DNA of 50,851 bases from an uncultured Clostridia bacterium. GTDB taxonomy: Bacteria; Bacillota; Clostridia; Christensenellales; Borkfalkiaceae. The position numbers and the translations under genes were made by a program. Under the pieces are notes generated by a model. The model was not told the DNA's origin. It saw nothing but the letters and a program-made list of their open reading frames with translations, and did no database searches. Shown here one piece after another: positions 1-50,851 of this stretch; position 1 is the stretch's first letter, and the number at the start of each line of letters is the position of its first letter. The DNA lies in contig CALVPX010000053.1 of NCBI GenBank assembly GCA_944354265.1, positions 1 to 50,851 of the forward strand. Reading direction: 5' to 3'.

Positions 1-40
1 AGTACATACCGCCTTGCAGAACATTCACAGGAGGAACTTT

Positions 41-268
41 ATGAATATTTTTTCGCAGTTCGGAGGCTGCAACAGCTGCCTTTGGATACTCATTCTCTTG
101 CTCATAGCTGCAAGCTGCTCCGAGGACGGACTTGAAGGCGTGCTTTCAGGCAGCTGCACTCCTATACTCATTGCGCTCGTCTATACTATGTGGAAAAACG
201 GAACGCTCAGCAATTTGTTCTGCGGCAACAGCAATTGTAATTGCGGATGCGGTTGTGGCTGCAACTGA
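41..268 (+). CDS. small Cys-rich membrane-associated protein, function unknown
   Basis: 75-residue protein. The start at 41 is chosen because a perfect AGGAGG lies at 29-34, six bases upstream; an in-frame ATG at 14 has no such site. The sequence has an early Cys pair (GCNSC), a hydrophobic segment at about residues 14-25, a second hydrophobic patch around residues 41-50, and a C-terminal tail of alternating Cys with Asn or Gly (NCNCGCGCGCN). Short proteins with such Cys-rich tails occur in Clostridia and are usually annotated as high-cysteine proteins without known function. The tail could bind metal or cross-link, but that is inference. It stands alone on the plus strand, followed by a bidirectional terminator shared with the minus-strand Nudix gene. 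Confidence 0.6.
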   Translation: MNIFSQFGGCNSCLWILILLLIAASCSEDGLEGVLSGSCTPILIALVYTMWKNGTLSNLFCGNSNCNCGCGCGCN

Positions 269-327
269 TATTCTGCCATAATTTTCAGGCGGTAATTTTT
301 CCGCGGCGCTGCAAATTAAATACAAAG

Positions 328-351
328 AGCGGACTGCTTTTGCAGTCCGCT
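328..351. terminator. bidirectional intrinsic terminator between convergent genes
   Basis: A perfect 10-bp stem (AGCGGACTGC / GCAGTCCGCT) with a four-base loop lies between the convergent small Cys-rich gene and the Nudix gene. T-rich sequence follows on the plus strand and a weaker T-rich stretch follows on the minus strand. Confidence 0.75.
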
Positions 352-384
352 TAAACTTTTATTAAAAATCATCAGATAGCACTT

Positions 385-918
385 TTAATTGTTGTTTGAC
401 AATTGATAGGCAAGAACTGCGCAAACCGTCTTGGCGTCTTTAATTGCCCCCTCAGAAATCATCTCCAAAACGCGCTTGACAGGGACAAACTGAACATTCA
501 AAAATTCGCCCTCGTCCAACTTTTGCCCCGCATAAACTGCGTCGGCAACAAAATAAATGTGAATAATTTCATCCGTGTAGCCGGGCGTGGGGTAGATGCC
601 AAGCAAATGGCGAGAAGAAATCGCTCTGTAACCGGTCTCTTCCTCAAGTTCCCTTAAAGCGGCCTGCTGAGCATCCTCTCCATCATTGAGCTTTCCGGCA
701 GGTATTTCATAAGTTTCCTCGCCATACAAATATCTGAATTGCCTGACGAGTGCGATTTCATCGCCCTTAACAAACAGTACAGCCGCACCGCCGCTATGGC
801 GCACGCATTCGCGCTTGGAGTGCCTTCCGTCGGGCAGTTCAACTTCATCGACTTCAACCTTGATTATTTTTCCGTCGTAGACGGTCGAAGAATTAACTTT
901 TTTTTCTTTTAAATTCAT
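385..918 (-). CDS. Nudix hydrolase, ADP-ribose pyrophosphatase-like
   Basis: 177 residues. A complete Nudix box runs from Gly75 to Tyr97 (G-x5-E-x7-RELEEETGY), the Mg-binding helix that cleaves nucleoside diphosphates linked to another moiety. The N-terminal beta domain (KIIKVEVDEVELPDG) and the AVLFV...IALVRQFRY segment before the box are typical of the ADP-sugar/ADP-ribose pyrophosphatase (NudF/YqkG) subfamily. It would hydrolyse ADP-ribose to AMP and ribose 5-phosphate in the cytoplasm. The start overlaps the stop of the upstream gene (915-1685) by four bases (ATGA), so the two are probably translationally coupled. The subfamily is fairly sure; the exact substrate is inferred. Confidence 0.9.
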   Translation of the reverse strand: MNLKEKKVNSSTVYDGKIIKVEVDEVELPDGRHSKRECVRHSGGAAVLFVKGDEIALVRQFRYLYGEETYEIPAGKLNDGEDAQQAALRELEEETGYRAISSRHLLGIYPTPGYTDEIIHIYFVADAVYAGQKLDEGEFLNVQFVPVKRVLEMISEGAIKDAKTVCAVLAYQLSNNN

Positions 919-1685
919 ACCGACTCTTCGTATTTTTTAATGCTTTCGAACAGCGTCCTTGCGTTGGAGCTGAAAGTTTTATTATAAAGTATGTAATAAT
1001 TGTATCCGCTGACAATGGTGTTTGCGAGGTCAAATTTTCGGTCCTTTAATGCGTTATAAATTTCCGTCAGCATTTTATATCCCGCTTCTTTTTCGTCAAA
1101 AGCAATCGAACTCTCCAAAATATATTGCTTTTCCTGCGCAATCAAAAGTGAGATTGTAGAAAGCATTTGCGCAAGCCCTGATTCGGGAATTTTGGCGGCT
1201 TCCTGCCCGACTTCGCTGCGCTTTGAGTTCTTTTCCTGCTCCTCCTTGAAATAAGATTGAAAAACGCCGGCTATGGTCTGTTCCAACGGGTCAATTATCT
1301 GTTGGCAGAACGCGAAATAGCTGCCATAAAAACTTCCGTCGTCATCAGAAAAATATTTTTGCAAAAACCAATTGAAATTTATCGTGTCCCTGTCTATTTC
1401 TACCAACAGGCAAAAAATGAAAGCGAGCTTATCCTGAGTAGATTTCGGAAGGACAACCACCCCGCGCTCGTTGAAGCCGTCGGCGATGTCCACAAGGCAT
1501 TTCGATTTTGCCGAAAGATAATCAAAGCCTGAAGAAACCGAAGCAAATAATTCATAGAGAGTTTGACTGTTGACAATTGACTTCAACAGGTCTTTAATTT
1601 TTGTGGGAGCCATTATGAATTTGCAGTTCTTCAATTCCGAACATTTATTTAAAAAATCATTAACCTGAGCAACAATATCTTCCAT
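915..1685 (-). CDS. conserved-looking protein of unknown function, partner of the Nudix gene
   Basis: About 256 residues, mostly helical and rich in Phe, Lys and Ser, with no signal peptide, membrane segment or motif I recognise. An open frame extends to a TTG at 1700, but ATG at 1685 is preferred: an AGGG element sits six bases ahead of it. It is the first gene of a two-gene unit ending with the Nudix hydrolase, which it overlaps by four bases. I cannot assign a function; a link to nucleotide-sugar turnover would rest on context alone. Confidence 0.6.
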   Translation of the reverse strand: MEDIVAQVNDFLNKCSELKNCKFIMAPTKIKDLLKSIVNSQTLYELFASVSSGFDYLSAKSKCLVDIADGFNERGVVVLPKSTQDKLAFIFCLLVEIDRDTINFNWFLQKYFSDDDGSFYGSYFAFCQQIIDPLEQTIAGVFQSYFKEEQEKNSKRSEVGQEAAKIPESGLAQMLSTISLLIAQEKQYILESSIAFDEKEAGYKMLTEIYNALKDRKFDLANTIVSGYNYYILYNKTFSSNARTLFESIKKYEESV

Positions 1686-1749
1686 CATACACCCTGACAA
1701 AATATTTTTAAATATTATAACATAAACATTTGCAAAATAAAATATTTTT

Positions 1750-1801
1750 AAGATAAATATCTTGTAAATATCTTGATTTTAACTAAAAATTTATGTATAA
1801 T
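1750..1801 (+). promoter_or_regulatory. promoter with inverted and direct repeats upstream of the DUF4364 gene
   Basis: TTGATT (1773-1778) and TATAAT (1796-1801) with a 17-base spacer form a good sigma-A promoter. Just upstream and across the -35 lie the inverted repeat AAGATA-aa-TATCTT (1750-1763) and a direct repeat of AAATATCTTG (1755-1764 and 1766-1775). This arrangement suggests a regulator site. Which protein binds is unknown. Confidence 0.6.
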
Positions 1802-1842
1802 AACAGTACTTTTTAAGATATAAGGTTTACGTAAGCGCTGTC

Positions 1843-2367
1843 ATGATAAAATCGGGTGAAACTTCCATTAACAAATTAATAATACTTTTTGTATTCGACA
1901 AAATGGAAAGCGCCCTTTCCGAAAGGACGATAGTCGACATGTGCTCCTCTTCAAACGAATGGATGGGTTATATGGACTGCGTCAACGTCATTCATAAGCT
2001 GTTGGACGACAATTTTATCTGCATAGTCAATCAGGATGAAGACACGCTTTACACCATCACGCCGGACGGCAGAGAGACGCTTGCTAACTTTTATATCAAT
2101 ATACCCAAGAGCGTTCGCGAAGAAATTTCGATTTTCATCAAAAAAAACAGCGCAAAATACCGCAACAGACAGGAATGTCGGTCGGACTATTTCCAAAACA
2201 AGGACGGCACTTACACTGTTTTCTTAAAAATATTGGCGCCTGTTCAGCCCATGCTTGAACTTAAGTTTGTTGTTCCTGACAGAAAGACAGCCAATAAAAT
2301 TTATAAAAAATGGGAAGAAAAGGCCGCAGATGTTTATTCGGTGATTTACGAGAACCTTTGCGACTGA
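1843..2367 (+). CDS. DUF4364 family protein
   Basis: 174 residues. The N-terminus (NKLIILFVFDKME) followed by a winged-helix-like region (residues about 5-80, including VIHKLLDDNFI and YTITPDGRETL) matches the DUF4364 family, common in Clostridia and resembling PadR/MarR-type DNA-binding folds. The C-terminal half is alpha/beta (TYTVFLKILAP, LELKFVVPD). A role as a transcription factor is inferred from the fold; no target is known. No clear Shine-Dalgarno precedes the ATG. The gene is followed after 30 bases by the TSCPD gene and probably co-transcribed with it. Confidence 0.75.
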   Translation: MIKSGETSINKLIILFVFDKMESALSERTIVDMCSSSNEWMGYMDCVNVIHKLLDDNFICIVNQDEDTLYTITPDGRETLANFYINIPKSVREEISIFIKKNSAKYRNRQECRSDYFQNKDGTYTVFLKILAPVQPMLELKFVVPDRKTANKIYKKWEEKAADVYSVIYENLCD

Positions 2368-2397
2368 TTATTATCATAATACAAAGAGGAAAGTTAA

Positions 2398-2658
2398 ATG
2401 TTCACATATCAGACCAAAGGCACATGTTCGCGCCAGATTTATTTTGAAGTAGATAATGAAAACAGATTGCACAACGTCAAATTCATAGGCGGTTGCAGCG
2501 GCAATCTTCAGGGTGTCAGCCGTTTGGTTGAAGGAAAGGATATCGACGAGGTAGAAAAATTATTGGCAGGCGTTATTTGCAGAAACAACACCTCCTGCCC
2601 CGATCAGCTGTCCAAAGCCATTGAGGCGTATAAACAGACAAAGCTTCAAACCAAATAA
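2398..2658 (+). CDS. TSCPD domain protein (TIGR03905-like)
   Basis: 86 residues making up one complete TSCPD domain. The family signature NTSCPDQL lies at about residues 63-70, and the paired Cys motif GGCSGN at about 31-36 and the single Cys in GVICRN are also present. Such stand-alone domains resemble the C-terminal Cys-rich domain of class II ribonucleotide reductases and are widespread in Clostridia without a proven function; metal or nucleic-acid binding is plausible. A good GAGGAAAG ribosome site precedes the ATG and a strong terminator follows. Confidence 0.85.
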   Translation: MFTYQTKGTCSRQIYFEVDNENRLHNVKFIGGCSGNLQGVSRLVEGKDIDEVEKLLAGVICRNNTSCPDQLSKAIEAYKQTKLQTK

Positions 2659-2723
2659 TTTAAAATTGAATTAAGTTTTGCAAATTGCATAATCCATTTC
2701 CGTGCAATTTGTAGCCCATCTAG

Positions 2724-2752
2724 GAAAGAGCCGGCAAAATGCCGGCTCTTTC
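2724..2752 (+). terminator. intrinsic terminator after the TSCPD gene
   Basis: A perfect 12-bp stem GAAAGAGCCGGC / GCCGGCTCTTTC with loop AAAAT. The run of T is partly within the stem. Confidence 0.75.
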
Positions 2753-2776
2753 TGATTGATTTTAAATATTTAAGCT

Positions 2777-2808
2777 GATTATGCGTGACATAGTACATCG
2801 CAAATATT
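2777..2808 (+). repeat. interspersed motif copy a (TATGnnnnnCATA core, GTACA, GCAAATATT)
   Basis: Intergenic copy of the recurring motif, read on the plus strand: GATTATGCGTGACATAGTAC, then ATC, then GCAAATATT. It lies directly after the stop codon of the minus-strand gene at 2809-3216 and about 25 bases from the TSCPD terminator. See the finding on the motif family. Confidence 0.7.
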
Positions 2809-3216
2809 CTAAATTTTGATATTTTTGATCAGCATGCTGAATTCGGACATGTCTTTTCCGTTCAATTGAAGATAAAAGCATCTTCCATGATAACCGCCGT
2901 CCGTCATGTAACGCACGATGTTGAAGCCGGAGTAGCTGTCCTCAACTTTGACGAGCAACTTTTCAAAAGGCATTTCATTAAATTCGCATACGCCGTCAAA
3001 GACAAATTCTATCCACTCACCCTCCTTCATTTGTTCGCGGGTCAAACTGTCGAGGCTGACGCCGAAGGCCGGCATTTCCATGGCATCGAACACCATTTCA
3101 TTCCAACCGTTGAGTATGCGAACGTACTCTTCTTCGCCTTTGAAAAATTCGTGCGACAGACTGTCTTTATAAATAATTACAGAAGAACTGTTACTGAAAA
3201 TCTGAGTAAACTGCAT
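2809..3216 (-). CDS. small acidic protein of unknown function
   Basis: 135 residues, acidic, with no signal peptide or membrane segment. It reads as a compact alpha/beta domain (SVIIYKDSLSHEFFKGEEEY, WIEFVFDGV, RCFYLQLNG). I do not recognise a family. It sits alone between the TSCPD gene (convergent) and the nfn terminator, so it probably has its own promoter in 3217-3260. Coding status rests on the open frame and plausible composition. Confidence 0.5.
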   Translation of the reverse strand: MQFTQIFSNSSSVIIYKDSLSHEFFKGEEEYVRILNGWNEMVFDAMEMPAFGVSLDSLTREQMKEGEWIEFVFDGVCEFNEMPFEKLLVKVEDSYSGFNIVRYMTDGGYHGRCFYLQLNGKDMSEFSMLIKNIKI

Positions 3217-3260
3217 TTTTCACCACATAAATATTATGAGCAATGTTCCGATAAATATTT

Positions 3261-3288
3261 AGGCGGGCGTCTGACAAAGCGCCCGCCT
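3261..3288 (-). terminator. terminator after the nfnB-like gene
   Basis: A 9-bp GC stem AGGCGGGCG / CGCCCGCCT, followed on the minus strand by AAATATTTAT. It closes the 3306-5828 unit. Confidence 0.6.
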
Positions 3289-3305
3289 AAGCTGTAAGCA
3301 ATCAG

Positions 3306-4721
3306 TTAATTTTTTGACGAGATATACTCATCAATCGCCTTGGCGGCAGTTTTTCCCGCACCCATTGCAAGTATTACAGTAGCTGCGCCCGTTACGGCAT
3401 CGCCGCCTGCAAAGACGCCTTCCTTTGAGGTTTTGCCCGTAGATTCTTCAACTATGATTCCGCCGTGTTTGTTTACGTCGAGACCTTCCGTCGTATTTTT
3501 TATCAACGGATTGGGACTCGTGCCTATAGCCATTATAACGCAGTCAACGGGAATGACATATTTGCTTCCCGGTATCTCTACGGGACGGCGCCTGCCGTTG
3601 CTGTCAGGCTCGCCAAGCTCGCATTTTATGACCTTAATCCCCGTAACAAAGCCGTTTTTGGGGTCGCGGCGGTCGTCAGGGTTGTGGTAGCCCAAAATTT
3701 CGACGGGATTATTGAGTATTTTAAACTCTATACCCTCCTCCTCGGCGTGTTCGACCTCCTCCTTTCTTGCGGGAATTTCTTCCATAGATCTGCGGTAAAT
3801 TATGTAGACGTGATCTGCACCCAATCTCAATGCCGTGCGCGCTGCATCCATCGCAACGTTGCCGCCGCCGACGACAGCGACCGTTTTGGCGTGCATGATG
3901 GGCGTGTGGCTGTGGCCGTCGTAAGCCTTCATCAGGTTGCTGCGGGTAAGGAATTCATTTGCGGAGTAGACGCCCTTGAGGCTTTCGCCGGGAATACCCA
4001 TAAATCTTGGCAAACCTGCACCCGAGCCGACAAATACGGCCTCATACCCGTCCTCGAACAGTTCGTCGATTGTCAGCGTTTTGCCGATTACGACGTTGGT
4101 TTCCACTTCGACGCCGTACTTTTTGAGCGTATCAACTTCCTTCTGCACGATAGCCTTGGGCAATCTGAATTCGGGTATGCCATAGACGAGCACGCCGCCC
4201 GCGAGATGCAGAGCTTCAAAAACGGTGACCTTGTAGCCCTTTTTGGCCAAATCGCCCGCACATGTCAGACCGGAGGGACCCGAACCGATGACGGCAACTT
4301 TATGACCGTTCGATTGGGGCACTTCAGGTTCGCCGACATAATTTTGGTTGTGGTAGTCAGCCACAAAGCGTTCAAGCCTGCCTATGCCGACGGGCTCAAA
4401 CTTTATGCCGAGCGTACATTTGCTTTCGCATTGAGTTTCCTGAGGGCAGACCCTGCCGCACACCGCGGGCAGCGACGACGATTGAGCGATAATCTGATAA
4501 GCGCCCTCAAAGTCGCTCTCCTTAACTTTGGAGATAAAATCGGGAATGGATATGTTTACGGGGCATCCCTCGACGCAGGGGCGGTTTTTGCAGTTGAGGC
4601 ATCTTTGCGCTTCGGCAACCGCTATTTCAGGGGTGTAGCCCAAGGCTACCTCCTTAAAGTTCTTTGCCCTAACTAAAGCTTCCTGCACGGGCATTTCGTG
4701 CTTTTTGGGTTGAATAGCCAT
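3306..4721 (-). CDS. nfnB: NfnB-like / glutamate synthase small-subunit-like NADPH oxidoreductase
   Basis: 471 residues. The N-terminal part carries two [4Fe-4S] Cys sets (Cys41, 44, 49, 53 and Cys88, 92, 98, 102). A first Rossmann site lies at 146-151 (GSGPSG, FAD) and a second at about 285-290 (GGGNVA, NADPH). Alone, this is the GltD/NADPH-dependent glutamate synthase small-subunit fold, often annotated gltA. Directly upstream, with a one-base gap, lies a ferredoxin-NADP reductase-like subunit, the arrangement of NfnAB, which couples NADH and reduced ferredoxin to NADP+ reduction by flavin-based electron bifurcation. A sulfide dehydrogenase (SudAB) label would describe the same pair. No glutamate synthase large subunit is nearby, which favours Nfn. 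Confidence 0.85.
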   Translation of the reverse strand: MAIQPKKHEMPVQEALVRAKNFKEVALGYTPEIAVAEAQRCLNCKNRPCVEGCPVNISIPDFISKVKESDFEGAYQIIAQSSSLPAVCGRVCPQETQCESKCTLGIKFEPVGIGRLERFVADYHNQNYVGEPEVPQSNGHKVAVIGSGPSGLTCAGDLAKKGYKVTVFEALHLAGGVLVYGIPEFRLPKAIVQKEVDTLKKYGVEVETNVVIGKTLTIDELFEDGYEAVFVGSGAGLPRFMGIPGESLKGVYSANEFLTRSNLMKAYDGHSHTPIMHAKTVAVVGGGNVAMDAARTALRLGADHVYIIYRRSMEEIPARKEEVEHAEEEGIEFKILNNPVEILGYHNPDDRRDPKNGFVTGIKVIKCELGEPDSNGRRRPVEIPGSKYVIPVDCVIMAIGTSPNPLIKNTTEGLDVNKHGGIIVEESTGKTSKEGVFAGGDAVTGAATVILAMGAGKTAAKAIDEYISSKN

Positions 4722-4722
4722 T

Positions 4723-5565
4723 TTATTTCACCTCCTGTCTGAAGAGGTTGCACGTCTCCTCTCTTTCGTGGCGTTCAAAATCTGAATACATCGTGGAGCG
4801 CTCCATTGCTTCGTCGAAGTCGACCTCAAAGCCGTTGAAGTCGGGGCCGTCGACGCAGGCAAACTTCGTCTTGCCGCCAACGGTCAGGCGGCAGCCGCCG
4901 CACATGCCCGTGCCGTCTATCATTATGGGGTTCATGGACACCGTAGTGGGCACGTTGAAGGGCCTTGTGGTGGCGACGACAAACTTCATCATGATTACGG
5001 GTCCGATGGCTATGACCTCGTCGTACTTTTCGCCGCTCTCCAAAGCCTCTTTGAGAGGAAGAGTAACTACGCCGTGCCTGCCGTAACTGCCGTCGTCGGT
5101 CATTATGGTCAGCTTATCGGAGCAAGCTTTAAATTCATCCTCCAAAATTACAAGGTCTTTATTTCTGAAACCGACAATGGAGTGAACCTCCGCACCGAGT
5201 TTATGAAATTCCTGCGCCACGGGGAGAGCAATCGCGCAGCCTACGCCGCCGCCGACAATGCAGACCTTTTTAACGCCGTCTGTCTTTGTGGGGCAGCCGA
5301 GGGGTCCGACAAAATCTTCTATGTAATCCCCCTCATTCTTTTGGTTGAGCGCCATAGTAGTTGCGCCGACGACCTGAAAGATTATTTTTACGGTGCCGTT
5401 TTCAACGTCGCACCCGGCAATAGTCAGGGGTATCCTTTCGCCGTCTTTATCTACGCGCAGAATTATAAACTGCCCGGCCTTGCCCTTCTTTGCGACGAGC
5501 GGCGCTTCTATATCCATCATTGTGACGGTGGGATTGAGCACCCGCTTTTTAGCGATTTTATACAT
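4723..5565 (-). CDS. nfnA: NfnA-like ferredoxin/NAD(P)H oxidoreductase subunit (FAD, 2Fe-2S)
   Basis: About 280 residues. A FAD-binding barrel (GQFIILRV, RIPLTIAG) is followed by an NAD-binding part with GGGVGCAIALPVA (about 105-117). Near the C-terminus, DGTGMCGGC and a later Cys supply the Asp plus three Cys expected of the [2Fe-2S] site of NfnA and dihydroorotate dehydrogenase K-like proteins. The open frame extends to 5586, but the ATG at 5565 has the GAGGAGG element about 12 bases upstream, and that element would otherwise be inside the gene. It pairs with nfnB (one-base gap). Expected role: the NADH-side subunit of the NADH-dependent ferredoxin:NADP+ oxidoreductase in the cytoplasm. Confidence 0.85.
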   Translation of the reverse strand: MYKIAKKRVLNPTVTMMDIEAPLVAKKGKAGQFIILRVDKDGERIPLTIAGCDVENGTVKIIFQVVGATTMALNQKNEGDYIEDFVGPLGCPTKTDGVKKVCIVGGGVGCAIALPVAQEFHKLGAEVHSIVGFRNKDLVILEDEFKACSDKLTIMTDDGSYGRHGVVTLPLKEALESGEKYDEVIAIGPVIMMKFVVATTRPFNVPTTVSMNPIMIDGTGMCGGCRLTVGGKTKFACVDGPDFNGFEVDFDEAMERSTMYSDFERHEREETCNLFRQEVK

Positions 5566-5582
5566 AAAGTCAACACTCCTCC

Positions 5583-5828
5583 TCATTTTTTTATAAGTTT
5601 TCTTATGCTTTTTATCAGGTATAACGGAAAAGGCGCGTTATATTCTTCGGTGATACGCACTTCACATATCACCCCTTCCTGTGTGTTGTTGTGCCTGCCG
5701 AGGGGCGCAATCACATGATCGCCCGGCGCCGCGCCGTCGAACGGGCAGACGTACCAATACAGCATATCGCAGACATTTGGGTCGTCGGGAAAATTTACCC
5801 GCACAAAACACAGGATATCGTCATACAT
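5583..5828 (-). CDS. small protein resembling the PriA N-terminal (3'-end-binding) domain
   Basis: 81 residues. The segment PGDHVIAPLGRHNNTQEGVI resembles the N-terminal beta domain of primosomal helicase PriA, where a similar run (GDRVxVPFGRR...GVV) binds DNA 3' ends; the helicase itself is missing. Similar short stand-alone proteins occur in Clostridia, but I cannot name a function. It is the first gene of the nfn unit, ending just before nfnA. The promoter TATAAT box is only about 10 bases ahead of the ATG and no Shine-Dalgarno is present, so the message may be leaderless. Confidence 0.55.
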   Translation of the reverse strand: MYDDILCFVRVNFPDDPNVCDMLYWYVCPFDGAAPGDHVIAPLGRHNNTQEGVICEVRITEEYNAPFPLYLIKSIRKLIKK

Positions 5829-5837
5829 ATTGTAATT

Positions 5838-5866
5838 ATTATAAATTCTTTTGCGGTAAATTGCAA
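5838..5866 (-). promoter_or_regulatory. promoter of the nfn unit
   Basis: Minus-strand TTGCAA (5861-5866) and TATAAT (5838-5843) with a 17-base spacer. The expected start of transcription (about 5831) is nearly at the ATG at 5828. Confidence 0.65.
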
Positions 5867-5870
5867 TAAA

Positions 5871-5899
5871 ATAAGACTTGCTTTTTGAACAAGCCTTAT
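5871..5899 (-). terminator. terminator after the adhE-APH-like unit
   Basis: Read on the minus strand, a near-perfect 10-bp stem (ATAAGGCTTG / CAAGTCTTAT, one mismatch) is followed by TTTATTG. Confidence 0.6.
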
Positions 5900-5919
5900 T
5901 TTTATGCCTAAGTATTTAG

Positions 5920-6672
5920 TTATTCATAGTCGACTACATCTATCCAACCGCGGAGGAACTGTTCCTCTTCGGGCTTTGCCTTTGTCAGTCGGGAAGCAGC
6001 AACGATGGGAATCCACTTCTGCACATACTGCTTGGCGGTGTCGCTCTTTTTGCAGTAGAGGTTTAAGTACTTTTCGGCGAGCTCCTTTTTACCTGCAAGG
6101 TAGAAAAGAAGGTATGTTCTCGCCACGTCTGCGGACGAATTGCCCTGCGTTGCATGCGACCAGTCGATGATATAGGGCGTGCCGTCGGCAGTAATTATTA
6201 TATTGCTTGGATTAAAGTCGCCATGGCAGAGATTGTAGTGCTTGGGGAGCGCATCGAGGCGGGTATGCAAGTCATAGCGCGTAGTAGCGTCGAGCTTAGC
6301 CATGCTTATTCTGCCCTGCATTTTATCCTTGAGCTTGTTTAGCATGGGCACTTTTTTGGAGAGCACGGTGCGCTGAAGGTCGACAAACATATTGAGGTAT
6401 TCGTCCTCTTTGTCGGGATTTTCATTCATGATCTGCTCAAGAGTGACGCCCTCAATAAAGTCCATCACTATCGCCCATTTGCCGTCAACAACCTGAACAG
6501 CGTGAATTTTGGGAATGTTTAAGTCGGTGTTCTCTTCCACCCTCGCCTGATTCAAAGATTCATTTAAAATGTCAGATTTTGAGTATCCCGCGTCAAACTC
6601 CTTGACCGCAAGATCGCCTTCGCGGTAGAGCACTTTGCCGGGCATTTTTGCAACAATTATCTTTTCGCTCAT
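5920..6672 (-). CDS. APH-family small-molecule kinase (TIGR02172-like)
   Basis: 250 residues. The protein-kinase-like phosphotransferase core is visible: the catalytic loop HGDFNPSNIII at about residues 149-159, the metal-binding IIDWSHA at about 168-174, and the hinge-like IVMDFIEGVTLEQIM at about 67-81. This family belongs to the aminoglycoside/choline kinase superfamily. The subgroup matches TIGR02172, which has no firm substrate, so antibiotic resistance should not be assumed. It starts ten bases after adhE, so it is probably co-transcribed with it; a link to fermentation is only contextual. Confidence 0.75.
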   Translation of the reverse strand: MSEKIIVAKMPGKVLYREGDLAVKEFDAGYSKSDILNESLNQARVEENTDLNIPKIHAVQVVDGKWAIVMDFIEGVTLEQIMNENPDKEDEYLNMFVDLQRTVLSKKVPMLNKLKDKMQGRISMAKLDATTRYDLHTRLDALPKHYNLCHGDFNPSNIIITADGTPYIIDWSHATQGNSSADVARTYLLFYLAGKKELAEKYLNLYCKKSDTAKQYVQKWIPIVAASRLTKAKPEEEQFLRGWIDVVDYE

Positions 6673-6682
6673 AACTTCCTCC

Positions 6683-9295
6683 TTAATTTCTGCCGTAGTA
6701 TGCGTTGAGATACATTTGCTTGATTTCGCTCATCAAGGGATAGCGGGGATTGGCTCCCGTACACTGATCGTCGAAGGCCTGTTCGGTCATTTCGTCGAGG
6801 CGGGCAAGGAAATCCTTTTCGTCTATTCCGTAATCTTTAATGGTTCTCTTTATGCCGATTTTATCTTTCAGCTCGTCGATTGCCTTTATCAGGTTTTCAA
6901 GGCTCTCCTCATCATTCTTGCCTGCAAGGCCGAGGCTTTCGGCAACCTCAGCATACCTGTGTAATGTTTTGGGGTGGTCATACTGCGGGAATGTACCCAT
7001 CTTTGCAGGCACTTCTGCGGCGTTGAAGCGAAGTACTTCGTCTATCATAAGTGCATTGGCCACGCCGTGGGGCAGGTGATGGAAGGCGCCGAGTTTGTGA
7101 GCCATTGAATGGCAAACGCCGAGGAAGGCGTTGGCAAACGCCATGCCCGCCATTGTGGCCGCGTTGGCCATCTTCTCCCTTGCCTCCACGTCTGTCTGTC
7201 CGTTCTCGTATGCGCGGGGAAGATATTCGAATATGACTTTGAGCGCCTGCTTTGCAAGGCCGTCGGTGTAGTCTGTAGCCATCATGGAGGCGTACGCCTC
7301 GAGAGCATGAGTCACGGCATCGATGCCCGAAGCGGCCGTCAGTCCCTTGGGCGCAGACATGTGCAGATCGGTGTCGATGATCGCCATGTTGGGCATGAGC
7401 TCGTAGTCTGCAAGGGGATATTTGATGCCCGTCTTTTCGTCGGTGATTACTGCGAAGGGCGTAACTTCCGAGCCTGTGCCGGCAGATGTGGGAATGGCGA
7501 TAAAGTATGCCTTTTCACCCATCTTAGGGAAGGTATAGACGCGCTTTCTTATATCTATGAAGCGCATTGCCATATCAAGGAAGTCAGCTTCGGGATGTTC
7601 ATACAGCACCCACATTATCTTTGCTGCGTCCATTGCAGAGCCGCCGCCGAGGGCGATAATCGTATCTGGTTCAAACGCCCGCATCTGTGCTACGCCTTCA
7701 AGCGCGCAGGCGAGCGTGGGGTCGGGCGCAACGTCAAAGAATGTTGCATGGCTTATGCCTATTTCATCAAGCTTGTCGGTTATGCACTTTGTAAAGCCGT
7801 TCTTATATAAAAAGCTGTCCGTTACGATGAATGCCTTCTTCTTGTTCATGACGGTCTTGAGCTCGTCGAGAGCAACGGGCAGGCAGCCCTTCTTTAAATA
7901 CACCTTCTGAGGCGCCCTGAACCACAACATATTCTCCCTCCTTTCGGCTACAGTCTTTATATTGAGAAGATGCTTAACGCCAACATTTTCGGACACGGAG
8001 TTGCCGCCCCACGAGCCGCAGCCGAGGGTGAGCGAAGGCGTAAGCTTGAAGTTATACATGTCGCCTATGCCGCCCTGCGACGAAGGAGTGTTTACAAGTA
8101 TGCGGCAGGTCTTCATCTTCTCGGCGAAGTAATTGAGTTTATCTTGCGACGTTGCAACATTGAGGTAGACGGACGAGGTATGGCCGTAGCCGCCGTCGGC
8201 AATGAGTTGTTCTGCCTTGGCGACAGCGTCCTCAAAGCTTGTAGATTTATACATCGCAAGCACGGGAGATAACTTTTCGTGTGCAAACTCCTCGGAGATA
8301 TCGACCGACTCAACTTCGCCGATAAGAATTTTAGTTCCTTCGGGGACGTCTACTTTGGAAAGCTGCGCTATTCTGCAAGCCGACTGTCCGACAATTTTAG
8401 CATTGAGCGCGCCGTTAATTATTATTGTCTTGCGCACTTTGTCAAGCTCATCCCCCTTGAGGAAATAGCATCCGCGCGCAGTAAATTCCTTTTTGACCTT
8501 GTTATAGATTTTATCAGAGACAATTACCGACTGTTCCGAAGCACAAATCATGCCGTTGTCGAAAGTTTTGGAATGAATGACGGAGCTGACGGCAAGCAGA
8601 ATGTCGGCGCTCTCGTCAATGATTGCGGGCGTGTTGCCTGCGCCTACGCCGAGGGCAGGTTTGCCCGACGAATAAGCAGCCTTGACCATTCCGGGGCCGC
8701 CCGTTGCAAGTATAGTGTCGGCCTCTCTCATCAGCATATTTGTCATCTCAAGCGAAGGTATATCTATCCAACTGATTATGCCCTCGGGTGCGCCTGCCTC
8801 AACGGCGGCTTCATAGACGACCTTTGCCGCAGCTATAGTGCTCTCCTTTGCTCTAGGGTGAGGACTGATTATGCAGCCGTTTCTCGTCTTGAGGCAGAGA
8901 AGCGTTTTGAATATTGCCGTAGATGTGGGGTTTGTAGTGGGAATGACGGCACCTATCACGCCTATCGGCTCGGCAATTTTTTTAATGCCGAAAGCTTTAT
9001 CTTCTTCAATAACACCGCAGGTCTTGGTAAATCTATATTTATTGTAGATATACTCTGCCGCATAATGATTCTTAATTACCTTATCCTCGACGACGCCCAT
9101 GCCCGTTTCTTCAACGGCGAGCTTTGCGAGGGGTATCCTCATCTTGTTCGCGGCGATCGCGCAGGCGAGGAAAATTTTATCTACCTGCTCCTGAGAATAG
9201 GTTGAATAGATTTTCTGCGCCTCTTTAACTCTTTTAAGTTCGCGCTCAAGCTTTTCAACGCTATCGCACACTTCGTAGTTTAATTTGAATTGCAT
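6683..9295 (-). CDS. adhE: bifunctional acetaldehyde-CoA/alcohol dehydrogenase AdhE
   Basis: 870 residues, the usual length. The N-terminal half is a CoA-acylating aldehyde dehydrogenase with catalytic Cys251 in DNGMICASEQ and an NAD site before it (TGGPGMVKAAYSSGKP). The C-terminal half is an iron-dependent alcohol dehydrogenase with GGGSAMDAAK and His-rich iron-binding segments (HALEAYAS and HSMAHKLGAFHHLPHG). It converts acetyl-CoA through acetaldehyde to ethanol, consuming two NADH, and in this family forms long filaments called spirosomes. It is the first gene of a unit with the APH-like kinase, with a strong promoter about 70-100 bases upstream. It points to a fermentative anaerobe that re-oxidises NADH by making ethanol. 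Confidence 0.97.
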   Translation of the reverse strand: MQFKLNYEVCDSVEKLERELKRVKEAQKIYSTYSQEQVDKIFLACAIAANKMRIPLAKLAVEETGMGVVEDKVIKNHYAAEYIYNKYRFTKTCGVIEEDKAFGIKKIAEPIGVIGAVIPTTNPTSTAIFKTLLCLKTRNGCIISPHPRAKESTIAAAKVVYEAAVEAGAPEGIISWIDIPSLEMTNMLMREADTILATGGPGMVKAAYSSGKPALGVGAGNTPAIIDESADILLAVSSVIHSKTFDNGMICASEQSVIVSDKIYNKVKKEFTARGCYFLKGDELDKVRKTIIINGALNAKIVGQSACRIAQLSKVDVPEGTKILIGEVESVDISEEFAHEKLSPVLAMYKSTSFEDAVAKAEQLIADGGYGHTSSVYLNVATSQDKLNYFAEKMKTCRILVNTPSSQGGIGDMYNFKLTPSLTLGCGSWGGNSVSENVGVKHLLNIKTVAERRENMLWFRAPQKVYLKKGCLPVALDELKTVMNKKKAFIVTDSFLYKNGFTKCITDKLDEIGISHATFFDVAPDPTLACALEGVAQMRAFEPDTIIALGGGSAMDAAKIMWVLYEHPEADFLDMAMRFIDIRKRVYTFPKMGEKAYFIAIPTSAGTGSEVTPFAVITDEKTGIKYPLADYELMPNMAIIDTDLHMSAPKGLTAASGIDAVTHALEAYASMMATDYTDGLAKQALKVIFEYLPRAYENGQTDVEAREKMANAATMAGMAFANAFLGVCHSMAHKLGAFHHLPHGVANALMIDEVLRFNAAEVPAKMGTFPQYDHPKTLHRYAEVAESLGLAGKNDEESLENLIKAIDELKDKIGIKRTIKDYGIDEKDFLARLDEMTEQAFDDQCTGANPRYPLMSEIKQMYLNAYYGRN

Positions 9296-9368
9296 ATTGC
9301 TACTCCTGTAGAGAAATTTAATAACTTATTCAGTAGTTTGTTATAGTCGTTAGCTTTTTATCGATAAA

Positions 9369-9397
9369 ATTATATCAATTAACTTAAACGTGGTCAA
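9369..9397 (-). promoter_or_regulatory. adhE promoter
   Basis: Minus-strand TTGACC (9392-9397) and TATAAT (9369-9374), 17-base spacer. The leader is about 65 bases. The rest of the 340-base gap up to 9638 holds only AT-rich sequence and the terminator of the next gene. Confidence 0.75.
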
Positions 9398-9521
9398 GCG
9401 CATGATCAAAGGCGTTTAAAATTTAAAAATAATGTAATTTACTACAATATTTAGATAAAATCTTTCAAAATACACTTACATATAGTTATTAAACCACCAC
9501 TCAATCTAAGACGGCATAAAA

Positions 9522-9545
9522 AAGGCGCGCCGCCTGCGCGCCTTC
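9522..9545 (-). terminator. terminator of the PH-like membrane protein gene
   Basis: On the minus strand the stem AAGGCGCG / CGCGCCTT with a short GC-rich loop is followed by TTTTTTATG, a good intrinsic terminator, about 95 bases after the stop at 9639. Confidence 0.8.
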
Positions 9546-9638
9546 ACTTAAGTACCACTTAAAATTATTATACAGTACATTAATATAAAAATTCAGCCAA
9601 CGTGCGCCTTATTCATTAAACTTTAAGTCGCATTATAA

Positions 9639-10157
9639 TTATCCGGGTAAAATACTGCCATGCACCCCGCCATTTTTGGAGTCAAAAATTTTAACTTCAC
9701 GCCCGATTTTAGCTTCGGTAAGGCGCTTTATGTCTGACATAATACTATTTATTTGAGTAATACTGAAGCGCTTTACATTCAAGAATCTGAACACCCCGTC
9801 TGAATAAAACAGAGCTATCGCCCGAGCATTTGCTCCACTATCTGCCGATACTGTCGTATACTTGATCTCGCACAAGCCCTCATATTTAAGTCGAATTTTT
9901 TCTTGCCTAATGTTTACGAATACACGATTTTCGGACAGAGTCAGCCCCTCCTCATCAAGCACAAGTTTATAGGAGAATATCTCTATAAAAGTCCAAACCA
10001 AGCCGACGGCTGCAAGCACAATCAATATTGCCCCCAAAACTATCTGTCCTGCCACTGCTATTAAAATTGCACCCGCAACTGCCAATATCAATAATGCAGC
10101 TAATACAGCAGCGACAGCCGCAACGTATTTATTTCCTTTTGCTCTATATGCAATCAT
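9639..10157 (-). CDS. two-helix membrane protein with a PH-like cytoplasmic domain
   Basis: 172 residues. Two hydrophobic helices (about residues 11-35 and 38-60, rich in Ala, Ile, Leu and Val) are followed by a soluble beta-rich domain of about 100 residues (YKLVLDEEGLTLSEN..., GLCEIKYTTVSAD, AIALFYSDGVFRFLNVKRFS). This layout matches bacterial PH (bPH/YcxB-like) membrane proteins, whose role is generally unknown. An interspersed-motif copy lies inside the coding region at about 9727-9744. A strong promoter is immediately upstream, and the gene appears monocistronic. Confidence 0.6.
   Translation of the reverse strand: MIAYRAKGNKYVAAVAAVLAALLILAVAGAILIAVAGQIVLGAILIVLAAVGLVWTFIEIFSYKLVLDEEGLTLSENRVFVNIRQEKIRLKYEGLCEIKYTTVSADSGANARAIALFYSDGVFRFLNVKRFSITQINSIMSDIKRLTEAKIGREVKIFDSKNGGVHGSILPG
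9727..9744 (+). repeat. interspersed motif copy h (within a coding region)
   Basis: TTTATGTCTGACATAATA on the plus strand, with the full palindromic core TATGTCTGACATA. It encodes part of the SIMSDIK segment of the overlapping gene. The GTACT flank is changed to ATACT and the GCAAATATT part is absent. Confidence 0.5.
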
Positions 10158-10177
10158 TTTAACATTTCCTTTTTAAA

Positions 10178-10206
10178 ATTTTAACATCTCTGTACACTTC
10201 TGTCAA
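10178..10206 (-). promoter_or_regulatory. promoter of the PH-like membrane protein gene
   Basis: Minus-strand TTGACA (10201-10206) and TAAAAT (10178-10183), 17-base spacer, with a GGAAAT-type ribosome site downstream. Confidence 0.7.
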
Positions 10207-10300
10207 TGAGTAAAATATTTTAATTGATCAAAATATTGCAACTATAATTTTTATATACCAAAACGAATCAATTAATTTACAAACTGCGCGGCAATTTCAC

Positions 10301-10329
10301 TTGACTTTAACGCTAAATTAAATTATAAT
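10301..10329 (+). promoter_or_regulatory. tRNA-Leu promoter
   Basis: TTGACT (10301-10306) and TATAAT (10324-10329), spacer 17. It lies 12 bases before the tRNA. Confidence 0.8.
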
Positions 10330-10341
10330 TCATAGCGTTAC

Positions 10342-10424
10342 GCGGATATGGCGGAATTGGCAGACGCGCAGGTTTCAGGTTCCTGTGGGCGACCGTGCAG
10401 GTTCAACTCCTGTTATCCGCACCA
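10342..10424 (+). tRNA. tRNA-Leu(CAG)
   Basis: Acceptor stem GCGGATA (10342-10348) pairs with TATCCGC (10414-10420), followed by discriminator A and an encoded CCA. The D-arm (GGCGGAATTGGCAGACGC), a class II variable arm (TGGGCGACCGTG) and the T-arm CAGGTTCAACTCCTG are all present. The anticodon loop TTCAGGT gives anticodon CAG, reading CTG. The last anticodon-stem pair is a T-T mismatch. The 3' end continues without a break into a perfect hairpin (10421-10468). Confidence 0.93.
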
Positions 10425-10742
10425 ACGCAGAGAGGGCAGCTACTTTTAGCTGCCCTCTCTGCGTTGGTATGGGTTAAACTACTAACAGGAGTTGAGGGAC
10501 GAGCAAGGTGTTCTCAAAACGGCAGCTATCTGCCGTTTTGCCTTGAGAGATGAGCGAGGGCAACAGATCGCCCGAGCGATGACCGAGCAAGGCGAGTATG
10601 CTATGCGCCTTGCGAGAAGTGTGCAAGCAACAAAGGCGTGGCTTTGTTGCGCAGGTCGGCGGACTCTACCGCCAACAAAACAGTGGACACCCACTGTTTT
10701 CCGTGCGCCGCGCTCAAGCGGCAACTCCTGTTATCCGCACCA
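10404..10742 (+). repeat. hairpin-chain element bounded by duplicated tRNA-Leu 3' end
   Basis: The final 21 bases of the tRNA (10404-10424) recur exactly at 10722-10742, and part of them occurs inverted at 10483-10495. The enclosed 300 bases contain no convincing gene but a string of hairpins: AACGGCAG/CTGCCGTT (about 10517-10536), AAGGCG/CGCCTT (about 10589-10612), GCAACAAAG/CTTTGTTGC (about 10627-10651), GGCGG/CCGCC (about 10658-10674) and AAAACAGTGG/CCACTGTTTT (about 10677-10700). This looks like a mobile or att-like duplication at a tRNA end. Confidence 0.6.
10421..10468 (+). terminator. long perfect hairpin starting at the tRNA ACCA end
   Basis: Two 22-base arms (10421-10442 and 10447-10468) are perfectly complementary around the loop CTTT. 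The 5' arm includes the last four bases (ACCA) of the tRNA. It could terminate or process the precursor, though no T-run follows. Farther out, 10483-10495 (TAACAGGAGTTGA) is the inverse complement of the tRNA T-arm region, so the pairing could extend into the tRNA itself. Confidence 0.7.
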
Positions 10743-10777
10743 AAATAGGCGACAGACAAATTGTCTGTCGCCTATTT
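10743..10777. terminator. strong hairpin after the second tRNA 3' end copy
   Basis: Perfect 17-base arms (AAATAGGCGACAGACAA and its complement) around a single base. The arm ends in TTT and T-rich sequence follows. It can act as terminator for the tRNA transcript, and on the minus strand it is not needed by any gene. Confidence 0.7.
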
Positions 10778-10817
10778 GCTGTTTTATGCTGTTTTATTAT
10801 GTAATATTGATTTAATA

Positions 10818-11474
10818 CTATAAATCTACTCGCTGAAAATATTTCATTGATAATTTACAACTTATAGCAGATAGAATGATATAGACAACAAATCCTATGA
10901 TTAGAGCTGCTGCTTTTGCTTCTATATTTACTGAATTAAGTCCGTTCAGCGTAATAGAATACAGCGGTGTTGCCCAACGTAAAACGATAAAAACGCCAAT
11001 CAGCAAGAACACGACGATTGCTCCGATTACAAACGGAACACCGATTTTGTCAGGTTTTTTGAAGTAACGAGGGAAGAATATTAGATTAAATATGCCGAGC
11101 AGAATTGCGCCATTCCCCACGAGAACAATGTTTGCCGATATTCCCGCTTGGTTGACATACTGCTCCGCAGGCAGAACAGCTCCTTTGACTGCGCCGATAA
11201 TACCCACAAGCAATAAAATTATACACTGCAATCCAATCGTTACGAGTATTTTTGCAAGAGGTATATGCTCCTTTTTTGCGGGCAATGCGCAGGAAAATGC
11301 AATATCACCGTTTTCTCTTGTCATCATACAGCAGAAAAATACCGAAAGGCAAGAGAAAAAGAAAATGACTTCATACGGATAATTCGGCACAAATACAAGC
11401 GCAGCAAAGAAGAGAAAGATAAAAGCCGTAGGGTGCAAGCATAAAGCTATTTCTTTTTTAATCAGATTCAGCAT
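10818..11474 (-). CDS. ABC-2 type transporter permease
   Basis: 218 residues with about six hydrophobic segments (for example FIFLFFAALVFVPNYPYEVIFFFSCLSVFF, ILLLVGIIGAV, VPFVIGAIVVFLLIGVFIVLRWA, IIGFVVYIILSAISC). A polar cytoplasmic loop (SCALPAKKEHIPLAKI) matches the loop seen in small ABC-2 permeases of the ABC2_membrane_5 kind. It overlaps the ATPase gene by 17 bases and is the last gene of an AbrB-ATPase-permease unit. The substrate is unknown; such Firmicutes cassettes often handle antimicrobial peptides or lipids. Confidence 0.8.
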   Translation of the reverse strand: MLNLIKKEIALCLHPTAFIFLFFAALVFVPNYPYEVIFFFSCLSVFFCCMMTRENGDIAFSCALPAKKEHIPLAKILVTIGLQCIILLLVGIIGAVKGAVLPAEQYVNQAGISANIVLVGNGAILLGIFNLIFFPRYFKKPDKIGVPFVIGAIVVFLLIGVFIVLRWATPLYSITLNGLNSVNIEAKAAALIIGFVVYIILSAISCKLSMKYFQRVDL

Positions 11475-12318
11475 ATCTTTTCTCCTCGTTTGCCTTTTCC
11501 AAATGCACTATGATATTGTCGATTGTTGCGTCTGCAAGAGTAACGTTACTCAATTTTTGAATATCGCACGAGAGCAACCCCTCGTATCCATCTTTGACTG
11601 ACTTAACGCCGATGGCATTTGCTGCCGTTGCGTCTGCAAGAGAAGAAAAATGCGCCACCTTATATTTTTCAAGCAATTCATTCAGCGGACACGCCGCAAG
11701 AATCTTACCCCGTGATATATAAACTATATCGTCGGCAATTCGCATCAGGTCGGACGTAATATGTGTGGAAAAGAGTACAGAAACGCCTTCGTCACGCACA
11801 AGCTGTAAAATGATGTCGCAAAACTCTTCGCGCGAAAGCGGGTCAAGCCCGCTTGTCGGCTCGTCCATAATGAGCAACTTTGCTTCGTGCGAAAGGGCGA
11901 GAGCAAGCGCAAATTTAACTTTCATCCCTTCGGAAAGTTCCTTTACTTTTTTCCTTTCAGACAGTCCAAATTGTGCAATGAATTTTTCATACTTGTCTTG
12001 ATTCCACGCCGGATAGAAAGGCTCGTAGGCTTTGCGGATAGCGGCAAGCGTATTCATAGGATAATATCTAAAGCCGCCGCCCACATAGCCAATCATCTGT
12101 TTGACAGCCATTTCATCTTTAATAATATCTCTACCAAAGACGGCGACATCTCCTTCTGCCGCAATGAGCCGTAAGATACCTTTTATAGTCGTGCTTTTCC
12201 CTGCGCCGTTTCTTCCGATAAGTCCGGATATATGTCCCTGCGGTACGCAAAAACTGACTTTATCGAGGGTGAATTCAGGATATACTTTTGTCAATCCCTT
12301 TACTACAAGCGCATTCAT
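11458..12318 (-). CDS. ABC transporter ATP-binding protein
   Basis: 286 residues. Walker A GRNGAGKSTTIKG (about 35-47), signature LSEGMKVKFALALAL (about 133-147), and Walker B with its Glu, LLIMDEPTSGLD (about 153-164), followed by the switch His in STHIT. The C-terminal 70 residues are the small domain common in ABC-2 exporters. It powers the 218-residue permease encoded directly downstream, and its start overlaps the AbrB-like regulator gene by four bases, so the three are one operon. Confidence 0.93.
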   Translation of the reverse strand: MNALVVKGLTKVYPEFTLDKVSFCVPQGHISGLIGRNGAGKSTTIKGILRLIAAEGDVAVFGRDIIKDEMAVKQMIGYVGGGFRYYPMNTLAAIRKAYEPFYPAWNQDKYEKFIAQFGLSERKKVKELSEGMKVKFALALALSHEAKLLIMDEPTSGLDPLSREEFCDIILQLVRDEGVSVLFSTHITSDLMRIADDIVYISRGKILAACPLNELLEKYKVAHFSSLADATAANAIGVKSVKDGYEGLLSCDIQKLSNVTLADATIDNIIVHLEKANEEKRYAESD

Positions 12319-12542
12319 TTTTGCTCCTCATCTCCATTCTTAGCATGGTTGACGGCATTCCAAAAGGTTTCTACATATGAAAACGGCTGCAATGCGATAC
12401 CCTGCCCTTTGTCCGCCATCAAGACTAAAGAATCGCCTGAATTCAGCGAAAACATATCCCGCACCTCTTTAGGAATGACTATTTGCCCCTTAGGGCCAAT
12501 TTTTACTGTGGCAAGAAACTTGCCTTCGGGAAAATTATCCAT
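12315..12542 (-). CDS. AbrB/MazE/SpoVT-type DNA-binding protein
   Basis: 75 residues. The swapped-hairpin fold signature is clear: VKIGPKGQIVIPKEVRDMFSLNSGD at about residues 13-37, then LVLMAD. Such small dimers or tetramers bind AT-rich inverted sites. It is the first gene of the exporter operon and very likely its own repressor, since an inverted repeat overlaps the -10 of its promoter. It could alternatively be an orphan MazE-like antitoxin, but no toxin gene is adjacent. Confidence 0.88.
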   Translation of the reverse strand: MDNFPEGKFLATVKIGPKGQIVIPKEVRDMFSLNSGDSLVLMADKGQGIALQPFSYVETFWNAVNHAKNGDEEQK

Positions 12543-12558
12543 TATTTGCTCCTTACGG

Positions 12559-12613
12559 TATAATTAGTATTACTTTTCTTACTTATTATACCTACGAATC
12601 GAGAAATAGTCAA
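12559..12613 (-). promoter_or_regulatory. promoter and inverted-repeat operator of the AbrB-ABC operon
   Basis: Minus-strand TTGACT (12608-12613) and TATAAT (12585-12590) with 17-base spacing. The -10 lies inside an inverted repeat with arms TATAATTAGTA (12559-12569) and TACTTATTATA (12580-12590), 10 of 11 positions paired. This position suits a repressor, probably the AbrB-like product. Confidence 0.7.
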
Positions 12614-12725
12614 GTGAAATTTTTAATTTCCACGGATTATGTTTAAAGAAAAATTACACCTAACCAAATTTCAGCAACTATTTTACTATATAGAGAAATT
12701 TTGAAAGTTTCGCGAGCATGAAAAT

Positions 12726-12756
12726 GGCGTGCAGAGCGATTTTTGCTCTGCACGCC
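12726..12756 (-). terminator. terminator of the histidine operon
   Basis: A perfect 12-bp stem GGCGTGCAGAGC / GCTCTGCACGCC with a seven-base loop lies just after the hisIE stop. On the minus strand it is followed by ATTTTC. Confidence 0.75.
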
Positions 12757-12761
12757 AAAAT

Positions 12762-13409
12762 TTATTTCATCTTCTGTTGTTTTACCTTATGGTCGATTAT
12801 GTGGCGCTTTGCAAGTTCGTCAATGACGTCCTTCGGCTCAATGCCCATTTCAACCATCAGCACAAGCACATGATAATATAGGTCGGCAATTTCAAAGGTT
12901 GTTTCTGCCCTGTCGCCTCCCTTGCATGCAATGATAACTTCAGTGCACTCTTCCCCCACCTTTTTCAAAATTTTGTCTATGCCCTGCTCAAAGAGATAAG
13001 TCGTATATGAACCCTGCGGCCTATCTTTTTTTCTGCCCTCCAAAAGCTCATACAATCCATCGACCGAAAATTGAGTGAGGGTATCGCTTTTATACACATA
13101 ATCGTTGAAGCAACTATCAGTTCCGAGATGGCAAGCCGGCCCGTCCTTGATAACTTCTACCGTCAGTGCGTCGCGATCGCAATCGGCCATAATGCTGACA
13201 ATATGCTGATAATTGCCGCTCATTTCGCCCTTGCGCCAAAGCTCGCCGCGGCTGCGTGACCAAAAGCAGGTTTTGCCCTCCTCCATGCTTATCTGCAAGC
13301 TTTCACGGTTCATATATGCCACAGTGAGCACTTTTTTTGTGTAATAATCGGTAACAACCGTGGGAATGAGCCCGTTTTTATCAAATTTAAGCTGATCGAT
13401 ATCAATCAT
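12762..13409 (-). CDS. hisI: bifunctional phosphoribosyl-AMP cyclohydrolase / phosphoribosyl-ATP pyrophosphatase
   Basis: 215 residues. Residues 1-110 are the HisI cyclohydrolase (FWSRSRGELWRKGEMSGN and the zinc and magnesium site region MADCDRDALTV, then GPACHLGTDSCF). Residues about 125-210 are the HisE pyrophosphatase (KKVGEECTEVIIACK, ETTFEIADLYYHVLVLM). Together they do steps 2 and 3 of histidine synthesis. This is the last gene of the operon, overlapping hisF by four bases. The fusion order HisI-HisE is the usual one. Confidence 0.96.
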   Translation of the reverse strand: MIDIDQLKFDKNGLIPTVVTDYYTKKVLTVAYMNRESLQISMEEGKTCFWSRSRGELWRKGEMSGNYQHIVSIMADCDRDALTVEVIKDGPACHLGTDSCFNDYVYKSDTLTQFSVDGLYELLEGRKKDRPQGSYTTYLFEQGIDKILKKVGEECTEVIIACKGGDRAETTFEIADLYYHVLVLMVEMGIEPKDVIDELAKRHIIDHKVKQQKMK

Positions 13410-14161
13410 ATTCTAACCTCTATGCCGGCCTCTTTGAGCCGCATTTTTAAATCTTTAATATCTGTTTCGCCGTAGTGGAAAATGGACGCGCCCAAACCGG
13501 CATCTACATTTACGCTTTTAAATAAATCAATAAAATGATTTATGCCGCCGGCCCCACCGCTTGCGATAACGGGAACCGTGACCTCGGCACAAATAGCCTG
13601 AAGCATTTCAATATCAAAGCCGCCCTTTACGCCGTCGGTATCGATACTGTTGACTACTAATTCGCCTGCCCCGTTCTCCTGCCCGAAGCGAGCCCATTCA
13701 ACGGCGTCGATATCAGTCTGAATTCTGCCGCCGTGACTGAAAACTTTGAATTTTCCGTCAACCCTCTTTACATCCATGGATAGAACAACGCATTGATTGC
13801 CGTACTTTTCAGCGGCTTTACCAATGAGCGAAGGATTTTTAATGGCGCCGCTGTTTACGCTGACCTTGTCGGCGCCGCATTTAAGTACGCGATCAAAATC
13901 TTCTAAATTATTGATACCGCCGCCGACAGTCAGAGGGATAAACACGTTTTCCGCAACATTTCTTAAAACTTCGGTAAACAACTTGCGGCCGTCCGAACTT
14001 GCGATTATGTCGTAGAACACAAGCTCATCGGCGCCGCACTGCGAATAAAAGGCGGCAAGCCTTACAGGGTCGTCAACGTCCCTTAAGCCCTCAAAATTTT
14101 TTCCTTTTACCACCCTGCCGTCGCGAACATCAAGGCAGGGTATTATTCTTTTAGCCAACAT
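13406..14161 (-). CDS. hisF: imidazole glycerol phosphate synthase cyclase subunit HisF
   Basis: 251 residues, the normal length of this (beta/alpha)8 barrel. The start RIIPCLDVRDGRVVKG carries catalytic Asp11 and the second Asp is in VLSMDVKR (about residue 130). The phosphate-binding loops VGGGI and ASGGAG are intact. It uses ammonia delivered by HisH (14885-15502) to form imidazole glycerol phosphate and AICAR. It is spaced seven bases or fewer from hisA and overlaps hisIE. Confidence 0.97.
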   Translation of the reverse strand: MLAKRIIPCLDVRDGRVVKGKNFEGLRDVDDPVRLAAFYSQCGADELVFYDIIASSDGRKLFTEVLRNVAENVFIPLTVGGGINNLEDFDRVLKCGADKVSVNSGAIKNPSLIGKAAEKYGNQCVVLSMDVKRVDGKFKVFSHGGRIQTDIDAVEWARFGQENGAGELVVNSIDTDGVKGGFDIEMLQAICAEVTVPVIASGGAGGINHFIDLFKSVNVDAGLGASIFHYGETDIKDLKMRLKEAGIEVRI

Positions 14162-14167
14162 AATTTT

Positions 14168-14881
14168 TTACCTCGCAGCTTCAATTGCCTGCCGCAAATC
14201 TAACCTTCCTTCGTAAATTGCTTTGCCTACAATTGCCGCATAAATTTTCATTTGACTGAGTTTTTGCAGCTCTTCAAGATATGTAATTCCGCCGGAGGCA
14301 GTGATTTTTATTGATAATGTCTGACATAGTACTTTGTAAATATCTAAATTTGTACCATGCAGACAGCCATCTTTGCTTATATCAGTATAAATAATGTGCT
14401 TTACGCCGATGTTCTGCAGGTTTTTACAAAATTGAACTGAATCTACGGAAGTCTCCTCCTCCCAACCGCTGACGGCGACTTTCCCGCCTTTGGCATCAAC
14501 GCCTACTGAAATTTTTTCGCCGTATTTATCGCACATCTCTTCAACAAAATCAGGATTTTTGATTGCAACCGTACCAAGAATTACACTGCCAACGCCGCAG
14601 TCGAGGTATTTTTTTATTTGTTCTTCGGTCCTTATGCCTCCACCGACTTCGACGTTTATGCTGTACCTCTTTACCAAATCTTCAATTACGGTTGCGTTGT
14701 CGGCCTTGCCGCTGCGGGCGCCGTCGAGGTCGACAATATGTACATTGTTCGCCCCTGCGGCAATGAATTGTTCAATCGCCTGAACGGGCGCAAGCAAGTA
14801 TTTTTTTACGCTGTCGTAGTCGCCACGCGTGAGCCGCACAACATTGCCGTTAATTATGTCTATAGCGGGAAATATCAGCAT
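14168..14881 (-). CDS. hisA: ProFAR isomerase HisA
   Basis: 237 residues, a (beta/alpha)8 barrel with AIDIINGNVVRLTRGD at the N-terminus (catalytic Asp8) and the phosphate-binding segments VGGGIRTEEQI and TASGGITYLEEL. It isomerises ProFAR to PRFAR (step 4). An interspersed-motif copy lies inside the gene at about 14313-14344, encoding DIYKVLCQTLS; the protein length at this spot looks normal, so this is not an insertion that disrupts the fold. Confidence 0.96.
   Translation of the reverse strand: MLIFPAIDIINGNVVRLTRGDYDSVKKYLLAPVQAIEQFIAAGANNVHIVDLDGARSGKADNATVIEDLVKRYSINVEVGGGIRTEEQIKKYLDCGVGSVILGTVAIKNPDFVEEMCDKYGEKISVGVDAKGGKVAVSGWEEETSVDSVQFCKNLQNIGVKHIIYTDISKDGCLHGTNLDIYKVLCQTLSIKITASGGITYLEELQKLSQMKIYAAIVGKAIYEGRLDLRQAIEAAR
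14313..14344 (+). repeat. interspersed motif copy b (inside hisA)
   Basis: GATAATGTCTGACATAGTAC on the plus strand, then TTTGTAAATATC. It shares an exact 20-mer with the intergenic copy at 48737-48772, which is not expected by chance in a window of this size. Confidence 0.75.
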
Positions 14882-14884
14882 CCT

Positions 14885-15502
14885 TCACCTCGCCATTTCG
14901 GCAAACGCCTTTAAAATTTTAAGTCCTGCGTCGCCGCTCTTTTCCGGATGAAACTGCGTGCCGAATATATTTCCTTTAGCTACAACAGCCGTAACATCGG
15001 TGCCATATTCGGTAGTAGCCACAAGATTGCTTTTATCTCTGCATACACCACAGTAGGAATGTACAAAGTATACATACTCTCCCTCGCGGGTATACTTCAA
15101 TAGCGGGCAGCCGTCAATTTTTATATTGAGACTGTTCCAGCCCATGTGCGGAATTTTTAAATTGCTGATATAATCGGCAAGAGGGCGCACCTCGCCCGCA
15201 ATCAGTCCCAATCCGTCATGTTCGCCATATTCATATGATTTTTCAAACAACATCTGCATGCCGAGACAGATGCCCAACAGCGGCTTACCGTCCTTTGCAA
15301 GTTGCCTGACGGGATCAGCCAAACCTGAAGCTCTAAGTTTATCCGCTGCATCGCCGAAGGCACCTACTCCGGGAAGGATGAGAGCCTCAGCCCTTTCAAT
15401 TACTTTTAAATTGCTTGTGACAACGCTTTGGACCCCTATTTTTTTGAGCGAACTGCTCAAGGAAAACAAGTTGCCTACGCCATAATCAATAATTGCAATC
15501 AT
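14885..15502 (-). CDS. hisH: imidazole glycerol phosphate synthase glutaminase subunit HisH
   Basis: 205 residues, a class I glutamine amidotransferase. The catalytic Cys is in LGICLGMQMLF (about residue 79) and the His/Glu pair in GTQFHPEKSG (about 181-190). The oxyanion-strand GVGAFGDA is visible at about 47-54. It releases ammonia from glutamine and passes it to HisF. It overlaps hisB by four bases and sits three bases from hisA. Confidence 0.97.
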   Translation of the reverse strand: MIAIIDYGVGNLFSLSSSLKKIGVQSVVTSNLKVIERAEALILPGVGAFGDAADKLRASGLADPVRQLAKDGKPLLGICLGMQMLFEKSYEYGEHDGLGLIAGEVRPLADYISNLKIPHMGWNSLNIKIDGCPLLKYTREGEYVYFVHSYCGVCRDKSNLVATTEYGTDVTAVVAKGNIFGTQFHPEKSGDAGLKILKAFAEMAR

Positions 15503-16110
15503 AACAATCCTTTGCTTGAAGGCACTCCGCCGCCGACAATGCGAGATGCCGAAGCGAGCGTGCGCGCAAACGCCTTAAAACAGCCTTCAATAATGTGGTG
15601 AGTGTTTTTGCCGTACATTTTTACGAGATGCAGGGTTATCCTTGCTTCGCGGACAAATGAGGTAAAAAATTCCTCTATGAGCTCGGTATCGAATAGGCCT
15701 ACGGACTTTTGTTTGACCACGTCGCTGTCATCGGTGACCTTTGCGCTTTCAATTGCCACATCGTAATTGAGAGTACCCCTGCCGCTGATATCTATGGCGC
15801 AGAGCACCAAAGCCTCGTCCATCGGCAATATTATGTGCGAATAGCGGGCAATGCCCTTTTTATCGCCTATAGCCAACGAAAATGCCTGCCCCAAGGCAAT
15901 GCCGACATCCTCTACCGTGTGATGAAAATCGACGTCGACATCACCCACACATTCAACCTTTAGCCCGAAACCGCTGTGGCAGGCAAACAATTCGAGCATG
16001 TGGTTTAAAAATCCGCAATTTGTATCAATCGAATAATCGCCCCCGTCGAGGTCGAGTTCAAGCTTTATGTCAGTTTCACGCGTCTTACGTTCAATTTTTG
16101 CGCTCCTCAT
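15499..16110 (-). CDS. hisB: imidazoleglycerol-phosphate dehydratase HisB
   Basis: 203 residues, the monofunctional form without a phosphatase domain. The metal-binding motifs DLDGG...NHMLELFACHSG and DVDFHHTVEDVGIALGQA (about residues 55-72), with the second repeat FFTSFVREARITLHL and HHIIEGCFKAFARTL, show the duplicated fold. It forms imidazole acetol phosphate (step 6). The fused histidinol-phosphate phosphatase of enteric HisB is absent, so that step must be done by another gene. Confidence 0.96.
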   Translation of the reverse strand: MRSAKIERKTRETDIKLELDLDGGDYSIDTNCGFLNHMLELFACHSGFGLKVECVGDVDVDFHHTVEDVGIALGQAFSLAIGDKKGIARYSHIILPMDEALVLCAIDISGRGTLNYDVAIESAKVTDDSDVVKQKSVGLFDTELIEEFFTSFVREARITLHLVKMYGKNTHHIIEGCFKAFARTLASASRIVGGGVPSSKGLL

Positions 16111-17166
16111 TCAGCCCTCCAAAATTTCTTTGAGTGCCGCCAACAGGGCGGCAGTTTCCTGATCCGTACCCACAGTAATCCTTATAAAATTTTTAATTCT
16201 CTCGTCCGAAAAATGCCTTACGAGAATGGCCTTTTCCTTGAGCTTGAAATACAAATCTTCTCCGCTCATCTTCTGAGTGCATGCAAGCACAAAATTTGCT
16301 GACGACGGCAACACATAAAAATCCAAATCCTTCAGTCCATCGATAAGTTTTGCGCGCGTTGCAACAATTTTACTTACAGTCAATTTGAAATACTCGTCGT
16401 CTTCTATAGCATTTTTAGCGAGCAGCATCGAGACGGTGTTGACGTTATACGGATGAAAGGAATATTTGACCTTGTTCAAATCTACAATCAGCTTACTGTC
16501 GGCAATGATATATCCCACCCTTGCGCCGGCAAGTGAGCGCGACTTTGAAAAGGTGTTTACCACGACGAGATTGTCGTATTTTTTTATAAGGGGAATTGCG
16601 TTCTCACCGAAGAAATCAACGTATGCCTGATCGACAATTACAATGTTGTCACTGTTCTCTATTATTATCTTTTCAATAGCGCTTAGAGACAGCGCAATAC
16701 CCGTCTGCGCGTTGGGATTGGCTATTACAATCGTTTTATGTTTGGCATAGTACTTTTCAAAATCGATTGAATAGTCTTTTTCAAGATGAATATGCTCCAC
16801 GGGGCAATCGTACATGTGCGCAAACACATCATAGAAGCCGTAAGTTACATCGGCATAGCAGACGCCTCCCCTTCCGTAAGCCTGAAAGCAGAAGGCCAAC
16901 GCCTCATCCGAACCGTTTGTGACCAAAACATTTTCGCTGCTAACCCCGTAATAATTGGCGATTGCTCTTACGAGCGGTTTACATTCGGGGTCGGAATAAC
17001 GCTTAAGATTTTTAAGGACATCCTGAGTAATGCTCTTTACCGCACGGTCGCTTGTATAATACGGATTTTCGTTGGTATTTAATTTTATATAGCTCTTGTC
17101 CTGCGGCTGTTCGCCGGGAACATACGGCGCTATGCCGTTTACCTTTTCACAAGCAAACCTGCTCAT
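16111..17166 (-). CDS. hisC: histidinol-phosphate aminotransferase HisC
   Basis: 351 residues, PLP-dependent class I/II fold. LNTNENPY (about residues 29-36) is the family start; the active-site lysine is in NTFSKSRSLAGARVGYII (about 202-219), and ANPNAQTG at about 148-155. It transaminates imidazole acetol phosphate. A weak interspersed-motif match lies at 16734-16763 within it. It overlaps hisD by four bases and abuts hisB. Confidence 0.95.
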   Translation of the reverse strand: MSRFACEKVNGIAPYVPGEQPQDKSYIKLNTNENPYYTSDRAVKSITQDVLKNLKRYSDPECKPLVRAIANYYGVSSENVLVTNGSDEALAFCFQAYGRGGVCYADVTYGFYDVFAHMYDCPVEHIHLEKDYSIDFEKYYAKHKTIVIANPNAQTGIALSLSAIEKIIIENSDNIVIVDQAYVDFFGENAIPLIKKYDNLVVVNTFSKSRSLAGARVGYIIADSKLIVDLNKVKYSFHPYNVNTVSMLLAKNAIEDDEYFKLTVSKIVATRAKLIDGLKDLDFYVLPSSANFVLACTQKMSGEDLYFKLKEKAILVRHFSDERIKNFIRITVGTDQETAALLAALKEILEG

Positions 17167-18437
17167 TTTTCCGTCCTTACAGTTATGCTTTCAGCGTGAG
17201 CGGTGAGCCCTTCGGATTGTGCGAAGGTAACAATGTCGCTTGCGCTGTCTTTTAATTTCTGAGGCGTGTAATAAATATATTGTGTTGTCTTGATAAAGTC
17301 CTCCACCCCGAGCGGCGACGAAAATTTTGCCGTGCCGCTTGTAGGCAACGTGTGGTTGGGACCGGCATAATAGTCGCCTACCGGCTCAGGAGTGTTGTAG
17401 CCAAGGAACACTGACCCCGCATTGTTTACCTTTTTGAGCAAATCAAACGGCTCCTTTACGACAAGTTCAAGATGTTCGGGTGCGAGCTCGTCAGAGAGCG
17501 CCACCGCTTCTTCAAGGTTGTCGGTGACAATAAGTTTGCAATTGTTGCGTATAGACGCCCCTGCTATTTCTTGCCTTGAAAGATTTTTCAATCTTCTTTC
17601 AAGCGCAACCGAGACGTCCTGCGCAAGCTTTGCGCAGTCAGTTATAAGAACTGCCGTGGCAAGCTCGTCATGTTCCGCCTGCGACAATAAATCGGCGGCG
17701 ACGCACTCCGAATCGGCTCCGTCATCGGCAATAATCAATATTTCCGAAGGGCCGGCTATCATATCTATTCCGCACACGCCATATACAAGCTTTTTAGCTG
17801 TAGCCACAAATATGTTGCCGGGCCCGGTAATTTTATCTACTTTTTCTATGCTTTCTGTGCCATATGCAAGAGCGGCTATCGCCTGAGCCCCGCCGACTTT
17901 ATAAACTTCAGTCACACCTGCAATAGACGCCGCAACGAGCACCTCAGGCTTGACTTTGCCGTCTTTAAGAGGAGGCGTAACCATCACGATCCTCTCCACT
18001 CCGGCTATCTTTGCAGGCACTGCGTTCATCAGCACTGTTGACGGATAGGCAGCTTTGCCGCCGGGAACATATAAACCTGCGCTTTTAAGCGGGGTTACCT
18101 TTTGCCCCAAGACGCAGCCGTTACTTTTAATTTCAAAACCTTCTCTCAGTTGCGCCCGGTGAAAAGCTGCAATGTTTTGGGCTGAACGGCGAAGAATAGC
18201 TTTATACTCTTCGCTTACAAGTTTTTCGGCCTCGTCAAACTCGTCTTGTGAAACGGCAAGCTCACGAACCTCCGTCTTATCAAACTTTAATGTATATTCC
18301 CTGAGGGCATTATCCCCTCTGCCACGCACGTCGGCGATAATTTCCTTAACGGTCTGCTCCACCGCCGAAGTGTCGAGTATTGAACGGTTTAATATTTGTT
18401 TTTTTGTGTCTGCACTATATTTAATCGGCTCAATCAT
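17163..18437 (-). CDS. hisD: histidinol dehydrogenase HisD
   Basis: 424 residues, full length. The NAD-binding segment VAGVERIVMVTPP, the family motif KVGGAQAIAALAYGT and GPGNIFVATAKKLVYG, the Ile-Asp-Met-Ile-Ala-Gly-Pro-Ser-Glu segment, and the zinc-ligand regions LLSQAEHD and NHTLPTSGTAKFSSPLGV are all present. It oxidises histidinol to histidine in two NAD-dependent steps. It overlaps hisC and hisG by four bases each. Confidence 0.97.
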   Translation of the reverse strand: MIEPIKYSADTKKQILNRSILDTSAVEQTVKEIIADVRGRGDNALREYTLKFDKTEVRELAVSQDEFDEAEKLVSEEYKAILRRSAQNIAAFHRAQLREGFEIKSNGCVLGQKVTPLKSAGLYVPGGKAAYPSTVLMNAVPAKIAGVERIVMVTPPLKDGKVKPEVLVAASIAGVTEVYKVGGAQAIAALAYGTESIEKVDKITGPGNIFVATAKKLVYGVCGIDMIAGPSEILIIADDGADSECVAADLLSQAEHDELATAVLITDCAKLAQDVSVALERRLKNLSRQEIAGASIRNNCKLIVTDNLEEAVALSDELAPEHLELVVKEPFDLLKKVNNAGSVFLGYNTPEPVGDYYAGPNHTLPTSGTAKFSSPLGVEDFIKTTQYIYYTPQKLKDSASDIVTFAQSEGLTAHAESITVRTEK

Positions 18438-19057
18438 TTTTTAACCTCTTCAGAAATTTTTTGAATTAAAGTTAAAATTTCTTTGTTCTTAAACCTGTAC
18501 GACGCTTTATTTGCCACCAATCTTGCGCTGATGGGAAATATTTCGGCAAAAACTTTTAAATTATTTTCGCGCAAGGTCGTTCCCGTCTCAACTATATCAA
18601 CTATTACGTCAGACATATCAAGTATGGGCGCGAGCTCTATTGACCCGTTTAGCTTGATGATCTCTATATCTCTGCCAAGTTTTGCATAGTACTTTTTTGC
18701 TACATTGATGAATTTTGTAGCTACGCGGAGCGGGCGGGAAGTATCATCGTACCAATCGCACTTTGCCGCCACGCACATTTTGCATTTGCCCATGCCGAGG
18801 TCGGCAAGTTCGTATACATCGGGGGAACAGTCCTCAATAATGTCTTTCCCGACCACCCCCACATCGGCGGCGCCGCGCTCAACATATACGGCGACATCCG
18901 CAGGTTTAACCCAAAAATAACTTACGCCGCCCTTTTCATCGCGGAAAATAAGTTTGCGGCTGTTCTCGTCATACGCATCGCATTTATAGCCCACATCAGA
19001 CAGGAGCGCATAAACCTTTTCGCCCAATCTGCCCTTAGGCAACGCTATGTTTATCAT
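18434..19057 (-). CDS. hisG: ATP phosphoribosyltransferase catalytic subunit HisG (short form)
   Basis: 207 residues, the short HisG type that lacks the C-terminal ACT-like regulatory domain and needs HisZ. IALPKGRLGEKVY at the N-terminus and the PRPP loop around DIVETGTTLRENNLKVF (about residues 155-171) are clear. It catalyses the first and committed step of histidine synthesis. It starts one base after hisZ ends. Confidence 0.96.
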   Translation of the reverse strand: MINIALPKGRLGEKVYALLSDVGYKCDAYDENSRKLIFRDEKGGVSYFWVKPADVAVYVERGAADVGVVGKDIIEDCSPDVYELADLGMGKCKMCVAAKCDWYDDTSRPLRVATKFINVAKKYYAKLGRDIEIIKLNGSIELAPILDMSDVIVDIVETGTTLRENNLKVFAEIFPISARLVANKASYRFKNKEILTLIQKISEEVKK

Positions 19058-19058
19058 G

Positions 19059-20141
19059 TCAGCCCTCCCTCAAGTCAACTGTCTTTCCAAAGCGGAATAC
19101 CTGCGGAACATTGTGGGAAATACGAACAGAGCAGCCCTCTTTCAAAAATTTTTCGCTTTGGATGAGAGCTTTGTACTGCGATTTGTTATCGTAAAGGATG
19201 AGCACATCGACAAAATTCCCGTCCGGCTTGAAATATCTTTCAAGCTCTCCGAGGTAGAGCGCAAACCCTATTGCGCCCCCCTTTTTACCCATCTTTCTGA
19301 GGAGTTTGTCATATCTTCCTCCCGAAAGAACGCGGCGCGGAATACCGCCAACATATCCGTTGAAAATAATGCCGTTGTAATAGTCTGCATTGTTGGCAAT
19401 GGAAAAGTTGACGTTTATCCTGTCCTTGTAACCAAGTTCGCCGATAATCTTAATCAGACGCTCAAGCTCTTCCACGGCTTCGGTCATGCTTGAATTTATT
19501 GCACAATCTTTAGCTCTCTTTATTGCCTCATCGGTATCGCCGTTAATGCTCACTATCTCCTTAAAAGCTTCAGCGGCCTTTTCATCCAAATTATTTGCTT
19601 TGGCAAAGGACATAAAGTCATGCACGTTTTTGCTGCGCAAATATGAATAGACGAGGTCTTTTTTATCGGCCGACAGTCCAAACGATGAAACTAGCCCTTC
19701 AGTATATCCCATATGCGAAATATCGAGAAGATAATCACCGCTTACGGTAGATAATGTTTTTAAAATTAGAGTTACAACTTCCGCCTCGCACGCTTCGTCG
19801 ATAGCCCCTATTACTTCGACGCCCGTCTGATTGATATCGCGGAACTCCCCGCCATCTTCGGGACGACGGTATACCTTCTCGGTATAAAAAAGTTTTTGGG
19901 TATCATCGTCGTACTGAGCGTGGCTGATTATAGAGAGAGTGACGTCGGGACGGAGCGCCAAAAGTCTGCCTTCCGCACCGCTGAAAGTTATAACGTTTTT
20001 ACTTATGAGAAAGTCTATATTTTCAAGATACAGGGAGTAATCTTCAAAACAGCCGGGTCTGTAGCGCTTGTAGCCCCTGCTTTCATACAGTGCCGCAAGC
20101 TCAGATAAAACGGCATCTTCGCCTTTTATATTGTTCATCAT
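19059..20141 (-). CDS. hisZ: ATP phosphoribosyltransferase regulatory subunit HisZ
   Basis: 360 residues, a histidyl-tRNA synthetase-like fold without tRNA charging ability. LRPDVTLSIISHAQ (about residues 63-76), YTEKVYRRP and NQTGVEVIG mark the motif 2-like core; IPRRVLSGGRYDKLLRKMG with AIGFALYLGELE is the motif 3 region. It pairs with the short HisG to form the feedback-inhibited octamer. It overlaps the TrpR-like regulator by four bases. Confidence 0.93.
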   Translation of the reverse strand: MMNNIKGEDAVLSELAALYESRGYKRYRPGCFEDYSLYLENIDFLISKNVITFSGAEGRLLALRPDVTLSIISHAQYDDDTQKLFYTEKVYRRPEDGGEFRDINQTGVEVIGAIDEACEAEVVTLILKTLSTVSGDYLLDISHMGYTEGLVSSFGLSADKKDLVYSYLRSKNVHDFMSFAKANNLDEKAAEAFKEIVSINGDTDEAIKRAKDCAINSSMTEAVEELERLIKIIGELGYKDRINVNFSIANNADYYNGIIFNGYVGGIPRRVLSGGRYDKLLRKMGKKGGAIGFALYLGELERYFKPDGNFVDVLILYDNKSQYKALIQSEKFLKEGCSVRISHNVPQVFRFGKTVDLREG

Positions 20142-20422
20142 TCTTTACCGCTATAATCAATAAATTTTTTATATCCGCCGCTCCCGTGTGAGATTGAACG
20201 CGAAATACGCGAAAGCGTGGTGCTTGAAATTTCCGTTTCCGCAATAATTTCATTATAAGTTTTGCCTTCAAGGAACAATTTTGCCGCGTATGCGCGCTGA
20301 GCCATCTGCTCAACCTCTTTATATGTACAAAGGTCATCAAGAAGAGCTTTGCAATCTTCGCGGGATTGCAGCTTTATAAAGAGATCGTACAATTCATCAA
20401 TATGTGCATTGGAATCTTTCAT
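20138..20422 (-). CDS. TrpR-like YerC/YecD family regulator, probable histidine-operon repressor
   Basis: 94 residues. The TrpR-type helix-turn-helix is visible: EVEQMAQRAYAAKLFLEGKTYNEIIAETEISSTTLSRISRSI (about residues 35-76), the last part being the recognition helix. The family (YerC/YecD) is known in Firmicutes, and some members are predicted histidine-responsive repressors (HisR). Here it is the first gene of the his operon, directly downstream of its promoter, which makes autoregulation and control of his genes likely. The ligand is inferred. Confidence 0.88.
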   Translation of the reverse strand: MKDSNAHIDELYDLFIKLQSREDCKALLDDLCTYKEVEQMAQRAYAAKLFLEGKTYNEIIAETEISSTTLSRISRSISHGSGGYKKFIDYSGKE

Positions 20423-20439
20423 TTATCTCACCTTAAAGT

Positions 20440-20480
20440 TATTACATATATAGTATACTTTATTACAGTAAAGAAGTAAA
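20440..20480 (-). promoter_or_regulatory. his operon promoter with candidate operator
   Basis: Minus-strand TTTACT (20475-20480) and TATACT (20452-20457) with 17-base spacer. The -10 is embedded in the palindrome AGTATACT, and TGTAATA occurs twice, once on each side. An AAAGT...ACTTT pair also surrounds the -10. These are candidate sites for the TrpR-like product. No T-box leader is present: the leader is only about 25 bases. Confidence 0.6.
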
Positions 20481-20499
20481 GCAATTTTAATAAAAAAAT

Positions 20500-20523
20500 T
20501 TGCGGAAATTTTAAATTCCGCAA
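20500..20523 (-). terminator. rpiB terminator
   Basis: On the minus strand TTGCGGAA / TTCCGCAA with an eight-base AT loop, then ATTTTTTTATT. It separates the rpiB unit from the his operon. Confidence 0.8.
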
Positions 20524-20551
20524 AATACTTTTCGTGTTCTGAAGTCGCAGG

Positions 20552-21001
20552 TCATTTGCAATACTTCTTCTCGATTGCAGTAATTTTGTCGACTCTGCGC
20601 TGATGGCGCCCGCCCTCAAACTCGGTCGTGAGGAAAGTTTCAACAATTTCAAGCGCGTAGCCGACGCCGATGACCTTTTCTCCCATAGCGAGCATATTGG
20701 CGTCGTTGTGTAAACGGGTATATTTTGCGCAGTAACTATCGTGGCAGTGCGCACACCTTATGCCGGGAACCTTGTTTGCAACGATCGAAACGCCTATACC
20801 TGTGGAGCAAACCACTATGCCCCTGTCACATTGACCGTTTGCAACGGCTTCTGCTGCGGGAAGGGCAAAGTCGGGATAGTCGCAGCTGTCAAAACTATTT
20901 GTACCGAAATCAACATATTCATATCCGTGCTCCTGCAGATATTTGATAATTTCACGTTTCAAGTTAAGAGCACCATGATCGCAAGCAAGTGCAATTTTCA
21001 T
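20552..21001 (-). CDS. rpiB: ribose 5-phosphate isomerase B
   Basis: 149 residues. IALACDHGALNLK at the N-terminus, DYPDFALPAAEAV, the active-site Cys in VVCSTGIGVSIVANK (about residues 63-77) and RCAHCHDSYCAKYTRLHNDANMLAMG are all family signatures of the RpiB/LacAB group. It interconverts ribose 5-phosphate and ribulose 5-phosphate. The order ywlC-like, phosphatase, rpiB is a conserved Firmicutes arrangement and points to one transcript. It supplies the pentose phosphate used for PRPP, which the neighbouring his operon consumes. Confidence 0.95.
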   Translation of the reverse strand: MKIALACDHGALNLKREIIKYLQEHGYEYVDFGTNSFDSCDYPDFALPAAEAVANGQCDRGIVVCSTGIGVSIVANKVPGIRCAHCHDSYCAKYTRLHNDANMLAMGEKVIGVGYALEIVETFLTTEFEGGRHQRRVDKITAIEKKYCK

Positions 21002-21056
21002 TGTATTATTCCTCCTGTAGGTTAAAAGCAGGTAAAACAGATAAGCCCCTTAAAAC

Positions 21057-21515
21057 CTATTCTTCGTATTTTAAAATATAATTATCAATAATTTTATCGC
21101 AGGCCGAGGAAATAATATTTCTCGTCAACCTGTAAACATCCAAATCGGCACCGTAGGGGTCGGGAACCTCTCTGCCGCAAAACGACCGGATACACACCAC
21201 GTTGCCGCAACCTTCAAGCATCTGCCTGTGAGCTTCGGTCATGGTAATCACAAGCACGCTGTTGTCAATCAGTTTTTGACTGAGTTGACGCGGGGTAAAA
21301 TTTGGCTTAATAGCAACGCCTGCTTCCTCAAGCGCAATGCGCGAATTGCCGTTGAGTCCCTCACCTATCTGTGCATGAACGCCGCACGACAGGACGTCCC
21401 ACCACTTTATTTTGCGGGATTTGATTTTGGAGCGCAAAATCATTTCCGCCATGGGACTGCGGCATGTATTACCTGTACATACGAAAAGTATCTTTTTTCT
21501 CTTCATTTCAGCCAC
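21057..21515 (-). CDS. low-molecular-weight protein (arginine/tyrosine) phosphatase, YwlE-like
   Basis: 152 residues from an ATG whose start overlaps the threonylcarbamoyl-AMP synthase gene by eight bases; translation may begin at Met4. The P-loop FVCTGNTCRSPMAE (Cys13 nucleophile, Arg19) and the DPY acid loop at VPDPYGAD (about 120-127) are intact. The Thr after Asn in the loop is typical of the arginine phosphatase YwlE of Bacillus, and the neighbourhood (ywlC upstream, rpiB downstream) is the same as for YwlE. Arginine phosphatase activity is inferred from that; a tyrosine phosphatase remains possible. Confidence 0.88.
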   Translation of the reverse strand: MAEMKRKKILFVCTGNTCRSPMAEMILRSKIKSRKIKWWDVLSCGVHAQIGEGLNGNSRIALEEAGVAIKPNFTPRQLSQKLIDNSVLVITMTEAHRQMLEGCGNVVCIRSFCGREVPDPYGADLDVYRLTRNIISSACDKIIDNYILKYEE

Positions 21516-22497
21516 ACGCCTTTGAAAGTCTGTTCATCACGCCGACCATAACTCCGTCCTGCTTTTGCGGCGCAACGGCGATAATGATATCGGCAACCCT
21601 TTCGCCTTCGCGCAATTTGTCGTATAAATTTGCGGCAACGGCATTTTCATCGCCGCCGAGATTGAGAATTTTGGCATCCTCCATGTCGCGGGCAACCTGC
21701 TCATCGCACATGATGCGGGCACGTTCGCCGCGCGCAGTGCAAATTTTATACTCTTTGAGTGCTTCTGCGCGGTGCTCATAATCAAAGAGCATCGTTTTAC
21801 AGCGGGGCAAATAATGTTTATACTTCATGCCCGGCGAGCGCACGCGCTCGCATTCCACCATATGGTATTCGTCGCACTCGCCTGCGACCTGAGCAACCAT
21901 GTCTCGGGTGACGAGACCGCTGCGCAATACGCAGGGAACGTCGCCCGTACAGTCGAGCACGGTGCTTTCAATCCCGCCTGTGCATTTTCCGCCGTCCAAT
22001 ATCAATTTGATTTTGCCGTCGAGGTCATCAAGGACATGCTGTGCAGTGACGGGGCTGACGTGCTTTGAAACATTCGCGCTCGGGGCGGCGATGGGCAAGC
22101 CGACATACTTCAGAAATTTCTGCGCTCCCTCATGCGAAGGCACACGTATTGCGAGAGTGTTGAGCCCGCACGAAACGGTAGGGCAGACCACCCCCCTGCT
22201 GTTGTATACCATAGTCAGGGGGCCCGGCAAGAAAGCTTTGGCAAGGAGCTTTGCATATTCAGGTATATTATCTACAAGCTCGGTTATGTCGTAGCCCTTG
22301 TGCACATGCACAATCAAAGGATTGTCCGAGGGGCGACCCTTTGTTGCATAAATGAGCTTTACCGCATCGTCGTTGAGGGCGTTTGCACCCAACCCGTAGA
22401 CCGTCTCGGTGGGGAAAGCAACAAGCCCACCCTCGTTAATTATTGATTTGGCAAGCTCAAGCGAGTTTTCATCTATCGCAAGAATGCGGGTTTTCAT
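21508..22497 (-). CDS. ywlC: L-threonylcarbamoyladenylate synthase (Sua5/YwlC type)
   Basis: 329 residues, the long Sua5 form. The N-terminal YrdC domain (FPTETVYGLGANA, KGRPSDNPLIVHV, APSANVSKHVSPV) binds threonine, bicarbonate and ATP; the C-terminal Sua5 domain begins at about residue 220 (SPGMKYKHYLPR). It makes threonylcarbamoyl-AMP for the universal tRNA modification t6A, needed by tRNAs that read ANN codons. It begins 66 bases after dnaB and is followed by the phosphatase gene with an eight-base overlap. Confidence 0.95.
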   Translation of the reverse strand: MKTRILAIDENSLELAKSIINEGGLVAFPTETVYGLGANALNDDAVKLIYATKGRPSDNPLIVHVHKGYDITELVDNIPEYAKLLAKAFLPGPLTMVYNSRGVVCPTVSCGLNTLAIRVPSHEGAQKFLKYVGLPIAAPSANVSKHVSPVTAQHVLDDLDGKIKLILDGGKCTGGIESTVLDCTGDVPCVLRSGLVTRDMVAQVAGECDEYHMVECERVRSPGMKYKHYLPRCKTMLFDYEHRAEALKEYKICTARGERARIMCDEQVARDMEDAKILNLGGDENAVAANLYDKLREGERVADIIIAVAPQKQDGVMVGVMNRLSKACG

Positions 22498-22563
22498 ATA
22501 GTTGCCTTTAAACTCACCATAAAAAAATGGATAAGTAATTTCATTCTGTACAAATTGAATTCA

Positions 22564-24021
22564 TCAATCAAACGGCGGGTCGTCCGACATATCTTCCACT
22601 CCGCCACCGTTATAACCTTCATCTGGCGGAGGATTTCCGCTGTCCGCATTGTCGTATTCGGGAGGCTGAATATCATCGTCAGGTTCGGGATTGACGAATT
22701 TTGTCAGCTCGCCCTTGAAGCGGAGCTTTATTCTGTCGAGGCCGCCGTTCCTGTGCTTGGCGATGATGAGGTCCGCCATGCCCTTGACAATATTGTTCTT
22801 TTTGATTTCTTCGTCTGTCGCCGTTACATCAGGGCGATTTATAAACATTACGATATCTGCGTCCTGCTCTATGGCTCCCGATTCACGCAGATCAGAGAGC
22901 TGAGGTTCCTTAGTCTGCATACGGCGCAGCTGTGAAAGCGCAATTACGGGAACGTTGAGTTCCTTTGCCATAATTTTAAGTTCACGCGTTATATCCGCAA
23001 CTTCCTGAGTGCGGTTGACCTCGCCGCTCTTCTTGCCGCTCGACATAAGCTGTATGTAGTCTATCATGATGAGGTCGAGCTGACCGTTATTTCTAGCCTT
23101 TATCCTGCGGCATTTGGAAAGTATTTCGGCAGGCGTAACGCGGGATGAATCATCTATGTTTATTCTGCTCTTGCGCATTTTATCGGTAGCCTTGGCAATC
23201 TTCTTCCACTCGTTGGGAGTTAGTTCGCCCGAGAGCGCCTTGGACATCGATACTCCCGCATAGCCGCAGACAAGCCTTTGGATAATTTGCTCGTCGGGCA
23301 TTTCTAGGGAGAAAATGGCGCATACCTTATCGTTGTTGAGCGCGGCATTTTCGATAATGTTCATGGCAAGGGAAGTTTTACCCATGCCGGGACGGGCGGC
23401 GATGACTATAAGGTCGGTCTTTTGCAGGCCGTTTGTGAGCTTATCCAAGCGCGTAAATCCCGTCATAACGCCGCGGTAGGCGTCCTTATCCTCGGCGAGC
23501 AACTGAAATTTATTAATTACTCTGTCTATTACGTCGCTCTCGCGGATGTCCCTTATGGATGAAGAATCGTTTGTGCGAGAGATATCATACACAAGACTTT
23601 CGGCGTACTGAACGCTCTGCAGACTGTCGTCGCTACTCTGCGCATACTTGATTATATCGCGGGAGGCGCGAATGAGCCTGCGGTTTACAGAATCGCGCCT
23701 TACAATATCGAAATAACTGTTATAATTTGCCGACGAAGGTGTGATTTGAGTCAGCTCGGTAAGATATGATACCCCGCCCGCCTTTTCGAGATTGCCATCC
23801 GTTTCAAGGCGGTCGATAAGAGTTACCAAATCGACGGGGCGGTGGCTGTTGTAATTCATCTTCATCGCAGACAGAATGTATTGGTGCGATTCCTGATAAA
23901 AATCATCCTCCGTCAGCTTTTCCAACACATCGGGAAGTATTTCGTTGTCAATAAGCATGCACCCCAAGAGCGCCTGTTCGGCGTCGAGGTGGTTGGGCAT
24001 GACGTTGGTTTTGTCTGGCAT
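22564..24021 (-). CDS. dnaB: replicative DNA helicase DnaB
   Basis: 485 residues. N-terminal helical domain (HLDAEQALLGCMLIDNEI) and RecA-like C-terminal domain with Walker A ARPGMGKTSLAMN (Gly212-Thr216), Walker B LDLIMIDYIQLM, and the arginine finger region SQLRRMQTKEPQLSDLRESGAIEQDAD. The C-terminal tail is long and acidic (about 55 residues with many Asp, Pro and Gly). The start ATG has no obvious Shine-Dalgarno and lies inside a weak copy of the interspersed motif. It is the hexameric helicase that unwinds DNA ahead of the fork. The pepF stop lies seven bases upstream. Confidence 0.97.
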   Translation of the reverse strand: MPDKTNVMPNHLDAEQALLGCMLIDNEILPDVLEKLTEDDFYQESHQYILSAMKMNYNSHRPVDLVTLIDRLETDGNLEKAGGVSYLTELTQITPSSANYNSYFDIVRRDSVNRRLIRASRDIIKYAQSSDDSLQSVQYAESLVYDISRTNDSSSIRDIRESDVIDRVINKFQLLAEDKDAYRGVMTGFTRLDKLTNGLQKTDLIVIAARPGMGKTSLAMNIIENAALNNDKVCAIFSLEMPDEQIIQRLVCGYAGVSMSKALSGELTPNEWKKIAKATDKMRKSRINIDDSSRVTPAEILSKCRRIKARNNGQLDLIMIDYIQLMSSGKKSGEVNRTQEVADITRELKIMAKELNVPVIALSQLRRMQTKEPQLSDLRESGAIEQDADIVMFINRPDVTATDEEIKKNNIVKGMADLIIAKHRNGGLDRIKLRFKGELTKFVNPEPDDDIQPPEYDNADSGNPPPDEGYNGGGVEDMSDDPPFD

Positions 24022-24039
24022 AGTACTTTATAAACCCAT
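24009..24039 (+). repeat. weak interspersed motif copy g (over the dnaB start codon)
   Basis: TTTTGTCTGGCATAGTACTT on the plus strand. It keeps GTCTGGCATAGTACT but has lost the full palindrome. The reverse complement contains the dnaB ATG itself. Confidence 0.4.
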
Positions 24040-25803
24040 CAATTTTTCAAATTCGCGCAGGGTATTGTCAAATTCCTTCATCGCAAACTCGAAGGGAGCC
24101 TTGGTCGTGAGGTCTACCCCTGCAAGCTTTAAGAGCGACACGGGATCCGTTGATGAACCGCCCGAAAGGAACTTGAAATAATTCTTGACGGCGCTATCCC
24201 CTTCAGTGAGAATTTTATTGGCGATATTCATGGCCGTTATTATGCCCGTGGAATATTTGTAGACATAGAAGGCCGTGTAGAAATGGGGAATCCTACACCA
24301 CTCGCAGGAAATGTTGTAGTCGTGTTCTATGGCGTCGCCGTAATATTTTTTGCCGAGGTCAGCATAGAGCGAGCATAAATTTTCCTTGGTGAGCGGCTCT
24401 CCCTTTTCCACGAGGTCGTGCGCTTTGAACTCGAATTCGGCAAACATGGTCTGCCTGTGGAGGGTGGCACGGATGGTATCGAGGTAATAATTCAACAGAT
24501 ATTTCTTTAAATTTACGTCTTCAGCCTCGCCGAGCATGAACTTAAGCAACAACACTTCGTTTACCGTGCTTGCCACCTCTGCGACAAAGATGCGGTAATC
24601 AGATTTTGCGTAGGGCTGATTCTTTGTGGAGAAATAAGTGTGGAGCGAATGACCCATTTCATGGGCGATGGTAAACACGTCGTTCAATGTCGGCTGATAA
24701 TTTAAAAGCACAAATGGATGAACGCCGCTTACCCCTGTAGAATATGCGCCGCTGCGCTTGCCTTCGGTCTCCTCGACGTCGATCCAACGCTCATCGTGCC
24801 CTTTTTTAAGCAGAGCCTGATATTCCTTGCCGAGAGGCGCAAGGCCCTTTACCACATAGTCATAGGCATCATCGTAGGACAGTTTAAATTCAACGTCGGA
24901 CACGAGAGGTGCGTATACGTCATAAAAATAGAGTTTGTCATAACCAAGTATCTTTTTCCTGTCCGCAATGTAGCGGTGCATGGCGGGAAAGCTTGTCTCG
25001 ACAGTGGAGAGCAGATTGTCGTAAACCGATCTGTCAACATCCTCTTCAAAGAGGGCGCGCTCGAGGCATGAATTGAACTTGTATGCCTTGCAATAGAAAA
25101 CATCCTTTTTGACGTTGCCGTAATAGGTAGACGTCAATGTATTTAATAAACTTTTATAGGCGCCGTAATATTTTTCGTAAACCTCCCTGCGCTTTTCCCT
25201 GTCGGGCGAGCGCATTACAAGGCCGTACAGCCCGTGTGAAAGCTTTACCTTTTTTCCGTCGAGCTCTATTTCAGGCAAGGGAAGGTCTGCATTGTCTATC
25301 ATGCCGAAAGTTTCTTTGAAGGTTGAAAAGGTTTCTCCGGCAAGGGCGATTAATTTTTCTTCCCCTTCAGACAGGACGTGAGCTTTGCGCTTCACAAGCT
25401 GTTTTATCTGGTAGTCGTAATCAGAAAAATTTTTGTCGGCTATGAGCGACTCAAGGTATTCCTGACTCTGCTTGGCCATTTCGGGCTCAAAGAAGGCAAC
25501 TTCAGCCGAATACTTTGAAATGAGCATGCCGACTTTGCTGTTATAAGAGGTATACTTTGAGACACGGGCGTCCTCGTCGTGCTTCATATAGGCGTATACC
25601 GCAAGTCTTTCGACGAGCATCATAAACTTATCGTTTTCTTTAAGATAGTTTAAAAGCTCATCCCTATCGCCAAGCTTGCCTGCATAGCGTGAAAAATCGA
25701 TCATTGTCGAAGCGCGGTCGTAATCTTTTTTCCACGCTTCATCGTTGGGATAGATGTCCTCTATCGCCCACTTATACTGTTGTTTTACCTCGCTCCTCTG
25801 CAT
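24028..25803 (-). CDS. pepF: oligoendopeptidase F
   Basis: 591 residues, the normal length of M3B peptidases. The zinc motif HEMGH lies at residues 381-385, and the third ligand Glu is in the following helix (about 410-416, RIFVAEVASTVNEVLLLKF). It cleaves short peptides of about 7-17 residues in the cytoplasm. It is the second-last step of a row PFL-family gene, pepF, dnaB with gaps of ten bases or fewer, so it probably shares a transcript with them. Confidence 0.96.
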   Translation of the reverse strand: MQRSEVKQQYKWAIEDIYPNDEAWKKDYDRASTMIDFSRYAGKLGDRDELLNYLKENDKFMMLVERLAVYAYMKHDEDARVSKYTSYNSKVGMLISKYSAEVAFFEPEMAKQSQEYLESLIADKNFSDYDYQIKQLVKRKAHVLSEGEEKLIALAGETFSTFKETFGMIDNADLPLPEIELDGKKVKLSHGLYGLVMRSPDREKRREVYEKYYGAYKSLLNTLTSTYYGNVKKDVFYCKAYKFNSCLERALFEEDVDRSVYDNLLSTVETSFPAMHRYIADRKKILGYDKLYFYDVYAPLVSDVEFKLSYDDAYDYVVKGLAPLGKEYQALLKKGHDERWIDVEETEGKRSGAYSTGVSGVHPFVLLNYQPTLNDVFTIAHEMGHSLHTYFSTKNQPYAKSDYRIFVAEVASTVNEVLLLKFMLGEAEDVNLKKYLLNYYLDTIRATLHRQTMFAEFEFKAHDLVEKGEPLTKENLCSLYADLGKKYYGDAIEHDYNISCEWCRIPHFYTAFYVYKYSTGIITAMNIANKILTEGDSAVKNYFKFLSGGSSTDPVSLLKLAGVDLTTKAPFEFAMKEFDNTLREFEKLMGL

Positions 25804-25813
25804 TTAACACCTC

Positions 25814-27169
25814 TCAGTTTTTATTTGAATGTATGGGCGCAGGAATCAAACCTCCCCTGCGCACAAATTTATTTGCCGATTGATTGTGGACGGGCATTAT
25901 GGGCGCCCTGCCCAACAGCCCGCCAAAATTGACCTGATCGCCCACACCCTTGCCGGGCGCAGGTATCAGCCTGACGGCCGTAGTTTTATTATTTATCATA
26001 CCGATAGCGGCTTCATCGGCGATAATTGCGCTTATCGTATCGGCAGAAGTATCTCCGGGGACGGCTATCATGTCGAGGCCGACGGAGCAGACCGCCGTCA
26101 TTGCTTCAAGCTTGTCCAAACAGAGTACTCCCTTTTCGGCCGATTCTATCATGCCTATATCTTCAGAGACGGGAATAAACGCGCCCGAAAGTCCGCCTAC
26201 GCGCGAACTTGCCATAACGCCGCCCTTCTTCACTGCGTCGTTGAGCATGGCGAGGCAGGCGGTCGTACCGTGTGTGCCAACGCACTCAAGCCCCATCTCT
26301 TCAAGAATCTGAGCAACAGAATCTCCCCTTGCGGGCGTGGGCGCAAGCGACAGATCGACTATGCCGAACTCCGCGCCAAGCCGCTTTGCCGCCTCTTTGG
26401 CGATGAGCTGACCAGCCCTCGTGATTTTGAATGCCGTGCGCTTGATCATTTCCGCAAGCTCTGAAAGGTCGGCATCGGGAATGGCCTCTATTGCGTGTTG
26501 TACAACGCCGGGGCCGGACACGCCGACATTTATCACCGTGCCGCTCTCACCCACGCCGTGGAAGGCGCCCGCCATGAAGGGGTTGTCCTCCACCGCGTTG
26601 CAGAAAACGACAAGCTTAGCGCAGCCGAAACCGTCCCTGTCGGCGGTCGCTTCAGCCGTCTGCTTGATGATTTTTCCCATCAGCCCTACGGCATCCATAT
26701 TGATGCCCGACTTGGAGGAGCCAACATTTACCGACGAACACAATCTTTCGGTCGAAGCCAAAACTTCAGGTATGCTTTGAATGAAAGTCCTCTCATAATC
26801 GGCCATGCCCTTGTGGACGAGCGCCGAATAGCCGCCCAAAAAATCTATGCCGAGTTGCTTGGCAGCATCGTCAAGCGCCTTACCGACAAGATCCGCCTGC
26901 CCCGCAAAGGGCGCGCATATCAAACTTACGGGCGTCACCGATACCCTTTTATTTACTATGGGTATGCCGTACTCTGCCGACAGGTCGGCGGTAACTTTTA
27001 CTATATTCTCAGCTTTTTTGCATACGGTATCGTACACGCACTTCGCAGTTTCCTGAGCAGTCGCACGGATACAGGGCAGCAGCGATATACCCATAGTGAC
27101 CGTGCGGATATCGAGGTGCTCCCTCTCTACCATCTCTATAGTTTCAAGCACATCTTTATAGTTGAACAT
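25814..27169 (-). CDS. PFL-like DUF711 (UPF0210) family protein
   Basis: 451 residues, matching the widespread UPF0210/DUF711 family whose fold resembles glycyl radical enzymes without a proven catalytic role. Recognisable segments are [40 protein letters not shown] and the C-terminal [20 protein letters not shown]. It directly follows the ACT-domain gene by ten bases, the standard partner of this family in Firmicutes, which suggests an amino-acid-responsive function. Function is unknown. Confidence 0.9.
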
Positions 27170-27179
27170 GCCCCACCCC

Positions 27180-27449
27180 TTACACGCTGTGCATGGCGTT
27201 GAAGATATCTTCGTGCTGAATGTGTATGGACATTCCTATCTTTTCGCCCATTGCACGGCACTCTTCGGCAAGGGCCGACAATTCCATTGTGGCGCGGCTC
27301 AGATCGACCATCATTATCATGGCAAAATATTCGTCCATGATAGTTTGGCTTATATCCAATATGTTTACCTGCCTTTCGGCGAGGAATGTTGACACCTTTG
27401 AAATTATACCCGTCTTATCCTTTCCCACAACTGTTACGACAGCTCGCAT
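27180..27449 (-). CDS. ACT domain protein (UPF0237)
   Basis: 89 residues, one complete ACT domain ([22 protein letters not shown] then [10 protein letters not shown]) as in the UPF0237 family. ACT domains bind amino acids and usually regulate a partner protein, here probably the DUF711 product encoded ten bases downstream. Confidence 0.92.
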
Positions 27450-27473
27450 AATTATCTCCTGTAAATTAATTTA

Positions 27474-28133
27474 TTAACTTCCGCAGCCCGAAAAAATACC
27501 GGGCAGGGTAAAATCGAAAAATGAACTGAACGGGGTGATAAGCCACCGCATGTTTAGCGACCACTCTTCAACTATACCGACCACGTCGTCTATATCTATC
27601 ATGCCGTAATGGTCGCGGCTGTCAATGCTCACATTTCTGTTGTCGCCGAGCACAAAGACGCATCCTTCCGGAACGGCTGCGGGCCCGTATGTGTTATATT
27701 CGTTATCGGGGTCGTTGTAGACTGCATAAGGCTCGTCAATAAGTTGCCCGTCAATATACAGCACGCCGCTCTTAAGTTCAACAGTTTCACCGCCGAATGC
27801 TATGGCACGCTTGATTATCGTGGTCTCGCCGCCTCGGCCGTTATCCGTCGTGATGACTACTATGTCGAACCTGTTTGGCTGCGCCGCGGTATCGGCATAG
27901 ACATAATCGCCACCCGAGTTTATGACACGCTCGCCCGAAGAATTGTAATAATAATCGGCGCCCGTAAGCGTCGGATACATTGAATCGCCTACGACATAAA
28001 AGCGCTTGAACCGCGAAAAGAAAGTAAGTTCAAGCAAAATTATTATTACAAGCACAACAAGCAAGATGTTGACTGCTATTGAAGATGCGCGCCCGCGCCT
28101 TTTATTACCGATAGATATGGGAAATTCTTCCAT
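27474..28133 (-). CDS. lepB: type I signal peptidase
   Basis: About 219 residues with one N-terminal membrane helix (about residues 19-38 of this form, IAVNILLVVLVIIILLELTFF). The catalytic Ser is in VVGDSMYPTL and the general-base Lys in TIIKRAIAFGGE; the GDNRNVSIDSRDHYG box is also intact. It cleaves signal peptides of secreted proteins at the outer face of the membrane. The ATG at 28133 is two bases past the upstream stop codon (TAAGGATG), implying translational coupling; a GTG at 28145 is an alternative. The C-terminus is extended by about 20 residues after SLNMRW. Confidence 0.93.
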   Translation of the reverse strand: MEEFPISIGNKRRGRASSIAVNILLVVLVIIILLELTFFSRFKRFYVVGDSMYPTLTGADYYYNSSGERVINSGGDYVYADTAAQPNRFDIVVITTDNGRGGETTIIKRAIAFGGETVELKSGVLYIDGQLIDEPYAVYNDPDNEYNTYGPAAVPEGCVFVLGDNRNVSIDSRDHYGMIDIDDVVGIVEEWSLNMRWLITPFSSFFDFTLPGIFSGCGS

Positions 28134-28135
28134 CC

Positions 28136-29809
28136 TTAAAGCCACATTACGTTATTAACAGCGTATTCGGCGGGACATTTTATTGTGAACATCAGTCCTT
28201 TGGTGAAGTCTGCCAAAGCTTTGCCGTCCGCACTCTTAAAGAGCTTGCTGTCCAATACGACATTCTGCCACATTCCGCCCACGAGGCCGACTTTTACGGT
28301 GTAGTTTTCCCCGTCGGACACAGACGTCATTGCAAGGTCGAGCACGCAGTCCTCCGACGCATAAATATCAAATTTAAGCATGCTGTCCGCCGAAGGCATA
28401 AACCTCGGGCTGTTTAAGCGGTATGTCGCAAGGCCGCAGGGCGAATATATGCCTTTAAGCCCCTCGCCGCGCTCTACCACCTTGGGGAAAAAGTCTTCAC
28501 TGACGAAAAAAGTCTTGGCAATAGAATAGTTTGCGTAATCGGCAAGCGAAAAGCAGTCGCTGCCGTTGCGCGCCGAATACATCACTTTGCTCTTGGGGCG
28601 ACTGTTTCTGAAGGCCCCGCTGAGTTTTTTAACAGTTATCTTAGACCAAACGGTGAACCCGTTTGTGTATGTTACATAGCAAATTGCAAACAGAATGTTG
28701 GTCTTTTCGTATATATTCAAAAAGAACTCGCGGTTGCCGTCAGCGTTAGCTGCGGGCTCGGCTCTCCTCCAATCGCGCATGGTGGGATTTATGCAATCCT
28801 CCGCCATGAATACGCCCACCTGTTCAACCTCGCCGGCCTCATCGATTATTATGCGCGCAACGAGATTTGAGTTATCGTCGACGCACACGGACAATTCAGC
28901 AGGCTTCGATATGAAAACCTGTCTGTCTTTGACGTGTTTGTCGAGGAACATAAACATATCCTTTACGCTCTTCGTGCCTATGCAAGCGTTGCTTTTTATA
29001 GAATAGGCGATGACGCTTTCATCAATAAACTGCGGGTTTATGCGTGAGAAGGTATCATAGGCGCGGTCATAATCAAAAGCCGGGTCGTTAGTTGAACACA
29101 ACATTAATACGGGACACTTTACATACTGAGCATATGACTGCGAATCTATTGCAGCTATAAAGCGATGGCGTTCCTCGTCAAATTCAGGTTCGTCGCCGCC
29201 GAATTTACTGAAACCTTTATATGAGCGCCAACCACCTGCACATACAGGTACAACACAGGCAAAGTCTCCGGCGTAGGCAAGCTTCCATGCAACTTCACCG
29301 CCGTCTCTTATTCCCACAACTCCGATCTTCTGACAATTTAAGCGGTTTTTAAGATATTTGCGGGCATAAAGTCCGACGCCCACCCATTCGTACCACGAAG
29401 TTTTATCTGCACTGTCATCAACCGACGACAAGTGCCTTCCCGCTTTGGCAAAATTTGCATATTCAACTTGCGCGGGGTAGATGGTATAATTGGTCGCTCC
29501 CTCCCATTCGCCCCTGATGTCGACCATCAGAGCCGAGTATCCGTTCTTCACGAAGAGCTCAAGCAGATTTTCATCCACGGTTTCGCAGCTGTCGGGAATA
29601 ATAAGAACGCCGTCCGGTGAAGGGTTGTCATGGAGGTAGGCAAAAACCCCCTGTATGACCACCCTTGCACTCCCCGTGTCGCGCCCGAGGAATTTAACGC
29701 TTTCGTAAGTAATGCCATCCCTTGTAGTCAAATCTGTTATACTGTCAACGAGCGGCAGATTGTCGTCAAAGTTTTTCCAAAGGGATAACGGTGTTAAAAT
29801 AGTTGACAA
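28136..29809 (-). CDS. alpha/beta-hydrolase-like protein, apparently without catalytic Ser
   Basis: 557 residues. Residues about 60-300 follow the alpha/beta-hydrolase fold of acetyl-xylan-esterase/peptidase-like proteins (GVLIIPDSCE, YSALMVDIRGEWEG, VPVCAGGW). At the nucleophile elbow, where G-x-S-x-G-G is expected, the sequence is GIRDGG (166-171), placing Arg at the Ser position. The C-terminal 250 residues are beta-rich and could be a carbohydrate-binding-like or jelly-roll domain. The start is TTG at 29809, supported by an AGGAGAG element six bases upstream. Whether it is a pseudoenzyme or an enzyme with an altered nucleophile is open. Confidence 0.7.
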   Translation of the reverse strand: MSTILTPLSLWKNFDDNLPLVDSITDLTTRDGITYESVKFLGRDTGSARVVIQGVFAYLHDNPSPDGVLIIPDSCETVDENLLELFVKNGYSALMVDIRGEWEGATNYTIYPAQVEYANFAKAGRHLSSVDDSADKTSWYEWVGVGLYARKYLKNRLNCQKIGVVGIRDGGEVAWKLAYAGDFACVVPVCAGGWRSYKGFSKFGGDEPEFDEERHRFIAAIDSQSYAQYVKCPVLMLCSTNDPAFDYDRAYDTFSRINPQFIDESVIAYSIKSNACIGTKSVKDMFMFLDKHVKDRQVFISKPAELSVCVDDNSNLVARIIIDEAGEVEQVGVFMAEDCINPTMRDWRRAEPAANADGNREFFLNIYEKTNILFAICYVTYTNGFTVWSKITVKKLSGAFRNSRPKSKVMYSARNGSDCFSLADYANYSIAKTFFVSEDFFPKVVERGEGLKGIYSPCGLATYRLNSPRFMPSADSMLKFDIYASEDCVLDLAMTSVSDGENYTVKVGLVGGMWQNVVLDSKLFKSADGKALADFTKGLMFTIKCPAEYAVNNVMWL

Positions 29810-29878
29810 AATTCTCTCCTATTTTGTGAAGGCTCAATGCCGTTCACTTTATTTCGCAGGCAAAAGCCGCGAATATTA

Positions 29879-29907
29879 TTGCAATTTTTTATCCGCCAAG
29901 GTATAAT
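29879..29907 (+). promoter_or_regulatory. promoter of the DnaD-like gene (plus)
   Basis: TTGCAA (29879-29884) and TATAAT (29902-29907), 17-base spacer, giving a leader of about 85 bases. Confidence 0.7.
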
Positions 29908-29946
29908 ATTATTTACTTAGCGTCAAATCTTAATATTCTGATAAGT

Positions 29947-29975
29947 ATTATAGCCCTTTTTAATCAATAAATCAA
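29947..29975 (-). promoter_or_regulatory. promoter of the hydrolase-like gene (minus)
   Basis: Minus-strand TTGATT (29970-29975) and TATAAT (29947-29952), 17-base spacer, leader about 130 bases. It faces the plus promoter at 29879-29907, so the two starts would fire toward each other. Confidence 0.65.
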
Positions 29976-29998
29976 GCGTTGAGCGGGAGTTTTACAAT

Positions 29999-31702
29999 AT
30001 GGCTTTTATTTCGGTAGCTGAAGAACTGACGGCAAAAGGCCGGACGGAAGTAGAAAACAAATTTATTACAAAATATTTGCCCGTGCTCGACGCGCAGGCT
30101 GTAAAGGTTTACCTCTTCGCCCTCTATGTCAGCCAAAGCGGAATTATAAATTACACTTCGCAGGACTTTGCCAACAAACTTGAAATGGACGAAGAGGAAG
30201 TTAAAAGCTGCTTCGATTATCTTGAAGAATTCGAGCTCGTTTCAGTGCTCTCACGTTCGCCCTTCGAAGTGAAAATTTTAGACGCAGAAAATGTTTACGG
30301 CGCACCCAAGAAACTTAAGCCCGAAAAATACTCATCATTTGCTTCCGCAGTACAGTCTGTAATAACGGGCAGAATGATTTCTACTAACGAATTTATGGAA
30401 TATTACTATCTTTTGGATGAGTATTCCTTTGAGCAGAACGCCCTGCTGATGATAGTAAATTACTGCGTAAATCTCAAAGGGGACGACATAAAATTTGCAT
30501 ATATCAAAAAAGTGGCCAAGAGTTTTGCCGACGAAGGCATAACGACGGCAAAAAAAGTAGAGGAGAAACTTTCCTCTTACACCTCCTCCACACCATCGCT
30601 ATTAAAAATCTTTTCTGCCGCGGGCATAAACCGCCGCCCCGATGTAGACGACAATGCGCTTTACGAAAAGTGGTCCAAAGAACTTGGTTTTTCAGATGAT
30701 GCAATAATCTGCGCCGCAAAACATTTTAAGGCAAAAACTTCACAAAAAATCGATGCGGCGTTGCAGGAACTCTACAAAAACAGAAAATTTGACCCCAAAG
30801 AAATTGAGGACTACTGCAAGGAGAGAAATTCGCTATATGCCTGCGCGGCCGAGATTGCAAAATCGCTCGGCGTATACATACAGAACGCCTCTCCCTACGT
30901 CGACAATTACGTCAGCGCATGGCGGGACTACGGCTTTGAAAACGACACTCTGCAACTCATAGCCGATTACTGCTTTTTACAGGGCAAAAATTCCTTTGAA
31001 CGCATGAACGACTATGTACTTTCACTCTATGAAGAGGGCATAATAACGCAGAATGCCGTCACGGAGAAGCTTGAAAGGACGGCCGCAGAGGATAAATTCA
31101 TTAAAAACATTCTCAACAGGTGCGGCCTGTCGAGAAAGATAATAGAACACGACAGACAATGCCTGAAGCGTTGGCGGGAATGGAAATTTTCAGGCGAAGA
31201 CATTCTCGATGCAGCCGATGCCGCTCAGGGCAAAAGCAACCCTATTGCATACATGAACGCCGTTTTATCTTCTTGGAAAGCCGAAGGCATCAACGGAAAA
31301 GATGCTTCCTCCCCACGCAAACCTGCAACGGGTGGCGAGAGCAGCAAGGCAATAATCGAACAACACTATTACGACCTGCGCGCCGCGGCCAAGGCTCGCG
31401 CAGACAAAGCTTTGGCTAAAGCCATGAAAGATGAAGTTTATTCAGGCATTAAAAAGCAGCTCAATTCGCTTTCAATAAAACTTGCCTTTGCCGAAGTTAA
31501 TGATGAAGAGCAAGCCAAAGCCATCTCCAAGCGCATAGCCGAACTCAACGGCAAGGGCGACGAGCGCCTTAAAGAGTTGGGCATTTCAAAGGATGACTTT
31601 GTGCCGAAGTATAAATGCAAACTGTGCAACGACACGGGATACGGCAAAGACGGTAAGCAGTGCGAGTGCCTTAAGCGATTTATAAAGGAAAATAACCTTT
31701 AA
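29999..31702 (+). CDS. DnaD-type replication protein with repeated DnaD-like domains and a DnaI-N-like tail
   Basis: 567 residues, long for DnaD (about 230-350). Residues 1-100 look like the DnaD N-terminal winged helix. Segments resembling the DnaD C-terminal (DnaB_2) domain occur at about 129-195, 215-272, 302-362 and 386-432, each with the pattern helix, W or Y, then the YCFLQGK-like or IVNYC-like helix. The last 110 residues match the N-terminus of the DnaI/DnaC helicase loader: a helical part, then KYKCKLCNDTGYGKDGKQCECLK with Cys540, 543, 555 and 557. The AAA+ ATPase that should follow is missing; the gene stops right after the zinc finger. Start: ATG at 29999 with GGGAG upstream. Presumed role is primosome assembly. 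Confidence 0.8.
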   Translation: MAFISVAEELTAKGRTEVENKFITKYLPVLDAQAVKVYLFALYVSQSGIINYTSQDFANKLEMDEEEVKSCFDYLEEFELVSVLSRSPFEVKILDAENVYGAPKKLKPEKYSSFASAVQSVITGRMISTNEFMEYYYLLDEYSFEQNALLMIVNYCVNLKGDDIKFAYIKKVAKSFADEGITTAKKVEEKLSSYTSSTPSLLKIFSAAGINRRPDVDDNALYEKWSKELGFSDDAIICAAKHFKAKTSQKIDAALQELYKNRKFDPKEIEDYCKERNSLYACAAEIAKSLGVYIQNASPYVDNYVSAWRDYGFENDTLQLIADYCFLQGKNSFERMNDYVLSLYEEGIITQNAVTEKLERTAAEDKFIKNILNRCGLSRKIIEHDRQCLKRWREWKFSGEDILDAADAAQGKSNPIAYMNAVLSSWKAEGINGKDASSPRKPATGGESSKAIIEQHYYDLRAAAKARADKALAKAMKDEVYSGIKKQLNSLSIKLAFAEVNDEEQAKAISKRIAELNGKGDERLKELGISKDDFVPKYKCKLCNDTGYGKDGKQCECLKRFIKENNL

Positions 31703-31719
31703 AATTAGCAATTTAGATT

Positions 31720-31757
31720 AATTATGTCACGCATAGTAGTCTGCAAATCTGTAAATA
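31720..31757 (+). repeat. interspersed motif copy c
   Basis: AATTATGTCACGCATAGTAG, then TCTGCAAAT and a further TAAATATT. It is intergenic, 18 bases after the DnaD stop codon. The segment from 31721 on shares about 22 of 25 positions with the copy inside murB. Confidence 0.7.
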
Positions 31758-31761
31758 TTTG

Positions 31762-31789
31762 GGCGGGGACGCAAAATTGCGTCCCCGCC
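31762..31789. terminator. bidirectional terminator between DnaD and the ABC cassette
   Basis: Perfect 13-bp arms GGCGGGGACGCAA / TTGCGTCCCCGCC around AA, between the plus-strand DnaD gene and the minus-strand cassette end. Confidence 0.75.
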
Positions 31790-31808
31790 ATTCTCTTAGT
31801 TAAAATAA

Positions 31809-32570
31809 TTACAATATGGAAGGTCTGCTTTTATACAGCACATAAACATAACCCGCCACAAAAATTATAAAGTAGACGGAAAAATATATGCCCGCGAACA
31901 GCCATGGGTTGTTCAGGTAACCAAAGATTTGCGCGAGGCCGTCAATTTCTATATTGGCGCCTACCGGTGCTCCCTCCATTGCGGGCGCGAGAAACAGACT
32001 GACTATAACAGCTGCGAACAATATTAAGTAAGCGGCAAAACGCAGCCAGAATGACTTTGTTGTTGTCTTATAGCCAAGCATTGCGCCCATGCCGAGATTA
32101 CCGAAGGCCAAACCTGCAAGCATCAGATATACCGCAGGGTGAACGGCAATCATCTCTTCGGCTGCCTGCGTGAACGCCGCTGTCCCCTCGACTAAAAGCG
32201 TAATTAATGAGAAAAACGACATGTATGCCGCATAGAACAACACCGCAAACAACAGCGAAAAGACAAAGCAACTTATAAAAAAGTATGCAGTGCGCCTTGC
32301 GTGACTGAGCGGCACTAACGCCGCCGCAGACGGTGCATTGCACGATAGCGCATATCCCCATGCGGCCGTACAAACCATGAGTAGCGCAATTAAATAGCCA
32401 AATAAAAAGAATTGCCATCCGTTTATGCCGGCACCTAATGCTCCGACCATAAGCATTGCTATGATCGCAGGGAGCAAAATTCGGGCAATATAGCCCCACG
32501 GCCTCTTTTCTATTGCGGCGCTGCTGAAGCCATACCTGAGCATGTTGTAGTATCCGATAAATTTTTTCAT
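31809..32570 (-). CDS. integral membrane protein of an ABC-2 type cassette
   Basis: 253 residues with about six hydrophobic helices (LLPAIIAMLMVGALGAGI, FLFGYLIALLMVCTAAWGYAL, FISCFVFSLLFAVLFYAAYM, LMLAGLAFGNLGMGAMLG, AAYLILFAAVIVSLFLAPAM, IYFSVYFIIFVAGYVYVLY). Together with the 33365-34201 ATPase and the next membrane protein it forms a GntR-ABC cassette, so it is likely a permease subunit. The N-terminal helix is preceded by a charged segment, and no signal peptide is visible. Substrate unknown. Confidence 0.7.
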   Translation of the reverse strand: MKKFIGYYNMLRYGFSSAAIEKRPWGYIARILLPAIIAMLMVGALGAGINGWQFFLFGYLIALLMVCTAAWGYALSCNAPSAAALVPLSHARRTAYFFISCFVFSLLFAVLFYAAYMSFFSLITLLVEGTAAFTQAAEEMIAVHPAVYLMLAGLAFGNLGMGAMLGYKTTTKSFWLRFAAYLILFAAVIVSLFLAPAMEGAPVGANIEIDGLAQIFGYLNNPWLFAGIYFSVYFIIFVAGYVYVLYKSRPSIL

Positions 32571-32588
32571 ATTCCTTTACCTTTAAAT

Positions 32589-33368
32589 TTAAAGTTCCGA
32601 AGGGTGCTCATTTTTGAAAACTATGGCAATTGACCCGACCACTACGGCAACAGTTAAAAGTGCATACACAACGACATATACCCAACCAAGCGGCAATATA
32701 TCTATCGCAAATAAAGCGTTAGAATTTGCAACCTGATAGATGCCTCCCCTGCCTGCCATGGAGTCAAGCACGAGCACAGGCATATATGCGAGGATGATAA
32801 CGCATATTACAAATACTATTGACCCCAACCATAACTTTTTGCCGCGCAGGCGGGATAAAATTATGGCACAGGCGGGCACGACTATCATGCGGAAAAAGAT
32901 GACAAGGTAGGCGTTTATTCCCGGGTAAATATTTTCAACTGCGTATGTGCTGTTCTGCGTACTGAAATATTCTACAGGGTAGAACGCTCGCAAACATTCA
33001 TAAATCGTTATCCACACAGCCATAGCGAGTATTGCAAACGCGGCAATGACTATATATAAGTTTGCAAGAATATAGCGTGAACGCGTCTTATAATTGAGCG
33101 GAAGTTCCTTTAATCTCGGAGCCGTAAGTGTTACAGAAAGCAAATAGACAGTAAAGTAAGATATAAACGAAATATCTGTATTGCTATATATCGAGTAGCC
33201 GAGGACGGCTTGTGACTCTCCGATGCCTGTTATTAAATGTACAATGAGCACAACATATGCAACACAATAACCTATTAAACGATTGTTGCCCGGTTTATTT
33301 AAACTCGCCCCGTCCGACAATTGACGAAAATATTTTAACTTTGCAAAATATGCCATAAAATTGCTCAC
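32589..33368 (-). CDS. integral membrane protein of an ABC-2 type cassette
   Basis: 259 residues, about six helices (GYCVAYVVLIVHLITGI, YFTVYLLSVTL, ILANLYIVIAAFAILAMAVWI, VIFFRMIVVPACAIILSRL, IVFVICVIILAYMPVLV, GWVYVVVYALLTVAVVVGSI). The gene overlaps the ATPase by four bases, and the second membrane gene follows 18 bases downstream. The pair resembles the permease halves of YtrA-linked exporters. Function inferred from context. Confidence 0.7.
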   Translation of the reverse strand: MSNFMAYFAKLKYFRQLSDGASLNKPGNNRLIGYCVAYVVLIVHLITGIGESQAVLGYSIYSNTDISFISYFTVYLLSVTLTAPRLKELPLNYKTRSRYILANLYIVIAAFAILAMAVWITIYECLRAFYPVEYFSTQNSTYAVENIYPGINAYLVIFFRMIVVPACAIILSRLRGKKLWLGSIVFVICVIILAYMPVLVLDSMAGRGGIYQVANSNALFAIDILPLGWVYVVVYALLTVAVVVGSIAIVFKNEHPSEL

Positions 33369-34201
33369 CCTAAACTGTAATTGCTTAAGTACACAAAAAT
33401 TTCCTCTACTGTGGGAACTTTGGTTACAATACCCTCGCCCTCTACGGGTTTATCGGTTATGAATGTATAGCCGAAGGCGTTCTCCTTTACCCCTATTGCA
33501 ACAGCTTTAAGTTCGTCCGTCATTTGTCCTACGGACACAAGGCGGTACCTTTCGGTGAGGGTAATTTTATCTTCATCGAGAAGGATTTTGCCGTTTTCCA
33601 TCATGACGATATAGTCGGCAATTTTATCCAAATCCTCGGTTATGTGCGTTGAAAACAGAATGGTATGATTTTCGTCGAGCATAAACTGTTGCAAGAGTGA
33701 TACAACTTCCGCCCTGTCAACGGGGTCAATGCCCGAAGTCGGCTCGTCCAAAATTAAAAGCTCGGGTGACTGACAAAGGGCGATTATAATACACAATTTT
33801 CTCTGCATGCCGATGGAAAATTTATTTATCTTTTTATCCTGCGGAAGGTTGAATTTTGCGCACAGCTCGTCAAACATCTGTAAGTTAAATTTGGGATAGA
33901 GCGCAGCGAAAGCCCTCTTCAAAACCTTTATTTTGACATTCAGCGAAAAGTGCGGACTGTCGAACACGCATGCCGTCTGAGATAAGATTTCCACTTCATG
34001 CTCGGCAAATCGCTTACCGTCGTATAAAATTGAACCCATTGCGGGCTGTTGACGCATTATGGTTTTAATCAAAGTAGACTTTCCCGCACCGTTGCGGCCG
34101 ACGAGCCCCGTAACCGCACCCCTTTTAATATCTAAATTCATGTCCCTTATTGCAAAATCCCCAAAATCTACGGTTAGATTTCTTATCTCCAAAGCGTTCA
34201 T
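33365..34201 (-). CDS. ABC transporter ATP-binding protein (YtrB-like)
   Basis: 278 residues. Walker A GRNGAGKSTLIKT (about residues 36-48), the signature FSIGMQRKLCIIIAL (about 130-144) and Walker B LLILDEPTSGIDP (about 150-162), with the His switch in STHIT. The N-terminal LTVDFGDFAIRDMNLD is typical. It follows the GntR regulator by one base and energises the two membrane proteins downstream. Confidence 0.92.
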   Translation of the reverse strand: MNALEIRNLTVDFGDFAIRDMNLDIKRGAVTGLVGRNGAGKSTLIKTIMRQQPAMGSILYDGKRFAEHEVEILSQTACVFDSPHFSLNVKIKVLKRAFAALYPKFNLQMFDELCAKFNLPQDKKINKFSIGMQRKLCIIIALCQSPELLILDEPTSGIDPVDRAEVVSLLQQFMLDENHTILFSTHITEDLDKIADYIVMMENGKILLDEDKITLTERYRLVSVGQMTDELKAVAIGVKENAFGYTFITDKPVEGEGIVTKVPTVEEIFVYLSNYSLG

Positions 34202-34202
34202 A

Positions 34203-34571
34203 TTACTCTCCCTTTATTTCATTTAAAATTTGTATGAGTTTATCTATGCCAACGCCGCTAGCATCTGCATAATCTGCAATGTCCTTAAGGCGGGCGCGCA
34301 GTTCGTCGTAAAATTTTTGTTCAGCCATGTCCTTTTGCGGAGAGACGAATACACCTTTGCCCTGCAGGCTGTAACACCACCCCTCTGTGCAGAGGTCGTC
34401 ATAGGCGCGCTTGACTGTGATTATTCCCACCCCAAGCTCCTTTGCCATAAATCTTATGGACGGCAGAGCCGAATCGGGCGGAACCTCCCCCGCAGCAATC
34501 GCCGAAATAATTTGATTTTTGATCTGCTCATATATTGGCTGACCCGCCTGAGCCGATATTACAATGCGCAT
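34203..34571 (-). CDS. GntR-family transcriptional regulator (YtrA type)
   Basis: 122 residues: an N-terminal winged helix (GQPIYEQIKNQIISAIAAGEVPPDSALPSIRFMAKELGVGIITVKRAYDDLCTEGW, about 14-68) and a short C-terminal helical part of about 50 residues, characteristic of the YtrA subfamily without a large ligand domain. YtrA regulators repress the ABC operon they lead, often in response to cell-envelope stress. An inverted repeat overlaps the promoter directly upstream. Confidence 0.92.
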   Translation of the reverse strand: MRIVISAQAGQPIYEQIKNQIISAIAAGEVPPDSALPSIRFMAKELGVGIITVKRAYDDLCTEGWCYSLQGKGVFVSPQKDMAEQKFYDELRARLKDIADYADASGVGIDKLIQILNEIKGE

Positions 34572-34594
34572 TGTTTATACCTTTAAACTGTTTC

Positions 34595-34629
34595 TACTGT
34601 TATTATACAATAGATACAGTAAAAGTCAA
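34595..34629 (-). promoter_or_regulatory. promoter and operator of the GntR-ABC operon
   Basis: Minus-strand TTGACT (34624-34629) and TATAAT (34602-34607), spacer 16. The inverted repeat TACTGT...ACAGTA (34595-34621) spans the -10 and spacer, a place where a YtrA-type repressor would block RNA polymerase. The adjacent downstream sequence holds one more ACTGT. Confidence 0.7.
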
Positions 34630-34639
34630 TAGATTTTAA

Positions 34640-34961
34640 AAAATTCTTTAATTAATTTTATTCACGCCACAGAGCTATGCCATTACACCTGCAAAACTGT
34701 AGTTATTTGTGCAAAAGCCCTCTCCTTTCCGCGCGCAGTTTACGAGCACGGCAATCGAAAAGTGAAGCAAATGCCTAAAGCTGCGCACATACGGAGTATG
34801 GGCGGGCTAATGGCAATTTGCTTTCGCAGAGCGCAGACATACATGCAAAAGCCTCGCGCAAAACCGTGACTTTTGCGCGAAAGAGCCGAGGCAGGCTTTA
34901 AAAGCAAAGAAAGCAACCCTTTAAGGGTTGCTTTCTTGCAAAATTCGCCTTGCCTCGGCGA
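34640..34961 (-). repeat. hairpin-rich tail downstream of tRNA-Thr
   Basis: No convincing gene lies here. On the minus strand after the tRNA come a terminator (34909-34935), an outer stem GCCGAGGCA / TGCCTCGGC (34885-34893 with 34951-34959) and a 10-bp stem TCGCGCAAAA / TTTTGCGCGA (34854-34880). Weaker hairpins include CATAC-gga-GTATG. The layout resembles the element after tRNA-Leu, though I see no tRNA 3' end copy. Confidence 0.5.
34909..34935 (-). terminator. tRNA-Thr terminator
   Basis: Perfect 13-bp palindromic arms GAAAGCAACCCTT / AAGGGTTGCTTTC around one base; on the minus strand TTTGCTTTT follows. Confidence 0.75.
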
Positions 34962-35037
<76 letters not shown>

Positions 35038-35056
35038 ACAAACACATTACCTGAAT

Positions 35057-35085
35057 ATTATATTTTAAATGCCTTAACTTGTCAA
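35057..35085 (-). promoter_or_regulatory. tRNA-Thr promoter
   Basis: Minus-strand TTGACA (35080-35085) and TATAAT (35057-35062) with a 17-base spacer; near-consensus, as is usual for stable RNA. Confidence 0.8.
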
Positions 35086-35192
35086 TTCATTTTTGATATA
35101 AATAATAAAAAAATATGAGCAAAATAATTTATATTTTTTGTTCCGCGAAGGCTATCAGATTAAATGCGAAATAATTGCCATAGACAAAAAAA

Positions 35193-35232
35193 TACCGCCG
35201 CAAACGCAACATAATTAGGCGAAGCGGCGGTA
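35193..35232 (-). terminator. terminator of the Cys-rich small protein gene
   Basis: On the minus strand the stem TACCGCCGC / GCGGCGGTA is followed by a run of T (TTTTTTT). The loop is 22 bases long. Confidence 0.7.
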
Positions 35233-35255
35233 ACTTTTTTTCGAAATACAGATAA

Positions 35256-35585
35256 TTAAACTTTGCGCTTAGCTACAGCTATGCGTATTTTTTTAGACTT
35301 GCCAGCAGAAGATTCTGAAAGAGCCTCCTCTACTTCAGACTGAAGCTTTACCTCCATGCCCTCCGCCTGCTTCATTTTTACATACGATACTGCACAGGGA
35401 TGCTGACGGGTTTTGTCGCAACCGTTGCAGAAGGGTGCATACTGACCGCAGAGGTCATAACCGCACTCTGCACTGTTTACAAATTTATCATAATCAATCA
35501 TCTGCTGAATACGGGCGAGATTGGCCTCGTTGAGTACAGCAGGGAGCTCCTTCAATAATTCCAAAGGCGCATTTTCATTCCACAT
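35256..35585 (-). CDS. small Cys-rich protein, possible metal-binding, function unknown
   Basis: 109 residues. Five Cys are grouped in the middle: Cys41, Cys46, Cys53, Cys56 and Cys64 (CGYDLCGQYAPFCNGC then HPCA), a spacing that suits a bound zinc or iron-sulfur site. The C-terminus is basic (SKKIRIAVAKRKV) and might bind nucleic acid. The gene has its own promoter, a very strong AGGAGG ribosome site and a terminator, so it is probably expressed on its own. I do not recognise the family. Confidence 0.55.
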   Translation of the reverse strand: MWNENAPLELLKELPAVLNEANLARIQQMIDYDKFVNSAECGYDLCGQYAPFCNGCDKTRQHPCAVSYVKMKQAEGMEVKLQSEVEEALSESSAGKSKKIRIAVAKRKV

Positions 35586-35611
35586 AAGCGCTTCCTCCTT
35601 TTTGTTTCTGT

Positions 35612-35639
35612 ATTATAATTATATAAGATATTCAGTCAA
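35612..35639 (-). promoter_or_regulatory. promoter of the small Cys-rich gene
   Basis: Minus-strand TTGACT (35634-35639) and TATAAT (35612-35617), spacer 16, followed by AGGAGG before the ATG. Confidence 0.7.
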
Positions 35640-35655
35640 AAATCAAGGGGTGATT

Positions 35656-36579
35656 TTAAATTTCTTTAACAGAAAGGGAAGAAAATATTTCATCATACTT
35701 TTCTTTTTTGAAGGAAATGGTATCGGGAGTGATCACCGCCGCCGTTCCCGCCGCAACTCCGCACTTCAAAATTTCGGCATTATCGGCGCCACGCATCATG
35801 GCCGTCATTGCCGCGGCCACCATAGCGTCCCCGGCGCCGACAGTTGAATTCATGGCAACGTTGTTGGATTTACAATAATAATTCTTATTGCCGTCGGTTA
35901 TGATGGCGCCCTCCTTGCCGAGGGACAAAAGAACATTCTTTGCGCCCATGGCGACGAGTTGCTTTGCTCCTTCAAGCGCGGACGCTCGGTTTTTGATATG
36001 TATACCCAATGTGCGCTGCAGCTCTTCCACGTTGGGTTTAATTAAATCGACTCCGCAAGAAAGCGCATAGCGCAACCTGTCCCCCTCGCTGTCGACAATC
36101 TTTTTTACCCCGTCGGGAACGACGGAAAGGATCCTTTGATAAAAATCGGCCGTCATTCCCTTTGCAAGTCCGCCGGCGACAAAGATTGCTTCACAGCCGG
36201 GAGCAAATTCTGAAATGAGCTTAATGAGGTCGTCCTGTTTCTGTGCGGTAATTTCCGGCGAGACATCATCAAATTCAGTGAGCATTGATTTATGGTCTAC
36301 GAATTTATAATTTTCGCGCACCCTGCCTTTGCTCCACACAAACTTATAATTGATTCCCTCGCGGTGAAGTTCCTGTTCAAAAAGCCTGCCGTTGTCCTCA
36401 TACATAAACCCGGTGACAAAAGTCTGCACTCCGAGGCGAGCAAGCCCTATTGAGACGTTTATGCTCTTTCCCGTATAAAATATGCGCTTGTTGATTATTT
36501 TATGGGACATGCCGACGGACAGAGAATCCACCTCTATATTTACATCGATACAAGGACTTAAACTTACAGTAAGAATCAT
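35656..36579 (-). CDS. PfkB-family hexose-phosphate kinase (1-phosphofructokinase/LacC-like)
   Basis: 307 residues. The ribokinase fold is shown by the N-terminal VSLSPCIDVNIEVD and the C-terminal ATP site NSTVGAGDAMVAAAMTAMM (about 250-268), whose Asp is the catalytic base. Family members such as FruK and LacC phosphorylate fructose 1-phosphate or tagatose 6-phosphate. The early motif normally reading GGKGIN is TGKSIN here (about 36-41), so the substrate loop may differ. It follows pfkA after a terminator and is not linked to a PTS gene, leaving the substrate uncertain. Confidence 0.8.
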   Translation of the reverse strand: MILTVSLSPCIDVNIEVDSLSVGMSHKIINKRIFYTGKSINVSIGLARLGVQTFVTGFMYEDNGRLFEQELHREGINYKFVWSKGRVRENYKFVDHKSMLTEFDDVSPEITAQKQDDLIKLISEFAPGCEAIFVAGGLAKGMTADFYQRILSVVPDGVKKIVDSEGDRLRYALSCGVDLIKPNVEELQRTLGIHIKNRASALEGAKQLVAMGAKNVLLSLGKEGAIITDGNKNYYCKSNNVAMNSTVGAGDAMVAAAMTAMMRGADNAEILKCGVAAGTAAVITPDTISFKKEKYDEIFSSLSVKEI

Positions 36580-36615
36580 TATTGTTCCCCCGCTAAAAAT
36601 TTTCAGGCATAAAAT

Positions 36616-36641
36616 AAGCCGCTTAAAAAATTAAGCGGCTT
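36616..36641 (-). terminator. pfkA terminator
   Basis: On the minus strand the 9-bp stem AAGCCGCTT / AAGCGGCTT, extended by A-T pairs, is followed by ATTTTATG. It separates pfkA from the PfkB-family gene. Confidence 0.75.
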
Positions 36642-36647
36642 TCGTAA

Positions 36648-37610
36648 TTACATAGAAATCATCTGAAGCGTTTCATAAAGTTCATAGTTAAACTTCTTCT
36701 TCATGCTGACCGCTTCAATTATATCCATATCAATAATTTCATTTTTATGAATGCCGACGACGCGGTTGCCTATGCCGTCGTTCAGAAGCCTTACCGCCTT
36801 ATTGCCGAACTGTGCCGCGAGCATTCTGTCTGCCATTGAAGGCGACCCGCCGCGCTGAATGTGGCCGATCGTGGTGGGTCTTACGGAATAAGTAGTTACA
36901 GACTGCAACTGTTTTGCAAATTCTTCGGCGGTGCAGACGCCCTCGGCCACGACGACGATATTGGAATGTTTGCCGTTTGCTCGCGACCTGTTTATGCGCA
37001 TGACGATATCGTCGAGGTCAAACACGACCTCGGGAACGACTATTATTTCCGCACCAGAAGCTATACCTGCGTAGAGAGCGATGTCGCCGCAGCGTCTGCC
37101 CATAACTTCTACGACTGAAATACGCTCGTGCGAGGTCATGGTGTCGCGCAGTTTATTTATTACATCGATACAGGTATTAACGGCAGTGTCGAAGCCCAAA
37201 GTATAATCAGTATACTCAAGGTCGTTATCTATCGTTCCGGGGATGCCTATCGTTGGTATGCCATATTCCTCGGAAAGGCACTTTGCACCCCTGAATGAGC
37301 CGTCGCCACCGATGACGACAAGGCCTTCGATGCCGCGCGCTTCAAGCGTTCGTACAGCCTTTTTCTGCCCCTCTTTGGTAAGCATTTCAAGACATCTTGC
37401 CGTGCGGAGTTTAGTGCCGCCCCTCTGAACTATGTCTGACACCGAACGCATTTCCATGGAGACCATTTCGTCGTCAATAAGTCCCTGATAGCCGCGCTCA
37501 ATGCCGTAGACTTCCATACCGTAATAAAGCGCAGTGCGCACTACCGCCCTGATGCAGGCGTTCATGCCGGGAGCATCTCCGCCACTAGTAAGCAAGCCTA
37601 TCCTTTTCAT
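36648..37610 (-). CDS. pfkA: ATP-dependent 6-phosphofructokinase
   Basis: 320 residues, the bacterial ATP-dependent type. GLLTSGGDAPGMNACIR (ATP loop, Gly11), the catalytic segment GIPGTIDNDLEYTDYTLGFDTA (about 121-142, with Asp127), and the regulator-binding region MGRRCGDIALY are intact. It phosphorylates fructose 6-phosphate, the committed step of glycolysis, which feeds the ethanol-forming AdhE. The gene has its own promoter and a leader hairpin and lies just after dnaE. Confidence 0.96.
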   Translation of the reverse strand: MKRIGLLTSGGDAPGMNACIRAVVRTALYYGMEVYGIERGYQGLIDDEMVSMEMRSVSDIVQRGGTKLRTARCLEMLTKEGQKKAVRTLEARGIEGLVVIGGDGSFRGAKCLSEEYGIPTIGIPGTIDNDLEYTDYTLGFDTAVNTCIDVINKLRDTMTSHERISVVEVMGRRCGDIALYAGIASGAEIIVVPEVVFDLDDIVMRINRSRANGKHSNIVVVAEGVCTAEEFAKQLQSVTTYSVRPTTIGHIQRGGSPSMADRMLAAQFGNKAVRLLNDGIGNRVVGIHKNEIIDMDIIEAVSMKKKFNYELYETLQMISM

Positions 37611-37631
37611 AAAAAAATCCTCCGAAAAACC

Positions 37632-37675
37632 GCATTGCGCACGGTTTTAACCGTATGCCCCCTTTGCCGCAATGC
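37632..37675 (-). promoter_or_regulatory. leader hairpin of pfkA (possible attenuator)
   Basis: On the minus strand the leader folds into an outer stem GCATTGCG / CGCAATGC (37668-37675 with 37632-37639) enclosing an inner stem ACGGTT / AACCGT (37649-37654 with 37641-37646). GGTTTTTC follows, then the ribosome site GGAGG. It could be an attenuator, or simply the terminator of dnaE. Confidence 0.5.
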
Positions 37676-37697
37676 CTTTTCATCATTTCCATTTAAT

Positions 37698-37726
37698 ATT
37701 ATAACAGATAATATAAATATTTACAA
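37698..37726 (-). promoter_or_regulatory. pfkA promoter
   Basis: Minus-strand TTGTAA (37721-37726) and TATAAT (37698-37703) with a 17-base spacer, in the gap after the dnaE stop. The leader is about 80 bases. Confidence 0.75.
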
Positions 37727-37746
37727 CCCTTTTTTACAAATAATTT

Positions 37747-40700
37747 CTATTCAACATATTTGATATCTTTTTCAAATATGAATGTTGAAAGTTCGGCCAA
37801 CAGTCCGCGGCAATAATTTACCCCTGTAGGCAGCTTATATTTTTTTGATCCCCTCACTATTGCGCAGGTTGTTGGACCTTCGTAGTTGGACAGCATGGAG
37901 ACGAAATCGTCAAAGTCCGTATCAGAAAGCGCAGTCGCATTCAGCCATAAAACAGGCCCCTTGCCCGCAGAGGATGCCTTTTTCTCCCCGCCCTTCTTTC
38001 CTTCGAAGGCTTCAACATCAAATTCTTTAATGTCGTCCAAAATTATTGAAGGCTCTTTTCCGCCATCGAGGTCAAGCTTGCCCTTTACGGTGACAATTTT
38101 ATCGTTTGCGATAGAAGCTTTTACCCTTTCGAATATTGCAGGGAATGCCACGCACTCGACCGAACCGTAGACATCCTCAACGGTTATAAACGCCATTATA
38201 GCGCCCGTGCGCTTGGTAGTTGTGCGGCGGTACGCTGAGATTATACCGCCCATCTCAACCTGCATGCCCTGTTCAACCTGAGTGTAAGTGCGGTTTCCGT
38301 CCTCGTCCTCGGTATATTCAAGCATGGAACAGTTAAAGTTTTTATCCTTGAATGCCGATTTATATTTGTCGAATGGATGGCCGCTTACATATACACCGAG
38401 CACCTGCTTTTCCTTTGACAGCTTTTCCATCACATCGTATTCGGGAATGTCAGGATACTCCACCTGAAGCTTTTCTTCCTCGATAAATTCACCGAAGAGT
38501 GACATCTGCGCGCCGCTCTTTTGCTTGTTGATGCCGGTCGCACGCGCATAAACGTCGTCATATACGGCAAAGAGGCGCGAACGGGCTATGCCCATGGAAT
38601 CGAACGCACCCGAAAGGATGAGTCCTTCAATTATGCGCTTGTTGACAAATGGTGCACAGCGCAGAACAAAATCGGGGAAATCTTTAAATTCACCGTTCTT
38701 TTCACGCTCGGCAATCACATCGTCTATAGCGCCCTGACCTGTGCCCTTCAACGCCGAAAGGCCAAAGCGCACCCCGCCGTCCTGAACGGAAAACACCGTC
38801 TTTGATTTATTGATATCGGGCGGAAGCACTTTTATGCCCTTATCTTTGAGATAGAGGACATATTTTGTGATTTCCTCAATCTTATTGAGGCGGTTGTTTA
38901 AGAGTGCGCAGATAAATTCCTTACAGTAATACTTTTTCAGCCATGCCGTCTGATAAGCGAGCGTTGCATAGGCGGCAGCATGCGACTTGTTGAACGCATA
39001 GGAAGCAAAGCCCTCCATGTCGGCAAAAATTTTAGCTGCAACTTCGGCAGAGATGCCGTTCTTTACGCATCCCACGATCTCGCTGCCGTTAGTGTCGCTT
39101 ATGCCGCCATAGATAAATTTTTCCTTCTGCGCCATAAGCGTCTTTTTATCCTTCTTGCCCATGGCGCGACGGACGAGGTCGGCTTCGCCAAGGGAGAAGC
39201 CCGCAAGGTACTGAAAGATCTGCATGACCTGTTCCTGATAGACAGGTATGCCGTATGTGACCTTTAAAATTTTCTCCTCTTCGGGGCAGTCATAGGTTAT
39301 GGCCTCTATGCCATGCTTACGGTTGCAGAAGCTGTCTATAAAGCGCATGGGGCCGGGGCGATAGAGCGAGACACCCGCAATCAAGTCCTCCAAGCAGTCG
39401 GGTTTGAGCTGGCGCATGAACTTTTTCATGCCACCGGCTTCGAGCTGGAACACGCCGTCGGTATCGCCTTCGGAAATGAGCGAATAGGCGCCCTCGTCCT
39501 TATATCCTATTTTATTGAAATCTACTTCAAGGCCGTGATTTTCAAGTATATAATCCTTGCACTTCTTAATATCGGTGAGGGTGACGAGCGCAAGGAAGTC
39601 CATCTTGAGCATGCCGAGCGCTTCAATCTCTTTTGCAACGAACTGAGTGGTTATATCTTCGCCATTGCGCGAAAGAGGCACATTGTCGGCTATTTTTTTG
39701 CGGCAGATGACAACGCCTGCGGCGTGCATACCCGTCTGTCGGGGCATGCCTTCGATCTGCATAGCCATATCTATTACGCGACGCAGAGTACTATCTGTTT
39801 CATATATCTCACAGAACTCGCTGTTGCGCACAGCCTTTAAATCGTTGAGTTTGCCCTCCGCCTCGGCCTTTTTGTCGGGATCTGTTTCGGCTTCATATGC
39901 TACCCTCGCCCCTTCAATTCTGCGCCCCAAAAGGTCGCCTATGGACGTCTTGCCATCCATTATCTTGGTCAGCCTGTCCGTCTCAGAATAGGGCACGCGC
40001 ATTACGCGTCCGACGTCTTTTATGGAGTTTTTTGCCGCCATGGTACCGAAAGTGACGATTTGGCAGACATTTTCGGGATGGTATTTCTGACGGACGTACT
40101 CGATAGTTTCACTTCGCCTGTCCGTGCAGAAGTCGATATCGAAGTCGGGCATTGAAACGCGGTCGGGATTGAGGAAGCGCTCGAACAGTAAATCATACTG
40201 CAGAGGCTCAACGTCGGTTATGCCTATCGCATAGGCGACTATTGAACTTACGCCCGAGCCTCGCCCGGGGCCGACGGGTATGCCGTGCGCTTTGGACCAA
40301 TTTATGAAGTCCCAAACTATAAGATAGTATTCCGCAAAACCCATGCCGATAATTACGCCGAGTTCGTATTCGGCGCGGTCAAGTTCGCGCTTTGTAACTT
40401 CCCCGTAACGGCGCTTTAATCCCTCTGATGTAAGTTTTCTCAGATATTCGGGCGGGGTTGAGCCGTCAGGCGGTGTGTAACCGGGAATGAGCGAAGTATC
40501 ACGGATGGGATACCCCTTTTTATCGAGATTGAAGGCGGGCTCCGTCACTTTATCGGCTATGACGCGGGTGTTGGAGATAGCCTTAGGATAGGCCGAAAAG
40601 AGCTGCGCCATCTCGTCGCCCGTTTTAAAGTAAAATTCCTGCGTGTCGAACTTCATGCGCTTGGGGTCGTCGAGCGTCTTTTTCATCTGAATGCACATCA

Positions 40701-41346
40701 GAATATCCTGCATTTCAGCTTCGGCTTTGATTATGTAGTGCACGTCGTTGGTGGCTACGATCTCTACCCCTATTTTCTCCGCAAGCTTGACGAGCATGGG
40801 CAGCACGCGCTTTTCCTCGGGAATGCCGTGATCCTGAATTTCAATATAAAAATCCTCGCCGAAGATATCCTTTAAGTAGAGGGCAAGTTTTTCGGCGCCC
40901 TCTTCGTCTCCGTTTAAAAGCCTGTGGGGAATTCCTCCCGCAAGGCATGCCGAAAGACAGATTACACCCTCCGAGTGTTCCTTTAAAACTTTGTAGTCTA
41001 TCTTGGGTTTGTAATAGAACCCGTCGACGAAAGCCATGGAATCGAGCTGAACGAGATTTTTATACCCCGCCTTGTTCTTCGCGAGCAGAATGAGGTGTTC
41101 CGAGATGTTCTGCGACTTATCGTGCATATCCCGCGTGACATAGAACTCGCACCCAATTATGTATTTTATGCCGGCAATCGCCGCTTTTTCGGCAAAATGA
41201 AGCGTGCCGTACATGTTGCCGTGGTCGGTTATACATACGGTATCTACGCCGTTCTTTTTACAGTAACTTATTAAATTGTCTATTTTGCAAGCGCCGTCCA
41301 AAAGTGAATATTCGGTGTGCAAATGCAAATGTACAAAATCTGTCAT
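37747..41346 (-). CDS. dnaE: DNA polymerase III alpha subunit (DnaE)
   Basis: 1199 residues, full length. The N-terminal PHP domain starts HLHTEYSLLDGACKI. The polymerase palm Asp residues are in PDFDIDFC (about residue 395-402), preceded by GPGRGSGVSSIVAYAIGIT. Finger motifs FQLEAGGMKKFM and PVYQEQVMQI, with the helix-hairpin-helix region, follow, and a C-terminal OB domain (EMGGIISAYRRTTTKRTGAIMAFITVED) binds single-stranded DNA. It is the replicative or lagging-strand polymerase of the group. It follows whiA by 18 bases. Confidence 0.97.
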   Translation of the reverse strand: MTDFVHLHLHTEYSLLDGACKIDNLISYCKKNGVDTVCITDHGNMYGTLHFAEKAAIAGIKYIIGCEFYVTRDMHDKSQNISEHLILLAKNKAGYKNLVQLDSMAFVDGFYYKPKIDYKVLKEHSEGVICLSACLAGGIPHRLLNGDEEGAEKLALYLKDIFGEDFYIEIQDHGIPEEKRVLPMLVKLAEKIGVEIVATNDVHYIIKAEAEMQDILMCIQMKKTLDDPKRMKFDTQEFYFKTGDEMAQLFSAYPKAISNTRVIADKVTEPAFNLDKKGYPIRDTSLIPGYTPPDGSTPPEYLRKLTSEGLKRRYGEVTKRELDRAEYELGVIIGMGFAEYYLIVWDFINWSKAHGIPVGPGRGSGVSSIVAYAIGITDVEPLQYDLLFERFLNPDRVSMPDFDIDFCTDRRSETIEYVRQKYHPENVCQIVTFGTMAAKNSIKDVGRVMRVPYSETDRLTKIMDGKTSIGDLLGRRIEGARVAYEAETDPDKKAEAEGKLNDLKAVRNSEFCEIYETDSTLRRVIDMAMQIEGMPRQTGMHAAGVVICRKKIADNVPLSRNGEDITTQFVAKEIEALGMLKMDFLALVTLTDIKKCKDYILENHGLEVDFNKIGYKDEGAYSLISEGDTDGVFQLEAGGMKKFMRQLKPDCLEDLIAGVSLYRPGPMRFIDSFCNRKHGIEAITYDCPEEEKILKVTYGIPVYQEQVMQIFQYLAGFSLGEADLVRRAMGKKDKKTLMAQKEKFIYGGISDTNGSEIVGCVKNGISAEVAAKIFADMEGFASYAFNKSHAAAYATLAYQTAWLKKYYCKEFICALLNNRLNKIEEITKYVLYLKDKGIKVLPPDINKSKTVFSVQDGGVRFGLSALKGTGQGAIDDVIAEREKNGEFKDFPDFVLRCAPFVNKRIIEGLILSGAFDSMGIARSRLFAVYDDVYARATGINKQKSGAQMSLFGEFIEEEKLQVEYPDIPEYDVMEKLSKEKQVLGVYVSGHPFDKYKSAFKDKNFNCSMLEYTEDEDGNRTYTQVEQGMQVEMGGIISAYRRTTTKRTGAIMAFITVEDVYGSVECVAFPAIFERVKASIANDKIVTVKGKLDLDGGKEPSIILDDIKEFDVEAFEGKKGGEKKASSAGKGPVLWLNATALSDTDFDDFVSMLSNYEGPTTCAIVRGSKKYKLPTGVNYCRGLLAELSTFIFEKDIKYVE

Positions 41347-41364
41347 TTTCTTCCTTATGGTATT

Positions 41365-42315
41365 TTAAGAGAGCTGACCGGCTATCTGAATTATCTTTCT
41401 TATGCGGTGGTTGAGACAACTTTTTGTAATGCCAAGCCTGTCCGCCAATTCCTGCATGGATGCATTGGGGTCGGCGAGGCGGGCTTCGGCCACCTCAAAC
41501 AGGATGGGCGTAAGATTTTTGAGGCCTATCGTCTGACGGATAGTCTCTATAGCCCCTATCTGCGCAACCGAAGCAGTCACCGTCTTATCTATGTTTGACG
41601 CCGAACAGTTGCTCACGCGATTGACGTTGTTTGTCTTGTCCTTGAGCTCGACGAGACGGTTGAGCTTTTCAAGACAATTTTCAACGCCCATCGCGTTGAG
41701 AAGGTCAGAAATGACCTCCTTGCTCTTGACATAGACGACGGCGCTGTCTTTTCTTGCAACAAGCTTGGCAAGAATGTCGAGCGAACAGAGAAGGTCACAA
41801 AAATCGCTCGCCGTAATTTTATTTGAAAATACTACCTCAAAGTGATAGCCGGTGCGGCTGTAGCTGTTTTCATCAGGCAAAGTGCAGCTGCCGCCGCCGA
41901 GAAATGCACCCTTCAAATAGGCCGTAACGCAGCAGTCGCCTGCAATTAATCCTTCGTCTATGCCGAAGGTGAGCGATATTCCGTCCTCGTCGCTCCTAAG
42001 AATTTTTAAGCGCTCCAAAAACTCCGTAGTGTTTTGGTCGACACAGGCAAAAGTCAGCTTGTCCCTTCCGGTAAAGTTATCAAACTCAACGCCTGCACGG
42101 TCTAGAGGAATGCCAAAATCATTCTGCAGCATATCGCACAAAAATTCTGCGGTGCGCTCATTTTCGGTGACTATTTCAAAGCCAAAGTTACCGCCCTTGG
42201 ATATGATGCTGCCGCTTGTACGGATGAACGCAGAAGTGAATGCGAGTTTACAACACTCCCACTCGAGGCCATTATGCATTATTTCGTTTTTAATTTCTTC
42301 GGTAAAATTAGCCAT
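41365..42315 (-). CDS. whiA: DNA-binding protein WhiA
   Basis: About 316 residues: an N-terminal LAGLIDADG-like homing-endonuclease fold (CCVTAYLKGAFLGGGSC and GYHFEVVFSNK) without nuclease role, and a C-terminal helix-turn-helix (SMQELADRLGITKSCLNHRIRKI). The start at 42315 is preferred over 42336 because AAGG lies six to eight bases ahead and MANFTEEIKNE is the usual N-terminus. It overlaps the PHP gene by eight bases. In Bacillus, WhiA affects division and chromosome segregation. In most Firmicutes it follows rapZ and yvcK; here neither is nearby. Confidence 0.95.
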   Translation of the reverse strand: MANFTEEIKNEIMHNGLEWECCKLAFTSAFIRTSGSIISKGGNFGFEIVTENERTAEFLCDMLQNDFGIPLDRAGVEFDNFTGRDKLTFACVDQNTTEFLERLKILRSDEDGISLTFGIDEGLIAGDCCVTAYLKGAFLGGGSCTLPDENSYSRTGYHFEVVFSNKITASDFCDLLCSLDILAKLVARKDSAVVYVKSKEVISDLLNAMGVENCLEKLNRLVELKDKTNNVNRVSNCSASNIDKTVTASVAQIGAIETIRQTIGLKNLTPILFEVAEARLADPNASMQELADRLGITKSCLNHRIRKIIQIAGQLS

Positions 42316-43084
42316 GCTTGACCTTGTATTCGGCAAACCTGAACTCAGGCCGCCGTCCGTCGATATTATCTATCTGCTCCCAAGGGACGCCCGCTTCGGC
42401 AAGAAGCTGTTCTGCAATTGCGGTATCACCCACCCTATCTGCCGAATGCGCGTCAGAATCGATTACAAAGCGCACGCCCGTAGACGCCATTAAATTGAGT
42501 TCCTCTGCAGAGACGTGCCGCTTTTTGGTATTTATTTCAATATAAGTTCCATAGTCGGCGCAGACCTGTGCAACCTCCTTCAAATCACAGCAACACTTAT
42601 AATTGATGTGCGTAAGAATATCTATCGGGTTCTTTTTAACGGCGCTGACATAGGCGCGGGTAGTTTTTTGGATGACTTTTTCGGACGGCCTCTTGCCCAT
42701 TTTATAGGCAACATAATTTTTGAACATTATGTTGTAGGCGTCGCTCAGTCCCGAATACTTAAGCACCTCGTGTATGCCGCACAGATAGATATCAAAGTAG
42801 GGCAAGTCGCTCTCCTTCATATCCGTCTGTCCGTCGAGGGAAATTAAATTGCTCTCCATGCCCATAAGCACGTTGAGCCCCGTAAGCCTCTTGGCCTCCT
42901 CAATTTCGGCACGCAGATCGCCAAGTCTGCTTCTTTTGAGGCCGAACAGCAGATGGTTAAAGCCGTGGTCGGTAATTGCAATCTCCTTCAAGCCGAGCTT
43001 TTTTGCTGCAATAGTATTTTCAAGTACGGTATTTTTGCCGTGCGAATACGGCGTGTGGGTATGATAATCACCCGTCAGTATCAT
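42308..43084 (-). CDS. PHP-domain phosphoesterase (YcdX/HisK-like)
   Basis: 258 residues. PHP metal motifs: GDYHTHTPYSHG (His9, His11), ITDHGFNH, GMESNLI, CGIHEVLKY, DILTHINY and VIDSDAHSADRVGDT. This is a complete three-metal active site. It lies between murB and whiA, where related species have a similar PHP gene of unknown substrate. As the his operon lacks a histidinol-phosphate phosphatase, this is a candidate for that step (HisK-type enzymes share this fold), but the closer resemblance is to YcdX, so it is uncertain. Confidence 0.85.
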   Translation of the reverse strand: MILTGDYHTHTPYSHGKNTVLENTIAAKKLGLKEIAITDHGFNHLLFGLKRSRLGDLRAEIEEAKRLTGLNVLMGMESNLISLDGQTDMKESDLPYFDIYLCGIHEVLKYSGLSDAYNIMFKNYVAYKMGKRPSEKVIQKTTRAYVSAVKKNPIDILTHINYKCCCDLKEVAQVCADYGTYIEINTKKRHVSAEELNLMASTGVRFVIDSDAHSADRVGDTAIAEQLLAEAGVPWEQIDNIDGRRPEFRFAEYKVKHG

Positions 43085-43094
43085 TATTTGCTCC

Positions 43095-43129
43095 GATTAT
43101 GTCAGACGTAGTAGTCCGCATAATAAATT
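43095..43129 (+). repeat. interspersed motif copy d
   Basis: GATTATGTCAGACGTAGTAG, then TCCGCATAATAAATT. It fills most of the 54-base gap between murB and the PHP gene. The core inverted repeat reads TATGTCAGACGTA. Confidence 0.7.
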
Positions 43130-43138
43130 TATTCTCAA

Positions 43139-44056
43139 TTATGTAAATTGCCCCACAAAGACGACCTCTTCCTCAAGCCGGATCTGAAGCTCATTATAGA
43201 CGATATTTTTCACGGCGTCGATAATCCTTTTAATCTCATTGGCCGATGCACCGTCGTTTATAATAAAGTTGCAGTGCCGCGGTGACACATAGGCCCGACG
43301 CGTTCCGTATCCTGCGAGGCCACACTGCTCTATAAGCATGCCCGCAGACAGTCCGGGCGGATTTTTAAATACGCAGCCGCAACTTCTTCCCTTCGGCAAA
43401 CTGCTGCGCCGCGACAGATAAAAACGCGTGAGGTTGCTGACATTGGCCGGGAAATCTGCAAAAACAGAGAGGAAAACGCCGAGGATAAGGCAATTTATGT
43501 TACGCATAGTACTCTGCTTATACGCAAATTTGCAACTCTTATTGGAAAGGTTGCGTTCCGTACCGTCAAAAACTTTGACAGAGACTATGTTAGAGCTTAT
43601 GTATTTGCCACCCGCCCCGCCGTTCATGCAGGCAAGTCCTCCTACACTCGCGGGAATTCCGGCAAGATACTCAAGCCCGCCAAGGCCATGCGTTATGCAA
43701 TAGCGCATAAGCTGCCCCACAGTAGTTCCCGAAAGGCAAAAAATTGTTCCGCCATCAATGCGAATTATGCCGCGCATTTTTGACGTGCAGATTACATATC
43801 CGTCAAATCCGCCGTCGGAAGCGAGAACATTTGAACCGTTGCCGAGAATCGTAAAAGGTTGCTCCCTCTCCTTCAGTGCGGAATAAACTGCCCGCGCCTC
43901 TAAGAGATTTTTTGGGAAAAACGCACATTTTGCACCGCCGCCAAGGCCGTAAGTTGTGTAATGCGAAAAGGTAAAAGCCTTATTTTTTTCAACCTTGTCA
44001 AATATGTCCTGAACGTTGCCAATCAGGTTAATATTTCCACCCTTATATAATAACAT
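43139..44056 (-). CDS. murB: UDP-N-acetylmuramate dehydrogenase MurB
   Basis: 305 residues of the type II (Gram-positive) form. The FAD site includes ILGNGSNVLASDGGFDG (about residues 65-81); the catalytic Ser is in SCGCVFKNP (about 229-237), and the final Glu in RLEEEVVFVG. It reduces the enolpyruvyl group to UDP-MurNAc in peptidoglycan synthesis. A motif copy lies inside at 43492-43533, encoding the conserved YKQSTMRN segment without a visible length change. Confidence 0.95.
   Translation of the reverse strand: MLLYKGGNINLIGNVQDIFDKVEKNKAFTFSHYTTYGLGGGAKCAFFPKNLLEARAVYSALKEREQPFTILGNGSNVLASDGGFDGYVICTSKMRGIIRIDGGTIFCLSGTTVGQLMRYCITHGLGGLEYLAGIPASVGGLACMNGGAGGKYISSNIVSVKVFDGTERNLSNKSCKFAYKQSTMRNINCLILGVFLSVFADFPANVSNLTRFYLSRRSSLPKGRSCGCVFKNPPGLSAGMLIEQCGLAGYGTRRAYVSPRHCNFIINDGASANEIKRIIDAVKNIVYNELQIRLEEEVVFVGQFT
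43492..43533 (+). repeat. interspersed motif copy e (inside murB)
   Basis: AATTTATGTTACGCATAGTA on the plus strand, then CTCTGCTTATACGCAAATTTGC. The core is TATG-nnnnn-CATA-like and it closely resembles the copy after the DnaD gene. A GCAAATTTGC palindrome closes it. Confidence 0.6.
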
Positions 44057-44075
44057 TTTTTGCGCTCTTTATCAA

Positions 44076-44981
44076 TCACTTTAATAAATTTTTCAAAGAA
44101 TTTATGTCGCCCTTTTCAACAGCCGCCTGCAACAAATTATAATAGTCATTTCCTATAAAGCCATTTAAGGTACATTCGAATGTTGCATTCTGCACTTCAG
44201 CCATAACGCCCGTGTGCGCTGTTTTATCCGAAACCAATCCGAGTTCGGCGACAGTTGAGCAATTTTCCGTGAGATAATCGACAAACTCGCAGCTGTAATA
44301 ATACTTCTTCCCTTCACACAACACCGAAATATTCTGATACAGGTCGTTAAAAGAAGTTAAAACTTTTGCCGCATAGGTCACCCCTCTCGTCTCAAGGCGG
44401 TAGATGTCGCGCTGCGTGCCCAAAAGATATTTGTAGTCACCGCCCAACAGTCTGACATATGCAGATGTAGGAGTGCTTACATCTGCTTGCGCAAGACCTT
44501 CAAAAAGTGCGCACGCGGCAGTCATATTGTCCTTGCCCGCATTTACTATGGTATTGTTTGCGCCAACATCGTCAAAATTTGTATTTGCATCCAATGACAG
44601 CAAAACATAGGCTCCGCGGCACCAACATTTGTAGGTAAAATCAGCGGCGTTAACTAAATTTTCTATTCCATAAAACCCTGCGCCGTAGGAGATGATATCG
44701 GGCACTATGCCCGCCTGCATATTTGCGCGCGCAGCTTGCGCGGATAATGATGTGACGGTGACATAGACCTTCGTATCTTCAAAACATTTATCGGCCATGT
44801 TCTGCAGGTATTGCGCACGCGACCCCCTTCCCCCCTCGAAAGAATCTATCTGCCAAAGCGAAATGACGCACATTTCATCGTCTTCGTCTCCTTGCACGGA
44901 AGCAGATAACGCAAGAATAGGCGCCGCTATTAAAATTATCGCCATTATCGCCAAAAGAATTGCACGCTTTTTTGTAAGCAT
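44076..44981 (-). CDS. secreted solute-binding-like protein, orphan
   Basis: 301 residues. A signal peptide of about 25 residues (KKRAILLAIMAIILIAAPILALSASV) with an Ala-Leu-Ser-Ala cleavage-type end and no lipobox Cys. The mature part resembles the N-terminal lobe of sugar-type ABC solute-binding proteins (ISLWQIDSFEGGRGSRAQYLQ, a helix, then VYVTVTSLSAQAARANMQAG, then PDIISYGAGF). It is shorter than the usual 400-450 residues, and no permease or ATPase is near. It could be a truncated or repurposed binding protein. It sits between murB and a terminator. Confidence 0.6.
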   Translation of the reverse strand: MLTKKRAILLAIMAIILIAAPILALSASVQGDEDDEMCVISLWQIDSFEGGRGSRAQYLQNMADKCFEDTKVYVTVTSLSAQAARANMQAGIVPDIISYGAGFYGIENLVNAADFTYKCWCRGAYVLLSLDANTNFDDVGANNTIVNAGKDNMTAACALFEGLAQADVSTPTSAYVRLLGGDYKYLLGTQRDIYRLETRGVTYAAKVLTSFNDLYQNISVLCEGKKYYYSCEFVDYLTENCSTVAELGLVSDKTAHTGVMAEVQNATFECTLNGFIGNDYYNLLQAAVEKGDINSLKNLLK

Positions 44982-45030
44982 ACATTATTTTATTTATGTC
45001 AAGCTAAAAAAATACGCTCCAAAAAACATA

Positions 45031-45058
45031 GGGGATTATTCCAAATGGAATAATCCCC
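45031..45058 (-). terminator. terminator of the sigma/lipoprotein cluster
   Basis: A perfect 12-bp stem GGGGATTATTCC / GGAATAATCCCC around AAAT; on the minus strand TATGTTTTTTGG follows. Confidence 0.8.
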
Positions 45059-45080
45059 ACGTTCATCCGGCAAAACGCAA

Positions 45081-45116
45081 CAACGCTTTGACGAACAAAC
45101 TATTTTCAAAGCGTTG
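45081..45116 (-). other. second hairpin after the cluster
   Basis: Eleven-base arms CAACGCTTTGA / TCAAAGCGTTG enclose 14 bases. It lies just ahead of the terminator at 45031-45058 on the same transcript. It may stabilise the 3' end of the message. Confidence 0.5.
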
Positions 45117-45167
45117 CCGCTTGTACTAATACTTTGCGCAAAGGCGCGTTGCATTATTCATATTAAA

Positions 45168-46013
45168 TTAATTTTTATACCACTTGGCGTAGAGATAGGT
45201 AATTTGATTTTCGTCGTAATCTTCAAATACGGCTGAACTTAACGGTATTTCTTCGCCTGTTTTATCAGCTTCAAAGTTCCACACATTTATGCACTCCGGT
45301 TCTTTGTACCAACCGCCAAAGGAATATCCTTCTCTTTTCGGTTCAGGCGGTGTAAAATTAATTAAATTACTATCGTAGCTGTCTACCCAGTAATACCCGT
45401 CATCTTGCGCGTTTTCATAGTTATACATATACGAAACATTTGCAAGAATTCCTACCGGGTATTCACCGTCTAAAAGTTCAGGTAACAAATTATACCCCAC
45501 TATATACCCTTTTTGCCATGAGACACACTGAAATTTTAAGCTTTTCCATATAACTGTGTAAGCATTAGGGCACCACATGGCCCACTCTTCTATATCATGT
45601 TTACCCCACTCGGCGTCGTCTATACTGTACGGAATATACAATTTTTGTAAATTTTCACTTTCAAAAGACCCTCTATCCTCAGTATACCAAACGGGAGCAC
45701 CGATAGGCCTCAAATGATAACCTATGCCGTACACTTGTTTGCCGTCTATGTATTCGGGAAATATCAGTTCTGTCTGACCTTGCCCTGATTCGGTTAAACC
45801 TACAATGTAGCATATTTCTTCACCGTCATCCCTTGTCCTTACTGCATACCTGTACAGGCCACTTTCAAATTCAGGCAGATATTCTTCCTCAAGAGGAAAC
45901 CCACAAGCCACCATGCAACCGTCAATGCACGAACCATTGCAACCCGCAATTATAACCATCACAATCAAACCGCTTACCAATGTTAAAATGGTTTTTAGTA
46001 TCATTCTTTTCAT
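45168..46013 (-). CDS. lipoprotein with BspA-like and InlB B-repeat-like segments (paralog 1)
   Basis: 281 residues. Lipobox IIAGC with Cys25 after a hydrophobic signal. The middle (YAVRTRDDGEEICYIVGLTE, ELIFPEYIDGKQVYGIGY, LQKLYIPYSI) resembles BspA-type leucine-rich repeats. The C-terminal 60 residues (FTPPEPKREGYSFGGWYKEPECINVWNFEAD ending ITYLYAKWYKN) are an InlB B-repeat, a surface fold found in Gram-positive adhesins. Paralog 2 lies directly upstream with the same order. It shares the YYWVDSYD motif with its paralog and with the 144-residue lipoprotein in the cluster. Probably a surface-anchored lipoprotein; ligand unknown. Confidence 0.7.
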   Translation of the reverse strand: MKRMILKTILTLVSGLIVMVIIAGCNGSCIDGCMVACGFPLEEEYLPEFESGLYRYAVRTRDDGEEICYIVGLTESGQGQTELIFPEYIDGKQVYGIGYHLRPIGAPVWYTEDRGSFESENLQKLYIPYSIDDAEWGKHDIEEWAMWCPNAYTVIWKSLKFQCVSWQKGYIVGYNLLPELLDGEYPVGILANVSYMYNYENAQDDGYYWVDSYDSNLINFTPPEPKREGYSFGGWYKEPECINVWNFEADKTGEEIPLSSAVFEDYDENQITYLYAKWYKN

Positions 46014-46040
46014 ATATCTTCACTCTCTACTTTACATTTT

Positions 46041-46826
46041 TTATTGCTCAATCCATTTTGCATAAAGATAGGTTATTTCATATTTAGTAGATTCAGAAAA
46101 TGAACTCAATTTAATTTCTTTACCAGTAGTGTCTTTTTCAAAATCCCATCTGTTGATACATTCCTCTTCCTTATACCAACCGTCAAAAATATATCCAGCT
46201 CTCTGCGGTTCTGGCGGTATAAATGTAACTATGCTTTCGTCATAGCTATCTACCCAATAATATCCTTCGTTCGGGCTGCCTTCGTAGTTATTAAGATAAG
46301 AAATATTGCCAATTAATCTATTTAAATAGCTTTGAAATTGTAAATCAGCCTCGACCAAATAATCATATCCATATATTATACTACTTACACCATCCAAAAC
46401 TATATTTGTTCTATCCGACATTTCCCATCTAACAGTATAGTTGGAATTCAAGTACCCGCCTATGGAATTACCATTTTCCTGTGGCATGGTGGGGAAATAA
46501 AATTTATTCAAATTGTCGCTCTCTATTCTCCCGACTCTCTCTGTTCCCATGAAGACGTCCCGGTTATACCCAATGCCGTAAACGGGAATTCCCTCTATCT
46601 CTTCGGGATATATCAACTCGGTTTGTTCTTTACCTAACTCAGTTAAACCAACTAAATACGCCTTTTGTGTTCCGTCGTCCAACGTGCGCACGGCGTATCT
46701 GAAGTAACCGCTATCATATTCAGGCAAATAGTCCTCGAAGAACTGCAAATCACACGACGGATAATTACATCCCGATAAAAGCATCATAGATATGGCTGCA
46801 GTTGCAATAGCAATAAGTTTTTTCAT
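46041..46826 (-). CDS. lipoprotein with BspA-like and InlB B-repeat-like segments (paralog 2)
   Basis: 261 residues. Lipobox LLSGC with Cys20. It aligns along its length with the 281-residue neighbour: RYAVRTLDDGTQKAYLVGLTE, the IEGIPVYGIGY segment, GYYWVDSYDESIVTFIPPEP, then the B-repeat with GYIFDGWYKEEECINRWDFE and YLYAKW. Regions between the shared blocks differ, so the pair is an old tandem duplication. Both genes are separated by 27 bases and share a terminator. Confidence 0.7.
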   Translation of the reverse strand: MKKLIAIATAAISMMLLSGCNYPSCDLQFFEDYLPEYDSGYFRYAVRTLDDGTQKAYLVGLTELGKEQTELIYPEEIEGIPVYGIGYNRDVFMGTERVGRIESDNLNKFYFPTMPQENGNSIGGYLNSNYTVRWEMSDRTNIVLDGVSSIIYGYDYLVEADLQFQSYLNRLIGNISYLNNYEGSPNEGYYWVDSYDESIVTFIPPEPQRAGYIFDGWYKEEECINRWDFEKDTTGKEIKLSSFSESTKYEITYLYAKWIEQ

Positions 46827-46849
46827 TATAAATTACCTCTTAAGCTCTA

Positions 46850-47509
46850 TCACATAAATAGTGCAGTCAAAACGTTTTCAGGTTCCTCAATTGAGAGGAA
46901 ATTGAGATAATATTTTAAATCATTCTTAATCGTATACGCTTCTGTGCTATATACACCGCTATCAGCTATGGTGCTATAATAAATTTCCAAATTATCTGAA
47001 TCAAGCTTTTCAAAGTCAGGATTAAAATAGACATCGACGTCTGAAGTGTATATCGAAATTGTCGCAAAAGTCTGAGTTTGTTCGTCAACTAATTCGACCA
47101 TGCCACCTTTTACCGCCATTTCGGTGCTATAAAGAATTGCATAACCTGAAACCTCGTAGTCTGACAAATCAATAATATTCAATCCCGCCTCTTCAATCAC
47201 TTCATAGAACTCGTCGGCCTCAACATTGTCAAGGCGTAAATCGCCGCTATCATAGAACTTCAACCCGTCATCGTCAGAAAGTGTCAGGGGCAAAACTATT
47301 GCAAGGATTACTACAATAAAAAAGGCGGCGATACCGGCAAAAATATACAACTTTGAGCGATTTTTAACCTTAATATTGCCCAAATCAATTTCCGTTTCGC
47401 TTTCGTCAAGTCTTTGATTGATTTGTTCTTCATGTTTGTTATACCAAACATTATATTCTTCCTTCGTATTCTTTACTTTCTTTTTAATATCGCGCTCTAT
47501 TCGTCCCAT
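46850..47509 (-). CDS. single-pass membrane protein, possible anti-sigma or surface-sensor protein
   Basis: 219 residues from ATG 47509, which has GAGGAGA seven bases upstream; the TTG at 47524 is less likely. A charged cytoplasmic N-terminus of about 55 residues (IERDIKKKVKNTKEEYNVWYNKHEEQI, coiled-coil-like), one membrane helix (LYIFAGIAAFFIVVILAIVLPLTL), and an acidic outer domain of about 130 residues follow. This topology is the usual one for anti-sigma factors. It lies in the cluster headed by the ECF sigma gene, so it is the best candidate anti-sigma protein, but no ASD or zinc motif is seen. Confidence 0.5.
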   Translation of the reverse strand: MGRIERDIKKKVKNTKEEYNVWYNKHEEQINQRLDESETEIDLGNIKVKNRSKLYIFAGIAAFFIVVILAIVLPLTLSDDDGLKFYDSGDLRLDNVEADEFYEVIEEAGLNIIDLSDYEVSGYAILYSTEMAVKGGMVELVDEQTQTFATISIYTSDVDVYFNPDFEKLDSDNLEIYYSTIADSGVYSTEAYTIKNDLKYYLNFLSIEEPENVLTALFM

Positions 47510-47553
47510 TTTCCGTCTCCTCAATAAATTTAGAATTATAAAATTTCTCCTGA

Positions 47554-47988
47554 TTATTTAACGGTTATAAATAACCAAACATACCTAAAATTCCAAAGGT
47601 CAGAAGTGCTATCCGCTTCAATACTTACACAATACACTCCCCTATCTTCTATACCTTCAACTTCGCCCGTACCTTCCATTGCAATACTCAAATGAAACAC
47701 ATTGGCGCCTTCTCCTGATGGTGAAAACCATTCATTGCCCCAACGCGGGTGGTCAGGAAGATTGTAACTATCCACCCAATAGGTGCGCTTCCTGCCTGTA
47801 TAGGGAATTTCTATATGTAGTTCGTCCGTACCAACGGGGAACTCATAAATTCTTCCGTCACTACACTCAACACGGATTGCCACGTCGTACTTTGTATCTT
47901 CTTCAGTGCACGCAGCAAAAGCAAAACACATGCACACGCATGCAACCGCCGCCGCTATAATTAATATCAGGCGCTTAAATTTTTTCAT
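47554..47988 (-). CDS. small lipoprotein, function unknown
   Basis: 144 residues. A signal with lipobox AFAAC (Cys27) is followed by a mature domain of about 115 residues with beta-strand character (YDVAIRVECSDGRIYEFPVGTDELHIEIPYTGRK). It contains TYWVDSYNLP, similar to the YYWVDSYD segments in the two lipoproteins further down. No family recognised. Confidence 0.55.
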   Translation of the reverse strand: MKKFKRLILIIAAAVACVCMCFAFAACTEEDTKYDVAIRVECSDGRIYEFPVGTDELHIEIPYTGRKRTYWVDSYNLPDHPRWGNEWFSPSGEGANVFHLSIAMEGTGEVEGIEDRGVYCVSIEADSTSDLWNFRYVWLFITVK

Positions 47989-48112
47989 TTTTATGTCCTC
48001 AAAACATTATTAAAGTGCATTTCGTCGCCGCAATTAAACATTTTGTCGCTCCACCTATGCGCTTCTATATATATGACAATTCAGGAACAAAAAAAGGATA
48101 GAAAAATTTAAT

Positions 48113-48138
48113 AAAGGCCGAAATTATTTTCGACCTTT
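48113..48138 (-). terminator. weak terminator-like hairpin over the sigma gene stop
   Basis: Minus-strand arms AAAGGTCGAAA / TTTCGGCCTTT (one mismatch) overlap the sigma stop codon; T-rich sequence (ATTAAATTTTTC) follows. It may partly separate sigma from the lipoprotein genes. Confidence 0.5.
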
Positions 48139-48639
48139 TTCATATACGGCTTTTATTTTCTTTTTTATTACCGCGTATCTAACTTTGGCAACACCGTATG
48201 TAATACCTAAACTTTCCGCCGCATTATGCAGCGTCATATCCCATACATTATGCAAAACAAAAAGTTCACGCTCTTCATTAGTAAGTTCAACAAAAATATC
48301 TTCCAGCCAAAGCATGTCGGGCAATTGCTTTGAGTTTGTATCCCAAATTTCGGATACGCTTATCTCCCTATTTTGTTTAACAAGAAAATTTTTTGCCTCA
48401 TTTCTCGTCATTGTAATCAGATACCCTACATGATTACGAATTTCAGACACGTCATGTTTAAACTCAAGCAATTTAAGGATAACATCAGAGGCAATATCAT
48501 AGGCGGCGTCTGCATTCTTTACAACATTAAACGCTGTAACGCATAGCTTGCCAAAATATTCTTCATAGATCCGTCCCAAAGCATTTTTATCGCCGTTTTG
48601 GGATTTTATCATTATGTCAATAAATTCCGCCCTTGTCAT
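48124..48639 (-). CDS. ECF-type RNA polymerase sigma factor
   Basis: About 171 residues. The preferred start is ATG 48639: AAGGAG lies nine bases ahead, and the longer frame from TTG 48657 would contain it. Region 2 (NGDKNALGRIYEEYFGKLCVTAFNVVKNADAAYDIASDVILKLLEF) and region 4 (LTNEERELFVLHNVWDMTLHNAAESLGITYGVAKVRYAVIKKKIK) fit ECF sigma factors. It leads a cluster of surface lipoproteins and a membrane protein. The likely logic is that an envelope signal releases sigma to transcribe the cluster. The promoter directly upstream looks like sigma-A. Confidence 0.85.
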   Translation of the reverse strand: MTRAEFIDIMIKSQNGDKNALGRIYEEYFGKLCVTAFNVVKNADAAYDIASDVILKLLEFKHDVSEIRNHVGYLITMTRNEAKNFLVKQNREISVSEIWDTNSKQLPDMLWLEDIFVELTNEERELFVLHNVWDMTLHNAAESLGITYGVAKVRYAVIKKKIKAVYEKGRK

Positions 48640-48662
48640 TGAGTAAAACTCCTTCAAGTTAG

Positions 48663-48691
48663 ATTATATCATTACATAGACCTGATTGCAA
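48663..48691 (-). promoter_or_regulatory. sigma factor gene promoter
   Basis: Minus-strand TTGCAA (48686-48691) and TATAAT (48663-48668), 17-base spacer. It predicts a leader of only about 20 bases. Confidence 0.65.
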
Positions 48692-48736
48692 GACTTACAG
48701 AAAAATAGTTAAACGCTTGAACGAGAGAATTATACT

Positions 48737-48772
48737 GAATAATGTCTGACATAGTACTGCGCAAATATTAAA
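48737..48772 (+). repeat. interspersed motif copy f
   Basis: GAATAATGTCTGACATAGTA on the plus strand, then CTGCGCAAATATTAAA. It lies between the yebC terminator and the sigma promoter. It shares a 20-mer with the hisA copy. Confidence 0.75.
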
Positions 48773-48777
48773 AATAT

Positions 48778-48808
48778 AGCCGCGGCGCGTTAAAAACGCG
48801 CCGCGGCT
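48778..48808 (-). terminator. terminator of the ribosomal/yebC unit
   Basis: Perfect 14-bp arms AGCCGCGGCGCGTT / AACGCGCCGCGGCT; on the minus strand ATATTTTTAAT follows. Confidence 0.85.
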
Positions 48809-48846
48809 GTTGGCTTTACTGTATTTATTGGGTTTGTACAGTAGAA

Positions 48847-49587
48847 TTATTCCTCTTCATCCTCATCGGGAAGTTCAACGTTGTGGTAGACGTTCTGCAC
48901 GTCGTCGAGCTCTTCAAGCTTGTCAATCATCTTGATGAATGTAGCCTGCTTGTCGGCGGGGAGAGTTATGGTATTTTGAGGAACCATTTTGACCTCCGCC
49001 TCAAGGAATGTAACTCCCTTATCCTCAAAGTACTTGCGCACGTTGGAGAAAGCTTCGGGAGTGGTATAAACTTCGTATACGTCGTCCTCAGAGACAAAGT
49101 CCTCAGCTTCGGCTTCGAGGCAGTACTCCATCATGGTGTCCTCGTCGAGGGCGACAGTCTTTTCAATGACTATTACACCCTTGTTGTCGAACTGATAACT
49201 TACGCAGCCGGGCTTGCCCATCTGACCGCCGCACTTAGACATTGTGGAAGAAATGTCGCCCGAAGTACGGTTTACGTTGTCTGTAAGTGTCTTGATTATT
49301 ACGGCAGAGCCTGCAACGCCGTAACCTTCGTATGTGAGCTCCTTATATTCCTTGCCGGAAAGTTCGCCTGCCGCCCTTGCTATGGAACGCTTGATGTTGT
49401 CGTTGGGCATGTTTGCAGCCTTTGCCTTGGCAATTACGTCGGCAAGTTTAGAGTTGGTTTCGGGATTGGGGTTGCCCTTTGCAGCAACGGCAAGCTCCCT
49501 GCCTATTTTTGTGAACACAGCGCCGCGGGCGGCATCTGTCTTGCTCTTTTTAGCAGCTATATTGTGCCATTTTGAATGTCCTGACAT
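48847..49587 (-). CDS. yebC: YebC/PmpR family protein
   Basis: 246 residues. The family start MSGHSKWHNIAAKKSKTDAARG is exact. The three-domain layout follows (KAANMPNDNIKRSIARAAG, YEGYGVAGSAVIIKTLTDNVNRT, then DEDTMMEYCLEAEAEDF). YebC proteins were first described as transcription regulators, and more recent work also ties some members to translation of difficult sequences such as proline runs. It begins at the base directly before the methyltransferase stop. Confidence 0.97.
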   Translation of the reverse strand: MSGHSKWHNIAAKKSKTDAARGAVFTKIGRELAVAAKGNPNPETNSKLADVIAKAKAANMPNDNIKRSIARAAGELSGKEYKELTYEGYGVAGSAVIIKTLTDNVNRTSGDISSTMSKCGGQMGKPGCVSYQFDNKGVIVIEKTVALDEDTMMEYCLEAEAEDFVSEDDVYEVYTTPEAFSNVRKYFEDKGVTFLEAEVKMVPQNTITLPADKQATFIKMIDKLEELDDVQNVYHNVELPDEDEEE

Positions 49588-50325
49588 TTATTGCACCTCT
49601 TTTACATTATTTTTAAGCGCGTACATGGCTATCGCCGCTGAAACTGCGGCATTTAAACTTTCGCAGGTGTCGCGCATGGGTATGCTGACCGTATATGAAC
49701 TCTCTCTTTCAATCTGTTCGCTTATGCCGCTGCCTTCGTTGCCTATGCACAGGCAGTACTTTGCAGGCGGCACGAAGGAAAAAATGTTTTCCCCCGCCAT
49801 ATCGGCGGTAATACGCGGCGTGCCGTTCAGATAGATAAGGGCTTCTTCAAGCGAACAGCACATGGCATTGACAAAAAATATGCCGCTCATGCTAGCGCGG
49901 ACCGCCTTTGGAGAATAGGGGTCGGCACAGTCGACCAAATAGATATCCGTGTAACCCGCAGCATTGGCAGTGCGGATTATTGTGCCCACATTGCCGGGAT
50001 CCTGAATTCTGTCAAGCAGCAGGCAGGCTCCCTGTGGCGGGCGAACGGGGTTTTGCGGCAACTTTACCGAAGCGATGACGCCCTGCGGAGTTTTTTCCGC
50101 CGAAATACTCTTGAACACGTCCTCAGAGACGACTACAGCGCCATCAAAGTCGGCTTCGTGGCGGGGAGTGCAGATTATTTTTGTCACCTCTCCTCCCGCA
50201 GCCATACATTCGCGCACGGGTTTTACGCCCTCGACAAGGTATTCGCCAAACTGCCTTCTGAATTTTTTATCTGCGAGCGAGTTAAATTTTTTAACTATGG
50301 GGTTCGACCGCGATGTTATTATCAT
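49588..50325 (-). CDS. SpoU/TrmH-family RNA 2'-O-methyltransferase
   Basis: About 245 residues. MIITSRSNPIVKKFNSLADKK is the typical start of the TrmH/RlmB-like Firmicutes proteins; the longer frame to 50358 adds ten residues without support. The N-terminal substrate-binding part (GEYLVEGVKPVRE) precedes a SPOUT methyltransferase core: LLLDRIQDPGNVGTIIRTANAAG (motif 1), LCIGNEGSGISEQI (motif 2) and VSIPMRDTCESLNAAVSAAIAMY (motif 3). The trefoil knot binds S-adenosylmethionine. The target rRNA or tRNA base is unknown. Confidence 0.93.
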   Translation of the reverse strand: MIITSRSNPIVKKFNSLADKKFRRQFGEYLVEGVKPVRECMAAGGEVTKIICTPRHEADFDGAVVVSEDVFKSISAEKTPQGVIASVKLPQNPVRPPQGACLLLDRIQDPGNVGTIIRTANAAGYTDIYLVDCADPYSPKAVRASMSGIFFVNAMCCSLEEALIYLNGTPRITADMAGENIFSFVPPAKYCLCIGNEGSGISEQIERESSYTVSIPMRDTCESLNAAVSAAIAMYALKNNVKEVQ

Positions 50326-50377
50326 ATACGTTTTAAAGGGTAGCTGCCAAAATGTCAACTACCCCGTAAAAAACTGA

Positions 50378-50728
50378 TTAAACGGCTGCCTTTGCCTTTT
50401 CGGCGAGGGCGGCGAATGCTGCGGCGTCGTTGACTGCGAGATCAGCCAAAACCTTGCGGTTGAGGTTGATGCCGGCAACCTTGAGGCCGTGCATGAACTT
50501 GGAATATGAAAGTCCATTTATTCTTGCAGCAGCGTTGATGCGCGCAATCCAAAGCGAGCGCATGTCGCGCTTTCTGAGCTTTCTGCCCTTAAAAGCATAG
50601 TTAAGGGACTTCATTACGGCTTCCCTTGCGATTCTGTAGGACTTGGACTTATTGCCGAAGTAGCCCTTTGCAAGGCGCATTATCTTTCTACGCTTCTTGA
50701 GCGCGTTAACAGACCTTTTGATACGCAT
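50378..50728 (-). CDS. rplT: 50S ribosomal protein L20
   Basis: 116 residues, very basic, the expected size. [27 protein letters not shown], the [38 protein letters not shown] stretch and [27 protein letters not shown] are diagnostic. It binds 23S rRNA early in assembly. Ribosome site AGGAGG precedes the ATG. It follows rpmI by 15 bases, as in the conserved infC-rpmI-rplT unit. Confidence 0.98.
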
Positions 50729-50743
50729 CTATCTTGTCCTCCT

Positions 50744-50851
50744 TTATGCCTTGTAGGGAATCATACTCTTGACGGTTGATTCCTGCGTCGTGGAAACGAG
50801 AGTGTTCTGACGCAAATTTCTCTTTCTCTTTCTGTTTTTTGTTTCCGCTTT
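50744..50851 (-). CDS. rpmI: 50S ribosomal protein L35 (3' end only)
   Basis: Only the last 35 residues lie in the window; the gene runs off the right edge. The residues KNRKRKRNLRQNTLV and the end VKSMIPYKA match the L35 C-terminus. infC is expected beyond the edge. It is the upstream partner of rplT. Confidence 0.9.
   Translation of the reverse strand, partial: KAETKNRKRKRNLRQNTLVSTTQESTVKSMIPYKA

What the first reader, a model, noticed from the sequence alone, without database searches (positions are those of the whole stretch)
2777..48772. Undescribed, orientation-biased interspersed motif of about 32 bp
Seen in sequence: six clear copies at 2777-2808, 14313-14344, 31720-31757, 43095-43129, 43492-43533 and 48737-48772, one in the PH-like gene (9727-9744), and weaker ones at 24009-24039, 16734-16763 and 18674-18700. 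Core: an inverted repeat close to TATGTCnGACATA, followed by GTACT and often GCAAATATT. The copies in hisA and at 48737 share a 20-mer. CATAGTAC occurs about seven times on the plus strand by eye; I noticed no reverse-strand copy, where about one per strand would be expected by chance. Copies occur between genes and inside hisA, murB and the PH-like gene without altering protein length. The constant orientation, counter to most genes, suggests a replication-strand-skewed signal such as a recombination, segregation or uptake site, or a protein-binding site. The core palindrome suggests a dimeric binding protein. The function is inference.
Basis: partly seen in the sequence, partly recalled or inferred. 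Interest (0 to 1): 0.82.

Follow-up and report, generated by a model that had tools for sequence, protein, structure and literature searches.

The report
Polar terminus sites in uncultured Clostridia
A 27-letter DNA sign, repeated around the place where the chromosome finishes copying and mostly pointing opposite ways on its two sides, looks like a previously undescribed counterpart of the one-way replication stop sites known from only a few bacteria, probably read by a membrane-anchored DNA-binding protein.

Summary
The motif (ATTATGTCWGACATAGTACTNTGCAAA) has matches in 93 of 93 genomes of the genus (Candidatus Coproplasma-type Clostridia) and gathers around the terminus. At 15-120 kb from dif, 66 of 78 sites in 13 genomes show opposite polarity on the two sides; five of the 13 stretches flip exactly once, eight have exceptions. 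Sites inside genes are kept at synonymous positions (8 of 8 ortholog groups tested). The likely reader is an autoregulated PadR winged-helix protein with a membrane tail ("PadR-TM"): 77 of 80 loci have a same-strand site just upstream of its gene; in four other families the gene lies beside the Xer recombinase. Layout, site size, overlapping inverted repeats and autoregulation match RTP-Ter of Bacillus, but RTP is not found. Best reading: a third, Ter-like replication fork trap. Binding and fork arrest are inferred; wrong-way sites argue against strict blocking.

The parts
2778..2804 (+). polar terminus site, intergenic (between ORFs 1843-2367 + and 2809-3216 -)
   Evidence: 33.8 bits with a matrix from other species
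9727..9753 (+). polar terminus site inside ORF 9639-10157 (-); left palindrome nearly perfect, right half degenerate
   Evidence: 31.1 bits
14314..14340 (+). polar terminus site inside hisA (14168-14881 -)
   Evidence: 36.8 bits; site at nearly the same place in the G112 ortholog, 2 of 2 members held
16735..16761 (+). polar terminus site inside ORF 16111-17166 (-; a hisC-type aminotransferase by appearance)
   Evidence: 34.8 bits
24008..24034 (+). polar terminus site across the junction of ORFs 22564-24021 (-, DnaB-like by appearance) and 24028-25803 (-, PepF-like by appearance)
   Evidence: 32.4 bits; same place in 3 of 4 ortholog members
31721..31747 (+). polar terminus site, intergenic between convergent ORFs
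   Evidence: 35.0 bits
43096..43122 (+). polar terminus site, intergenic
   Evidence: 28.7 bits
43494..43520 (+). polar terminus site inside murB (43139-44056 -)
   Evidence: 30.4 bits; 4 of 5 ortholog members carry it; among those four, synonymous codons identical 0.83 against 0.41 in the rest of the gene
48739..48765 (+). polar terminus site, intergenic
   Evidence: 34.8 bits
39773..39799 (+). weak, doubtful site
   Evidence: 15.8 bits
18593..18619 (-). weak, doubtful site, the only minus-strand one
   Evidence: 15.4 bits

Best explanation
The motif is a polar, Ter-like protein-binding site. Two groups of sites flank the replication terminus (dif) in mostly opposite orientation, so that a normal fork running towards dif meets the 3' (GCAAA) end and a fork that has overrun the terminus meets the 5' (ATTATG) end. 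The site holds two overlapping imperfect inverted repeats (ATTATGTC-W-GACATAGT and GCATAGT|ACTATGC), fit for two dimers. The likely reader is PadR-TM, an autoregulated protein with an N-terminal PadR winged-helix domain, a long disordered-looking linker and about four hydrophobic C-terminal segments. Most likely bound PadR-TM slows or stops overrunning forks, as RTP-Ter and Tus-Ter do, while tethering the terminus to the membrane. Shown by computation: the motif, its gathering at the terminus, its polarity, the synonymous constraint, and the conserved site upstream of padR-TM. Inferred: that PadR-TM binds the motif, the number of dimers, fork arrest, membrane tethering.
For: 93 of 93 genus genomes have matches. 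Polarity about dif: 97 of 128 sites of 20 bits or more in 13 genomes, 66 of 78 at 15-120 kb, 31 of 35 among sites of 34 bits or more. G102: 15 sites of 16 bits or more, five '-' then ten '+'; G112: five '-' then six '+' in the fetched stretch; five of 13 stretches (G102, G112, G034, G024, G093) flip exactly once at 20 bits. GC skew is positive in the 5 kb left of dif and turns negative within 15 kb to its right in 12 of 12 genomes where both sides were held. Codons for unchanged amino acids identical 0.73-0.96 at sites against 0.41-0.49 elsewhere, 8 of 8 groups tested. PadR-TM: PadR Pfam E 4.4e-20; one copy in 85 of 93 genus genomes; a site upstream in 77 of the 80 best of 269 loci; a perfect TTGACA-17-TATAAT 12 nt beyond the site in the one locus scanned, where 3 promoter-like matches stood against 1.2 expected. 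Seven genomes with a 72-74% identical PadR domain have 13-30 motif matches; five order genomes without PadR-TM have 0-1. PadR-TM lies beside xer in 4 of 7 other-family genomes. Literature: PadR and RTP share fold and dimer topology (passages of PMC3506622); B. subtilis ter sites are 32 bp, two imperfect inverted repeats, nine sites over about 10% of the chromosome with rtp and dif among them (passages of PMC13220808); tus and rtp each have a ter site in the promoter area (passages of PMC10331603).
Against: No experiment. Only 5 of 13 stretches flip once at 20 bits; G073, G028, G086, G098, G100, G030, G002 and the window's own C50 have discordant sites, and strict barriers at every site would there leave stretches that no fork could enter. 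Two conserved sites (in a SpoIIM-like gene, OG22, 6 of 6 members; in a D-Ala-D-Ala carboxypeptidase-like gene, OG31, 4 of 6) face away from dif wherever their gene block sits, 1-22 kb from dif except in G073 (49-55 kb); at 1-15 kb from dif only 14 of 26 sites are concordant, beyond 120 kb 9 of 14. High-copy genomes (G000, G002, G030) are 33 of 48 concordant, the ten others 64 of 80. The GC skew flips at dif, not at the motif flip. RTP (PF02334) is over cut-off in 0 of 8 genomes, and RTP is not among the 46 PDB sequence matches nor the 50 Foldseek matches shown. Eight of 93 genus genomes with motif matches show no PadR-TM, three of them at least 90% complete. Some genus genomes have only weak motif matches (best E 0.03 in G072, 0.007 in G025). 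All are draft genomes. The binomial values ignore that orthologous sites are shared between genomes.
Confidence: 0.5

Rival explanations
1. Terminus-anchoring sites: PadR-TM tethers the terminus region to the membrane or divisome (a MatP/matS-like role). The polarity would serve something other than fork arrest, or be a by-product of the lagging-strand position of the sites.
For: Hydrophobic C-terminal segments in 4 of 4 genus proteins and 6 of 7 other-family proteins (the seventh is cut by the locus end); gene beside xer in 4 of 7 other families, and those four lack the repeated motif (0-2 matches); wrong-way sites occur in 8 of 13 stretches; 10 sites lie within 1 kb of dif in 13 genomes.
Against: matS-type anchoring needs no polarity (recalled); polarity is strong, 66 of 78 at 15-120 kb, and the motif is asymmetric.
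Confidence: 0.28
2. Translocase-guiding sites (KOPS/SRS-like or AIMS-like) that steer FtsK/SpoIIIE or another motor to dif.
For: Polarity changes about dif and density rises towards it; a reversed minority would be harmless for such a signal.
Against: KOPS are 8 bp (abstract of PMC2680272 in the listing) and AIMS are octamers (abstract of PMC5993296); this site is 27 bp, palindromic in part, rare (5-68 matches per genome) and regional. A KOPS-like octamer GGGNAGGG is separately skewed towards dif in G102 (34 against 6 for N = A, C, T), though G-rich words are skewed anyway. A regular-expression search met no FtsK/SpoIIIE in the fetched proteins, so a gamma domain was not tested.
Confidence: 0.15
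3. Ordinary transcription-factor operators of a PadR regulon that happen to be enriched near the terminus.
For: PadR proteins are usually regulators, and their canonical operator is an ATGT/ACAT inverted repeat (passages of PMC3506622), present in the left half of the motif; a site lies in front of padR-TM.
Against: 88 of 149 sites lie inside ORFs, 11 overlap an ORF end and 50 are intergenic; orientation follows the side of dif for most sites.
Confidence: 0.05
4. Remains of a mobile or REP-like element inserted with replication-strand bias.
For: Interspersed short repeat with strand bias and partial palindrome.
Against: Copies sit at the same codon in orthologs without insertion (8 groups), flanks outside the core are not shared between copies (36 sites), and synonymous positions are constrained.
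Confidence: 0.02

Closest known systems
RTP-Ter replication fork trap of Bacillus subtilis
   Same: Polar sites of about 30 bp made of two overlapping imperfect inverted repeats; opposed groups around dif; the candidate protein has a winged helix of the PadR type, which PMC3506622 likens to RTP in fold and dimer; a site in front of its own gene; its gene in the terminus region.
   Different: No RTP (PF02334) over cut-off in 8 genomes; candidate is PadR family (PF03551), several times longer and with a membrane tail; 5-68 matches per genome; conserved wrong-way sites near dif; fork arrest not shown.
Tus-Ter of Escherichia coli and relatives
   Same: Non-palindromic polar sites in two opposed groups around dif; terminator gene with its own site.
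   Different: Tus binds as a monomer (passages of PMC10331603); the Tus profile was not searched here; this motif has inverted-repeat architecture.
KOPS / AIMS (FtsK-guiding octamers)
   Same: Strand-biased, polarity changes about dif, rises towards the terminus.
   Different: 27 bp against 8 bp, rare, regional, with a dedicated candidate protein.
MatP-matS terminus organiser
   Same: Terminus-gathered binding sites; possible tie to membrane or divisome.
   Different: matS is palindromic and non-polar (recalled); no MatP was looked for.
PadR-family regulators (PadR, LmrR)
   Same: The candidate's DNA-binding domain (closest PDB 9qbc) and the ATGT/ACAT operator core.
   Different: Membrane-tailed; tied to dif/Xer and to many polar chromosomal sites.

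Membership tests
RTP-Ter fork trap | RTP protein (PF02334) | tested here: not met
   0 of 8 genomes over cut-off; one control genome over cut-off (B. subtilis is listed first). The best sub-threshold hit (14.9 bits, G093) lies inside the padR-TM gene.
RTP-Ter fork trap | About 30-bp site of two overlapping imperfect inverted repeats | tested here: met
   Column frequencies of 141 sites: centres at position 9 and between 17 and 18 of the 27-mer. Against: the common variants at positions 8-11 (CACG, GTGA, CTGA, CACA) do not co-vary as a palindrome.
RTP-Ter / Tus-Ter fork trap | Two opposed groups of polar sites flanking dif | tested here: met
   97 of 128 sites, 66 of 78 at 15-120 kb from dif. 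Not clean: 14 of 26 at 1-15 kb, and exceptions in 8 of 13 stretches.
RTP-Ter / Tus-Ter fork trap | Terminator gene carries a site in its promoter | tested here: met
   Site upstream in 77 of 80 padR-TM loci; promoter-like sequence beside the site in the one locus scanned. That PadR-TM is the terminator is inferred.
RTP-Ter / Tus-Ter fork trap | Polar arrest of replication forks | not testable with these tools
   Needs 2-D gels or marker-frequency analysis.
Tus-Ter | Tus protein (PF05472) | not tested
KOPS | Octamer recognised by FtsK gamma, spread along each arm | tested here: not met
   27-bp motif; in G000 18 of 20 pattern hits on 18% of the genome, in G002 36 of 36 on two contigs. Binding by gamma not testable.
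dif / Xer recombination site | Single recombination site per chromosome | tested here: not met
   Motif has 5-68 matches per genome; the dif candidate is TTCGTAAAANNNNNNTTTTACGAA.
PadR family (for the candidate protein) | PF03551 winged helix | tested here: met
   E 4.4e-20, 71.9 bits against cut-off 27; best PDB matches are PadR proteins.

The most novel reading that the evidence does not exclude
A third, independently evolved polar replication-termination system in which the terminator is a membrane-anchored PadR-type protein, so that the same protein traps overrunning forks and holds the terminus, beside dif and Xer, at the membrane for segregation or sporulation.
Probability: 0.36. Interest if true: 0.9.

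Novelty: new variant of a known kind. Interest (0 to 1): 0.8.

Why it matters
Two unrelated fork-trap systems had been described by 2019, with tus and rtp confined to four clades (passages of PMC6549158). Why traps exist is open. A third system with its own protein, with motif matches in every genome searched of a gut-dwelling lineage and constrained at synonymous sites, would show that the need recurs and would give a new test of what traps do. It also suggests how a PadR regulator could become a terminator, a possible parallel to RTP, and gives a sequence test for hidden fork traps: look for a polar site in front of a winged-helix gene near xer/dif.

Tried and rejected
Rejected: mobile element (sites sit at the same codons in orthologs); dif or recombination site (dif is separate); origin-linked sites (in G000 and G002 dnaA and the parS-like clusters lie on other contigs than most motif hits; at 2 mismatches the parS control counts were as high as the hits, so the clusters rest on 0-1 mismatch matches; at 1 mismatch the control was 0 in six other genomes); membership in RTP-Ter. 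A SpoIIM-like gene (OG22) was first considered as the binding protein because a site lies at about its codon 26 in 6 of 6 members; the one member scanned had no DNA-binding match, so it was dropped.

Led nowhere: upstream inverted repeats of PadR-TM in other families gave no common motif except in G053; the regular-expression search for FtsK in fetched proteins found nothing; the structure model (mean pLDDT 73.6) only confirmed PadR; whether other families have a motif of their own could not be followed.

Limits: the weight matrix was first trained on G000 and G002, so strength counts there are partly circular; one search repeats the window count without G000. R1 was built from 53 of the 68 sites; I left out 15 by eye. 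One search used eight groups that I picked: OG17 (3 of 5 members at one place) and OG82 (sites at different places) were not put in; OG31 (4 of 6) and OG259 (4 of 5) hold only members with a site. In one search the three of 80 loci without a site within 400 bp are L162 and L230 (111 and 134 bp of upstream DNA available) and L228 (nearest at -477); the 80 are the best of 269 relatives found. One search did not list every match: for G102 I saw 13 of 16, for G112 14 of 16, one of them (280279-, 14.5 bits) against the flip. In one search the 24 order genomes had 34 pattern matches against 20 for the control, the 37 genus genomes 293 against 17. The absence of a report in print rests on searches of the open library only.
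Full report
What was checked. With a matrix built from 141 sites of other species, nine of the ten are strong (28.7-36.8 bits), all on plus; the tenth (18674) fails. Sixty shuffles gave one match of 14 bits or more, and the octamer CATAGTAC occurs 7:0 by strand.

Where it occurs. In the own genome 18 of 20 pattern hits lie on contigs C50-C54, 306 kb of 1.75 Mb, against 0 control hits. In one search the 37 genus genomes have 293 pattern matches against 17 for the reversed control, each genome at least one; the 24 other-family genomes of the order have 34 against 20. The model R1 has matches at E <= 1 in 93 of 93 genus genomes, 5-68 each, weak in a few (best E 0.03 in G072). Five genomes (G000, G002, G030, G082, G116) have 50-68. 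In G002 all 36 pattern hits lie on two contigs, 623 kb of about 1.8 Mb. Named relatives include Candidatus Coproplasma avicola and C. excrementipullorum (taxonomy); the window's own record is not named.

Polarity and the terminus. In G102 and G112 the sites change from '-' to '+' once (G102 between 240 and 256 kb, 15 sites of 16 bits or more; G112 between 248 and 268 kb, 11 sites in the fetched stretch, with one weak exception), and in G093 at 86-101 kb. The GC skew switches close by. A tyrosine recombinase of Xer type lies within about 9 kb of the skew switch in the six genomes compared (Pfam for the G102 protein). A conserved 24-bp inverted repeat lies a few hundred bp upstream of it in five of the six and is taken to be dif; the pattern has a match with up to 2 mismatches in 80 of 93 genomes, some of them unconvincing. 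In the window's genome dif is at C50:40296, at that contig's skew maximum, 8 kb from xer. Over 13 genomes, 97 of 128 sites of 20 bits or more point as expected about dif: 8 of 10 within 1 kb, 14 of 26 at 1-15 kb, 21 of 26 at 15-30 kb, 34 of 39 at 30-60 kb, 11 of 13 at 60-120 kb and 9 of 14 beyond. Among sites of 34 bits or more it is 31 of 35. The three high-copy genomes give 33 of 48, the ten others 64 of 80. Five of the 13 stretches (G102, G112, G034, G024, G093) flip exactly once; eight (G028, G086, G098, G100, G030, G073, G002, C50) have one or more exceptions. In 12 of 12 genomes with both sides held the skew is positive in the 5 kb left of dif and turns negative within 15 kb to its right, although in G030 the left arm beyond 10 kb is slightly negative. 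The window lies on the right-hand type of arm: negative skew, most long ORFs on minus, sites on plus.

The wrong-way sites. Two conserved sites, in a SpoIIM-like gene (OG22) and in a D-Ala-D-Ala carboxypeptidase-like gene (OG31; names by appearance) of one gene block, face away from dif, whether the block sits left (G102, G112, C50) or right (G030, G073) of it. In G102, G112 and G034 sites of this kind merely place the meeting point of opposed sites 8-32 kb to one side of dif. In the eight stretches with exceptions a strict block at every site would leave stretches that no fork could enter. So either some sites are weak, or barriers leak, or the function is not strict arrest. In B. subtilis and E. 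coli, too, not all ter sites block (passages of PMC13220808).

Constraint on the DNA. Of 149 sites of 20 bits or more, 88 lie inside ORFs, 11 overlap an ORF end and 50 are intergenic. Several recur at the same place in orthologs: 7 of 7 members for OG272, 6 of 6 for OG22, 5 of 5 for OG286 and OG290, 4 of 5 for murB of the window. In eight such groups, where the amino acid is unchanged, the codon is identical in 0.73-0.96 of comparisons at the site against 0.41-0.49 in the rest of the same genes, with 0-3 of 129-696 other windows reaching the site's value. Choosing groups and members by their sites inflates this somewhat.

The likely reader. An ORF of 476-677 aa with an N-terminal PadR domain (PF03551), a long low-complexity linker and about four hydrophobic C-terminal segments has a same-strand site upstream in 77 of 80 loci, the best of 269 relatives found among 84,980 species genomes. 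In G102 the site lies 12 nt before a perfect sigma-70-type promoter. The gene is found once in 85 of 93 genus genomes. Seven further genomes, whose kinship is not told, with a 72-74% identical PadR domain have 13-30 motif matches, an eighth (G117) 7; in G121:C2 three '-' at 6-29 kb are followed by five '+' at 70-112 kb, some weak. In G053, of another family, a core site (19.3 bits) precedes the gene. Beside the gene lies xer in G038, G041 and G059 (recognised by motif) and G045 (by resemblance), within 1.1 kb. Of order genomes, G053 and G055 have 6 matches each, five others with a distant PadR-TM 0-2, five without it 0-1. The PadR fold and dimer are described as highly similar to RTP, and the canonical PadR operator is an ATGT/ACAT inverted repeat (passages of PMC3506622), as in the left half of this motif.

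Mechanism. Inferred: two PadR-TM dimers bind the overlapping inverted repeats and make a complex with two unlike faces. Forks running to dif meet the GCAAA face and pass; forks leaving dif meet the ATTATG face and are slowed. The membrane tail would hold the terminus near the membrane. Ten sites of 20 bits or more lie within 1 kb of dif in the 13 genomes; some of these are full sites, others keep mainly the left palindrome.

Comparison and novelty. Two unrelated fork traps were known in 2019, restricted to four clades (passages of PMC6549158; passages of PMC10331603). Searches for a fork trap in Clostridia or a PadR terminator showed none in the listings of the open library. The system works like RTP-Ter in layout but is not a member by protein. 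I file it as a new variant of a known kind. My confidence: polar terminus site family about 0.97; PadR-TM as reader about 0.8; fork arrest about 0.5.

Noticed in passing
G000:C50:40296-40319; G102:C1:264131; G073:C1:592343; G093:C1:101421 and others: A 24-bp dif candidate TTCGTAAAANNNNNNTTTTACGAA, a few hundred bp upstream of a Xer-type recombinase gene in five of six genomes compared; matches with up to 2 mismatches in 80 of 93 genus genomes.
   Followed up: partly
G102:C1 1-393211: The KOPS-like octamer GGGNAGGG (A, C and T versions) is 34 against 6 on the strand pointing at dif, which hints at a separate ordinary translocase signal.
   Followed up: no
G000:C52 near 45 kb and G002:C1 near 185 kb: Cumulative GC-skew minima (origin-like) on contigs that carry the motif although dnaA and parS-like clusters are elsewhere; an inversion or misassembly is possible.
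   Followed up: no
G000, G002, G030, G082, G116: Five genomes have 50-68 motif matches where most have 10-30; polarity is looser in the three tested (33 of 48).
   Followed up: partly
L290, L291, L234, L237: In four other families of the order the membrane-tailed PadR gene sits beside xer (with a LexA-like gene in L290), in genomes with only 0-2 motif matches, suggesting an older terminus role.
   Followed up: partly
upstream of xer in G093, G073, G112, G102: A nearly symmetric copy (TTATGTCTGACATAAT-like) with a degenerate right half lies about 0.1-0.5 kb from dif.
   Followed up: no
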